Positions 1 through 64,000 of a stretch of DNA of 64,000 nt are shown one piece after another. Location of the stretch: assembly GCA_029945375.1 (NCBI GenBank), contig CM057063.1:2849894-2913893 (forward strand), given 5' to 3'. The position numbers and the translations under genes were made by a program. Every line of letters starts with the position of its first letter. Position 1 is the first letter of the stretch. Origin of the DNA: Agaricus subrufescens (lineage: Eukaryota; Basidiomycota; Agaricomycetes; Agaricales; Agaricaceae). The notes below the pieces were generated by a model, which was not told where the DNA came from, searched no databases, and saw only the letters and a list, made by a program, of their open reading frames with translations.

Positions 1-830
1 CCAATCAACAAAAAAAAAAGCACTTACCAATCGACTAGAAGTACTGATGTATTTCTCTTAGCTGATTGAGTGAATGTCAAGTCTCATTGTCATGAACCAC
101 CCTGGGCTTAGGGCTACCATTCCTGAATCACAAGCGAGAGGGCAATCTCATCTGTGTTCAGATCTTTTGCATCTTGTTTGTATAGAGACTCCAAACATTA
201 TAGAATTGTCCAAGCGAGTATTTCATTGTAACTGTATATACATGTGCAAGTGTTGGCATGGCGTAACTAGCACACAGTGGTGCGAAGGAGAAATGCATGA
301 CATTGGGACGCAGAACATATGCTGCCGTAAGTTCATGGCTGGTTGCAAGTGCTCACATGACTTGTTTGAGTCACTGGCATTGAATGACATAGTCAGTGTC
401 GGACCTTGAATATAGATTGATTGTTTGGGCAGAGTTATTAATCACTAGCAACAAACAAATACAACACACAGCTCCATCTGGTGCCAGGCGGACACATACA
501 ACACATGATGGTACATGTCCAGCCCTAAATCTATGGACGCAGAATACCACTGGTCAGAGGTGCTGGTTTTTCTTTCTGTTACACCCATCACTTCCGAAGT
601 CCTGTCAGTAGTTCTGAGTAGATAGTCATTGTAGCCACACAATCTATTATTCTAATTCATTCTTTGGTATGTAGCCCACCAATCAACCATATGGAAAAGA
701 TTTTGAGGACAGTGAGCAGTTGAAAATAAAAGTCCCCAAGAAAAAACCCTCCATCAATGGTATGTGGACCCTACTTGGTCTCACAAGGCAGATAACTCAC
801 CAAGGTCGGGTCCAAAACTAGAACTTGGAA
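1..830. other. Unassigned left edge
   Basis: No gene could be supported here. A 111-codon open frame (74-409, plus strand) is rich in Cys and His but I do not recognise it. It could be an upstream exon of the Spt5-like remnant or part of the same transposon-rich block. The window starts inside this block, so any left terminal repeat of the KDZ element is not visible. Confidence 0.4.
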
Positions 831-3215
831 GCATTGCAACACATAGACTACGAGGCAGTTGAGCATGACACTGAAGAGACAAGTGAAGAAGAGGATGACT
901 GTAAGCACCTTCTTGTGTAATCTGGTAATTTGAATATATGATATATAGGTACCGGATTTATTGTATCCTGTGACAAGGATAATGATGATGATCTGCAGGA
1001 TGCTGCTGGTTTAAATCATCGCTTGGGCTTACAGGAGGAAATTGCCACAACCAGAGACTTCTTATCTTCACTGATTGAAAAGTATGCTCAACCTTCCAGG
1101 CTCTCCACTTCAAGAGATACTTCAGCAGACAAGAATAGGCTTCATAAAGAGGATGATTGGGAGACATGGGAGGTACCTGTCAATGTAGACACTCAACTTA
1201 TTGATGTCTTATCTGATGTGAATCAGGTTGGGTCTGAATGACGATCTGTGGTTTGTATATATCAGTGATGTACACAGGGCATGTATGTCCACATGCTACC
1301 TCCTCACAGTATATTTACTCCTATAGGGATCATTGGGAGAATTTTTGTGGAGGCTAAGCAACTAGCCAATGTCTACACAATTTGTAGAGGAATGTCAGGT
1401 GTGAGGTGGTGGGAAGGTAAAAAGATTGACAACCTTGAAGCTATGAGGCTCCTCCAACGGCAGATGCCTCCATTCCAACCCGAGGAGAATGGTTGGATTC
1501 ATCTCAAGAAAAAACCATATACTCATGATGTCGCCATCATCCAGCAAATCCTACCTAAAGGCTGACTGGACGTCGTGGTTGTGCCTCACATTCCTCCTAT
1601 ATGCAAGAAGGTTTTTCCAGGTCAAAACTCAAATACTAACAAGCATTCAAAACCACCGCCTCAACTGATTGATTTCAAAACCTTTGTCAAGTCAGGTTGT
1701 TGACTATGGGCCGAGGGAGCTGGCACTTCTACAATTTACTGGTACCGCCAATGTGTATTCGATTCTTCTGGGTATCTCTTACTCACTCTCAAACCTGATG
1801 AATATTATCATACCAACATGGCCCCATCTGTTGGTCAAGTTAGTCTCTTTGCCAACAGCATCTCAATCCCCGCCTCTGCCAAATTGAAGGCTTTTTGTTG
1901 TGCCCTGAGCTGCCAACTTCAGATAAGAGACAGGGTTGCTATCGTTGCATCAGAACATGCTGGTCGAGTTGGTGAGATCACTGCTGTCCTTGATACTTAC
2001 GTCTACATGCACCTAAGTGACTGCTTGGGCTCTGAATTGCCTGAGACCATTCAGGTCCCTAATCATTTTGTCCATCACCACTTCAAAATCGGGGATAATG
2101 TTTGGGTCAAGACTGGTGACTCCGCTGGATATATGGGCTATATCACGAAACTCGACAACCACTTAGACCAAATGGTCATCTGCAATTCCAGCACTACGGT
2201 AAGTCATTACATTTTAAATGATTATTACAGGCTTAGAATTGGTCCAGCATTTGACATTTCCTTACTTTCATGTCGAGTTTGCTGACTTCAGTGTCCAATT
2301 TACTTCTTACCGTCAAATTCCCAATATTATTCACATACCTTACCACACATATGTAGTATATATTAACCTCCCTGTAGTTGTCCTGAAGGGGCCCCTAAAA
2401 GGCTGGTCCAGTATTATCAAGACAGTGAATAGTCGAGGCGGAGCTCAAGTCAAACTCTGGGGTTCTCATCATTCTAGCCAACCTCTTCAGGAAATCAAAC
2501 TTCATGTATTGGCATTTGAAATGTAATGTCCAACTACGATTAGCTCTCCATTTTTTTCTTTTTTTGACGTATGTTAACAGGGAAGTTTGTAAGTGGTTTG
2601 AGATGAAGGGTACTGATGAGACCCTGCATCGAGTTGACGGCATTCTGGATACTTGTTCAATGCTCTGAGAGGTTGACATCAATGTTGGTCAGTGTTCTCG
2701 GACTCCTCCCCCTGAAAATGGAATTGGAGAACCCGGTCCCTTTGGTATAACTCCCAAAGATAGGCTAGCGGTCGCCCCACCAGCTATTTGTAAGTGGCAC
2801 ATCTATTGGAATGAATGGTTTGCTCACATGTTATGTAGCACCTGACTTCTGGATTTTAAGACTCAAACACAGGGATTCATTTGGCACTCTCCAAATCATG
2901 ATCTGAAGTGGTGGCCAGTTTGATGATGGCAAGTTGGACGACCAAGTGGGTACTTTCAAAGGTTTTGATGGCACAAATGTGTCAGTGTTTCTTCCTGGGA
3001 AGGACATTACCCTGGTGCCTTATCTATATGCGGCGCCAACTTATCCACACAAGAAACACGATTACATATTTTGCCTCTCAGAAGATCGATATTTTGGCAC
3101 TTGCTACACTGTTTGGAAATACGGGGATATTGAATGTGACATCACTACTTATAGAGGTGGGAACAAGGGAAGGGTTATACAAACGGTACTGACTTTTGAT
3201 TTGGCTCTAGCATAG
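831..3215 (+). pseudogene. Spt5-like NGN/KOW protein gene, decayed
   Basis: Remnant of a protein related to transcription elongation factor Spt5, which binds RNA polymerase II through its NGN domain and nucleic acid or partners through KOW motifs. An acidic N-terminal piece (about 950-1240) is followed by an NGN-like stretch (1281-1563) containing IIGRIFVEAKQLANV and ending in a short WIHLKKKPYTHDVAII motif. KOW-like segments follow: KIGDNVWVKTGDSAGYMGYI (near 2090-2160) and VVVLKGPLKGWSSII (near 2378-2420). The C-terminal piece (2934-3215) has DRYFGTCYTVWKYG, typical of Spt5-like proteins of mushrooms. Frame is lost several times, for example a TGA at 1563 just before a conserved LDVVVVPHI stretch, consistent with CGA to TGA. 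It lies directly upstream of and co-oriented with the KDZ transposase. This is not the housekeeping SPT5 gene, which would be intact. The family call is fairly sure; exon limits are approximate. Confidence 0.6.
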
Positions 3216-3388
3216 TGATCAATTTTCTATTCTATCATTGGACTTGAGCCTTAATTGCACCATTACTATTTCAATTATGAGTGATTGTGGCACGATGCGC
3301 TTTGGTCCCTTCTTACTCGATGCCAGGCCAAAAGCATAAATGAGCCACTCTGAAACATGGAATTGTTGCTCTCAAGGTCGCTGAACCT

Positions 3389-5255
3389 TTGCCATCAGCA
3401 ATAATGTTAAGAGAGTACTTTCAAGAGTATCCATCAGAAGGGAAAACCAAACCTACAGAGACCATACCTGGAATTAACATCTTGAGCACAAGTACGGTAG
3501 AGCAGCCTAAAACCCAGGTGAGTCTTTGTTTTTATTTGACGCAGTTGCCTGATTGGCCTCTTCAGGGAGCTTCATCGAAAATGCAGCCTTTCACATCAGA
3601 GGTACTGAAGGAATTTCAAAATGAAATTTTGTCTCTAGAGGCCGACAAAGCGGTGTGCAAAGATTGTCCTTTGTGTATCACCCCCTCACAGGGGCAAGTC
3701 GAGGGTGAAATTACTGGTGGCAAGCGGAAGGCAATCTATCGATGTCTCAACTGCTTCACCATTGCGCCTGCCTGCTCTAGCTGTATAGTTAAATGTCACT
3801 GTGATCATCCCTTTCATCATATTCAGAAGTGGATGGGCAGCTGCTTCAAGAAGGCAGCTTTAAATGATTTAGGATACATGTTATATCTAGGTCATCAAGG
3901 TGATTGCTGTCCCAGTAATATCAGCAGCCCCAACAACTTTGTTGTAATACACACAAATGGGGCACACAATTGCAAAATTGTGTACTGCCTCTGCACGCCG
4001 TTTAAGTGGCGACAAGACAAGGCCCTTCAGCTCATACAACACCGACTGTTCCCACCAACCCTTGATGTTCCGCAAACTGTTTTCACATTTGCAGTTCTCG
4101 ACGATTTTGATCGACATTCCCTCAATGCCAAGTCCTCAAATTATGATTATTGTAAAACTCTTAGTGACTATACTGACGCTGCATTTTCAACATATGTAAG
4201 TTGACAGTATCATATACGTGTTGCAGGTTATCTGACAAGCCTTAGCACTACTATAAGGAATTCAAATTTATCATGTGCATTTGGCATTATTTGATGCTTC
4301 GTCGCTGTTCTGGGCAGGACTTTGATATTGATTCAGTACTGTCTTATAGATGAGCAGGATGCCTTGCCCTAAGATGTCCTGCATGTCCTGAGGTCGGGTT
4401 TAACATTGGAGAAGAGGTTATATATTCAGCTCAGGATGAAGACTTGTGAGTGTTGTCTACTGTTGTGGCGTCGGTACTCACCAAATTTATCTGCAGACAT
4501 AAATATACACTTTTTCTATTGGCTGATGGGAACTTTTGCCTTCAGAGAAAGAAGAAAATTCATGATCATCTAGACCAATTGCTCAATGGAGGAAATGGGT
4601 ATTTTGTTGAGGACAGCAAATACCAAAGTTATATCAAGGGCCTGACAAATGAAGTTGACGTACACACTGTGAACTTTCTATTGAATACTGACTAATTGCG
4701 GCTCCCATAAGACTTCTCTTTGCACCAACCTTAAGGCCGTCAGGCAACAAGATCAGTCGAAGTTCAAAGATGCTGAAGTGTTGGGCATAATTGTGATACA
4801 GTGTGCTCAACATGGATTTTACTTGCCACAAGGCATGGCTGATCTCGAGAAAGGAGAAGCATAAGTGCTTCACATATTGATCTCCTTCATTTAAACATAA
4901 CATGATGAAGCTATATTAGGACAGATTATGCAGTAATGCACGCCCTTGGATCTGAAGGATTCAAGCAACGCTGGATATCGATAAGCTACGATATATGGTG
5001 CCAGTACTGTATAAATCTCTCCAAGCGCATTACTTCTAATCTACCAGAGTTTTCTCCCTTGCTCAAGCAGATTCATGGTTCCGTCCCCAAAATGCATATC
5101 AACGGGCATAACGTTGACTGCCAGATCAACCATTCCTTTGTTTATGAACCTCACTCCGGCATGATGCACAGTGAAGGGATAGAGAGCGCGTGGGCTGAGC
5201 AAAATCACACCGCTTCCTTCACCAAAGAGCAAAACCCAGGCCATAGACAAGAAAC
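3389..5255 (+). pseudogene. KDZ transposase, 5' part (CxC2 cluster and core), interrupted
   Basis: First part of a transposase of the KDZ (Kyakuja-Dileera-Zisupton) superfamily, which moves large DNA transposons in fungi. The 271-codon frame 3389-4204 carries the CxC2-type cysteine cluster seen with these transposases (CKDCPLC, YRCLNCF, APACSSC, HHIQKW). Further blocks follow in shifting frames: CPACPEVGFNI (near 4380), KYTLFLLADGNFCLQRK (4500-4555), and ISYDIWCQYCINLSKRI with MHINGHNVDCQ and GIESAWAEQNH (4936-5255), all matching the KDZ core. The frame is cut at 5256 by the left LTR of a Ty3/gypsy element and resumes at 12039. Separate frameshifts and stops between the blocks show the gene was dying apart from the insertion, although some gaps may be small introns. 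Confidence 0.8.
5251..5255. repeat. Left copy of 5 bp target site duplication (GAAAC)
   Basis: GAAAC lies directly outside the left LTR. The matching copy right of the other LTR is GAAAT (12039-12043). The mismatch is a C/T change, and the base after the right copy is G, so the original site read GAAACG and the change fits CpG to TpG. Five base pairs is the usual duplication length of Ty3/gypsy integrases. Confidence 0.85.
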
Positions 5256-5551
5256 TGTTATGACCTTATAGCGATTAGCTCAGGTTGCAACTTAAGGCAA
5301 AGACTTGAGGGCAATAAGGGAATATAGCGAGTTGGTAAAGCATAAGGAAATACAGGGTATAACTATGCTACTTATAGAAGAGTCAACTACCTAATAATAG
5401 AAGTAGAAGGTCAGGCTGAGTAAGTATACCTGAGGAGTCTGACTAACAGTGAGAACAGTGCTGAGTAAACATGAGAGACAAGTACACGAATAAGGAAGTG
5501 GTAGCATATGGTCCTGGGTCAGGGAGACAATAACAGAAATAGATCATAACA
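5256..5551 (-). repeat. 3' LTR of the chromovirus (left copy)
   Basis: 296 bp, TG...CA ends. Aligns along its full length to 11741-12038 with a 2 bp indel and 14 base substitutions, all transitions. It retains three CpG dinucleotides, none of which is intact in the other copy. Confidence 0.95.
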
Positions 5552-5562
5552 TCACCCTCCAT

Positions 5563-7060
5563 TCAGGCTTCAAGTAGCGAGAAGCATCAATCGGTAAGAT
5601 CAATGAACAACTTGGCTTTCTTATCGGATATCATCCATTTGTTGGTCTTTTCATTAAAACCAATGAAGTGGGGGGCATTGTTGTTGCCAGCTTTGACAAA
5701 GTGAAGTTGCTCGCCTCTGTATTTGTCTTCCATTCCAAAATTCATCATCAAGGCAGATAAAATAACTGCCCAATAGGTGGGTCAGTGTTCGATATCTCGG
5801 AGAGTGAATTCGGTGGGGTGAGGGAAAGGTTGGATATTCCGGAGGTATGTTTTCAACTTGATAATTTCATCCAGGATGTTGTGTTCCGCAATGTTGCTGA
5901 CTTTAGTCTGCTTGGTTGGAGCTGGGGGTCAATTTTCTTTGTCGGAGTCTTCATCCATGCGGTCGTGCATGATGGTGGTGTAATTGGGAATGAGGAGTGG
6001 TTCTTTGGGTTCTTTGGTGGTGTCAGGGGTGGCAGGTCTGGTGGGGGCTTACTTCTGATAGGTCTCAATCATTCATTTGGCAGCATTTCGGGTTTGTTCA
6101 TTTCCTATGTCAGGAAGGGCGCTGAGATGATTGATGATGCCAACACAGATTTGGTGGGTGTGGTATTTGACATTCATGGGGATAATGTGTCCAAGGTTCT
6201 TCAAGATGGTGCCAAATTCCTTGTGGAGTTCATCGTCATGTCCTACTATGGTGCAGATGGGTTGTACAGCATTGAGACATGTGGTGTGAATATTAGTGGC
6301 AGTTTTGTGTAGGGTTCTTCCTAGGTTTCAGACGTATCCAAGAGAGTGTAGGAGGCGGAGGAGGTGGGTGCAATGTTTGTTGATGTTGTAGACGGAGGTG
6401 AGATAGTCCTCGTGAGGATGTTGGTCGAAGAGGGTGTGGATGTGTGGTGGAAGGGAAGAGTCCATGACTAAAGCTTTGAGGAGGGGAATGTACTTTGAGT
6501 AGGAAATGGTGGGCGGGTTTGCTAGCAAAAAAGAGACAAACAGTTTGATTTTTATACTAGTTCCTCCTCCCTATTAGGCAACGCCTACTGTTGCTGGTTG
6601 TTTTCATCGGCCAGTGCTTCCCATCCTTCACCCCATGTTCCATTTGTGGCCCATCTGTGGGCGTTTGGGTTTATCTCCTCAGTGAGATCTTTCAATTCAT
6701 CTTCCATCATTTCCAACTTCCTCTTTATCTTCCTAATCAGCTGCCTCTCCTTTCTCATGACCTTCACCATGTGATCCTTCTCTTCCTGAGTTGGGGCATC
6801 TACTCCCTTGGGTCAATCGTAGATAAGTGGGACATAGGTGTGGGCATATCTATTGTCCACATCTGTTACTGCGCTGTAGATTTTGATGAGCTCTTGCTTG
6901 GCAGAGCTCCGGAACGAGTTGATGATGAGGTTATGGTAGGCCTCTTGTTTGGTGGTGGTGATGGTAGTTTCGGCAGTGTTTTGGGTGCTTATGCTGTCTT
7001 CTTCGAACCAATAGACAATGCTATACCAGTTGTTGGGCTGTGGCTTTCCTTTTATGTCAC
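5563..7060 (-). pseudogene. Extra 3' open frame of the chromovirus, unknown function
   Basis: Between the chromodomain and the 3' LTR lie about 1.5 kb that are coding-like on the minus strand. Successive pieces read KLEMMEDELKDLTEEINP (6585-6770), HIHTLFDQHPHEDYLTSVYN (6328-6528), LGRTLHKTATNIHTTCLNAV (just downstream of 6328) and MNFGMEDKYRGEQLHFVKAG (near 5640-5740). The 6528 frame continues in the same phase past a TGA at 6328-6330, and further TGA stops sit where CGA would restore an arginine, so this looks like one decayed long ORF. I recognise no domain. It is not an envelope-like protein: no clear signal peptide or membrane anchor is visible. It may be a lineage-specific accessory ORF. 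Confidence 0.5.
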
Positions 7061-7069
7061 AGGAGGTTG

Positions 7070-8480
7070 TTGTGTTTCCTATATTCGGATAGAATGTCCT
7101 GTGCATTCTCAAGGTTGGTTGCTGATTGCCACATATCCTCAGAGTTGTCATATCCTTTCCAGTGTACCAGGTATTGAGTTCCTCAGCCTTTTTTCCTATG
7201 TCCACGGATTTCCTCTACTTCGTATTCTTCTTTGTTGTTAATAATATCTGGGGGGGGTGGAGGTGGGGTCTTCTGACAGTTGAATTCTGGTTTGTTGAAT
7301 TTGGTGAGAAGTGAGGAATGGAAGACGTTGTGTATGGCCCAAGTTTCAGGTAATTTTAGGCGGAAAGATGTTTCTCCAATGGGTTCCAGAATCTCAAAGG
7401 GTCCATATCACTTGCTGTCCATTTTTCCTGAAGGGCAGTTTGATTGTACGTTTGTTGCTTCTAGGAAGACAAAGTCTCCTTTGGATAAGGGATTCTTTTG
7501 CTGTTTCAGATTTCCGCGTTTGGCCATGGTGGAGTTGTATTCTTCTAGTGCTGCTGGTGCTTTGTTTTGGGTTTTGGCTAATTCCAAGGTGAATTCGTTG
7601 GCAAGGGGGTTATCCGAATTAACGGTTAGATTTCCTTTCCATGGATGGATGCCATATGTGAGGAAGAATGGGGTTTGTTTTGTTGCAGTGTGGGTTTTGT
7701 CGTTGTATTGAAATTCGGCAGTGGGAAGCCAACTTGCCCAATCATTCTGTTTGTAATTGACAAAGTTTCGCAGATAGGATTCTATTTCTTGATTGATCCT
7801 TTCGGTTTGGCTGTCAGTTTGAGGGTGGTAAGCAGTGGATAAGTTCCTTTTGATTCCTAGGGCGGAGCAGAGTTCTTTCATAAATTTGGAGGTGAACTGG
7901 GGGCCTTGGTTGCTGATAATGCGTTTCGGAATTCCATGTATGCGCCATATGTCTTTCTTGTAGATTTTGGCTAGTTGCTTCAATGTGAGAGAGGTTTTGG
8001 TTGGATCATTTTAGAGAAGTGATCAACTACTACAAGTATGGCGTTGTGATCCTCGGATTTGGGTAGAGGTCCTATCATATCTATGGATATTTCTTGCCAT
8101 GGTGCTTCAGGAATAGGTAGTGGTTTGAGGGGTGTGTGACCAGGTTGTTGGTTAATTTTTTCTTCTGGCATTCGGTACATCCTTTTACAAATCTTTTGAC
8201 ATCAGTTTTGATCATGGGCCACCAGAAAGTTCATTTTACAAGTTCAAGCATGCGGTTAGATCTGGGATGTCCAATGTTGGGTGGGTTGTGATGATCCAGG
8301 AGTATGGATTCTTGAAGTCCGGGTTTGTCTGGTATGTAGATTCTTCCGTTTTGATAGGTGATGCTGTTTCCTTCCCAAAATTGGTCAGGCCTTTTGTTTC
8401 TTTCCTGAGTGATGTGATGCTCCTGATGAGGGGAGTTTTTGATCTGTTTTGGGATATCGGGGGCTGTGGAGATAGAGAAG
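7070..8480 (-). pseudogene. Chromovirus integrase and chromodomain, decayed
   Basis: The zinc-binding region is visible as GHPRSNRMLEL followed by CTECQ, then the catalytic core: SIDMIGPLPKSE holds the first Asp, and TERINQEIE the Glu. The second catalytic Asp, normally in an SDxGPQF motif, is Asn here (ISNQGPQF; codon AAC at 7909-7911 on the complement). After the core comes a GPY-type region and then a chromodomain with YLVHWKGYDNSEDMW (near 7120-7180), which in this clade directs integration to marked chromatin. Frameshifts separate core, C-terminal region and chromodomain. An Asp to Asn change here should abolish strand transfer. Confidence 0.85.
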
Positions 8481-8482
8481 TT

Positions 8483-9905
8483 TCAGTTTAGGAACATGGT
8501 GGTCTCTAGCGAGGTGGGGATTTCTGATAAGGTTTGTAGGATCATGCGGTCTTTGAACATCTTGATCTGGGTTTCTTCTTTGGGGGATTCATGCCAGAAA
8601 AGTCTGGATAGAATATCAGCCTTGACATTTGTTTTGCTGGGGATGTGTTGGAGTAAATAGTCATATTCTTGGAGCATGAGATACCACCTGGCTTGGTGGG
8701 TGTTCAGTTTTTGTGGTTCACAGAAGTATTTGAGGTTTTTGTGGTCAGTCCAGATCTCAAATTGATGTTTGGCATCCAGCAGGTAGTGTCTCCAGTTCTT
8801 GATTGCTTTGATAATGGGGAGGAGTTCTTTGTTGTAGATTTCGTAGTTCTTTTCTGCATCGGTGAGGGCTTTAGACATGAAGGCAACTGGGTGCCATTTT
8901 CCTTCTTGTTCTTGGGACAGGACTGCTCCGATTCCTACGTTGGATGCATCAGTTTCAAGTCTGAATTTTCCTTCATTGTTGGGTAAGGCTAGGACGGGTT
9001 CATTGGTGATGGCGGTCTTGATGGCTTCAAAGGCATTTTGTTCCTCGGCAGTCCATTTCCAGGGTTTTGGTATCTTATCTCCCTTCAAGGCATTGAGCAG
9101 TGCAGCAAGAGTGCTAAAGTCTTGGATGAAGTGTCAGTAAAAGTTTGCAAAGCCTATGAACCATTCAATGTCTTTTACGCAGGTCAGCGTTTTCCAGTTC
9201 TGAACTGATTCAACTTTCTCAGATTCCATGCTTGCTTGGCCATTGCCAATGACAGCCTCAAGCATTGAGATTTGGGTCGCGTTGAATTCGCATTTGGTCC
9301 GTTTGAAGCATAGGTTGTTCTTGTCTGCTATTTTCAGGAAGCGTAGAGTCCGTTCTTTGAGTTCTGGTAGGGAGTTGGCAGGAATGGCGAAATCGTCTAT
9401 GTAGTTGACTAGTGAGCCATCTTGGATCATTTCTTGGAAGATGGTGGTCATCCAGTGAGAGAAAGTAGCTGGTGAGTTGCACATTCCGAAGAACATTACC
9501 ATGGGTTCGAAAAGTCCGCGATTGGTGAGGATGGCACCTTTCCATTCGTCACCTTCCTTGATCTGTACATTGTTGTAACCCCAGATGATGTCAAGCTTGT
9601 TGAAATATTTGGCATGCTTTAGTTTCCCGATTACTTTGCTGATTAGTGGCAGGGGCGTCTTGTCCTTGATGGTGACTGTATTGAGCTTGCAGTAGTCCTG
9701 ACATAGTCTCAGTGATCCATCCTTCTTGGGAACAAAGAAGCATGGGGCAGCATAAGGGCTTTTGGATGGTCAGATGCATTTGGTGGCAAGATTTTTGTCC
9801 AAGAATTTATTGAGTTCAATTTCTTCTTTTGGGGTCATTTCATAGACCTTGGCGTCGATTTTGGTGGGGGCGTCCAGTAATAGGTTGACTTTGTGGTCCC
9901 ATTGA
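8483..9905 (-). pseudogene. Chromovirus reverse transcriptase and RNase H, decayed
   Basis: The reverse transcriptase starts near 9905 with EEIELNKFLDKNLATKCI and includes APCFFVPKKDGSLRLCQDYC, and the catalytic YIDDFAI box (9134-9502). RNase H follows (8483-9088) with the family's FRLETDASNVGIGAVLSQ, EKNYEIYNKELLPIIKAIK and IWTDHKNLKYF motifs, so its acidic residues are present. Stops and frame breaks (for example near 9830, 9590 and 9134) make the polyprotein non-functional. It lies between protease and integrase, the normal Ty3/gypsy order. Confidence 0.9.
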
Positions 9906-10462
9906 GTTCATTCCGGTAGTTTGTCAAAGTTTTTTTGGTTGAAAAGATGGGTGTAGGGTCGCATGTAGTCCGGTAGGTCAAGGGGATTTGTGGGATCAGG
10001 TTCTTTTTCTTCTTCAAAGTCTTCCCATTTTGTTTGGAGGTGTTGTAGGTGTTCCGGTAGTGAGAAATTGGTATGTCTGATTGAGCATTTGGGTGGGCAT
10101 CTAGAGAAAGTTACGGTTCCTCTGTTCCAGTCGATTTCTGGGTTGTGTTTGATTAACCAATTGTGTCTGATGAAGATGTCTGCCAAGTCTAGCTCAGCTA
10201 CTACTGCATTGATAGTTTCTTGGTGTCCTTCTATTTTTAGATCCAGGTTGACAAATTTGGTGATTGGTTCCTTCCTGCTTGGGGTTCCGTCATCATTGGT
10301 TGCCAGAATAGGGCATTCTAGTTTATGGGTGGGGATCTTCTGTTTGTGAACAGTTTGTTTGTCGATGCAGGTGTGGGTACATCCAGAGTTGAGCATAGTT
10401 TTGGCTTGGAAAGTTTCTCTGTTGGGTTTAGTGATTTTGGGTTTGAGTATTAGCTCCTGCAC
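9906..10462 (-). pseudogene. Chromovirus aspartic protease, active-site Asp lost
   Basis: A 184-codon open frame with the retropepsin fold signature: the active-site loop reads MLNSGCTHTCID where Asp is expected before SGC, and a hydrophobic IFIRHNWLIKHNPEIDW segment follows, as in fungal Ty3 proteases. The codon is AAC (complement of 10388-10390), preceded by CTC, so GAC to AAC is a CpG transition. Without this Asp the polyprotein should not be processed. The frame runs on toward the reverse transcriptase. Confidence 0.8.
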
Positions 10463-10505
10463 TCCTAGTCGTTTCTGGGGGCAAACATATCAATTTCTCA
10501 TACGA

Positions 10506-11420
10506 CTAGATACATTGGTTCATGAGTTTGTGCCTACTCTGAACCTTTGGGAAAATCCTGTTGAGCTTCTTCGATACTTCCTTCCTCTCTGGTGGTGATG
10601 GCACAAATCTTGGTTTGTTTCTTGGGGCTTCGGCAGACTTTAGCGATGTGGCCCAGTTTGCCACAATTATAGCATTCAATATTGGATTTATACGATCTGT
10701 TTCAGCATTCCTTCTTGATGTGTCCAAATTTGCCACATTTAAGGCATTTGGGCTTTCCGTCGGTAGACCATTCTAGCTTTCTGGCTCCAATTTCCATGGG
10801 TTGTCCATCTCCTCTGTAAGTGACTCCAGTGGCGGTGCATTGATCGTTTCTTTGTTTCTCAGTGGATTCCCAACCTTTTCCTATGGATCCTATGGCAGTG
10901 ATCCATCCTTTGAGAGAGGTGGGAATGGCAGACAGGGGATATCCCAAAATAGTGTGGATGACATCTGATCTGGTGTGTTGTTTCAGGAGGTAGAGCATGT
11001 GGTCTTCACTAGATTTAGATTGATGGACAAGAGTGGTAAATTTGACAAGGAAGTCGTTGGTGTGAAGGTTTCCTTGTTTGAAGTTTTCAATCTTGTCTTT
11101 AGCGATCTGTTGCTCATCTTCAGGTGAGAACGCATCTACAATTTCATCAGCAAAGGTTTTCCAATCCACGGTGTCATCGGACTTAATGATCTTGTTTTCC
11201 CATTGTTTGGCGAACCATCCTGGGATTTCTCCTCTCAGGTGGTTGGTGACAAGGAGAATCTTTGAATCTGCGTCATTGTATTTGCTGAACCTGAGGAAAT
11301 TTCCATTCCTCTCCACCAGTCGTTGAACTTGTTCCTGTTGCCATTGAAAAATCCTGGCTCCATAACATTCTTGTGGTTGATTGCGTTGGTCGTCTTGGTC
11401 TCAGTGTTGTTGCTTGCCAT
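10506..11420 (-). pseudogene. Chromovirus Gag with zinc knuckle, frameshifted
   Basis: The start region MASNNTETKTT (11420) runs into PGFFNGNRNKFNDWW, then shifts frame near 11300 and continues as LRFSKYNDADSKILLVTNHL, a standard Ty3 capsid motif, through to a CCHC knuckle CLKCGKFGHIKKEC (near 10710-10750). A second knuckle-like CxxCGKxGHIAKxC is visible just downstream in another frame. Gag forms the particle and packages RNA. At least two frame changes are present, so it is not expressed intact. Confidence 0.85.
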
Positions 11421-11740
11421 TTCTCTTAGTTCTAGTTCTTTGAGTTCTCTTGCTAGTTGGTTTAGGTCTTCGTCAAGTGGGGTGTTCTTTGGTATTTGTT
11501 CTGTGTCTGGTTCCTCTGTTTCCTGTTCGTCGTTTTTGGATGAGGGTTCTGTTTCCTGGTCGTCCTTGTGTCTGAGGATTTCAAATCTGTTCTGTTTCAG
11601 TGTCCTTCGTAGAAAAGTGTTTCAAAATTGATTCCAAATAGTTCTGTGTCATCTGTGCTCATATACCAAGCCTGTCGCAGTTTCCTGCCTCAATGACTAG
11701 AGGTCTTTCTGCAAGGTGAGCTTTACAACGCTTTACCAAA

Positions 11741-12038
11741 TGTTATGACCTTATAGCAATTAGCTCTCAGGTTGCAACTTAAGGCAAAGACTTGAGGGCA
11801 ATAAGGGAATATAGCAAGTTGGTAAAGCATAAGGAAATACAGGGTATAACTACGCTACTTATAGAAGAGTCAATTACCTAGTAATAGAAGTAGAAGGTCG
11901 GGCTGAGTAAGTATACCCAAGGAGTCTGACTAACAGTGAGAATGGTGCTGAGTAAACATGAGAGACAAGTACACAAATAAGGAAGTGGTAGCATATGGTC
12001 CTGGGTCAGGGGGACAATAACAGAAATAGATTGTAACA
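11741..12038 (-). repeat. 5' LTR of the chromovirus (right copy)
   Basis: 298 bp with TG...CA ends; it is the upstream LTR because the element reads on the minus strand. It contains two CpG dinucleotides, both mutated in the left copy. Confidence 0.95.
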
Positions 12039-13399
12039 GAAATGTTAGATAGTTTCAATGGCCACCACAACTTTGGCAAACTATGCAAACTAGGTGAGCT
12101 CGCACGCCATCACTCTACCTCTTGCTGATAGAAATACTTCCAGCTTCTGACTTGTCACAGCATTGTTGTCGGGCTAAAGCATTGTACACAGAAAAAAAGG
12201 CTGCTTTCGATACCTTGACCTTGTCTATACCCCCCAATTTGATAGAGCAATGGCGGGCAATGGAGGCCCAATCCACTAAGTCCGAGTTATATCAGGTACA
12301 GGGTAGAAGTACGTATCATATTTTATTGTTCCCTGCTGCTCAAGTTAACACGCTACAGTGTCAGTGCGGAATCAAGCAACTTCGGCGCCACATGAGAGAG
12401 AGAGTGGAGGGATGCCCACAAGGCTAGTTGAGTTTATTTGGCATGGTCTTGAGATAGAAACCTTGCAGTACATCTTCCCATTTCAATTAGTTCTATATTT
12501 CAATATTTCTGAAACTACAGGGTAACTCATTGTCAAGCAGAAGTTTTGAATCAAGCTGTTGACTATCTGATGGCCCTTCTCAAATCATGGAGAACAGAGC
12601 AGCATGAAATTTTCCCCCTGGTCACACCTCTTTCAGGCGTCAATGACGAAGCACCACTTACAACTCAACTTTGGCTTCTGTCCTCATTCAATGCTGGTGA
12701 GTGTGACATGTACAATCTCGCTAAGGCCACTGAAATAGAAGCGACACTTCGATGGGATCATGCTTTCGACGATCTCTCCGAGTTGAGGGATACAATCCAT
12801 GAATTAAATCATGCTCAGACAGAGAAACGGTCCAACCTGAGTAGCCAGAGTATCACTACATGTTCACACAAAGTTCTCTCAGAAATCTGTTCTCGAATGT
12901 CGGACTTGTGGGAAAAATGTTGTCGTTGTTTCAAATTCCTAAATCTCCTCGGGCCTAATGCTACAGAAGGATTCCAATGGCTAGAGGAGGAACAACTATG
13001 GGGGGAAAATATTTTCATCCCTCATAGAACCGGAGACTCGGGGAGACAAGACCCCTGGTTCTGGTTGATAGGTCATCCAGAAAATATGCCCACCAACAAG
13101 TGGTCAATAGAACATAGGTTCCTCTCATCTTTGAATCCTATCATTATTAAACTCATTCATTAGGCAAACATGTACAGTGGTATTGCGAAAAGGCAACAGT
13201 GGATAGACTTAAAGAAGAGCTTGAAATATTGGAGGAAGAATTTTGCCAGACACACACCTCTTTTGTACGGATGAACAAGGTTTGGCAGGAGTTAGCGACT
13301 TTAAATGAGAACATCAAAGGCTATTCAGCCTATGCCTGGCAACAGGCAAACATTTACTCAAGATATGCTAATGATTGCTTGTCACAGTGGAACACATAA
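12039..13399 (+). pseudogene. KDZ transposase, 3' part, continuing after the inserted retroelement
   Basis: Resumes exactly where the left half stops: the first codons read LDSFNGHHNFGKLCKLG, a version of the KDZ motif in which a conserved helix is followed by an N/W-rich block. Then come 12122-12427 (KKAAFDTLTLSIPPNLIEQW), 12546-13163 (LWLLSSFNAGECDMYNLAKA, EATLRWDHAFDDLSELR) and 13199-13399 (EEFCQTHTSFVRMNKVW, GYSAYAWQQANIYSRYANDC), which is the usual C-terminal end of KDZ proteins. Gaps between pieces may be small introns or frame breaks. No terminal inverted repeat was identified just downstream. Confidence 0.75.
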
Positions 13400-15499
13400 G
13401 TTGACATTATTCAATTCAGAACGCTTCATCTAAAATCTTTATTTCTAGGTAAATTATTAACAAAGATGATGTCTAGATTCAATCTTAATACTATCACGCT
13501 CACCCCTCCAATATAATAAGCTATCAAGATATTGTCACGCCAGATTTATGTCACCTGCCATTCTATGAGCCGCTCTCAGACTGAAAAACGGCCCCATGGA
13601 AGAGAGGTGAGAGATCTGACTGACCTTCTACCACTCACTGACAATGATAATGCGGTTGTCGCTTCAACAGCGACCACTCATGTAATGGATTGAGAAGCTG
13701 GCATCTTACTTACCATAAGTATCCGCGAGAAAATTGTCTGTTTTATTAAGTGTCAAACAAAACAGGTGGCTCTCTCATCCTTCCACATTTGCATCCCACT
13801 ACCACACCCAAACATGGTGCTTCAGCAAGGCATCTTTCTCGTATACATGTATGACAGAACACTCAAAAGGAAAAACTTGGAGGAGGAAGGCGTCCCGGCT
13901 GTTGCTAGGCCAGTCATTCGCGGGATATGGCCGCGAATTGATGAGTATGCCTTGTCTCATGGTCTTCAATGACCTCTACGCAGCCTCATTGGGTAGATAT
14001 TGTTACCCATGACCTATTTACTCTGACCCCATCTCATTTTAGCACTGGCATTCATCGAGCAATGCCTAGTGTATCCAAACGCAATGACGTCCCTCCAGAG
14101 TAAATCCTACAATCAATTGACCTGATATATTACTACTACGCCTCTCTAGAACCCATGGAGCGGAGCATGGCCTACCGCAAATCCAACTTCTGAGAATTCA
14201 AGAAGACATACAATACAATGATTCTCAGTTGTAAAATGAACCCTCATTCGAAGAGGTGGTGAGGAGAAACCATTCTTATTGAGGTGTATCAGGGCTTATG
14301 TAAGGGGTGCTCAGATCAGCCTTCGCCTACCTTATACACCGAAAATGACGATTTTGAACTGAATTTTTTCGCGGGGGAGGCATGGCGTCATGGGCAAATA
14401 GATGCAATGAAATTAGGACTCATAATCTATCTTGGTGCATCAATCTTTTACTTTCAGTCATGTATTGAGCTCACTCTACTTCAATGAATAGATTGACCTG
14501 GCCACTGATGCGTTGAAAGGCTCTTTTCTACAATGTTAGGCACCCAAAATCGTTTACTACAACCTATCATTAGCATCCCCTAATCCAAACTATCACGATT
14601 ATCTTGTTCTTCGAAAATCATGATTATATCACTGCTTTCTTGTCTTATTCATCCCCTATCACGATTAAGACGATCATATTACTACGATTATCTATCTACG
14701 GCCCCTGCTAAATCTTCAAATGTACTTCAAAAATCATGATTACCGCAATTTGCGATGGCCGCCGTCGGGGATAATCCCCGCTTATTCCATCCCTGAAAAG
14801 GTGGACATGGAACATATGTTCTAAGAAAGGATGATTGCGTAGAATAGATGCTGTTGTGGTAGAGATAGTGTAATGGTATTGAAATGTTAAACGCATAAAG
14901 TGGATTGTTGTCAGGTTGGGGGATGCGGAATCAATATTAAGGCATGACGCGGCTGGAGGCGGGCTGGTGCGGACCAATGAGGATCGAGGCGGGTATCCTG
15001 CAGACACCTAGCATACTGGTGCGGACACTATGCGGACACCTCCTTCCGATCACCTTGGCACTGTAAAATAACAATCATAACAATTATTCGGTTATGTCTA
15101 GAAGAAAAATTAGCACACCAGATGGGCTACAAAATACCGTACGGGTATATAGAAGTGGTTTAGTAACATTTAAGGGGCCTGACGCGGACCCAATGCAGGC
15201 TCAACACGGAAAAGCGTCCCCATGGGTGCCCGCATTTTTCTGCGAGCCCGATGGAATACTGCGTCCAGCCTAGTTGCTAGGTCATGACCGAATGGCTTAG
15301 TGTCATCAAAAGGAAAGACGTTCACCTACTACATTATAGGATTTATAGGATATGCGTTACGGTTCACCCGTCAATAACTTTCAGGCTTTTTTCCCTGCTT
15401 GGGTGGACTATCATGTAATCACAATAATGTTTTGTACACTGCAAATTCCTACCACTAAAGTACAAGTGAGGTCAGCAGCCTTGATGCTTTACATCTTCA
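13400..15499. other. Intergenic, no supported gene
   Basis: About 2.1 kb without a recognisable gene. A 68-codon frame at 13766-13972 is unassigned. Around 14940-15250 there are several repeats of GCGGAC/GTCCGC and GC-rich patches unlike the AT-rich flanks, which may be remnants of a DNA transposon, but no terminal repeats could be matched. Confidence 0.4.
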
Positions 15500-16903
15500 T
15501 CAACTTATGACCTTTGGGAGAGCAACGTTATATTCGTCAGCATATTTTTCCGCTTCGGAGGCAATTCCATGGAAAATTCGGGCATTAATGATGGCAGTAA
15601 GAGCAGTTACAAGGCTGAATGATAGGTTAGAGATGAAAGTGAGCATGAGTAGGCGAGAAACTTCCAAAAGACCTACGGAATAGTAGATAGACGTGAATTC
15701 TATCGTGAGGATGGACTTAGTGGATTAGGTTATGACGTTACATCCCAGGCTCACCTGGCCAAGTGTAACAGTGAACAGAAAAAGGGAGTGGACGACTGTG
15801 CTATGGTTAAAGGATGTTGAACAGCACGAAGTAGACTCATACCCAATAAGCAAAGAAAATATCGGCCACCATCTCTTCGGAACCGTTGCATAACATCGGA
15901 AGTACATAGATATGGTGTTGCAAAGGTGTTGGAAATAAATATGCATATGTTAAATATGTCCCAAATTACCTGTAATGTCCTTTCAATAACAGGATGCCGA
16001 TGTATGTGTAGCAACTTACGAAAACTATGCCTGTAACCACCGTGGATGATAAAGGCCTCGACGATGATGGATTAAATAAACAGCCCGGGAAACCTGGGAC
16101 AATGATAAAAAGGTCTAATAATTGATTGATATCAGACGAACGGGAAGAAGAGAAGAAAGAGGAAGCATACTTCTGATTTGAATAGCTTGCATGCTCATGG
16201 ACACAGCCGTCGAAACAAAAACGGCAATAACCATTGTTGTTATTGCTCCAGTGATAACACGATTGAAATGCCATAAAGATCGTAACCGGTATATGACAAT
16301 TGCTGATCGTGTTTTCTGCCTCAATGAACCTGACCTGCCCAATGAACCAGGTAACGACACACCTTCTGTTCCAATCAAGGAAGTTCCACAGAGAACCATT
16401 CCAACAACTATCCAAGTTCGACAGCTACTCTGTATTATGAACCTAGCAGTGCAAGGACTTAGGTTTACTTACTCCTAGTTATGTTGGTATTAGAAGATGA
16501 ATTCGTAAGATAGTTGGGGCACTGACCTCTGTTGTCATTTCTGTCATATTAAAAACTCCTAGACCTGGTACACGTATAAGAGGGTAAAGGCTTGGTTGTT
16601 GTGGGTAAATCTCACTTATGAATTCATATCCTATAGTGACCATAGCACTGTATCGACCAAGGATAAACAAGGATCTAAGGATAGGCCCTTTCCCAAGCTT
16701 CAGCCAGATATCCGTCAGTTCATCATCGAAGTGCAGAAGATGGTCGTAAAGCAGACATGAAGTCGCAACGGCTTGTAAATCAAGTATCTGTTAGAGTAGC
16801 TTTGGGGTCAACCAGCTGGGATAACAATACCGCATATGTACTTCGCTCCCATAATAGGGCTCGCTTGGCTAGTAATGAGTTCCGCCACAGTGCCATTGGC
16901 CAT
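15500..16903 (-). CDS. DUF6533-type multi-pass membrane protein
   Basis: Multi-exon gene on the minus strand encoding a probable seven-TM protein of the mushroom DUF6533 group, whose function is not known. The start ATG at 16903 gives MANGTVAELITS. After a short intron the DUF6533 signature appears as LLYDHLLHFDDELTDIW followed by LFILGRYSAMVTIG. Later exons give further hydrophobic segments (VITGAITTMVIAVFVSTAV near 16200-16300) and the C-terminal part (TFISNLSFSLVTALTAIINA near 15590-15660), with a stop at 15500-15502. I did not verify every splice junction, so a broken middle exon is possible. It is a different family from the seven-TM array at 29-59 kb. Confidence 0.55.
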
Positions 16904-19900
16904 ATTCAGTTTGGAGGTTGTATGGGTTAATGAGCGAGTAGCAACAAGCACAAAGGGTTTAAATCCCATTCCATGCAGGATGAAACTACGATGAAACTGG
17001 AGTATTGGATGCCATCAAGTTCTGAGTGATTGATGGCAACTTGCCCCCACCTGATGCTAGATTGTGATTGGACCTCATGATCATACGAGGCTGTGCACCG
17101 TTCTACGCCACTCCACTAAACATCAATTTATATGATCATGACAAAGAGATGGTGATTGCAGCGCCAGCGATGCTAATCGAATCGCGTAGAGTATAGTTCC
17201 TCACTTGTCCTCAATTTGGATAGCAGTTTGTGATATCTGCCCCCCACAACTTCCCTACCGATAAGTAGAGCACTAGGAGTGCTGAAGTGTCAGAGGCGCA
17301 ACTAAGGGCCCAGCGATTGGCACGAAAAATGATTGGCACGAGTTTGTACTGCGCTGTGCTGTTCTTGCCGACCATCATTAGTCCCATCACTTATACCATG
17401 TACTGCAAGGATCGTGAGATCACAAGAATTAGAGAAACGCGACCACGCAATAAATTAGTACATTATATGAACACAGGCGAAGTGAGTCTCAGAGACGGCT
17501 AAGCTATGGCTGAGCGCTGAGAACTCGCCAAGAGCTATGTAGTGCCAAGTGGTCAAAAATAGCCACGATGTAAGAGTTGCTCTTATAACTCATGTTCGAC
17601 TCCGAAGCTATAGTGTTTGAATTTTACTGACAAAAGATTTGGATATCTGAATCCGGGAGGAAAGCGTTCGGAACATGTTCGGAAGTTGGGATTGTTCTAT
17701 CGGAGACTCACCGGAAAGCAGGACTGACCAAATGTTTCACCTTTTGCAGCTATTCTTGTCTTTAGATTTGAACTTCACAGAATTAGAAATATAGTTCCGA
17801 ATGATTCCTACTCAGGCGTCGGTGACTGATTGAAAATCAATTTCGGTGTTCAGCGAGAAGCTGCATGCATTCGATTACGACCGTCCAAGTGCTCATACTG
17901 TAGGAGCGACTCCGAGTCGATGATGCGGGAAATAGCGCAGGTGGGAATTAGCGGTTTTACAGTTGAATGTGAAATTGTGGAATTTTCGAGATCTTATTGT
18001 TGAGTGCAAGTATGAACTTTGCTATTTGATGTACTCCATGGGTTCTGTGCCTGGAATGCAAAACCGACCTACACCATGTCTATGAGCCATTGCATAACGA
18101 ATCTGTTAGAATAAAAAGGTCATCGAGCATGCGCGGCCAGGAACCGCAACAAGCCAGCGTGAGAGCTAAAGGGTAGTACTTATCGGCAGGACGAAATGGG
18201 TATTATTATCCCTTGCAGATTGGTGTAATGCGTAGAGACCGTCATGGAAGTTATTGTGGTCATGTTTTCCCCTAGAATCTCGGTTTGCAATAGAGGGGGG
18301 TATACAGAGGAAACTTCCGAAACGATAAAGTTTCTCAAAGCCTTGATTAGATGGGAAGCTAGTTGGACTGAGCGAGAGGATAATCACGCACCCTCACTGC
18401 AAAGTTCTTACCGGGGGCAGAAGTAATAGCCTATCCTCTTCAATCGATCATGTCAACTGCTACTTTCAAATGGGTAGCAGTCCTTTGGACGAACAGTATA
18501 ACGTACCTATCACCTGGACAAGCGATAAATCATCATCCCAAAGCCGTACTTGAAGGTTTGGCTTGCCCAATGTCGCAAAAATGATCCTGATTGATTATTT
18601 CTGCCAGAGGGTCTAACGTGGCAATTTTTGATATTTTCCTAATCGTTAATCTCCAATATGACGACTTTACCATGACTCTTTTCTTTTCCCTTCCAGTCAA
18701 CCGACCAAATGTGAGATCATTCAAGCAACCAGTTCTAGAGCTTCGCGCCTCCCCACCTCATAGCATAAGGTGCAATAATCATTGATATTCGTTTCTGCCA
18801 GAAATCACCGTATTAGAGCGAGGTCGCATTGAGAAAAAGTGTAAGTTCGTGAAATATTTGGTTGCGCTACTCCGGGGTGGTGGGCCCGACAGGTACGTTG
18901 ACATAATCTAGTGGCAGGGCGGTGTTTTCCATTAAGAAAGAGTACCGTCGTGGAGACACGGACGGAACTAATTGTGTAAGCCGTAGTGATTGACATCATA
19001 ATTAATCATATCTTATTTATCATATCCGAAGCAACGGCCATTCCTTATCTCGCATTTACACCCTCTGCTCATTCCAACTCCTACCCCTAACCTCCGATAA
19101 TATCATATATTAAGTGTTCAATGTGATTGTATGCTTGTCCAAAACTTATGAGGTTATCTGGGCTAACTTGCCATACCCAGGTCGGGCCCGGTCTTACATC
19201 GCAGAGTTAACATACCCTTCAATTCGTAGGTGTTGCTCTGATTGGCCTGGCGGCTAGCCTGCTCAAAGCGACTAAGGCATGAGAAGTTAATTTATGGTGT
19301 TCCGCCATTGACTAAGGTATGCCCTACGCTCGCAAATACGCTAGTTTTCTGTCTTCGAAGTGAAAATTTGAAGCTGGTTTCGTACGCACTGGGCCGGTGT
19401 CACAATAAGGCACCTGTCTTATTGAAACATTATCAATTTTTTCGTGACTTTTCGTGACAAAAGTCACGAATTTTTCAGTATTTACTCAATAAGACACGTG
19501 GCTTATTGTGACACCGGCCCAGTGTACGAACAGTGAAGGCAAATTCTCAGATGTGACGTAATAATGTGAAGATAAGAGGAGGTTGAGTAAATAATCTGCT
19601 TAGACGTGGACTAACTCCTGATCCCAACCGCTCAGGTACTCGATGGCCCCTCAACATACTGATCTAGCTATTCTAACAGCCCGCATTCTATGGAATCTTG
19701 ATTGTAACTATCAATTATACTTTGTGTTGTAACCGATTGCTGCCATTTGGACAGGATGAAAGTATGGTCCCCCCATTCAGCCCAAAAATCAATTCTTCGC
19801 ACTGTGATATTTACATACCATACTTATACTGTGGAGAGATCATTGTTCCGGAGGCTTGGTTCAACCAATGGCGAGCCCGAGTATGTTTTCGACAGATGCA

Positions 19901-20292
19901 TGATACCATCGTGATACTTGTTTGTCCTCTACACCTCGGTACTCGGCCGAGTTCTTTGATAATAAGAGGGCTCGAAACCAATTATGTAGTAGCTCGCAGG
20001 TTCCGGTTGCGTCATTGTTACCAACTTACGTGTTTTCAAGGTCAGTTGATCATTCTTGAATGGAAATCGGGATCCGAAAGTCGTCGGGGCCCCTGAAAGG
20101 CCATTCCAGCACCGCCCCCGGAAAAAAGTCTCTTTTACAATCATACCGTTGTATCTGGGGGCTAAGGTCAGACCGGAACCCTCGAGGCGATGTTATCGCT
20201 CTGTGGGCTTTGTGTTTGGTTGAGGCTGAGCTACTGCTCGTGAGGTCGACAGCCGGATCATCAGTGACTAGCGATTACTCCATTCGCTAGCG
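16904..20292. other. Intergenic, holds a MITE
   Basis: About 3.4 kb without a supported protein gene; short open frames here look random. The only clear structure is the fold-back element at 19387-19524. Confidence 0.5.
19387..19524. mobile_element. Fold-back MITE, 138 bp
   Basis: Terminal inverted repeats begin CACTGGGCCGGTGTCACAAT on both ends (the right end is the reverse complement) and pair almost to the middle, so the whole element is a near-perfect hairpin. The loop holds a second palindrome built from TTCGTGACTTTT and its complement. The element is flanked on both sides by TACG (19383-19386 and 19525-19528), a likely 4 bp target duplication; a 2 bp TA duplication with slightly longer ends is the alternative reading. 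It encodes nothing and would need a transposase in trans. Confidence 0.8.
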
Positions 20293-22321
20293 ATGAGTCA
20301 GAGTTTTGCCGACGCAAAATTCTATAAGATCGCCGCCTGCAAATGGACAGAAAATTTGTTGAGTACTTCCCCTCGCTTGTCTAGTGCTCTCAGTCTTTGC
20401 TCTCCCAACGTTTTCATGACCTACGCCGGCGATACTGACATAGATGAAGTTTCTCCAGTTACTGTCCCTTCAAGTGAACCAAATGTGGTGGAAAGCGCAG
20501 TGAAAACAAGGACGCCGCTGCCAAAGTTCCAGTTGGCCCTTATAATGCTCATCCAATTTGCCGAGCCCATCACTGCACTCGTCATCTATCCCTTCATCAA
20601 TCAATTTGTGCAATCAACGGGAATTACTGGAGGAGATGACAGAAAGACAGGTTATTATGCAGGCATTATTGTGAGTAGCAGTATAGTCTTGTAATACGAT
20701 GCACTGATTACTTTTATCTATTTAGGAATCGACATTTTTTCTGGCTGAAGCTGCTACTGTTTTTTATTGGGGCCGTATGTCCGATCGCATTGGAAGAAGA
20801 CCAGTACTTCTCATCGGGCCCCTCGGTCTCATGTTTGCCATGTTGATGTTTGGACATTCGACCACATTCTTGTCTATGATGTTATCTCGCTGTTTTCAGG
20901 GTGTATTCAATGGCAACATTGGTGTGTAATGTTCCTGATCCCTGTGACGTCGCGTTTACTCAGTGTCGTGTAGGCGTTTCAAAAACTGTCATGGTGGAGG
21001 TACGAAGCTTCTGGATGTCTGACGATAAACCTGTAGGACTGAACAAATTTAGCTCACGGATGAGACGAACATCGGGGACGCGTTTGCAATGATGCCATTA
21101 ATGTGGAGCATAGGTTCAACCGTTTCGTGAGTTATGATTTCTCCTCCAGTTATATGAGTTTTTGCTTATCTAGACACTTCAGCCCTATAATGGGTGGTGG
21201 TTTGAGTAACCCTGCCCAACGGTGGCCGAACGTTTTTGGAAAGATTGACATTTTCAGAAACCACCCTTACTTTTTACCATGTCTGGTTTCTGCGACAGTT
21301 GCTCTGATCACTTTTATTATTGCTTTCCTAGGGTTCAAGGAGGTACTGTTAGATTTGCGTATCTGATACTTTAATGATTGATGTAACCTGCATCCTAGAC
21401 GCATCCTGTCTTAAAGGCAGCCTCAAATTCGGAAGAGAAAAGCGTGGTGTGTGACCCGGAGCTCTCGCAAGCCAGCTCCACGGACGCACTTCTGAGTCAT
21501 GACAATTCCGCTGACTACGGTACGGTGCCTCCGCGCTGCTCTCCATCCTCTTCGTCTTCCGATTCTTCGGTGAACTCGAATGGAAAATCAGAAAACCTCG
21601 ATTCCGAAGCTCCGACCTTGAGCTCCGCTCTCAGGTCAAAGAAAATGCAATTCATCATCATCAATTATCTTTTTCTCACCTTCACGGATATGGCTTATTC
21701 AGTCCTTATGCCACTCGTTTATTCTACGAAGATCGAACACGGCGGCCTGGGCCTTGATCCATACCAAATTGGTATGATCATGGGTATATGGGGCTTCGTC
21801 AACGCCTTTGTTCAGATCAACCTACTTGGGAAACTGATTAGGAAACACGGTGCTTGTCGGATGTACCAAACTTCCTACGCTTCTTTTAGCATATGCCTCT
21901 TGACGTACCCCATTTCAACCTATTTTGCTCATCGCAATGGAGGTATCAGCACCGGAGTCTGTCTATCTATATTTGTCCAGCTTCTATTCCAATTTTCCTT
22001 ATACATGGGCTACGGTGCGTCACCTTACCTCCTTTTGCCTCTTTGATCAACTCGAACCTGTTATTTCCAGGTGCGATTCATGTGGTCATCGCTGAATCCT
22101 CTCCAAAATCGATACTTGGGTCTATAAACGGTATCGTGCAGATGGCAGGATGTGCTATGCGAACGATCGCCCCCACCATCTCATCATCCTTATTCTCCAT
22201 CTCATTACAAAAACACCTCTTGGGAGGATATCTTGTTTACGTTATTTTGTTTGTTGTGATCATTGCTGGAATTAAATCCAGTATGTCTTTGTCGGAGCGC
22301 AAAGAAAAGGCTGCTCTTTAG
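20293..22321 (+). CDS. MFS transporter, drug/H+ antiporter type
   Basis: Major facilitator of the plasma or vacuolar membrane, similar to fungal multidrug and ZIF-like antiporters. Seven exons can be joined without a stop: 20416-20670, 20726-20921, 20974-20999, 21053-21126, 21174-21342, 21399-22014 and 22071-22321, giving 528 residues from the ATG at 20416. An upstream in-frame ATG at 20293 would add 41 residues; the downstream start fits the family better. The loop after TM2 has the MFS signature GRMSDRIGRRPVLLIG, and PIMGGGLSNP marks TM5. A long Ser-rich cytosolic loop (about 21430-21640) separates the two six-helix halves. The introns are 44-56 bp. Substrate cannot be read from sequence. 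Confidence 0.85.
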
Positions 22322-23089
22322 AAGCAGACCAGTCCATACAATATACACCAGATATCAATTTATTAGGGACGACATCTATGTAATTTAACGATACTTGATG
22401 CAACCGCAATAGATAATGATTTCATGTCCGGAATCACGCTCAGGTTTCACAGAGGAGTTTAGATTGACCCATGGTCAATACTTGACTAGCATCCTTGTAC
22501 AAACCGCGCCGTCTAGTGATGCACGTATACAACTGTAAGTATCGCTAATCATGGTCGATCAGTGATCACAACTAACCATTCTATTTATAGCCATATATAA
22601 GGAACTAATTAATGACGTATTTACGCACTTTTTCACGCACTTCTTACCTTCATTCTCTCTATGAATACGCGTAAATTCTTTATACAACGCTATTGATAAC
22701 ACTCATCATCCGTGTGCCTCTGAGTTCTTTTTATAGTGAGCCGTGTCGGCTTTCAAGAACATACAATCTTTGATGAACATTGACCCGTATCATAGCATAC
22801 ACCGTGAAGGACTATGGAGAAGAAAGATCTCTCTATGATCCAAATCTGACTTCAACCCTACACCTTCCTTCATACCGATCCCAACGGTATTCTATAAGCC
22901 TCATAAGCCCGTAAACTGAAAATAGCAGCACCGGGCGGAATCCAAGAGGACCCTAAAATTCCAAAACACTGGCGAATAGGCAACGCTGTTTCACCGACGC
23001 CATCACCCCACACTAGTATCTCATGTATGAGTACCTTAGTAGTCCCGGATTAACAATGGAAGGTCATTCACCTGCTCGCAAAAAATACT
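22322..23089. other. Intergenic
   Basis: No gene seen. AT-rich spacer between the convergent MFS transporter and DUF6593-like genes. Confidence 0.6.
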
Positions 23090-23794
23090 TCACTTTGGCA
23101 ACAGATGAGAGAACCTAGTAGCACTGTCCGCGCTCTCGCCACCTTCACTGGATTCAAATTTGACATAGAAGAAAGACGCCAAGATGTAGTCAAGAATGTT
23201 CTCCAATTCGTTGTTGACTATCAGGGCCCATGTTGGCCCTGAACCGGGGATGTATTCCGTCCAAGCCACGCGAGTGGAAAGAGATTCTTCATACAACTGA
23301 TGAAAGTAGTAATTCAACATCACTTCAAGGTATACAATGGTGAAAAGAACATACCGTCCAACGTTGATTATGATTTTTCCGCCAGTGGTAAACTCCATCC
23401 GATGTCTCTAGCACCATCGAACTTTGTCTAGAAAAAATAACATCAGACACCCGAAAGTCAACTCCAAAAGAAAAGACGACACTCACCCATCACTACTCGA
23501 AGTCATTTCTCGCAAAACATTCGAGACTTTAACAGCCTTACCCTCAAACCTATCCTTAAACTTGAACGTATCCTTCACAAAAGTCCGTCGCTCAACCCCC
23601 ACAACCGCATTCCCATCTTTATCACTAATCTTGACCTTCCTCATCCCATCTTCAGACGTAGCAAGCAAATACCGCGGCACTCCATTCTCCAACAACATCG
23701 CATTACAAATATCACTTCGTTTATACACCAAACGAATTTGTCCAGTCAACGTCAAAGACGTAGAATAGTTGGTAAGAGTCTCTTCAGAATTCAT
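23090..23794 (-). CDS. DUF6593-like protein
   Basis: Three exons join cleanly on the minus strand (23794-23487, 23427-23355, 23296-23090) to give 195 residues. The ATG at 23794 is preferred; an upstream ATG at 23857 would add 21 residues. The sequence follows the plan of the small mushroom DUF6593 proteins: an N-terminal half with a conserved Leu-Leu-Glu-Asn-Gly-Val-Pro stretch and repeated charged strands, a DGVYHWR strand at the middle junction, and a C-terminal hydrophobic helix ILDYILASFFYVKFE. The fold is probably a tubby-like beta-barrel with a central helix; the role is unknown. The family call is by pattern, not by search. Confidence 0.6.
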
Positions 23795-24554
23795 GTCGAT
23801 GAAAGGGTGTATGTGTGGGGGGAGTGCAAGTGTAAACTCGATAATTCCAAAAGTCAAAAATATCCAGCCCTTTTATCCTACGCCACCTAACTGATCCACC
23901 GCTATCTAATCGCCCGCACTTACAAACCGCAGTGGTACTCTTGTTCGAGTCAACAAAAAGGAACCGCCGCTCAAATGAGTCATACCCCCAAAGTACGATG
24001 TTATCGGTGATGAGACCCTAAGATTAGCGAAATTTAAGCTCGTGGTAATAGTCAAGACATATCAAATACACCGCCATCGACCCTTACTTTCCGACATCAG
24101 CTGGGACTCGAGTCATTCGCATATTCGAACCTTTGCACAGCAGATCACTTCGTAAAACTCAATAGCATATATCCACACTTGAGTACGTCACGCTGCGACC
24201 AGCTTACAAACGGGTGAAAGAAAAAACCAGACACTTCGCATGTGATAAAAATATGGCTGCGGCGATTCAAACAGCAAGCCTCACCTGCTCATTCATCCCC
24301 ACACTCAGTTTGACATATCGGATAAGTAGTGTATGAATTAATAAATAAGTTTAGACACAACACTATTGTATCTCCCTTCTAATTCTTCTACTCCAACGCG
24401 ATAATGATCATAATCACCATCTATCACCACATTAAACCCCCCAAAAGTGCGCGAGCGACAAACCCCTACAGATTAGTGTTCGCGTCTACGCTGGTAATGT
24501 ATGAGTGATATATCCAGAACGACTAACCCACCAAACCCGGTCGAGGTATCATCA
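23795..24554. other. Intergenic
   Basis: No gene seen. It separates the start of the DUF6593-like gene from the 3' end of the Lon gene. Confidence 0.6.
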
Positions 24555-27500
24555 TCATCTCGACCACCTCTCCTCCCACACCTTCCTAATACCTTCTCCC
24601 TCTGCAAACACTTCCTCCAAAACCTCCCTCACATTCTCCACATATACAAACTTAATCCCGACCTTCACACTCTCCGGCACATTTTCTTCAATATCCGCTC
24701 GGTTCGCACTGGGCGCAATTATGGTTTTTATACCTGCCCTGTGTGCCGCCAAGATCTTTTCCTTTAGTCCCCCCACCGGTAACACTTGGCCTACCAGTGA
24801 AATTTCACCGGTCATAGCTGGAAAGAAGAGTGAGATTTACGAGGTGAAGTAGTCAGAACGTAAAACATACCAATATCGGGATTGATCTTAGTCTTCGTAA
24901 ATAGCGAAACAAAAGCGCTCAAAATCGCAGTCCCAGCACTCGGTCCCTCCTTCCCAATACTCCCCTCAGGCATATGAACATGGATATCCCTATCGGTCAA
25001 AAACTGTTCATCGGGCGTCTGCGTAACACCCAGTTCATAAGCATGCGACTTCACCCAACTCAACCCAATTTGCGCCGACTCTCGAATCACTTCCCCTAGT
25101 TTACCAGTAAGTTGAAGACCGCCTTTTCCAGGCATACTCTATCGAGGGCATAAGAGGAAGTCATGAAAAAAGACAGAGCGAACACATACCATTGCTTCGA
25201 CGGGCATTACTGCACCACTCCCATTCCCCAAATATCCCAATCCGGTCGAAACACCAGGAGGTGGAGGCGTGACATACATCCTATCCTTCTGGTAGATTGG
25301 CGGTCCGACATAGTCCTTCAAATTTTCGATCGTTATCTTCATATGAACCGAATCAGGTATTTTCATAGGCTTTCTTTCGTCTGTGGTCACCGTCTTTGTC
25401 GGGTTAAGAAGTTCGTCAACAATCTGAGAGCTGATGGGCTCATTAGGGAGAGGCTCTTGAGATTTGACAGTGCTGGGTGAGGGGGAGGAGGGCGAGGGTA
25501 TGGAGTCAGAGTCGTTGATGAGAGTGGAGGTGGGCGAGGGCATTGACGCTGTATCATTAGTGGTCGATGCAGCAGCAGCCGTTGCAGAGGGGGATTTGGG
25601 TTCGGGGAACGTCTCTTCACCAAGATCTTCGACAAGTTTCAGTGCCGCCTTGCGATAGATCTAGATACAAGAAAAAGTTGAGCAACACACACGTGACGTA
25701 TATCGAACTCAAACCGCACCTTATCAATGTGCTTCTTTAAATTCCTGACCCCACTTTCACGACAATAATACTTGATTAAAGCATCCACAGCAGCATCGTC
25801 AATTAAAACATCAGCACCTCCCAATCCAGAAGCCTCCTTTGCCTGAGGTCCCAAATACCTCGAAGCGATGGCAGCTTTTTCTTCAGTCACATAACCCGAC
25901 ACTTCTAATACTTCCATACGATCGAGAAGTGGCGCGGGTATGGTATCGAGATTGTTGGCGGTACACACGAAAAGTACGCGCGAGAGATCAACGGGTACAT
26001 CCATACTGGGGGAGATGTCGTGAGTATACTGAATGGGGAGAGAAAAATGGATAATCACTAGTGATCGAGGAAACTGTTGTTTTGTTCAGGATCGAGCATC
26101 TCTAAAAGTGCGCTGGCGGGGTCTCCATTGATCCCACGTCCGATTTTGTCCACCTCATCGATGAGAACGAGCGGATTTTCAGTTCCAACACGTTTCAGAG
26201 CCTGAATAATTTTCCCTGGTAGCGCGCTATTATCCGTCAGCCACGTACCCCCATAAGAATGAGGAGTATACGTACCCGACATATGTCCGTCGGTGACCTT
26301 TAATTTCGGCAACATCCGTTAAACCACCAACACTAAACCTGAAAAATTGTCTTCCAAGAGCTCGAGCTATGCTCTTCCCTATACTCGTCTTACCCACACC
26401 GGGAGGGCCAACGAGACAGATGATTTTTCCTTGGACGGTACCCCGTAGTTTTCCTACCGCGAGGAACTCTAGTATACGAGATTTAACGTCGACAAGGCCA
26501 TAGTGGTCCTCATTGAGGACGGTCTTCGCGTGCGTAAGGGAGTAGTTCTCGGGTGTGTGTTGACCCCAAGGGATCTATCGGGCATAGGGATAAGTATAGC
26601 ATAGGCGAAGGTTTAAAAAGTATTACCTGTGTTAACCAGTCTAGATAGTTCCTTGTAACATTCGCTTCACTAGCGGCCGGCTCAAGCCCCTGGAGTTTTG
26701 TCAATTCCTCATCAAACACCTTCCGTACACCTTCAGGCATCTTCAAAGTCTTTGCACGCTCCCTAAACTTTTCAATCACCTTGTCCTTCCCGTCGCTCTC
26801 CATACCCAATTCCTTCTTGATACCCTTCAATTGTTCCATAAGGTAGTATTCTCGCTGACGTTTAGCTATCTTGCTATCGACGTCGCGCGCGAGTTTACTC
26901 TGCAACTGAGCATTGATGAGTTCTTTCTTGAGGACGAGCAAGGCTTTCCGTAACCGGTCGTCGACAACCAGACTCTCGAGGACGTCTTGAAGTTCCTGAA
27001 CTTCGCCAGTTGATACGGCGGCGGCGAAATCAGCGAGTTTGTCGGGTTCATCAAAGACGTTCGACGCGACTTGATTTATCGAGAAGTTGGTAATCTGGTC
27101 ACGGAAGAGCGGATTAAGTTGAGCAATGTCCTTGAAGACGGAAACGATCTCCGACATGAACGCGCGGATATATTGATCATCCTTGTTATATGGCTGCGTC
27201 TGCAGGTTATCGACGTTGACGATGGATACCGCATGGTCGTGCAAGAAAGAAGTCTGTATAGGACCAAGTTCCGAAGGTTCCGGGGTAGATGGCGGGGTAG
27301 GTAATGGGGAGTCGGTACCTGTTGCCGACGCTGCGGAGTCGACAACCCCAGGTTTTACGAGTTCAGAAATGCGGATTCTTCGATGGGGATACAGGACTGC
27401 CGTAAGACCCTCTTCCTTGTCCTCTCCGTCTCTTCTGGCAGCCGCAAACACGCTCGTGATTTGAGCAAAGACACCGACGGGATGTACAGAGTTGACATCA

Positions 27501-28051
27501 GTAATCACGTCACTGTCCGTGTGCTCGTCTTTGAGAAGGAAGGCTCCGAGATATGGTTGGCCGCGTTTCATCATGTCTTTGATAGCGGCCACGACGGAAG
27601 GATTGCGAACCACAACGGCCTTGTAAAAGCCGGGAAAAAGAGGCCTGCGAGCTATGGGTAGCGCAAGGACCTGTGGGTAGTTTTCTGGTACAGACTGCTT
27701 GGCTATTGGGCCAGACCCGGGGTTAGAGCTGGAGGGGGAAGACGGTGGAGAAGTCGCTGAGGACGAGGATGACGAGGACGAGGAGGGGGAGGGGGAAGAC
27801 GACGAGGACGAGCTGTGTTCGTGTTCAGCGTCACGTTCGTGCTCTGGCTTGTGGTCATCGTCCTCCGACTTGTCGTTTTCGTGTTCTTCGGGAGTATCTT
27901 CGGGGTCCGGGTTTTTGGAGTTGACCCATCTCGGGCTGGCGGGGGCGGGCGAGTATCTGAAGAGCAGCGGGCGGGGGGCGTGGAAGCTGCGCGTCGGGGG
28001 CTGCCAGCGAGCGCGGACGGCGCTGCGGACGAGGCGAGCGACGATGCTCAT
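24555..28051 (-). CDS. PIM1: Mitochondrial Lon protease
   Basis: ATP-dependent serine protease of the mitochondrial matrix that degrades misfolded proteins and helps maintain mtDNA. Seven exons join in frame (28051-26627, 26574-26276, 26226-26059, 26005-25720, 25660-25190, 25138-24871, 24817-24555) for 1,059 residues. The first 40 residues are Arg-rich with few acids, as in a mitochondrial presequence. An acidic and Ser-rich low-complexity stretch follows (about residues 45-115), then the N-terminal substrate domain (from [14 protein letters not shown]), the AAA+ module with Walker [10 protein letters not shown] near 531-539 and Walker [13 protein letters not shown], and the protease domain with catalytic Ser in GPSAGTA (about 950) and Lys in GGLKEK (about 991). 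A Ser/Pro/Thr-rich insert sits before the protease domain. Complete and apparently functional. Confidence 0.95.
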
Positions 28052-29112
28052 CGCTGTCCGACCACTTTCCTCCCAAATGACGCAGTCCTATATCCTGACT
28101 AATCACCGTCACGTGCACCGGCCAACCAATGTCGACTTCATCAACGTGTGCTTCATTCGCCCGACCTCAGGACTGGATGAGAGGCGAGAGTGCACAACCA
28201 AAGTCAGCGAGCGTAGTAACTGTAGCATCGCTCCGCGGAGTTCTACCTCAACCGCGTTGGCCTTTTTGGGTACGGGCATTCTGAGCGATATCAGAATCAG
28301 ATTCTAAATGATTTCTCACTGACACTCCATGGAAGATCCGTTCATCATTGAGCGACGGACCTTCTCCGTGTCATATCAACCAAGGAAGATAAGGCAAGAG
28401 TCACTGGAGCACACCGAGCAATCCAAGTACGGTGGGCAATATTGTCGCAGAGACAATGTCCTAACGGCTCGAATAAGACGGCCTTGAAGGGTTTCTACTG
28501 CGAAGAAAGGTCGCAACGATCAAGTGAGAGGAAGCCATGGTCGGTCGTCTCCCGCCAAGCGTTCGTAACTTCTTCTGACTCTTACATATAGTCCAGCAAA
28601 GAATCAGTCTCCCACTGGACCACCCGACGTTGTTGCTTCTCCGGCGTTGGAGCACCCCGTTAGATCTAGCCAGAGATATTTGTCTCGGGCTTCGGGTAAG
28701 GTGTGAGTAAGAGTGCAAAATTGATGCCTTATTATCGTCCCTGATTATTATATTGTTTAATCACACTCTATGTTTACTAGATTCAGAACATTCCTCATGT
28801 TGCAAATCGCCGACATTGATCAACTTCTAGACACCAATGCTTTCTTTGAAAATATCTCACAGAGTACCGCGATAAGCGAAAGACGACCATTCAACACCAT
28901 AAAGCCAGCACATCATTGGTCCAGTGAGATCATCGTGGGTGAATTTTATTGTTGAATACACAATGACATAAAGGATACAAGGTTCTTGAAACAGTCCCTC
29001 CGGCCCCGAAGTCTACAGACCATCTAAAAATAGCCGAATCTACGAACATGAAGATGCTTTCAAAAGTATATATAGACCGCTATCGAGAACATCCGTCTCT
29101 CGGGCTCTCTCA
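28052..29112. other. Intergenic, divergent promoters of Lon and seven-TM gene A
   Basis: No gene supported. Short open frames at 28461-28718 and 28770-28955 look random. Contains the TATA motif of gene A at its right end. Confidence 0.5.
29058..29075 (+). promoter_or_regulatory. TATA-type promoter motif of gene A
   Basis: TTTCAAAAGTATATATAG, 38 bp before the ATG; a variant of the motif shared by the paralogues. Confidence 0.6.
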
Positions 29113-30327
29113 ATGGACAACACTACAGTAACACCACTCGAAGGGTACATACTCGAGGTTAATCAACTCGACCTTCTCAGCTCCACCACTGTAGCGGGCG
29201 CCTTCTACGGCCTTGCGTTCGCCCTCTTCTGCCTATATGTTCCTGCAGTACTTCGTCAAATCCGAATGGGAGAGAGAAAAAGACAAGCCAAGTTCATGCT
29301 TGCTTACACTATCGTCATAATGGTCTGTGGAACGTACTATCTAGTAGCAAGTGCCTGGGTTGCCCAAGATACATACATCAAGCACAGTGACTACCCCGAC
29401 AGTCCATTTGATTACGTTACATCAATTTATCCCACTAGTCCTGTGATATGGATTGCGCTGGCTTGTGAGCTGGCGATTGATGTTATGACGTTGTCAATAC
29501 AGGTGCGTTCTTACCATCTCTATATCTATTCTCCAACCCGACTAAATCTGTGTAAAGATTTGGCGGTTATGGGTCATCTTGGGTGCTACTCAGTTTCTAC
29601 GCTGGGTGGCTGTGATTCCCCTACTGTCTTTATTGACTTTCGTTGGTGAGTATGTCCCGACATACTTTTTCCTTCTATGATATAGATTATTTCCATCCAG
29701 CATTACAGTTGAGAACTGATATACTTTACACAACACTGGGACCCTCTGTGGCGCTTGACCAACTCGACGGAAAAATAGAGATAACGGAATCTGCCCTTAA
29801 AGGAGTCACTACCATACTCTGTACTCTGTTCATATGCGGCTACCTCATAGTCATGCAGTGGAAACAAAGGAAATTAATCGGTACGGAATCATCAATCATA
29901 CAAGCAGTGAATATGGTCTAACGCCACGAATCGGCAGGGAAAGCTCAAGGGTCTACGGGATACATGAACGTAGTAGCCATCATCATCGAGTCGTATGCCC
30001 TGGAATCCATGTGGATACTCTCTTACGCAATATTTTGGCAACTAAGTGTATACGTTCTCTTTGCCGACACCTCATTTATTGTTGAGGTAAGTTCACTTTA
30101 AACTCAGTACCAATGTTAAGCCTTAAACATATATCCAGATAGTCTCTTACCTCCTCGTGCAATACAGAGTCGCCAGAGGAATAGCATACCAATCAGAATT
30201 CGGACAAAGTGATCGGATTAGTTCCTTGCATTGGAACCATTCAGTTCGCGCTACGACGCAGTTTGGTGGAACTGACGAAATTCGCAGTGTTCCCCGTGTT
30301 CCAGCTGCCCCAGAGGCAATGGCCTAA
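29113..30327 (+). CDS. Orphan seven-TM family member A
   Basis: Five exons (29113-29502, 29558-29645, 29701-29880, 29938-30086, 30139-30327) join to 331 residues. Seven hydrophobic segments are visible: TM1 around VAGAFYGLAFALFCLYVPAV, TM2 after the basic loop ERKRQAKF, TM3 ending at the first intron, TM4 in exon 2, TM5 GVTTILCTLFICGYLIVM, TM6 VVAIIIESYALESMW, TM7 spanning the last intron. The short tail has RISSLHWNHS and ends in Met-Ala. The family is seen here many times but I cannot name it; it resembles fungal receptor-like membrane proteins in topology only. A is the first array member, next to Lon, and the most divergent in TM1 (VPAV for the usual VHAL). Confidence 0.85.
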
Positions 30328-31471
30328 TAACGCTTATTTATCTTGCTACGATGATTTTATTTACGAGTATATCATACCTTTCAACGAAGGGCTGAATAAC
30401 GTTGAAATTCCTTTCTCTCACTTACGTCGTCGAGTACCCATGGTTGGTATCCCCAACATAATTCCAAACCTCTGGATTCTCCATCCGGTAACATGTGTTG
30501 GTGCCGTGGACGTTTGGAACCTCTTGCACCAAGCGCGCGGTCGTACGAACAACTAAGTAAGAGCGTCCTCCTATGAGCTCGGGTAGCACTACACCCGTCC
30601 CTCTCCGAGCCCCGTTTGTGCAACAGTAATCAGCATCGTAGTAATTCCTGCCCCTTTCCGAACTTCGTCTCCGATAATCTTGCCTGGGGATGAGATTCTC
30701 CGCCGCCGAAATCATAACCATCATCGTCACCCTTGACAGCCTTTTCTCGAAATCTTTCGGTATGTGTGGGCGGACACTCTAAACATGTCATTTGACATTC
30801 TACTGATGTACACCTGATCTTTAGGGTTGGGTGGCCACGGTTGCTAGTCCCTCTTTCGTTCAGGATGGTCCACGACAAACGACTGTCAGATATGTGCAAC
30901 ATTTAGATATCACGGTAGTGCTGTGCCACTACAACCAGGTAACTGATGTGCCACAAACCGGGCAGGGGTAACATGTTAGTTTGACAGTGAATATGACAAC
31001 ATCGATCCGTGCGCGACTTGATACCTAGATGTCCGCCGTGTAAGCGAATCTTATATGGAAGACAACCAGATCGCGTCGTTGGGGAATCACATAAAGATTA
31101 CCGTGGTAAGCACATATTCACATATTTGCCCCCCCGCATTCTTGCTGCATAACCAAGACAGACAGATCAAGGGTAGATGTGGGTATTCCTCTATGATACG
31201 AAGTATCTCAGGAAGGGATTTTAGACGGTGTATTTCCACGCTAAGCGAAAGCCTGGTAACGATTTGTTACTATGAATCCAGCACGTCGTTGATGGGATGA
31301 GTTTGTTGAGACTCGGAGTGACCTTGTTCGGTGTGGCCCGAGTGTAAAATAAGGAACAGGAGATCGTTCGAGAGATATCTTACGGTCCCGATGTGCACCG
31401 TTTTCAGAAACGTATATATACCGATGAGGAAGGTGAAAAACATTACAGTCACATCTGCCCCTCGTACTTGT
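30328..31471. other. Intergenic between A and B
   Basis: No gene supported; short overlapping minus-strand frames at 30381-30902 have no recognisable content. Confidence 0.5.
31402..31420 (+). promoter_or_regulatory. TATA-type promoter motif of gene B
   Basis: TTTCAGAAACGTATATATA, 52 bp before the ATG; nearly identical to the motif of gene C. Confidence 0.7.
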
Positions 31472-32722
31472 ATGGACAACAGTACCGCACTACCCCTAGA
31501 AGGGGATGAGCTCCTCTACGATCAGCTGGCACTGATCAGCCCGACAACTGTCGCTGGCGCCTTCTTTGGCGTGGCATTCTCCCTCTTCTGCCTCTATGTC
31601 CACGCACTAGCTCCCCAACTCCGAGACGGGGACAAAAAAAGACAAGCTAGATTTATGCTCGGCTACAGTACTATCGTAATGTTTTGTGGGCTGTACAACC
31701 TGGCGGCAAACGCGTGGGTTATCCAAAATGCCTACACAGAACATGCCGACTATCCTGGGGGCCCACAATCATATATCGATGAGTCAATGCTTACTACCGA
31801 TCGTTTGGTTGCTGCTCGTGTGGTTGCTATTAGCTTCGCCTGTGAGTTGATAATTGATATCTTCACAATGGCAATTCAGGTGCGGCGTTACTTTTATTGA
31901 ATCCATCCTACAAATATTGAACACTTGGCAAGATATGGCGTGTATGGGTTGTCTGGGGTACCACTGGGCATGCCCGCTTTGTTGTCGTTCTGCCCCTAGT
32001 GCTATGTTTCTTGACTTTGGCGAGTTAGTGATCCCTTTTGAACTTCTCACTCACATACTAAGTTGCCTCTAGCGTTAGAGACCAGGTCTATTATTCTGAA
32101 TTTTACACTACCGTCAACAGAGATTCTCCAAGTAGACGGTAAAACACAAATAGCAGAGCTGGCAATTCAAGGAGTGATAACAATACTATGCACTATATTA
32201 ATATCGCTCTATCTTGTTTTCCACCAGTGGCAACAAAGAAAGCTCATTGGTACGCAATTTTCTCACAAGTTTGGAAACGACTACCACTAAAATCTTGACA
32301 GGGAGAACTGAAGGATCTACCGGATACATGTATATCGTCGCTATGCTCGTCGAATCATATGCTCTGGAATCTCTTTGGCTGATTGTGACCGCAGCAATTT
32401 GGGGTTTGAGTACATCAGCCTTCTTTGCTGAGACGATACCATATATTGAGGTAATTTCACGATGCAGGCAGTAACGACGCTGACTGTTGAGTACCCTGTC
32501 TAGATAATCGCCTACCTCCTTGTGCAGTATCGAGTTGCTTGGGGAAAGTCGTATGAGTCTCAAAGAGGGCCGACGGCTATAAGTTCCTTGCGTTGGAATA
32601 ATGTGACAAATCACGCTACAACCCAGCTTACAGAACATGATGCAGTTAACGCTGAACACCCAAGTCATGCGACTGCAATACCGAGAGCGTCAAGAAGTTC
32701 AAGCGTTTCTAATATGGCCTAA
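31472..32722 (+). CDS. Orphan seven-TM family member B
   Basis: Five exons (31472-31879, 31933-32023, 32073-32249, 32302-32450, 32504-32722) join to 347 residues with no stop. Exon 2 is 91 nt, one codon longer than in the other members. Its donor is GTTAGT, a non-consensus but valid site, chosen because it keeps the family phase. Motifs match the other members: DKKRQARFML in the first loop, WVIQNAYTEHADYPGGP between TM2 and TM3, EGSTGYMYIVAMLVESYALE at TM6, AYLLVQYRVAWGKSYES at the end of TM7, and the tail motif ISSLRWN with terminal VSNMA. The tail is longer than usual. The first ATG in frame (31331) lies upstream of the TATA motif, so 31472 is used. Confidence 0.85.
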
Positions 32723-34388
32723 AGCATTGCGTCAATAGTCATTTCCACTGAGGTATATGACCCGGGAAGTAATCCTATTAGATAGGTTATCGATTCATGA
32801 AAATGAAATAGATTACTCTAATGCAGCGGGGACACATGACTCTAGCTAAAAACATATCGACAAACAATCAAAAGACATTGGAGCATTTGTTGTACATCAC
32901 AGCCTATGAAAAGAATTAATTCGTATCATGAAGAGCAAAGAGCAAAAGAACACCAGATTGACAGTCTGCCTTGCGGTGTTCGGCCCCAATTTTGGAAGAA
33001 ACTAGTAAAAGTATTTATCATCATTTTTCAATCGCGTTCCTATCGAGTTGGATCAGTATCATGATGAGGTGGTGGCAACACCGCCGTCCCTCATGATCCT
33101 CTCCTTCTCTTTCTAAATTTGACTTGGCATCCAATTGGGGCTGAGTCACTCTCGCGACAGGGGGGGTACTACTCACATGGCATTCCCACGGTGGTGAAAC
33201 ACCCATGCACACAACTCTCGGCATTATTCATTGCCAGGCTTCCTCTCTCAACTTCCACAGCTATTTTCTTCGTGTTTTCCCGTTGTCATGTGTGTGGCAG
33301 ATGTTCGCGGATTCTCTCGCGCTCTACTTCCAACAACTTGTTCCAATCTATCGGTAATCTGAATTTGACTGTGAAGAGATATGAGAGCATAGGATAAGAC
33401 GACCGTCTTCTTCATTGTCGCCTTCCAGTCCCAGTCCCTGGAGTGGACGCTTCACTGCTGTCCTTTAAGCTTACAGCATGCAATAACGTACATCCCGCGA
33501 ACCTGGATCCTGTGAAATATGGGCCAACTTGCGATAGCTTATCTAGTGCTTGTCTATTGGCTGCGGGACTTAACAGGTGAGGAATGTTCCCTCGTCAATG
33601 TCAATCCGAACTCTGTTGACATTGTGACTTTGAGTACTATTGTTTTTGACATCTCAAAAGCAATACCTCGCGACGTAGCCTCCCTCTCATCCTCAAATGC
33701 TTCTTCCTGCTGCAACCTTCTAGTCACAGACAGACAATTAATGGCACCGAATAAATATTTGGGTTGACGAGCCGTCATTGACTCAAAACGGTGTGCCTGA
33801 TAAGGTGAAAACTATATTTGATGTCAACAAATATTAGTTCTGGAAACGACAGATGACAATCTTGCTCGCTTCCTTTGAACCATTGAGTTAAATGTGTGTG
33901 TGCGTGTATGTGGTGTCAAGGGTGCGATTCTTGTGTAATTTTACTTCGACCAATACTGATGTACTCATGATGTATTCATGCTTCAAACACAGAGTTCAAG
34001 AACGACGTGAGGTGGTACCTCCTGGAATCAATTTTGTTCATCAGTTCTACACCGCCCACCTGGCTACATTGTCTATTTCCATGTAAGTGTCATCCACTTC
34101 TAGCCCGAAAACCCGGTTACTGGATCGTATACAGCCGAACTCAGTGACTCCCACCGTCTCTCATTATTCTCCTTGCCTCCTCCTTCAAAGCCTTCGAACT
34201 CGAGAGAATAGCAGGCATGATGGACATCAGTATCTTGCTGTCACTCTACGGATGCTAATTCGCATTGTGATTGTCAGGTACGGCGATGACAATTCGTGAG
34301 ACCCATTCAAAAAAATGTTTCAGAAACGCATATATACTTCAGCCAAGGAGAAAAGCGAACCTCAGTCTATCCATCTTTCAAAATCTCC
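32723..34388. other. Intergenic between B and C
   Basis: 1.7 kb, no supported gene. Open frames at 33119-33397 and 33519-33767 have no recognisable motif. Confidence 0.5.
34318..34336 (+). promoter_or_regulatory. TATA-type promoter motif of gene C
   Basis: TTTCAGAAACGCATATATA, 52 bp before the ATG. Confidence 0.7.
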
Positions 34389-35609
34389 ATGAGTGACGGC
34401 ACCACATCACTAGAAGGTGAAGCACTGCTCGTCACCCAGCTCGAGCTTGTTACACCAACATCTGTGGCTGGCACCTTCTATGGCATCGCGTTTACACTCT
34501 TCTGCCTATATGTTCATGCTCTCGCTCCTCGGCTTCGGAGCGGTGACAGAAAGAGACAAGCTATGTTTATGCTTGTGTGCAGTACTATCATAATGATTTG
34601 TGGGCTATACTATCTCGTCGCAAACGCTTGGGTCACCCAAAACGCCTACATCAAGCATAGCGATTATCCAGGTGGTCCATTCGTATATGTAGAATTAAGC
34701 TATCTTGCTACCCCTGTGATACTCGCCGGTCTTGTCTGTCAAGTGACAGTCGATATTTTGACAGCTGCAATTCAGGTGCGTTATAATCTCTCTCGCACGT
34801 ATCCCACAATATGACTAAACTCACATAAGGTTTGGCGTGTGTGGGTTATTTGGAGTGCCACTCAATATGCCATCTTTGCCACTGTGTTGCCCGCCCTGTG
34901 TGGTTTAACTTTCGCAGGTAAACAACTCCAATAGATACCTTCCACAGATGAAATGACTCATATCTGTCAGGACTAAGGCTAAGGACTGTAGTACTCGATT
35001 CTACGCTAAGCTTTGAAGAATTAGTTCAGGTGGACACTATCACACAAAAAGCGGAAAGTACTATTCAGGGAGTGACGACAATACTCTGCACTGTGTTGAT
35101 ATCGCTATATCTCATTTTCAAACAATGGCAACAAAGAAAGTTAATCGGTATGGAAAAGATACAAATTTGTGAATACAGCTAATATTGAAATATTTGTAGG
35201 GAAAGATCAAGGGTCTACCGGATATGTGAATGTTGTCACTATGCTCGTCGAATCATATGCCATAGAATCTATATGGCAGCTGATTCTGGTAATAATTTGG
35301 GACCGAGCTGAATCCAGTTTCTTTGCAGAGTCTTCAGTCTACATCGAGGTAAGTTGACAATGACCTCAGTTTCTATGCTAAACCATAGAATGTGTCTAGA
35401 TAATTGCTTACTTCCTTGTGCAATACCGAGTTGCTCGAGGTAAAGCATATGAATCACAAAGGGAACAGAGAAAGATGAGCTCCTTGCATTGGAATCGGTC
35501 GAATCATGCCACAACGCAGTTTACAGAAGCTGGTGAAATTCAAGCCAGTCATCGTGTATCTGTCGTACCAGAAGCACCTTATGCTCCACGAGTTTCTAGC
35601 CAGGCCTAG
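34389..35609 (+). CDS. Orphan seven-TM family member C
   Basis: Five exons (34389-34775, 34830-34917, 34971-35147, 35200-35348, 35400-35609) join to 336 residues. Close to the family consensus: LVTPTSVAGTFYGIAFTLF in TM1, DRKRQAMFML in the first loop, NAWVTQNAYIKHSDYPGGP, GSTGYVNVVTMLVESYAIES in TM6, QYRVARGKAYESQ after TM7, tail KMSSLHWNRSNHATTQ and terminal VSSQA. The start at 34389 is chosen over 34296 because the promoter motif lies between them. Intact. Confidence 0.9.
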
Positions 35610-36683
35610 CATTCCTACTTCTTCGATTATAATGCCATTGATTTCTTTGCGACTTTGCTGTCCCATGGAACCCGAGTTGGATTACTATGAAAGATTCCTC
35701 TTGTTCCAATCATATCGTGGGACATCTATTTGAAGATATCGACAAACTGATCTCTTGATAATCGGGACTAATGTATTAGATTTCTCATGTTCGTTATTTT
35801 TATTGGACTATTTCGAAATAGTTACATAAATGAATTGATCAAACATGTTTTATAGATGGGATCAGCCTCGGGCCAGAGTCGGTAATCCCATCCCACACAA
35901 TTGTTCATCCCAACATTATTCACACGCCACCAGTATCTTTGGTCCCTTGATTCTGATGTAGGAGTTACATCGAACTGACTTAGTATACAGCCTTTTTGTG
36001 TTCTGCAGCAATTTCTGATCGTTTAACGGTGCTACGTATGCTGGCTATCATCGTTCCGAAGATTGAAAAAAAAAACAAGGCCAGGATGTTGAGGATGAGG
36101 GTGATGGTGATGGTCTGGCGAAGCCATCCTTGTATTCTCAATTAATATGCATCCATCCAAATGATTGTTTTCTTAATTAGGGATGAGCAAGTATCATGTG
36201 TGCAAGTAACATCAAGACCCCATTACACGTCAAGAATAAACCATTAGCGTAATCCTCTGTTTCTCTAGTTCTGAGGACGGATAGAACAATTGCACTCCCA
36301 TTGTGTACAACATCAAATAACCTTGTGTGTACCTCTTTTCCATCCTTCTCAACGGAGGTGGTGGTCGGCAAAAGATAGTCAACAATCATCGGTAGAATGC
36401 GGGTAGGTTTGTGATGGGGACGAATCCTCGGATCACTGCACATGGTGTCCGGGGAGCAGGAGAGTGCATGTAACAAAGAAGTCCACTTGGAGAACGAATT
36501 CCGGAGTGAATATCAGCTATATTTTCTCAACTAGAATCAATTGCATCATGATTGTGATGCCCAGGCACAAACGGACAAAAATGTCGAGTTTGATGTGCCG
36601 ATCAGAAATGCATATATGCAACGACTAGTCGGTGGACGCTGATCACTTCAACTCTGCTCATACTTCTCTCAACAAAGCTCGAT
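35610..36683. other. Intergenic between C and D with an unassigned hydrophobic minus-strand frame
   Basis: The minus strand between 36476 and 35990 has two coding-like stretches: a 99-codon frame ending in NGVLMLLAHMILAHP (36177-36476) and, further on, ITITLILNILALFFFSIFGT followed by a basic tail (near 35990-36130). Together they look like the end of a small membrane protein or a relic of one. No splice donor links them, so I do not call a gene. Confidence 0.35.
36603..36617 (+). promoter_or_regulatory. TATA-type promoter motif of gene D
   Basis: CAGAAATGCATATAT, 67 bp before the ATG; same CAGAAA plus TATA arrangement as B and C. Confidence 0.55.
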
Positions 36684-37912
36684 ATGAGTAACAGTACTGG
36701 TACACCCCTATGGGGTGAAGAACTCCTATATACTCAACTCGAACTTATCACTCTCACAACCATCGCTGGCACCCTATATGGCATTGCATTCACCCTCTTC
36801 TGTCTCTATGTTCATGCACTCGCTCCCAGACTACGAAATGAAGACACAAAAAGACAAGCAAAACTCATGCTTGTGTCCAGCATTGCCATAATGTTCTGTG
36901 GGCTATACTATCTCATGTCGAACGCTTGGATCACTCAGGACGCCTACATCAAAGGAAATAGCTATATCGAGAGTCCATTTTCATATGAACTACCAAGGCA
37001 TACCGCTCCAGTGGTTTATGTTGGACTTGCCTGTCAGGTGACAGTCGATGCCCTGACACTAGCTATTGAGGTAGGTAATCATTCGTTTCGCATCTATCCA
37101 ACGATCTAGCTGATTTCAGAACAAGGTGTGGCGCGTGTGGGTCATTTGGAGTCGCACTGAGTATGCTCATTTTGTCGTGATCCTGCCTATATTGTGCTTC
37201 TTGACTTTCACAGGTATTTGATCTACGACAAATCTAATCCTATTCTCTCTTTAACATGATATATTTCCCAGGTTTAAAGTTAAGAGGTGTCGTACTTGAA
37301 ATTACGCTACCTCCTGCGAAACTTCATCAGCTGGATTATAAACTCAATATAGTGGCCCATGCGGTCCAAGGAACCACGACAATACTATGCACTCTGTTGA
37401 TTTCTGGATATCTTATTTTCAAGCATCGACTACACAGAAAATTAATTAGTATGGAAACAATGCACAAATTTGGCAAATACAACTAACATACAAACTCGCT
37501 AGCTCCAAGTCAAGGATTCAAGGGATACACGAATATTGTGGTTATAATGATCGAGTCATACGCTCTTGAATCAATATGGCTGCTGACTGAGGGAATAATT
37601 ATGGATAAACCTGGAGGAAACTTCTTTTGCGAGTCTCTAACCTACATTGAGGTGAGTTTGGCACGAATTCAGTATTAGTACGTGATCTTGAAATTGGTCC
37701 AGATCATCGCCTATCTGCTCGTCCAGTACCGGGTCGCGCGTGGTAGCACATTTGAGCCCCAAAGTGAAGATGGTCATTTAAGTTGCTTGCGTTGGAAACG
37801 TTCCAACCAAGCCTCAATGGAGCTTGCAGAAACTAGTGAAACTCAGTGCTGTCCTCACGAATGCGGTATATCAAAATTACCAGACACTCCAAGTGTCTCC
37901 CATATGGCCTAG
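36684..37912 (+). CDS. Orphan seven-TM family member D
   Basis: Five exons (36684-37070, 37126-37213, 37272-37448, 37503-37651, 37703-37912) join to 336 residues. TM1 reads TIAGTLYGIAFTLFCLYVHA and the first loop DTKRQAKLML. The loop between TM2 and TM3 keeps NAWITQDAYIK but loses the SDYPGGP motif, and the TM6 entry is PSQGFKGYTNIV instead of QGSTGY. The tail motif is altered to LSCLRWKRSNQ and it ends VSHMA. The last base of exon 3 is A where the other members have G, still before a GT donor. D therefore looks faster-evolving but intact. It is convergent with the Sec14-like gene at 38568. Confidence 0.85.
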
Positions 37913-38567
37913 TCTATACCATTTCTACTTTTCGTAAATTTGTTTCAAGTCCATTAAGCTACGAGTACATTATTGGTATAATCTCTTTTGGCAAGATTAC
38001 GCTATCAAAAAAACAGAGTAATGGCTATCCGCTCCAAGCCTATAATTGCATTGTTGAATGATACGCTTCGTGAAGTTTTGAGTAAGCAGTGAGCTTTTGT
38101 AAGGTCAAAAAGTCTTCATTACAGAGCCATGTTACATACGGCGCTTCGTCTAAGCGCAGACATATTCAAACTCGGCGCAAGGTGATCCCGTCCTATCTCA
38201 TCATGGTCTGTGTCGGAGTTACTAGGATAGTCAAACCACGGAATGAGTGACCCAGGCCAAAAGCATCTAGGTTCCGTTCTCATGTCTAGGGGATACACAA
38301 TAGCTACCAAACGGCAAGGTAGTCGTTCGAATCTGGTCCTTATAGGATCTATTCGGATGTTTGACATCATGAATCCGGACATAGATTTATGAGGACAGAG
38401 GACGCTGAGGGAGTAAAAGGTGAAGAATCGTGTCAATGCAAACAAGGACTCCCGGGACACCTGCAGGGGACTGGAACTGCGCAAAACTGACAAAATATGT
38501 ATAAAAAAAAGCAATATTTTGAGTGAGTGGTACCAAAGTCACGAAAAAAGCGCTCAAATATGAAACT
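37913..38567. other. Intergenic between convergent D and Sec14-like gene
   Basis: No gene seen. A minus-strand frame (38119-38514) is probably random. Confidence 0.5.
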
Positions 38568-39782
38568 TCACTCCCTTTTATAATCCCATTCCTTGATCCC
38601 AACACACCCACCCAACTCCTTCCACTTTTTCATCCACCTCTTCGTCCTGTCCTCCCCTATCTCAACAAGCGCCTTATGAAATTTCTCGTGCACATATTCG
38701 ACATCCTGTTCCCCACCCCACGACTCCTTGATCAACCTCTCCTTCGGAACCAAATTATCCTGAATAACGTTCGGATTAAATTTCACCTTTTCTCTTGTTA
38801 CTGGATCGACGAATGGCATTATCATTTTGAAAAACATGTTGAGGATAAAAGGAACATTGATCATTAAGGCTACGCCCATTCGCTCTGGATAATGATCTTG
38901 AAGTATACTGAGGACGGTGCGGGATAGCGAGAATGATGGATTTTTGCTCTTTGAAGCATAATCAGTCATGATAGCGAGAGTCCTTAAGGAGTGCTCAATG
39001 ATAAAATGATCATAAGGAGGAAGACTGGACACACTCTACACCGGGAGGCATCATCTCAATGCAGCGTTCCAATGTCCAGACGGTGTGATGGATTTGTCTA
39101 GGTCCTTCTTCGGTATTTTGACGACTGGGTATCATGTAATAACAGGGACGGCCTTTGATATCGTTCCCGAAAATGATTGATTTTCCCGTTTCGCCCTATG
39201 ATCAGCAAGAATGTTGGTATGCGATGGTGAGCTTCTATCGGAGTGAGAACCCTTTGGTGCTCACTTCGATAGAAATATAATCACTAGTGATCAAATCATA
39301 AATGCCATATTCTCTTCTCCATTTAAGAGTGTTCTCGAGCCTCTGAATAGCGTCTTGTGTTTTCCACTTGGATGCTCTCAAGTAGCTAACGAAAAGGCTG
39401 CGTTGAGGATAAGTGCTCCCTCGAGTGCGGCCAGGAAAGCTCACCGCAACATACATTCATACGACAGCCAAAACTTTTCTTTGTCGATAAGTTCGCCTGA
39501 CCACGTTCTCCTCTCCCCCTTGAGTTGTTCCTTCTTGCTCAACTCCTCCAGTCTTTCTTTGAAATTTTCCACGTCTCCGAATCCGGGGAGTCTGTACTCT
39601 GACTTGCTGAAATGAGAAAATACCGCATCATATTTTTCTTGTTCGGTTTCTGTTAGTTTTTGTATTGGATCCTCCGAATAAAGGTTGTCGGGGGGTGGAA
39701 GAGGAAGGTAGACCTTGTCATCGTTGGGTGACTCCGTAGTCGGTGACTGGGAGTGGGCGGGAGAATTGGATGTGGTGGGCAT
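38568..39782 (-). CDS. CRAL-TRIO (Sec14-like) lipid-transfer protein, copy a
   Basis: Phosphatidylinositol/phosphatidylcholine-type transfer protein of the Sec14 family, cytosolic and membrane-associated. Four exons (39782-39445, 39385-39265, 39195-39035, 38982-38568) join to 344 residues. The order is a Pro-rich N-terminus, a CRAL-TRIO N domain (FWLSYECMLR, YLRASKWKTQDAI, ENTLKWRREYG) and the lipid-binding domain (GRPCYYMIPSRQN, HYPERMGVALMINVPFI, FVDPVTREKVKFN). It ends in a Lys/Trp-rich stretch with IKEWDYKRE. Exons 2, 3 and 4 have the same lengths (121, 161, 415 nt) as the copy at 50748-51988. Intact. Confidence 0.9.
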
Positions 39783-40580
39783 GACTGCTGATAGATACAG
39801 GGATGCTGGCGAAGAATAAGGTAAAGACGTCTCGCGTGAAATAGAAATCTACGTGGTTGTGTCAAAGCCGGAAATCACGGGTCACTAGGCAGGAGGATCG
39901 GGAACGAACTAGGGTGCTAATATAACTCCTGACTAGCCCCTAAACCAGTTCCTGCTATCAGATCGTTAGTGAGACTCCTCGTTGCTACAGTACCTTATTC
40001 GGGCCAATCCTTGTCTAAACCCCTCTCTCATGTGCCTTACAGAGTATGAGCTATCAGGATTCAGGGGGTATAGGTTTCGAAGAGGCGACGTCGTAATGGT
40101 TTGAAAATGCCGGTGGAAATACACCTTTGCATGCCGGAATAGACGCCGACATGGCTTTGTAGAGCGTCAGAGCTGGTGAAAAGCTTGCATCATAAGCTGA
40201 CCTCTCTGCACCGATGCGGGAAACATGTCGAGCACCGAAACCTCAGCTAGTCCCAACTTTGGAGTGGGACAACCCCGCGAGTAACGCAAATACGCTCGAC
40301 AGACCCAGAGAATCCGGCTCTATAAAATTTTTGAACTTGAGTCGCTATAGATTCGCGCCCTGTGACCAGGGCCAGTGCTCGCGGCTCCGCGTGCCGAGTG
40401 CTCTCGTCGCGGGAAAGGCTGGTACGAGCGATTACTCTGTCTGACTGACAAGTGTTGACTGACGTCAATGTCCAAGACAGCATAAGTGTGTGGAGGGACA
40501 GCTGGATGTTGGAGAGGTTGTGGGGAGGATAATGCACCGTGGGAATCTCAGCTCATTTATAGATACGGTACACATGTACA
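39783..40580. other. Intergenic
   Basis: About 800 bp between the starts and ends of two minus-strand genes. No gene supported. Confidence 0.5.
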
Positions 40581-41818
40581 CTAAGCCATACTAGAAACTC
40601 GTGCTTCATTAGATGCCTCTGGTAGGGGAGAGGCATAATGACTATCTTGAGTATCTCCCCCAAACTGCGTTCCGGCATGATTAGAATGATTCCAACGCAA
40701 AGAACTCATATTCCTCCGACTAGCTGCCGGTTCCCTTTTTGATTCGTACGATTTACCACGGGCAACTCGGCATAGCACGAGAAGATAGGCAATGATCTAG
40801 ACACGTTTTTGAGTTATTGTGGATACTGACATCGCCGTAAACTTACCTCGATATAGGTAGCAGTCTCTCCAAAGAAGTTGTTCACACCAGTATCCCAAAT
40901 TATGATAATAATCATCAACCAAATGGATTCAATGAGGTATGACTCGACAATCATAGCCACAACACTCATGTATCCGGTAGCTCCTTGGCTTCTACCTATC
41001 AAGTTTCTCGTATTAGTTTATTCTCAGTCACGTGAATTCTTACATGCCAATTAATTTTCTTTGCTCCCATTGCTTGAAAATAAGATATGCAGATATCAAC
41101 ACCGTAGATAGTAATGTCGTCGCCCCTTGAATGATAGTTTCTGCCTTGCTTGTTATAGCGTCCAGTGCGGCGACTTCTGCATGTGGTGCTGTAGAGTCAA
41201 GAATTATAGTCCTCAGCTTTAACCCTGACAGATATCGGTTATTTCTTGGGAGGGGAGAGTCATTCTGGTAACATACCGGTGAAAGTCAAAAGGCACAATA
41301 TCGGAAGCACGATGATAAGCTTCGCATATCGAGTAGCACTCCAAATGACCCATACACGCCAAATCTTGCTCGAAAATTAGTCATCTGGTAAAATTGGCAC
41401 GAGAGTAATGATAACTTACTTGAATTGACAATGTCAAAACATCGACTACCGTCTGGCAGGCGAGTCCAACAGCTATCACAGGGGTAACATGAACACCCGA
41501 GAATAATATGTAGGCATATGGACCCTGGGGAAAGTCGCTATGTTCGATGTAGGCATTTTGGGTAACCCAAGCATTTGCTATGAGGTTATACAGCCCACAA
41601 ATCATCACAATGCTACTATAAACCAGCATAAATCTGGCTTGTCTTGTTCTCTCCCCTCCCCGTAGCCGAGGAGCAAGTGCGTGAGCATATAGGCAAAAAA
41701 GTGTGAATGCAATGCCGTAGAAAGTACCAGCGACGGTTGTAGGAGTGACAAGTTCAAGTTGAGTGATCAGAAGGAGATACCCTGTTAGCGGTGGTCGTGG
41801 AGAAGTACCGTTATCCAT
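40581..41818 (-). CDS. Orphan seven-TM family member E
   Basis: Five exons (41818-41420, 41364-41277, 41224-41048, 40995-40847, 40796-40581) join to 342 residues. Exon phases are kept only if intron 3 uses a GC donor (GCATGT) with a normal AG acceptor, giving a GC-AG intron where the other members have GT. Motifs: TVAGTFYGIAFTLFCLYAHA in TM1, ERTRQARFML in the first loop, ANAWVTQNAYIEHSDFPQGP, QGATGYMSVVAMIVESYLIE in TM6, tail MSSLRWNHSNHAGTQ and terminal VSSMA. After TM7 it has VLCRVARGKSY with Cys for Tyr. The start at 41818 is chosen because the TATA motif lies between it and the upstream ATG. Intact. Confidence 0.85.
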
Positions 41819-41860
41819 AGAGCTGAAGAATAAGTTGTCGTTCAATATTCCCCTTGACCA

Positions 41861-41879
41861 GAATTTATACTCTTTGAAC
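41861..41879 (-). promoter_or_regulatory. TATA-type promoter motif of gene E
   Basis: On the minus strand GTTCAAAGAGTATAAATTC, 43 bp before the ATG; matches the TTCAAAG plus TATA form of gene I. Confidence 0.55.
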
Positions 41880-44590
41880 AAAGCCAAGGGTGACAGTTTG
41901 TGCGTATGTATCCGTGTATCCCTGTCTTTGATATACATCTATCAATCAAGTTGGAAAAATCCAGCTGCTATCGACTGCATCTTCCATTTTCTTGGCTTGA
42001 TGAGTTAAGATTCAGCGACTGGTGCACGCCGAGTACTATCGAGAACACAGAAAACGTCACTCGAGTTCCGAGATCTCGATACATGTAAGGTGACCCTTCC
42101 TGCACCATATGACTGACTTGAGAGCGCTGGCGAAGCTGAGGAGATCATCGCGTGATCATCGTGGCTTCCTCATTTCCATTTCAGAATTTCTCTCTAGATA
42201 GCCATTCTAACGCCTTTGACTCATTCTATTACTTTACGAATAACAATTATTCTAATTCTGGCAGTGCATGCTTTGACAGCAAAGGAAGAAGAGGAACGAT
42301 GATGGAGATGATGATCTGTTCTGAAACTGCTATTTTTAGCCCGAGATAATGAGTGGAGAAATATACGATTGTCCCATGAGGCACTTGAGATACGTGACGA
42401 AGTACACGCATTAGGGTGCTTACAGCACATGCGTAACGGGAAATGAAGGAAAATATATCAGCTCTGCTTTGAGTGTACAGACTGACCGCACTGTAAAATC
42501 CCCGGATAGATACATTTACAAACGTGAGAGGAATCACTAATTTGACAGGAACCGAGGGAACGGAGGGCGTTACAATGTAAGCCTCGCTTACACCTTCATA
42601 TTATAGAATGGAGAAACTACCGTATATAAGGAGACGAACAAGATGTTTCATTACCTTTTTCCTTTACTCTTGAATATACACCCTTTGTCTGTCGTATTCC
42701 CTTCGCTCCCCTTCTTCTCTCGTCTCCCAAAAACTCCTCTTGATCCGTTTACCCAGTGAGGCCGCCATCGTTCCTGGCGTCCTTTCACACAATCAGCTTT
42801 GAGTCGTTCCGATCTCAAGTCAATTGATTGACGCCACATCATACATTGGCATGCCTGACAAAACAACACCCACTCATGGAAATCACAAGCGGTTCTGGAC
42901 CGGTGAGACTTACTAGTCACTAAACTTTAATCTGTCACTCCCACAACTGTCTCTGAAAGTCTACAGGATCACATTTACAATCTTTTATCAGTATGTTCAT
43001 ATGCTTTGACTCCGAAATGGAGACAGAACGGAACAATCAACATCAGGGAAGATAGTAAACCTATGACCGATTCGGATCAAGGAAACCAGCTACTACTAAC
43101 CCAGTTTTAGAGCTGTTTTTTGATGTGATGCTCTTAATGTTTAATGTTATGTATGCTTCAACTGCGAGAGCGACTCTATCACGGAGTCTTGAAGCCTATG
43201 AAACAATTATCTTGTGTCATTCCTGCAAAAATCAACACCTTTCTCGTACGACAGCTGAGGTAGAGAACGATTGTTGAAAGACTAGCAGGTAACATACTGG
43301 ATATTTGACTTGAAAGGGAAATAACAGGGGTAAATTGGACAGCCCGACAGGCACCGGTGGAGGCGTCGGAGAACTCCGATGGTGAGCAGCGATTTTGATT
43401 TCTTTCGGGGCCGGGCTACTTAACATTGCCATAAGATATCTCATCATGCGCAAGCAAGTAATCCTCTCCGGCCCAGTCTTCGAAACATTAAAGTGCTTGG
43501 TATTTTGCTTTCCTACCCTAGAAACATTTCACTCGGCTGTCACGTAATGTCTGACCGGGCTTTGTCGCCCTGTGCATGCGCCCTACGTGTTTTACATACA
43601 CGCTCCATCCTGGACTTTAGTCTAAAACTGAATAGGCTGCAAGTATCAATCTGTCACTCCGCTGTCGCAGACTGCTAGGGATTTTCCACCTGTCAAGGAA
43701 AGATATGATGTTTCAAGGAAGACGTAGAGCTGCAGATGTGACCTTAGTTGATTGGTCTAATGTCTGGAGAGTTTTTTTGCTCAATCTTTGTGTCAAAATT
43801 GTGGGATCGCTGATCCTAACTTAGAAAGTTGTACCTCATGTATAACTATTCTAACCCTTTTGATTAACTTCAAAGTACTATGAATAACATGATTATTTTG
43901 GTAGCGAGTGGATGGGCGGCAAAGGCACGACAGCAATGATGATGTGGATGATGTCGGACCTCTCGATAAAACTATATATACAACTCCGAGGACAATCAGA
44001 GGATAGATAGTAGACGATATTCTGCAGTGCCCCTCCGTATAAAATGCAGTATTGTATACACATACGGACGGGGGAAGCGTTCACATGATGATAAAAGTTC
44101 ACTAATATACACCCAGAATTGGCTTTACTTTGGAACTCACAAAATTCCGCTACTTGTATTCAGACTCATGAGATTCAGGTCCCAGACGATCTGTCTCCAT
44201 CCCTCTGATCGCGGATGGTACAGGGGAAAAGATGATCTTTGTTGACATGACGTGGGGATTCAGCTGATTAGCGGTGATTAGTATTGATAAGTGGACTTTG
44301 TTCTCGACTGGTCAGCTAAGAAGCACAGAAACCGTTGGAACACTCTCAGAGACTCTGTTTACAAATGCTGGTGGTAATAGTCTTGCAGGGGAACTGTATT
44401 AATAGGGTTTCGTATATATACGAAATGTGTTTTTTTTTTTTGGAATATAGATGACAGAAACAAAGAGAACGAGAGATGCCACCGATATACGCTTCGTTTT
44501 CTTAAGTCCGTCAACAGACGTCACAGCATGCACCATGTGTTATAATTGTCATGTAAAGCCATGATTCTAGTGGGACCTATATACAAAGAT
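41880..44590. other. Gene-poor stretch with one exon relic
   Basis: No intact gene. A relic of seven-TM exon 1 sits at 42925-43045 (separate entry). Several short frames, such as 42247-42537 on the minus strand, are hydrophobic but unassignable. A perfect 18 bp palindrome with a TATATA centre is at 44408-44425. Confidence 0.45.
42925..43045 (+). pseudogene. Relic of seven-TM exon 1
   Basis: Nucleotides from AATCTGTCACTCCCACAACT through TACAGGATCACATTTACAAT to GAAATGGAGACAGAACGGAA align base by base with the TM1 and first-loop part of exon 1 of the family (compare gene C 34445-34555). Several indels and substitutions make it untranslatable. No other exon is visible downstream. Confidence 0.65.
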
Positions 44591-44667
44591 CATGCATGAT
44601 AGATTACATGTATCGCCGCTCAGGGGCAAGCAGATCAAGCGCACTTCCGTGTTCCCGAAACAGTTCC

Positions 44668-44940
44668 GCCTCGTGACTAACCTCGAACTTGTCACACCCA
44701 CAACTGTCGAAGAAAACCTTGTGGGAGCGGAATCACCCTCGTCTGCTCACGCGCTCATGCCAGGTTCATGCACTCATAGAGTCTCAGCTCCAGAGGGCAG
44801 GAACCTAATAAGAGAGGCCCCGTTCATGGTGCCGCACATCCGTACTATCACTGGCATGATCCGCGGCCTGTGCTATTCCGTATTCAACGCTTGGGTTACA
44901 CAAAATACCTACATCAAGTTGCATGCCACGACACACTTCT
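44668..44940 (+). pseudogene. Relic of a seven-TM gene (F), exon 1 only
   Basis: The frame 44592-44942 keeps LVTNLELVTPTTV at the start and FNAWVTQNTYIK at the end, both family exon-1 motifs. TM1 itself is replaced by unrelated codons through compensating frame shifts. No later exons could be recognised to 45390. A degenerate paralogue lying between E and the eIF3j gene. Confidence 0.7.
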
Positions 44941-45394
44941 GAGAAACCAGTTGAATTCATGGTGGCTTTCATATGTCTGCTACACAAGACTTCAGACGTT
45001 GGCCGCGTTACGAGTATGCCGTGACTTAGCTGATCCCACTTTCATTGGTATATTTACTAGGGTATAGGATTTTCTTGCACGAAGTCATCATTGAGCATCG
45101 ATTCGGGTACAATGAGTCGAAGCGAGATAACTCTGAAGTACGGAACAGGATCCTTCTCATATGGATACTAACGTCCACGTTGTACGGAGCATATTGCCTT
45201 TCAAGATTTGACGAGAGAGAATTGTGGAGCCCATCAAGCTGTGTCAGAGTGGTAAATATACTAAGTAAGAACAGTAGGAAAAAAGCAAATTATGGCTCAA
45301 AAGCATTGCATTTCCTCTTCTAATATGCGGGAGATACACGAGTAGTTAGAAATATTAGGTAAAAAAGCCCGGAAGGAAGCCGAGGAAGACTCAG

Positions 45395-46343
45395 TTACAT
45401 AAAGTCGTTCGGATCGTTCCCAAAGTCGTCTAAGGCTTCGTCGTACATCGTCGTATCAAGCCTGTGTGAACAAATAAGATCGTATGACTGGTGACTCTGG
45501 AGGACAAACACCAACTTGTTCTGTATCTTGACATTGCCGAGAGCAGGTTTCGACGCTGCTTTAGACTTCTTTTTACCACTTGCTTTTTCCCTTTGTTCTT
45601 TTTGTTTTTCATTCGCCAATGTGGTTAGTCCAGAAGCAGCTTTGCGGACTTCGACGTCTTTGAGAGGAGCGGCGAGCTCGCGAACATGATGCTCTACGAA
45701 GAAGTGGTAAAGGGGCTTGTTCTGGTGTCGCCTAACGATGTATTCTATAATTTTGGATGAAAACTGTTCAAAGTCCTCCTTGGTGCGGGGTTGAAAGGAT
45801 ATGAGCTGATCAAGGTCCGATGACGATGTCCCTGAGATTCAGGGTCAGAAACGATCGTCTGTGAGCTCGAAACATACCGCCTAGTGCAGCCGCACCAAAA
45901 AGCTCGGCGGCATTGTTCATGTCAGCTTGCAATTGTCTTTCTTTATCCCTACGTGCTTTCTCTCGAGGATCAAGCACCTCGTCAGAATCATAGCCATCGT
46001 CTTCCTCTTCGGCAACCCTTCTTCGAGCCTTTTCGGCTTCTTTTTCGACTAGTTTTTGTTTCAGAGTGCCTTTCTTTTTCGGTGGCGCGACAGGTGCAGA
46101 GGCGGGCTTCTCTTCCTCCTCTTCAGATGACTCGTCCCAATCTGTCTGTAAATCGGGTCGATATCATGAAGAAAGGGTAGAGTTAACGGCATACAGCAGG
46201 ACCATCATCTTCTTCGTCTTCGCCTTCCCATTTTGATTTCTTAGGCTGGACTGCCGGCTTCACTGGTGGCTTTGAATCGCTGTCTGATTGTGGGTGAGTT
46301 TGCGGAATGGCGGGGACGACGCGAGCGCACCCCAATCGGACAT
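45395..46343 (-). CDS. HCR1: Translation initiation factor eIF3 subunit J
   Basis: eIF3j binds the 40S decoding centre and eIF3 during initiation and helps ribosome recycling. Five exons (46343-46331, 46283-46195, 46145-45878, 45831-45516, 45461-45395) join to 250 residues. The first exon is only 13 nt and encodes MSDW plus one base. Family features are the acidic N-terminus (WEGEDEEDDGPA, DWDESSEEEEE), the basic KKKGTLKQKLVEKE stretch, a central helical domain with FEQFSSKIIEYIVRRHQNK, a Lys-rich end and an acidic C-terminal tail EALDDFGNDPNDFM. Length is normal for fungi. The last intron uses a GTTGGT donor. A single-copy housekeeping gene lying inside the seven-TM array. Confidence 0.9.
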
Positions 46344-47192
46344 GATGGATGTTGTTAGATAGCAGATCTGGCCGAGATTCCCACGGCTAGTTGCGCCGTC
46401 ACCGCGCTGCCGTCCCGGGCCTAAAGGGAAATTCACTAAATGCTTTTCATGCGCCCTTATCTCAGCGGTCAGGTCCAGGCCTCGTTCCTATGGGCAATGT
46501 CATGAACGCGTGTCGTACTGCTTGATCCGTGCAAGCGATATTTTGCGTTTCAGATGTCTAAACTGTGACCACTATTCAAAGGCTGCATTCTGAGGAATCA
46601 AACGTTGCCCTTCCTACATCCGCCATTCAAAATGAGCGCCACCCTTAGTTGTTTCCGCTCTCCCGTCACGTTCCTTTTTTACTATCTCTACCTCTTCTTT
46701 CTCCCGTTTGGCTTGCTCCGACTGTCAAAAAGGTCGCCCAGATCGATACCACTCGTTCATCGCTCACATTCGGCAGCCGTGGCGCTTTACGCCGTTATGC
46801 GCGAGGTTTCTACCCAAAACCTTTCTTTTGATCATCTAGGAGCACTAAGGTATTATAGCCTCCACATTCTTTGGATAAACCGGTGTACAACTCAATGTTA
46901 CGTATCGCTTCCGGTTGTATTTTAGGATCTTTGAATTTATTTCATGGATGAGATATACTGGGAGCTCGCAACCGTAACAATCAAAATCAAGGACACGCCA
47001 AGTTTCGGACGACCGCTCTCTGTTAACAAAATGGATGTTTATATTGGCGAGACTCCATGGGTGTTATGTTGGTAATGCGCGGGCGCAGGTTTATCAAGTG
47101 TGGAATTTGATGCAGTTTTCAGAGATCTATATAAACCTCCGCAAAGAGTCTAAATCCAACAGCGAAAACCATTTTTCTTTCGAATACTCTCA
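46344..47192. other. Intergenic upstream of eIF3j and G
   Basis: A plus-strand frame from 46632 (MSATLSCFRSPV) could be the first exon of a small gene divergent from eIF3j, and an overlapping frame ends FGSRGALRRYARGFYP, which looks presequence-like. No second exon or family could be identified, so no gene is called. Confidence 0.3.
47116..47134 (+). promoter_or_regulatory. TATA-type promoter motif of gene G
   Basis: TTTTCAGAGATCTATATAA, 58 bp before the ATG. Confidence 0.65.
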
Positions 47193-48434
47193 ATGGACAA
47201 GAGGACCACACCACCACTACAGGGACATAATCTCCTTACCACTCAGCTTGAACTTGTCTGCCCTACAACCGTCGCTGGAGTCTTTTACGGCATTGCTCTC
47301 ACACTCTTCTCCCTATATGTTCATGCGCTCGCTCCTCGATTCCGGAATGGAGATCGAAAAAGACAAGCCATCTTCATGCTAGCTTACAGTACGGTCATAA
47401 TGGCGTGTGGGCTGTACTATCTCGTATCGAATGCTTGGGTTACCCAAGATGCCTACATCAAGCATAGCGACTATCCTCGCGGTCCATATGGATATATACT
47501 GTCGACCTTTCTTACCTCTCCTGTGATACCTATTGGTCTCACCTGTCAGATGTTGATCGAGGTCTTGACATTAGCAATTCAGGTACCCATTTTTTCTTAT
47601 ATATAACCTACAAGTCAACTGAGTTATAATCAAGATCTGGCGTGTATGGGTTATCTGGAGAGCGACTCGGTATGCTGTTCCAATCACAATGGTCCCTGCA
47701 CTATGTTTCCTAACTTTCACGGGTACTTGATTTCTGACAAACTTCCTTCAATCAAAAAAATAACGCTTACTTTCCAGGATTAAAGTTGAGAACACTGATA
47801 CTTAGTATCACGTTATCCAATGCAGAGATTGTTCCAGTGGACCGCGTTCCAGAACAAGTGAAAACTGCGATTCAAGGAACTACCACCGTACTATGTACGT
47901 TGTTGATATCCTTATATCTCATTTTCAAGCAATGGCGGCAAAGAAAGTTAATTGGTATGGAGACTATGCAAAATTAATCGTGAAATGAACTAAGATCAAT
48001 AATGGGCAGGGAAAAATCAAGGAGCTAGTATCGGATATGCCAATATTGTGGCAATGATTGTCGAGTCATACGCCGTGGAATCTGTATGGCAGTTGACTTT
48101 CGTAATAATTTGGCATCAGGCTGCATCATCTTTCTTTGAGGAAACTCTCCCATACATCGAGGTAAGCTCCTAATGGCGTCAACACCAACGATGAATCACA
48201 GAATACCTCCAGATGATCGCCTACCTTCTCCTGCAATACCGAGTTGCCCGCGGTAAAGCATATGACTCGGAACCACAAAGAGAGCCTCGGAATATTAGTT
48301 CCTTGCGTTGGAATCATTCCAATCACGCCACAGGCACAACACAATCTGAGGAAATTGGTGGAGTTCGAAACAGTCCCCATGTTCCCGCTATTCCAGCAGA
48401 CTCGAACACTGCACGAGTTACCAGTATGGCGTAG
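47193..48434 (+). CDS. Orphan seven-TM family member G
   Basis: Five exons (47193-47582, 47635-47722, 47778-47954, 48010-48161, 48213-48434) join to 342 residues. Motifs: TVAGVFYGIALTLFSLYVHA in TM1, DRKRQAIFML, NAWVTQDAYIKHSDYPRGP, TTVLCTLLISLYLIFKQW in TM5, AMIVESYAVESVW in TM6, QYRVARGKAYDSE after TM7, tail NISSLRWNHSNHAT and terminal VTSMA. Exon 4 is one codon longer than usual (QGASIGY for QGSTGY). Its upstream neighbour eIF3j is divergent. Intact. Confidence 0.9.
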
Positions 48435-48562
48435 TGTATTGTGGCTGTACCGTATCATGAAGTTGAATACGAAGTGATCTATACACAGGAGTAGTTCTAA
48501 AAATACGTGGGCTGGTATTGACTCCAATCAAGTAGTTCTGGCTCGACCGCTAATCAATCTAT

Positions 48563-50330
48563 CTATCACTATACATATCTTCGTCCATGACATCCCAGGG
48601 CCGATGAGCCATGATCTCCTCCTGGTCCTCCGACGACTCAGCCCTTGCCATCCCCTTCTCCTTGATATCCTTCACGAATGCTTGCTTATAGTTCTCAGCC
48701 GGCACCCAGCCCTCTTCCACGAGCCCGCAGGATCTCGAAACCTCTATCCACTTCGCTCATTTTTTCCCCAGTAGCGCTCTATCGCGTAGGTCTTCAGCAT
48801 CGAATTCAATGGGACACAGCACGCCTCCCAGTGAGCTCTTCCCACCCCTCCGTGGCTTGAGTTAGCGCCACCTTCAATTCAAAAGTGCCCCCCTCCCACG
48901 GACCACCAGTGTGTTGGAAGAGACGGCCACGGAGCGCGTACAAGAAGCCCGTTAAGGCAGTGTGGTAGGGCTGGTTATAACCCTTTGCGCTCATAACATA
49001 GTGGTAGTGTACGAGACGGCAACGGTACACATACTCGTTGGGACTCTGTTGCGGAGAAGGTGATGTCATAGCCTGCGAGACGCTATCATCATGATTTTGG
49101 AAGCGCTGGGGAATACCGGCGAGGAGAAAAATAGGAGGGATAGAGGTGTGTTGCCAGTCAATTAGACCGACGACTTTGCAGCCGGATTTGGGCGACCTCG
49201 ACACAATGATATTGTTTTGTTAAAGGTCTGGATGACGTATACAGAAACGACTGAGAGTGGGGTCCTTAGGGATGAGTGAATAGGTGATGGCGAGGTACCA
49301 CTTCAAGTTATCGACGTGGTATGACGGTAGTTGTTTTTGGTACTTGTAACCGGGCCTCCTTTCACGCCGCAATGGGAGTATCGGTTGTCCGAAGTACCTC
49401 AGATAATCGAGTACCTTCCATGCTGCTGCTGCGAGAGTTTCTTCGGCGCTTTGATCTCTAGTTGTCAATTAGTTCGAGGACGTGATATTGAAAGACCGGA
49501 GATGGCGTACAAGGTCCTCGAGTCACGTCGAGCTTTTCCTTCCTTCTGTACCACAGCGGCACCCTCGTGTCAGGACCGGTGCAAATACGTTTGTCCTCCA
49601 GCGATGTGCCCAGTCCGGGGCAATCTTCTCCAAGTCATTAGTGAAATATAGGCTCTCCCCAACAGGGAAAGATAGTGACATCATCCGTGACTCGAGTTGA
49701 GTGATCTAGCGAATGACGGGCTATGCCAAACCTCGCTGAGCTTGGAGCCTTGAACGAACACCATCAGGATATACGTGGTTCCAGCAGCGTTGTCCAAGTG
49801 AGGAGTAATCGTAAAGGAGCGGGCAACCCAACAGAACGCAAGTATTCAATAGTAGCAACTTCGCTGGCGATAGAATAGCGTTTCGGGACGGTCACGGGGT
49901 ACAAGACTCGGGCGACGAGCTGCTGGCCGTCACGTAGAGTGATGGTGTAGGTACGGTTGGATCCGCCCTCGGCCAGCTTATTAAAGTCGACTACCTCAGC
50001 AATACTTTTATTGACGGAGTCAGGCCGTCAATGTTGGGAGAAAGCCTCCACTCTTTGTCGCGGGTAGCGTCGCTGTAACTGTATGATAGGGAGTACGTGT
50101 CAGAGATGTATGCAATACAACAACATGGATGAGACTAACACCCGGCGCCCTGATGTGTAGTTGAAGAAATCATTTCGAGAGTCACATGGAGTGACGTGGC
50201 AGAGAGAGTGCTCGGTGGAGATGAGCATGATGATCTCAGGGACACCGGAGATTTGAGTAAGTTGAAGACGAGACTCGTTCTCCCAAAGCAGAGCATGTCA
50301 TGGAACCATAAGACACGTGTCTTATTAACT
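48563..50330 (-). pseudogene. Aminoglycoside-phosphotransferase-like (AIM9-type) kinase, pseudogene
   Basis: Decayed member of the fungal protein-kinase-like phosphotransferase family named after yeast AIM9. From 5' to 3' on the minus strand: NDFFNYTSGRR (near 50140-50170), the nucleotide-binding lobe AEGGSNRTYTITLRDGQQL (near 49905-49965), the catalytic loop RFCIRHPDL (49220-49250), the metal-binding strand VVGLIDWQHTSIPPIF (near 49140-49180), then RLVHYHYVMSAKGYNQPYHT and a C-terminal VEEGWVPAENYKQAF. The catalytic loop is cut by a TAA directly after HPDL, and the N-lobe is frameshifted at least twice near 49740-49830. It lies between G and the second Sec14-like gene. Confidence 0.8.
50308..50325. 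repeat. 18 bp perfect palindrome, MITE-like core
   Basis: ATAAGACACGTGTCTTAT. The same core, AATAAGACACGTGGCTTATT, occurs in the right arm of the MITE at 19387-19524, so this may be a remnant of a related element; it also contains a CACGTG E-box. Confidence 0.45.
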
Positions 50331-50747
50331 AAATAGCTTACAAATGCGGTATCGATCATACTAGAAGTTCACATACTACCCCTGGATTCTATCCCTGGGA
50401 GATTACTGTGCTTAGTCGGCGCCCTCTTAATTCGATGTTAGTATCCTCGAACATGTATGTGGCTACCGGATATATCGACAGTCTTTTTTTGCCTCTCCAA
50501 CCGCTTACTAGCCGTCGAGCGTAATCATAGTTTCATCTGTGTTCGCAGACCGGACATCTTGTCTGTCGAGGATCTCACTGGCAAGATTCTCTAATCTGAG
50601 GATGGGAAACGCTTTTAGGAGCCATCACTGCATCATCAATCAAAACGACCCGCGACACCCAGCATTGACACAAACCAACAATGTCAACTTTTGATCTTAC
50701 GGAACGCGTCCGCACGCTGTTCTCGTTTCCCATCCTCGTGTCGACTA

Positions 50748-51988
50748 ATGGCCATATTCACCGCGCTCAACTCTTCCTCCCCCTCTGAGCCACCTACGAC
50801 TGACTTGCCTGATGTCGGCAACAAAGTCTACCTTCCCCTCTCGCCCCCCGACGGCATTTACTCGGAAGATCCACAAAAAAAACTTACCGAAACCGAACAA
50901 GAAAAATATGATGTGGTGTGTTCTCACTTCAGCAATTCGGAGTACAAGCTTCCTGGATTCGAAGACACAGAGAGTATCAGAGAAAAGTTGGAGGAGCTTA
51001 AGAAGAAGGAGGGATTGGAAGGCGAGAGGAGACAGTGGACAACTGAACTTATTGATGAAGAAAAGTTCTGGTTGTCGTACGAGTGTATGTTGCGGTGAGT
51101 GTTCTCCATTCTATTTCGGGAGCTGCCTACCCTGAGCACGTGTTTATTCAAGGTATTTGAGAGCATCTAAATGGAATACACCAGTCGCTATTGAGAGGCT
51201 AGAGAACACTCTCAAATGGCGAAGAGAATATGGCATTTACGATTTGATCACCAATGAATATATTTCCATCGAAGTAAGTGTGCTACACCATGAAAGAAGC
51301 GTAGCGCTGGCTCTAACAAATTTGACCACTGCGCACCTCCACTTTTATTGATCATAGGGCGAAACCGGAAAAGCTATAATATTTGGACATGATACCCATG
51401 GCCGTCCTTGCTTTTACATGATACCTAGTCGTCAAAATACGGAAGAAGGGCCAAGGCAAGTCCAATGGACTGTTTGGTTATTGGAACGTTGTGTTGAGAT
51501 GATGCCTCCTGGTGTCGAGTACGTCAACCCCTCCATCTTGTTCATGATGTATCAGTCATAAACGATCAAAAAGGAATCTCGCAATTATGCTTAATTTTGC
51601 TTCAAAAGCCAAAAACCCCTCATTTTCGTTATCGCGCACCGTCCTCAATATACTTCAAGACCATTATCCGGAACGTATGGGTGTGGCATTAATAATCAAC
51701 GTTCCTTTTCTCGTCAACGCGTTTTTCAAAATGATATTGCCATTCGTTGATCCAGTGACAAGAGCAAAGGTGAAATTCAACCCGAGCGTTATTCAAGATA
51801 ATCTCGTGCCAAAGGAAAGGTTGATCAACGAATGGTGGGGTGGGGACCAGAATTTAGAGTATGTGCATGAGAAATTCTTCAAGGCACTTATTGAGATGGG
51901 AGAAGAGAGGATGAAGAAGTGGATGAGCAAGTGGAAGGAGTTGGGTGGGTGTGTTGGGATTAAAGAGTGGGACTACAAGAGGGAGTAA
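50748..51988 (+). CDS. CRAL-TRIO (Sec14-like) lipid-transfer protein, copy b
   Basis: Paralogue of the gene at 38568-39782. Four exons (50748-51094, 51153-51273, 51358-51518, 51574-51988) join to 347 residues; an upstream ATG at 50691 would add 19. Conserved: VYLPLSPPDGIYSEDPQKK near the start, FWLSYECMLR, ENTLKWRREYGIYDLIT, GRPCFYMIPSRQNTEEGPR, NILQDHYPERMGVALIINVP, FNPSVIQDNLVPKERLI, and the terminal GGCVGIKEWDYKRE shared with copy a. Exons 2-4 have the same lengths as copy a, so the pair arose by duplication with introns. Convergent with seven-TM gene H. Intact. Confidence 0.9.
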
Positions 51989-53917
51989 ACTATCGTAGTT
52001 GAGCATGATTTTTTTTTGACGTCTTTTGCCCTTGAGCACATTAATTAATAGGCTTCTAGTACGTATATAACTACCATGTGTTATAATGAACGTTTGGATA
52101 GACTTTCGGATGGTAGTACCCCATCGAGAGTAACATACACTTCGTCATTCAGAAAAGATCATAGTGAGAACTTGTCACATACCACCCAGTGTTCTAAGAG
52201 AAGAACATTCGATGATCAGGTCCTTATCTGTATCTTCAACATTGCTGCTGTGTCCGCTTTGTGACTTCTGAGTTCCTTTTGGGGCCGGTTGGAATTTCAG
52301 AGTACCTTTCTTATTTCCATGGAGTGAGCTGTCTTCTTACTTATATCGGTGGTTCCAGCTCATGCATCTTCTATTTTTGCTGTCCGTTCGCTGACAGAAT
52401 TTGATCATTATCATCCATAAAGTCGTGAAACACATTAAGAACGAGAGGCTGATCATATCTCAGAAAGTTCAGATGCAATTTCTAAAACGGAAATGGGGAA
52501 GCCACGATATTCCAGCCTCACCAGTGGTTTCGAGGCATATTAGCTCGGCCCTCTCGAATATAAAAACTCACAGTGAGCAATTTGTAGGACAGATGCCCGG
52601 GCTTGTAGCCTATACGGATTCTAGACTCATACAACACTGCCAGCTCTCCAAGTCAATCAAGCTGCCGCCCCTCAAAAAATCAAGGCATTAAAACGGTTAG
52701 AGCAATCTGAGCCTTGCAGCTTGCCACGAGTTGCCACGAGTGGACGCCGCAGCTTCAACAATATAGCATGGGAATCTAAGGCGCCCAGGATATACAGAAG
52801 CCTCTTCGAGGTTCTGAAATGTTTTAATATCTCAGGGTCGCTCGAGCATACTTTGCTAACTCCAACGCACGAATGCCGGAGAACGGAAGGCGCAATTGAC
52901 ACTCAGCAGCTACATTTCGGCAAAGCTATATAGTGCGTTTCAGATGTCTAATTAATGTCAAGATCATCGGTGGAGGCGGATAAGAAAAAGGAAGGGGAAG
53001 TCACCGGTTGGGCTTACTGTGAATAACAAATAGGACTACAACAGGAACTATGCCCTCGTAGCTAAGCTCAGGCTAAGCTCCACTTTTCTCCGACCTATTT
53101 CGGGCTACCAGAAAAACACGTGGGGCCATTACGGACTTCTCTTCTTCCCGTGTCCCCGCATCCAGGACGTGTCCAGTAGAGCGAATGACCAAATCAGCCA
53201 TACCTTCAATTTCGATTTATTTCTGAGCCAATTCTCTTGCCATACATCTACCCGCGCACAAGTTGCATTTTAATCATATCAAACACAAGCGCTCAAGCAC
53301 CCTTACAGCTTGGCTCCACGCCCAATGGCCCAGTGAATTGGATCACAACCGGTATTCATTAGTCCGCGTCCAGCCTCATACTAGCGTCACTCAGCATCAG
53401 CCGAATTTGTTGTTCTCGTAGAGACTACCAGAGCCGTCTAGTTGCCCCTTCAAACGCACTACAGGTGCATATCTGATTTGTAGTTGACATTCAGTAACAA
53501 TTGAGGCCAAGAATGTTTGCGAATGCATGTAGTAAGTAGCTCCCCGCGCATCTCTACGGGCAAAGTCCTTACCTTCCTTGTAGCCCTCTCGGACGCAGTA
53601 TTTTTCCATATTTGAGTAGGCTTCTGGTGCACAAGCTGACATGCGTTGATGTATAACTTCAAGATCAACTTCGGAAAGAGATTCCCGGACTCGGAGCAAC
53701 ATGGGTCCGGCGAATGAAATGTCGATCAAAAATTTAGTTCAATGGCCAATGTCTCAAAATTTATGGAAGTGCCTTACATCAAGGCAGCAACCGCGTGGCT
53801 TAAACCTGCTTTCCCATTGATCCCGGGTCGACTATCACACGATGACTATTTCTATGTAGATGCACAGCGAGATGTGACTAAGTGGAATAAATTTTCATCA
53901 TAATACAATTGTCGTTA
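51989..53917. other. Intergenic with one unassigned frame
   Basis: A 110-codon minus-strand frame (53397-53729, MIDISFAGPMLLRVRESL onward) has natural-looking amino-acid use and no low complexity, but I do not recognise it. At 52717-52738 the unit TTGCCACGAG is repeated twice in tandem. Nothing else is supportable. Confidence 0.4.
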
Positions 53918-55159
53918 TTAAACCATATTAGAAACTCGCTGAGTATCTAGTGCTTCAGGCACCATGACAGACACACAGGGACCTCCGCGACTTTCGCCAG
54001 GTCCCTCAAGCTGTGTCGTACACACATGATTCGATTTCCACTGCAAGGAACTAATGCTACTTTGCCCGCTTCTCGATTCAAATGCTGTTCCACTGGCAAC
54101 TCGATACTGCACGAGGAGGTAAGCAATTACCTATCCATGTTTCAACATCTAGCACTGGTACCGCGACTTCATTGCGAGCACTCACCTCGATGTAGAGTAC
54201 AGACTCAAGAAAGAAAATTTCTATTGCAGGATTCGGAACCCACAATATAGCCAAAATCAGTAGCCATAAAGATTCCACTGCATAAGACTCGATAATCATG
54301 GCTACAATGTTCAGGTATCCAATAGATCCTTGAGTTTTCCCTGTCATGTATTTTTTTGCATAAGTTGTGTTTGCCAACTGAAATCACTCTCTTACCAAGC
54401 AATTTGTTGTGTTGTTGTTGCTTGAAAATTAGATATAAGGATATTGACAGAGTGCACAGTAGCGTCGTAGCTGCTTGAGTTACAAATTCTACCACTCCCG
54501 TTTTCGAATCCATTTGAGCTGCTTCAGCAATTGATATTGTAGCTATATGCACCAGCGTCCTCAGCCTTAATGCTAGAGTGGTATGAATTCTTTTGTAGAA
54601 GCGAGCAGTGTATCGGAGGCCACTAACCTATAAGAGTCAACGAACACAATACGGGCAACACAATGACGAAATTGGCATATCTACTGCCACTCCAAATAAC
54701 CCGTACACGCCAGATCTTACTCACAATTCAGCCACTGCGGCAAATCGATAAAGGAAAACCAAGAAAAACCTGAACTGCTGATGTCAAGAGGTCGATTATT
54801 GTCTGACTTGAGAAAGTAACAATCATCGCAGGCATCATTTGAGTGGATAAAGTATATGACGCGGGACCTCCTGGATAATCGCAATGATTGATGTAGACAT
54901 CTTGGGTGACCCAGGTGTTTGATACCAGAAAACACAGCGTACTGAGCATGATTATGATGCTGTAGCCCAACATAAACCTTGATTGCCTTTTTCTGTCACC
55001 ATCACGAAGTCGAGGAGCCAATGAAAGAACATATAGACAAAAGAGAGTGAACGCGATGCCGTAGAGGATACCAGCTACAGTTGTGGGGGAGATAAGTTGA
55101 ATTTGAGTAACAAGCAGTAGCTTCCCCTGTAGTGGTATAGCACGCGCACTTATTGACAT
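53918..55159 (-). CDS. Orphan seven-TM family member H
   Basis: Five exons (55159-54770, 54715-54628, 54572-54396, 54340-54186, 54130-53918) join to 340 residues. An in-frame ATG nine bases upstream (55168) is possible, but the TATA motif at 55194-55204 favours the downstream one. Exon 4 is two codons longer than usual. Motifs: TVAGILYGIAFTLFCLYVLS, DRKRQSRFML, NTWVTQDVYINHCDYPGGP, TTLLCTLSISLYLIFKQ, GSIGYLNIVAMIIESYAVES, QYRVASGTAFES, tail ISSLQWKSNH and terminal VSNMV. Intron 2 uses a GTTAGT donor, as in B. Divergent in TM2 (LSTLCFLVS for CGLYYLVS) but intact. Confidence 0.85.
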
Positions 55160-55193
55160 GTCAGGCAAAGGTCAAAGAATCGTGCAAAGTATC

Positions 55194-55204
55194 GGTTTAT
55201 ATAC
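55194..55204 (-). promoter_or_regulatory. TATA box of gene H
   Basis: GAGTATATAAACC on the minus strand, about 35 bp before the preferred ATG; the TTTCARA part of the motif is absent. Confidence 0.45.
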
Positions 55205-56079
55205 TCCAGAATGACTTGTTTTGCGCTCATCACTGGATCACTGGGTAGAGTCTTCTACTCCCAGTCTCACTGAAGCCGAGTGTCTCCACAGCCTTATGGA
55301 AGCTGAGATGATGAACAAATCTCACGGTAATGAATAGTGGTCTTTCACCTATCCTTGTTCTAAAATATTCCTGATGTTAGCTTGTATGATATTCTTGCAT
55401 TAGAACTTGATTGCAAATGAGTACTCAAATGCAAACCGGTAGAATCGAAGTCAAGTTCGTTTACGTCAGGTGGGCAAGTTGTACTGCCAAAAACAAAAAT
55501 CTCATTGCGTTATTTTCGGCTTCTGTTTTGTTTCTCTCACAACTATGAATTATGACTCGGACATTCAATTCCATTTGACTTCCACTGATATGAACATTGG
55601 CCTAAGTACATGACTCGACTTGCTCGAATTTATTTGACTCAACTCGTGGAACTACATCTCGTATGACATAAAGAGCCTTTGTGATTCTCTCTGCAGTCCA
55701 AGCCGCGATTTGTATCTACTCGAAGAAGACCCACTGAGAAAGTTTGTGGAGCGTTCCCTCCGGACCAACCTGGGAACACCCACCGGGATTATCCGTTGAG
55801 GACCCTGAGCATCGTGTCGGAACCTTCCACATAAGTGGATTAAAATGTGATTCTAATATCAAAAATACCTCATTAGAATGCTCAAACGGGAAAGTATTCC
55901 CTCTGAACACAATTTGAAAGGTTCCTACATAATTATCGTGGGACATTTCTAAAAACAAGAACCTGCCACCGCTACCACCGACCTGTGTGGGATATTAGCT
56001 TCGCGTAGACTCATGTGTCACTGTAGATCACACGAAAGTCCTTTTCTTTTTCTTTTTTGTGCCAGGACAAATTCGACAG
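55205..56079. other. Intergenic
   Basis: No gene supported between the divergent gene H and fragment I'. Confidence 0.5.
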
Positions 56080-56494
56080 GGGAAAGCCAAAGATCTACTG
56101 GCTATGTCGGTGTTGTAGCTATGATTGTCGAATCATATGCTTAGGAATCTATATGGCTGCTAGCGATCGTAATACTTTGGAAGTATCCTGAAGGAGGGTT
56201 GATCTCAGAGGGTGCAACCTACATTGAGGTAAGTTGATGATGATGTCAGTATCAACCGTAAATTCTAAAAAAAAAAATGATTAGATAATTGCATACCTCC
56301 TCGTTCAGTATCGAGTTGCCCGTGGTAAAGCTTATGACGCACGAAGGGGGCAGCGGAATATTAGCACATTGCGTTGGAACCATTCAAATCACAATACTGC
56401 ACAGTCTGGGGCAATTGATACTGGCCTGCGCAACCCCCATTTATCCGTCTTACCAGAAGCGTCGAACGATTTGCGAGATACCAGTATGGCTTAG
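56080..56494 (+). pseudogene. 3' fragment of a seven-TM gene (I')
   Basis: Only exons 4 (56080-56228, 149 nt) and 5 (56285-56494, 210 nt) are present, with a normal intron between them. The sequence is close to gene I: STGYVGVVAMIVESYA in TM6, then a TAG stop at 56142-56144 where the others have Leu (LES motif), tail NISTLRWNHSNHNT and the same Ser-Met-Ala end. The downstream sequence (GTAGAATGTTATGTCATTGA) is shared with gene I, so I' is a truncated duplicate of the I 3' end. Confidence 0.85.
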
Positions 56495-57230
56495 CGAGCG
56501 TAGAATGTTATGTCATTGATCTATATATGTATATATATGCGCGTGATTTGAGGGTTACAGAAAAGTTTCTTTTCATTTTCATTTCTTAATGGAGCCTTGA
56601 CGGTATCAAACGTTTGACGGCAGGACCCATATATGGGTCAGATTATTCTATCAGTGATAACAGCATGGCACAGTAGGGAGAGTCTATGAGATGGGAACCA
56701 AAGACGAATTACATAGATTGACATCGTTTGTGCAATCCTGTGCAGCTGGGTAACAAACGTAGTAACGAAAACAATTGTATAATACATACCAATGGATCGT
56801 AGACATGCTATATTCATGGTTCTTGTAAAAAATGATGCACGGCATAAAAGATAAAAATTCCTTTGGTGTTGGTATGTCGTTTGATGAGGCACTCTGACTA
56901 AAGGTCAATTTCGTTCTGCGTACAGCCAGCCAAGGTATAAAACATCTATGGTAACATGTTTGAGGGCTGTGTTGGTGATGCTGTGGTAACAACATTCCAG
57001 AGGAATTGTACTATCAAGTGTTGGATATTAGCAACACCGTAGGCGGAAACATGATCATCAACATAGCCCACCAAGCAGGAGGCTCAGTTAATAATAAATC
57101 TGTTTTCTTGACCCCGTTGTAAGGAGACGTTGCGTGTCGTTGACAACTCTCATCTGTCAATGGACGACGTTGCATCATGATTGTGATACCTATTAACCGC
57201 GAACTTACAAAAATGCTATGCTTGATGTAG
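56495..57230. other. Intergenic between I' and I
   Basis: No gene supported; minus-strand frames at 56638-57316 lack recognisable motifs. Confidence 0.5.
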
Positions 57231-57246
57231 TTTTCAAAGATATATA
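57231..57246 (+). promoter_or_regulatory. TATA-type promoter motif of gene I
   Basis: TTTTCAAAGATATATA, 47 bp before the ATG. Confidence 0.65.
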
Positions 57247-57293
57247 CTCTAAGGCCATGGGCAAAACCAATCTCAACACATCCTCCTTTCCGA

Positions 57294-58887
57294 ATGTCTA
57301 TGGATAATAGTGCCACAACACCATTAGTTGGGGATCCACTGCTTGTTACTCAATTCGAGCTTGTCAGCCCTACAACCGTTGCTGGTACTCTCTATGGCAT
57401 TGCGTTCACCCTTTTCTGTCTATATATTCATGCGTCTACTCTTCGACTTCGAGAGAGTGACAGAAAAGGACAAACCAAGTTTATGCTTGCATATAGTTCC
57501 GTTATTATGCTTTGTGGGTTATACTCGCTAGTGTCCAATGCCTGGGTTACGCAAGATGCCTATATTAAACATAGCAACTATCCCGGGGTCCATTTCTATA
57601 TGTGCAATCAACTTTTCGTACTACCCCCGTAATCTCTACAACTATTGCCTGTCAAACAGTAATAGACATTTTGACGTTAGCAATTCAGGTGCGTTAGTAA
57701 CCCCCTCAGCTGGCTCAAATACCAGCAAGATTTGGCGGTTGTGGGTCGTTTGGGTTGCCACTCGATATGCAAAATTCGTCATCATGCCGCCTTCCCTGTG
57801 TTTTCTAGTTTACACTGGTAACCAACTCCTAATAGACTCCTCAGTCTAAAAGAACTGATATCTTTCAGGATTAATACTGAGGACCATAATACTTGAATCT
57901 ACATTGCCCTTTTGGGAAGATATCTTACTGGAGATCACAACCACAAAAGTAGAGTTTGCAATTCAGGCAGCCACGACAATGTTATGTACGGTGTTAATAT
58001 CGTTATATCTCATTTTCAAACAACGGCAACAACGAAGATTAATTGGTATGTAATCTTTACGGATAGATTAAATGGACTTCTCCTCAGGGCGCCGGGTACG
58101 CGTCACCAATAACATAATAATCAATATGACTATGGCAGTGTGAGTGGGGGAGTGGAAGGCCTGGAGGGATAGTCGTCCCCAGGCCTCCAGGCGGTAAGAG
58201 TGAGGTTGGAACAGCATCGGGTCACCCGGATGTGTACAACCTACAACCTACCTGTGCCAATAGTCTTATCTAATGTATGGGATCGGGAGGGTGGCTTTAA
58301 GGAATCGCGAGCAGGTAGCGGTGCCGTCCACTCAGCACAGGGAGGAGAGACGAATGTGATATTATGCAATGTGAGGATCACTATACTACGAATCCATCAT
58401 TCACACGGGCTGCCCTTCCGAGACAACACACCGCGCTCATTCCTCGCACGGTGTTCCATAATCGAAAACTTTGACAGGGGAGAGTCAAGGATCTACTTGG
58501 TACGTAATTATCGTAGCTATGATTGCTGAATCGTATGCTTTGGAGTCTATATGGCTGCTAGTGGTTGTAATACTTTCGAAATATCCTGAAGGCGCGTTCT
58601 TCGGAGAGTGTGCACCCTACATTGAGGTAAGTTGACGTTGATGTCAGTATCAACTGTGAATGATGAAAAATGTCCAGATAATTGCATATCTCCTCGTTCA
58701 GTATCGGGTTGCCCGTGGTAAAGCATGTTACTCACATATGGAGCAGCGGAATATTAGTTCGTTGCGTTGGAACCATTCAAACCACGACACTACACTGTCC
58801 GGGGCAATTGATAGCAGCATGCGCATTCCTCAGGTGTCCGTCTTACCAGAAGCGCCTGACCATTTGCGAGGTTCCAGTATGGCTTAG
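57294..58887 (+). pseudogene. Orphan seven-TM family member I, single-base frameshift
   Basis: All five exons are present (57294-57688, 57730-57817, 57869-58045, 58478-58626, 58678-58887). Exon 1 is 395 nt instead of a multiple of three. The frame breaks in the run CCCGGGG at 57593-57599, where the family has Tyr-Pro-Gly-Gly-Pro and one G is missing; beyond it the +1 frame reads TTPVISTTIACQTVIDILTL as expected. The rest is open: QGSTWYVIIVAMIAESYALE, tail NISSLRWNHSNHDT, terminal Ser-Ser-Met-Ala. Intron 3 is 432 bp instead of about 55, with an insertion. Either a very young pseudogene or a homopolymer sequencing error. Confidence 0.85.
58060..58465. other. Insertion in intron 3 of gene I
   Basis: About 375 bp of extra sequence that is GC-richer than the rest of the intron. 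It includes a hairpin GGCCTGG ... CCAGGCC (58169-58196) and no coding potential. No terminal inverted repeat or target duplication could be identified. The intron ends (GTATGT, TTGACAG) are intact, so splicing may still work. Confidence 0.5.
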
Positions 58888-59181
58888 CGTAGAATGTTAT
58901 GTCATTGATCTATATATATGTGCGTGATTTGAATCGGCCCAACTCCGAACAATAGTAATCAACAGGTAATCAGGGGTTCACAACTTCACCCAGGAGGCAG
59001 ACCGGAACTACGATGATGCGAAAATTTGAGAATATTCTTTTTGTTCTTTCGGTGCCCCATGATTAAAGAGGCTGAATCGAATAACCGGTCTATAAGTTAT
59101 ATTCCCACATGTAGCCAAATATTCTCTCTCGAATAGTCCAACTAATAATATAGTGTTATCTATTTTTCAGCGTCTTTTGCT
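58888..59181. other. Intergenic
   Basis: Short spacer between convergent gene I and the DUF6534-type gene. Begins with the TATATATATG repeat shared with the region after I'. Confidence 0.5.
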
Positions 59182-61154
59182 CTACCCCGAATCACTTTCA
59201 GACTTCAAAGTTTCCAAGTTCTTACTTCCCGGGTATCCTTGCTGTAATGAAATCAATGAATGGTCGAGAATTTAAATCAGTCATACTCACATGCGCAAAG
59301 ACCACCTGAGATATATTGGATGTAGTCCGGTGTGGTGTGGTATCTTGGCTGACCTAAAAAAACGATCACATTAGCGATATGTTAATATTATCGTTGATTA
59401 GAGATACTCACCTGTGTCGGTGAAGTACGAACGTGAGCTTGAAATGCAATAGTCGTATGTTCGAGGTCCCGGGTCCGATTGAGCTCGTCGGAGAGTATTG
59501 TTCTCGAGTTCAACCTAGGATCAGTTTAGATACAACACAGGGACGTAAGCGAAGTAAATCAAATACCAGGCCAGTAGAGAGTTGGAGTATACTACCGGCA
59601 ATGTTAACAACTTGCAAACTAATCACAGATGAGAACGTACAGTTACCAAGCACCTCGAAGATTGATATCGAGTAGAGAGCATCGAAGGGGTGGAAATCGA
59701 TATTGAGCTACAAAGGTACATCAACACGTGAACGAGGATAAGGAAATAAATGCTCACCATGATTAGCACGACGAGATCTGAAATACTTGGGAGTCGTCTT
59801 AGCAACACAGTACGGGTATGATTGGAGGACAGTCAGGTACCTTGTGAGAAGACCAATATTGATGGTATAGAAAATGAGTTTCCGCATGAGTCGCCTAGTT
59901 CTTTTCAGGGAATCACAAAGATAAGTACGAACGAGCTCGGCATGACACAGCGAATACTAACCTGCTGAGCGACGAGCGCTGTTCCTTGAATAGCAGAACT
60001 AGAGAAATGGAGACACTCCAGTCAACGAGAAGAGCACATCCAAGGGAAGCCATGGTTAATCGCTAGTTTGAAATGTTAGCAAGTGCTACAGAACGTGATG
60101 GACAAAAATACATCTGTCAACGTGAAAGAAGCATCTTCATATGCACTAGCTATGACTCTAGATCCGTGTGAGCACACAACGGTAAGGAGCAATTTGACTA
60201 CCCGACTTACGATTCGGCGTATGCGGCTAGTACAGTGGTTTGTTAAGCTGGAAAGCCGATAGGGTGGCTACTCACCAATGCCGGTCGCTACACGCGGAAG
60301 TGAGTATATAAGAGACTAGACAACAGGATGATCACGAACCAAAGCATGTAACTGATAACACAATCTTGACGGTTGAAATGCTTCAACATCAATCATGAAC
60401 GGGAGGATTCCGCTTACCAGACAACTCGGAAATAACGCTTTCCTGCCCAGGACTGGTTCCCGTGTGGTTAGTCCACCGGAGTGACTGATGACAAAAGGGT
60501 ACCCAACTGAGCCACACTCGGTGAATGAAAAACAGATGAACAGCGAGAATGATGAAGGGCTAGATAATTAGATGAGCGTCGATCGGCTACAATCGGAATG
60601 CAGTCCGCACTGTAAAAATCATGATTGTCTTCGCTTTTGTGAGCCATAAGAAAGCTCCCGGAAGTTTGGGTGCAGCATACCTTCAAGCTCCTATTAAGGT
60701 TGAGGATACTGGAAAAATAACAGAGTTGAGGAAGCTTACCAGTTAGGGTTTTGTATGCCCGTGGTGTCTCCCCAGTGTTTAACCGCGGTATCATACGCTC
60801 CATTGATAGCGAAGGCCGACTTGAGGAATTCCAGGACCCTGACGGAAGCGGTTGAACGGCTGACCCCCTGGTAAAGGAACTGACGCATTTTACCAAACAA
60901 AAGCCACCTGGTTACAATTTTTTGGTGAGAAGAACGAGTATGTGCTCAAAAGACGCACGGCAAATTTCACAAGAAAATGATCATCAGGAAAGTTGAGGAA
61001 ATATCGAAAGGATTGTAGGGTGAGGACGCCGAGCAGTCTGGCGAAGCATTCAGCAACACACAAGAACGGCAGAGTTTAGTTTGACGCACCCAACATCCGT
61101 AATACCCGCTATAAAAAATGTGCCAATCGTTGGCTGAAGGTTGATAAGGGCCAT
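59182..61154 (-). CDS. DUF6534-type multi-pass membrane protein
   Basis: Multi-exon minus-strand gene of the mushroom DUF6534 seven-TM group (function unknown). From the ATG at 61154: INLQPTIGTFFIAGI, typical of the group's first helix; then VLTLQSFRYFLNFPDDHF after the first intron; an extracellular segment KSAFAINGAYDTAVKHWGD with the family's aromatic and Trp residues; and the domain itself, RRLMRKLIFYTINIGLLTS, followed by a hydrophobic helix and YSISIFEVLGN then LNSR. The tail is hydrophilic and ends SESDSG at 59182. Not every exon between 60300 and 60750 was traced, so integrity is unproven. The family differs from the orphan array next to it. Confidence 0.65.
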
Positions 61155-64000
61155 GCCGCGAGGGTTACAACACACCAGTGACTGCGGTACAAATCCGTGC
61201 ACCGCCTGGGGCTTGTTTATATCTAGTAAAAACTCATGCACTAAGCTCCAAAATAGGCGAATCACATCATTGATCAGAGGGGGAGGGGTCCGCCGCTACT
61301 GCCCTGATCAGTATAAAAAGGATGGCACCCTAGATCTTGTGTACATATTGCTGGATCAGGTGTGGTATCTAGGTCACTGATTCGGCAGCGAGAGTGGCCA
61401 TATTTAGAAGCGCCACAGCCTGACACTAATGGGGTGTTTCGCGGGCTCCCACGATGTCTCATGGCTCAACACATTGAGCCCCTCTGCGTTCTATTGGCAA
61501 TAGATTACTTATCGGAGGATACCACACCCAACAAGGACTCGCTAATATATGCTGCCTGGAGCCGCGATGGGCGGTCTGGCTGCGGCAAACACATGCATAG
61601 ATTAGCATCGTGAAAGCCCATTTCGTCTCAAGTTCAAGGCTTACTAGTTCCATTGTCGCAAGTTCACTCGGAACGATAGTTCAAAAGTAATTGGCGATTT
61701 CTTAATTAACGGTCTCCCTGATGACATTGTTGGAAAACTCAAACAGGACATCAACTTTTTTGACCACCTCTTGACCTTGGTCCTCACCTGACTTTCTGTT
61801 CTTCCGATCTACGCAGAGTCCAAGGTCTTGGATACGTGCCCCCATGCTTCCTCAACTTGGCCCGCCCCTCGAGCCTCTTGTTATAGGAATCACTATTAGG
61901 ATAAATTATATCTAGAATTCTATTCTCACTAACAAAACCCTGTCTATTATCTGCCTACACACTCCGTTCTACTACTATCCACCTGGGACGAGGCGCGCGA
62001 ACACCTTTGCCCCTAAATAGTAACCATATCAATAGTGCTCGCATGCTGCTCCTGTGGCACGAACACTATACGGTATCAATATGCTTGCCCCTCAGTTCAA
62101 AAGGGACACGATTCCGGTATACGGCTTCACACTGGCATTGAAGTTGAGATACCCCCATTACTTGACTACTTATCCATTAAAACCGAAGTTGAGCCGTCCC
62201 ATCAATCTAGATAAGGCAGGGTGCTTGTTCTATAATGTCGTTTTCGTCTGACAGCGAAGATAATAGGCTACTCAAAGCTGAAGACACGGTCAACTGACCT
62301 TCTCATTGATTTGTGTGGACTTTTCGCAAAGAAAATTTTGGTCTCAGTAATGGTCATTGTTCAAGTATTGTAATATTGTCGTCCGAGATGCCCACACGGA
62401 CGCGTAGAGCAAGGTTCATACTAGGCACCCACTCTGTGCGGGCTCACAGATCGATGCACTCGGTCTCATTTTGTGGTATTCATAATTTGATTTCACATCT
62501 GAACCATACCTTCCCCTTAATAGACGAATCATGTATGCGGCATCTCAGATAAAGCAAGCTAGTGACAATCTACTTCCACAGATTCAAGGAGCTCAAACTC
62601 ATTACATACGTGAACTTCAATTAGGGAGGATTAAAAATAAAATATCGAGACTTCCTGCGATTTGATCCGAGGTGTAGTGTATTCAGAATGAATTCAATGC
62701 TACAATAATCACCCGTGCTGTCCGTAAAGTTCATGTCTACGCCCAGTCTACGCCACTCCCTAATTGATTAGTGGCCCATGTAGCAGGGGCCTGTGGAAAC
62801 AATGTACCGAGAAGAGCGTATTCGGTTCCACTGGCACTTTTGATGGACCCATAATTTCGCAAAGAGCTGACCTACCATGAGTACTTTGCAAATTGTTGCA
62901 CTCACAACAACTTTTGCTTTTCTCATTGTCGTCCCCAGATCTCCGATAGAAAATTTGTTGTCAAGACGGCTCATTTCATCTCGTGATGAACACACTAAAA
63001 TTTTTGTCCAACCCACAATAGCTACACCCCCACCGTTGGACCCATCCCTGATGTGTCACTTGTGGGCGATGGCTGATCTTCTATCCAAGAATAGCGTATA
63101 CCAAAAGCAGGACCGAACCCGCCGAAGCCTTAATGGACCATTCCGCATAAGTAAGCCGTTCCCAACATCTTAGATTTGCGAGGCCACCAAGTAACCGGGC
63201 CGCGAACAGATAGGAGACAAGCATGCTCCGACCAAGCTCCGACACGAAAAAAAAGTGATGTGCCTGGTGTCCGGTATTTCACATTCTGTAGACCAGGGAG
63301 TGAAGGGTATAAATCGGGGAAGGCGGCGGGCGATGAGCGGACTGTTTGAGACCCTGGACCGTATGAGGGGTACGAAGGGGCCTGAGATGAAATTCAACTA
63401 TTTTCTATGAAAGAACGACGAATGCAAGGGGGCAACAGTTGATGATCATCACACAGCAACAACACCTGAGGTACAAGGTGGCACCGAATTTCTAGGGTAA
63501 CAAAATTGGCGGCCCGGCCAGCGTTCGATCGCTCAGGGATGAAACGGCGCTGGATAAGAAGTCGAGGTGCGAAATGAAACTATGGACCTGCTAAAGTTTT
63601 CATATGGATGGAGGGCCCTGACGAGGAATGTGACGACCTAAAATAATGGCCACGAAAGTAGTCGAAATTCGGTGAACAAAAATGTTCTAGAAAGTCCGCT
63701 GTTCCTTGGTTCTACTCCGGGTTGCAATGGATAATCACCATCTCTCGCACACCAGTTTTCATTTCAGTAGAGCATAGTTAAACATACGCCATTTCGACAT
63801 AGAAAGATTAGAGAAAAAATATATTCCCGTGCACGACACGTTTCTTCAGATGTCTCCACCATTGACTACATGCAGCACAAATAACCCTGACTTGAAACAA
63901 GGGCCGGAATACAAAAAAATTATATGACCTGGGGTAATTGATTTTGTAAAGCCTCCCATGACTGACCCATTGCCTTGTGGCAAAGTGACAAGCCGCCGGA
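61155..64000. other. No supported gene
   Basis: 2.8 kb in which short frames occur in all phases without introns or motifs I recognise. A stretch at 61700-61800 has a vaguely Gag-like reading (INGLPDDIVGKLKQDI) but is too short to call. The end of the window may lie upstream of a further gene. Confidence 0.4.

Follow-up and report, generated by a model that had tools for sequence, protein, structure and literature searches.

A family of candidate seven-helix receptors with a predicted Ste2-like fold in Agaricus subrufescens and other Agaricomycetes

The seven-helix genes arrayed in this region of the Agaricus subrufescens genome belong to a family that is real and larger than the first-pass annotation had said, and they likely encode plasma-membrane receptors with the fold of G protein-coupled receptors (GPCRs). 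Judged from a structural model, the family probably consists of orphan receptors with a Ste2-like fold. More tentatively, it could be a chemoreceptor superfamily of the mushrooms' own with a Ste2-like (class D) fold, spread over the Agaricomycetes, with independent multiplication in different Agaricaceae giving rise to tens of receptors that are dimeric and vary on their outer sides. Such multiplication can be compared with that of animal odorant receptors. Orphans make up most of the fungal GPCRs, and the consulted sections of the 2026 review PMC13308352 and of PMC12842992 describe Ste2 receptors (class I) as absent from Basidiomycota. If the family is Ste2-like, class D architecture would extend beyond ascomycete mating, and mushrooms would gain many candidate receptors, open to experiment, for pheromones, for compounds of the host or substrate, or for fruiting cues. 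In the open-access literature covered, we found no prior description of these genes as a Ste2-like family or an Agaricaceae expansion.

The window, meaning the whole 64,000-nucleotide stretch analysed, covers C7:2849894-2913893 in a genome of 44.65 Mb made up of 44 contigs. Seven intact genes had been claimed in it, and all seven (A, B, C, D, E, G, and H, in both orientations) gave complete open five-exon models. The predicted proteins are 331-347 amino acids long with pairwise identities of 45-67%, and the introns are 49-58 bases long at equivalent positions. Models were spliced through GT-AG introns only, with 42-84 bases allowed; the GT found at 220 of 220 introns is given by construction, and the modeller may bypass a lesion by its choice of splice site. 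The features, in window positions, are:

29113-30327, + strand: gene A, complete five-exon model, 331 aa
29113-29502, 29558-29645, 29701-29880, 29938-30086, 30139-30327, + strand: exons of gene A
31472-32722, + strand: gene B, complete five-exon model, 347 aa
34389-35609, + strand: gene C, complete five-exon model, 336 aa
36684-37912, + strand: gene D, complete five-exon model, 336 aa
41818-40581, - strand: gene E, complete five-exon model, 342 aa
42907-43039, + strand: second exon-1 relic, doubtful (tblastn E 0.002, 39% over 38 aa)
44598-44927, + strand: exon-1 relic, clear (tblastn E 9e-10, 43% over 86 aa), without gene model
47193-48434, + strand: gene G, complete five-exon model, 342 aa
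55159-53918, - strand: gene H, complete five-exon model, 340 aa
56079-56491, + strand: I', 3' fragment with exons 4-5 and an in-frame stop in exon 4
57300-58884, + strand: gene I, damaged copy with five recognisable exons, a frame change in exon 1 and an enlarged intron 3, without model
58079-58459, + strand: high-copy repeat of about 381 bases within intron 3 of gene I, identified by own-genome matches

The earlier descriptions of gene I as frameshifted and of I' as a 3' fragment both hold, the frame of gene I shifting near the YPG motif. Of the two exon-1 relics proposed alongside them, only the one at 44598-44927 is clear, whereas the match at 42907-43039 is weak. At 429 bases, intron 3 of gene I (58048-58476) exceeds its counterparts in the intact genes by about 375 bases, owing to the repeat inside it. 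This repeat has 44 matches in the genome including itself, and since one other copy is 100% identical over 381 bases, the insertion is probably recent. I' and the 3' end of gene I are 80.5% identical over 486 bases, with the similarity starting no more than about 5 bases from the end of the repeat.

A total of 213 exon matches came from a genome search with gene C. With exon 1 as the query there were 93 matches, 37 of them weaker and 56 strong (E <= 4e-21), the strong ones corresponding to 55 modelled genes plus gene I. Modelling of the fetched places covered 59 exon-1 rows and yielded 55 complete models, a count that may be high by a few, with damage possibly hidden in some, and 50 distinct proteins. 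No model resulted for the other four rows, which were gene I, the 44.6-kb relic, and a relic at C7:2.598 Mb in two pieces; the exon-1 search also located a relic at C3:1745.5-1745.9 kb. Odd lengths or introns make the models C6_1240563, C3_1695995, C10_670341, and C7_2959493 doubtful. C7_1997654 and its identical twin are also doubtful, with a score of 799, far under the 1232 of the near-identical C10_665575, to which the DNA of C7_1997654 is 97.5% identical over 2.4 kb. The array runs past the window, with nine further complete models in the next 62 kb or so, and the whole run, reaching C7:2976048, spans 97 kb with 16 complete models. Further groups lie at C3:1.685-1.761 Mb (10), C10:646-683 kb (6), and C7:1.979-2.002 Mb (4), along with several pairs and singles. 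Among the segments compared, some (C6 with C9, and C7 places in opposite orientation) show 100% identity over 3.4-6.0 kb, which may reflect either very recent duplication or duplication in the assembly.

Relatives extend well outside this species. In a single-protein search all of the matches listed, at least 50, were proteins of A. bisporus or of unnamed environmental origin. Among those listed, identity was 58-59% for the best full-length relatives, which covered 95-100% of the query, and reached 67% for partial ones covering less than half of it. A profile search found proteins from Macrolepiota fuliginosa (E 3e-66), Rhodofomes roseus (4e-31), and Gelatoporia subvermispora (3e-17), and a profile of these three bridge proteins retrieved 153 proteins. 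The 120 of these that were listed came from Exidia and from Agaricales, Boletales, Polyporales, Russulales, and Hymenochaetales. In a 122-row alignment of relatives, E235 and S236 were invariant, and at least 90% of rows kept Y31, G32, L37, Q84, P94-G95-G96-P97, R132, L206, G218, Y226, L273, R277, and G281. Poor conservation of the motifs in other mushrooms, which would have spoken against the family, was thus not what we found. The loop motifs claimed to be common to the family are present in the 50 distinct A. subrufescens proteins and some are variable: the four PGGP residues are kept in 45, 36, 41, and 49 proteins, E235 in all 50, and R277 in 48. The motifs noticed in the window are thus the visible part of an Agaricomycete-wide family.

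We built a tree of 98 proteins (50 from A. subrufescens, 24 from A. bisporus, 12 from Macrolepiota, and 12 wider relatives) selected from word-limited match lists; members missing from it could split or join species-specific clades. All seven window genes fell within a clade of 33 genes from their own genome only (bootstrap 85, SH-aLRT 83), which in a quick first tree had 36 rows (SH-aLRT 96). A. bisporus was represented by several strains, possibly with alleles among its rows, and had a separate clade of 14 members (100/97); the 12 proteins from Macrolepiota fell together in one clade (100/89). Several deeper forks were weak in the careful tree (bootstrap 34-58). Because the closest tree relatives of gene A (C12/C8) and gene H (C9) lie on other contigs, the array owes its make-up to both local duplication and dispersal and is not a single simple tandem series. 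The birth-and-death evolution suggested by the first-pass annotation is seen here as lineage-specific birth with some death, evident in the own-genome clade, the damaged copies, and the relics. Adjoining A. bisporus locus numbers (Agabi119p4_10384, 10385, 10386, 10388, 10389, 10398, 10399, and 10400) suggest that arrays exist in that species too.

No Pfam family passed the cut-off in any of the seven window proteins, in agreement with the earlier remark that the family matched no named domain. These seven, the 26 A. bisporus members, the three bridge proteins, and 71 relatives gave scattered weak matches only (MARVEL, DUF4131, YxzE, Peptidase_M56, FtsK_4TM, and similar; best E 0.0015), which we judged to be due to chance and rejected as an identity for the family. 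The 71 relatives had 38 weak families, of which 25 were listed; 7tm_7 was a weak match in one relative (E 0.036), and neither DUF6534 nor DUF6533 was among the 25. With a limit of E 10, at which HMMER filters drop most matches above about 0.1, no match to the STE2, DUF6534, or DUF6533 models was listed for the seven window proteins, nor was any listed to the STE3 model or to other GPCR families in Pfam. Pfam annotation was also blank ("-") for all 120 wider relatives listed of the 153, and domain-based counts of fungal receptors would therefore miss the family. A search of PDB chains up to E 10 found none with either gene C or a 71-row profile as the query. The class A motifs DRY (helix 3) and NPxxY (helix 7) occurred in 0 of 50 own proteins and 0 of 122 wider relatives. 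The UniRef names of a few relatives begin with "G-protein coupled receptors" or "Taste receptor type 2".

A first AlphaFold model from 26 close sequences was mediocre (pLDDT 66.7), a problem that was solved by using the 122-row alignment. A fold search with the AlphaFold model matched GPCRs, with Ste2 (PDB 7ad3 and 7qa8) first by Z, a ranking obtained for the family model alone. Ste3 was outside this comparison with the PDB library because a sequence search with an own-genome STE3 exon found no PDB chain. The predicted model has the overall fold and helix arrangement of Ste2 and an N-out topology, and much of the family's conservation lies in loop 1, helix 1, and helix 7. Helix 1 carries GxxxG in 50 of 50 own proteins and, counted strictly and anywhere in positions 20-45, in 76 of 122 wider relatives; small residues occupy both 28 and 32 in 112 of the 122. 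The motif takes the form G28-x-x-Y-G32, with the Y in 49 of 50 own proteins. In the fold alignment, the first residue of the model is paired with residue 29 or 30 of Ste2; if it is gap-free from there, the two helix-1 motifs would, on the Ste2 numbering applied here, lie at about the same place. The Ste2 motif is quoted as GVRCG in the consulted part of PMC9220813.

The family resembles Ste2 (class D, or fungal class I) in fold but has no Ste2 sequence match. The LPLSS of helix 7 was found in 0 of 50 own proteins and 0 of 122 wider relatives, and a conserved proline in helix 6 was absent, the commonest proline position being shared by 13 of 122. The two also differ in copy number, since Ste2 is single copy and this family has tens of members. 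We took the Ste2 motifs, LPLSSMWA in helix 7 and the helix-6 proline, from the consulted section of PMC8942848, and class I receptors are confined to Ascomycota according to those of PMC13308352 and PMC12842992. We would thus say that the family probably works like a Ste2-type receptor rather than that it is Ste2.

Sequence variation is greatest toward the outside of the predicted proteins. With helix-half borders that we set from the structural model, per-site entropy across the 50 proteins was 1.03 for inner versus 1.44 for outer helix halves (Mann-Whitney p 0.0007), with a minimum in inner helix 7 (0.68) and maxima in extracellular loops 3 (2.81) and 2 (2.34). There was little or no inner/outer gap in helices 2 and 5, and helix 8 and the C-tail were also variable (1.86 and 1.91). 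Over 18 disjoint pairs, dN/dS was 0.62 in extracellular loops, 0.47 in outer and 0.27 in inner helix halves, 0.37 in intracellular loops plus helix 8, and 0.47 in the C-tail. For the 14 close pairs left after removing the four most distant, Nei-Gojobori dN/dS was 0.52 on the extracellular versus 0.31 on the cytoplasmic side (C-tail 0.52), a difference reached in 0 of 1000 permutations. A recent eight-gene clade, within which pairs share kinship and are not independent, gave 0.80 versus 0.34 (1/1000; C-tail 0.56), with 1.02 in the extracellular loops (site bootstrap 0.63-1.56). When doubtful models were dropped, by omitting the four pairs holding C7_1997654, C6_1240563, C3_1695995, or C7_2959493 to leave 10 pairs and by also removing C7_2959493 from the clade, the values were 0.51 versus 0.27 for pairs (1/2000) and 0.76 versus 0.35 for the clade (2/2000), with pS nearly equal on both sides. 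The outer-over-inner gradient held in all three pair sets, and dN/dS was significantly above 1 in no region. A variable outer side is also a trait of chemoreceptor families; those of insects and vertebrates form arrays with birth-and-death, a likeness that we draw as an analogy.

A role in sensing had been offered as a guess, and it gains support from the GPCR fold match with Ste2 first by Z, the N-out topology, and the faster evolution of the extracellular side. We propose receptors whose N-terminus is extracellular and whose seven helices are followed by an eighth helix and a cytoplasmic tail, with a short helix in extracellular loop 1. The variable outer helix halves and extracellular loops would let each copy bind a small molecule or peptide of its own, and the ligands are probably signals from outside. 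A putative conserved cytoplasmic core, made up of R132 at the foot of helix 3, E235-S236 in helix 6, and R277/G281 at the end of helix 7, would then signal to one of many G-alpha subunits. We grouped 43 matches in the genome into about 16 separate G-alpha-like places, of which 15 had a match over the cut-off. Because the nearest solved fold is that of Ste2, Ste2-like dimers formed via the helix-1 small-xxx-G motif, loop 1, and helix 7 are plausible. The DNA itself shows a repertoire that grows by duplication and dispersal and in which some copies are lost by frameshift, repeat insertion, and truncation.

Other fungal seven-helix families share some of these features. STE3 (class II) receptors are encoded in the same genome but differ by locus, with matches at C7:2.29 Mb, C10:1.34 Mb, and on C13; since these lie elsewhere than the window array, STE3-type receptors occupy other loci. 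In hhalign, the family had a probability of 0.1% against a two-sequence STE3 profile made from the TM4-TM7 exons of a pair of STE3 genes in this genome. DUF6534 proteins are likewise mushroom-enriched, multigene, and seven-helical with no known ligand, but they have 32 matches at other places in this genome and none in the seven window proteins. They are a proposed new GPCR class according to the consulted sections of Liu, Salamov and Grigoriev 2025 (PMC12842992), which also note other large seven-helix clusters without Pfam domains; the present family may be among those. Snowball/SNB1 (DUF6533) is another Agaricomycete seven-helix protein with an extracellular N-terminus, but the part consulted of PMC10949477 gives four snb1 paralogues in Coprinopsis, against tens of members here, and the window proteins have no DUF6533 match. 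Pth11-like receptors are also a large expanded fungal family, but in the consulted sections of PMC12842992 they are reported only in Pezizomycotina, and no GPCR family was listed for the window proteins.

We weighed these data against readings other than chemosensing. The absence of known GPCR sequence motifs and of any family match would suit transporters, channels, or lipid translocators built on a GPCR-like bundle, and the consulted part of PMC10949477 leaves transporter, channel, or receptor open for Snowball; we consider such a non-receptor function unlikely. Light sensors or pumps of the retinal-binding or microbial-rhodopsin type are far less probable still, as the Schiff-base lysine of helix 7 is missing (any lysine at 256-276 in 5 of 122 relatives), which speaks strongly against them and led us to reject this reading. 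The genes are clustered and diversifying, with variation on the outer side, and their structural neighbour Ste2 is a mating receptor, as might be expected of self/non-self receptors for mating or heterokaryon compatibility. However, basidiomycete mating receptors are STE3-type according to the consulted sections of PMC13308352, STE3 matches lie elsewhere in the genome, and the family has no sequence link to STE3. Moreover, 50 distinct proteins in one genome exceed the need of a compatibility pair, and nothing observed favours this role over ordinary chemosensing, which makes it improbable.

We hold it equally improbable that this is a decaying duplicate family of little function whose gradient reflects relaxed constraint. 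The relics, I, and I' fit decay, as do dN/dS values of 0.81 and 1.02 in two of the 40 closest pairs printed. Against it, 55 of 59 scored exon-1 rows, a count that may be high by a few, gave complete models, and dN/dS in the inner helix halves was 0.24-0.33 even in recent pairs and clades.

Two CRAL-TRIO (Sec14-like) genes lie between receptor genes of the window, one between D and E and one between G and H. A third close CRAL-TRIO copy is about 2.3 kb from a family member at C7:2.473 Mb. This adjacency may be simple co-duplication.

The 37 weaker matches to the exon-1 query of the seven-helix family in the A. subrufescens genome include clusters on contigs C1, C2 and C6:

C1:5152-5209 kb, cluster of weaker exon-1-like matches
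C2:145-197 kb, cluster of weaker exon-1-like matches
C6:47-75 kb, cluster of weaker exon-1-like matches
C1:1451-1469 kb, C2:770-789 kb and C6:2295-2306 kb, taken together as one group of weaker exon-1-like matches

These clusters are perhaps additional subfamilies within the same wider family. Equal scores suggest that some of them may sit in duplicated segments.

Elsewhere in the genome, segments that are 100% identical over 3.4-6.0 kb were found at the following positions:

C6:1236919-1242919 and C9:958000-964000
C7:1995729-1999145 and C7:3020738-3024154, opposite orientation
C7:2000885-2004259 and C7:3015624-3018998, opposite orientation

Such identity points either to segmental duplication in the very recent past or to duplication introduced by the assembly.

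Gene I, a damaged family copy in the window, carries a repeat of ~381 bases with 44 matches in the genome, itself included. I', a family copy reduced to a 3' fragment, starts at nearly the same breakpoint. The repeat and other non-family features of the window are:

58079-58459, high-copy repeat, gene I intron 3
38568-39848 (-), CRAL-TRIO (Sec14-like) gene
50749-51988 (+), CRAL-TRIO (Sec14-like) gene
26510-28087 (-), Lon substrate-binding-domain protein gene, ordinary neighbour
45395-46163 (-), eIF3 subunit gene, ordinary neighbour

The CRAL-TRIO genes in the window form an inverted pair with 76.5% identity across 1211 bases. There are three close copies genome-wide, the third at C7:2476638-2477089, and every copy adjoins seven-helix family members. 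G-alpha-like genes are also numerous in this genome (43 exon matches at about 16 places).
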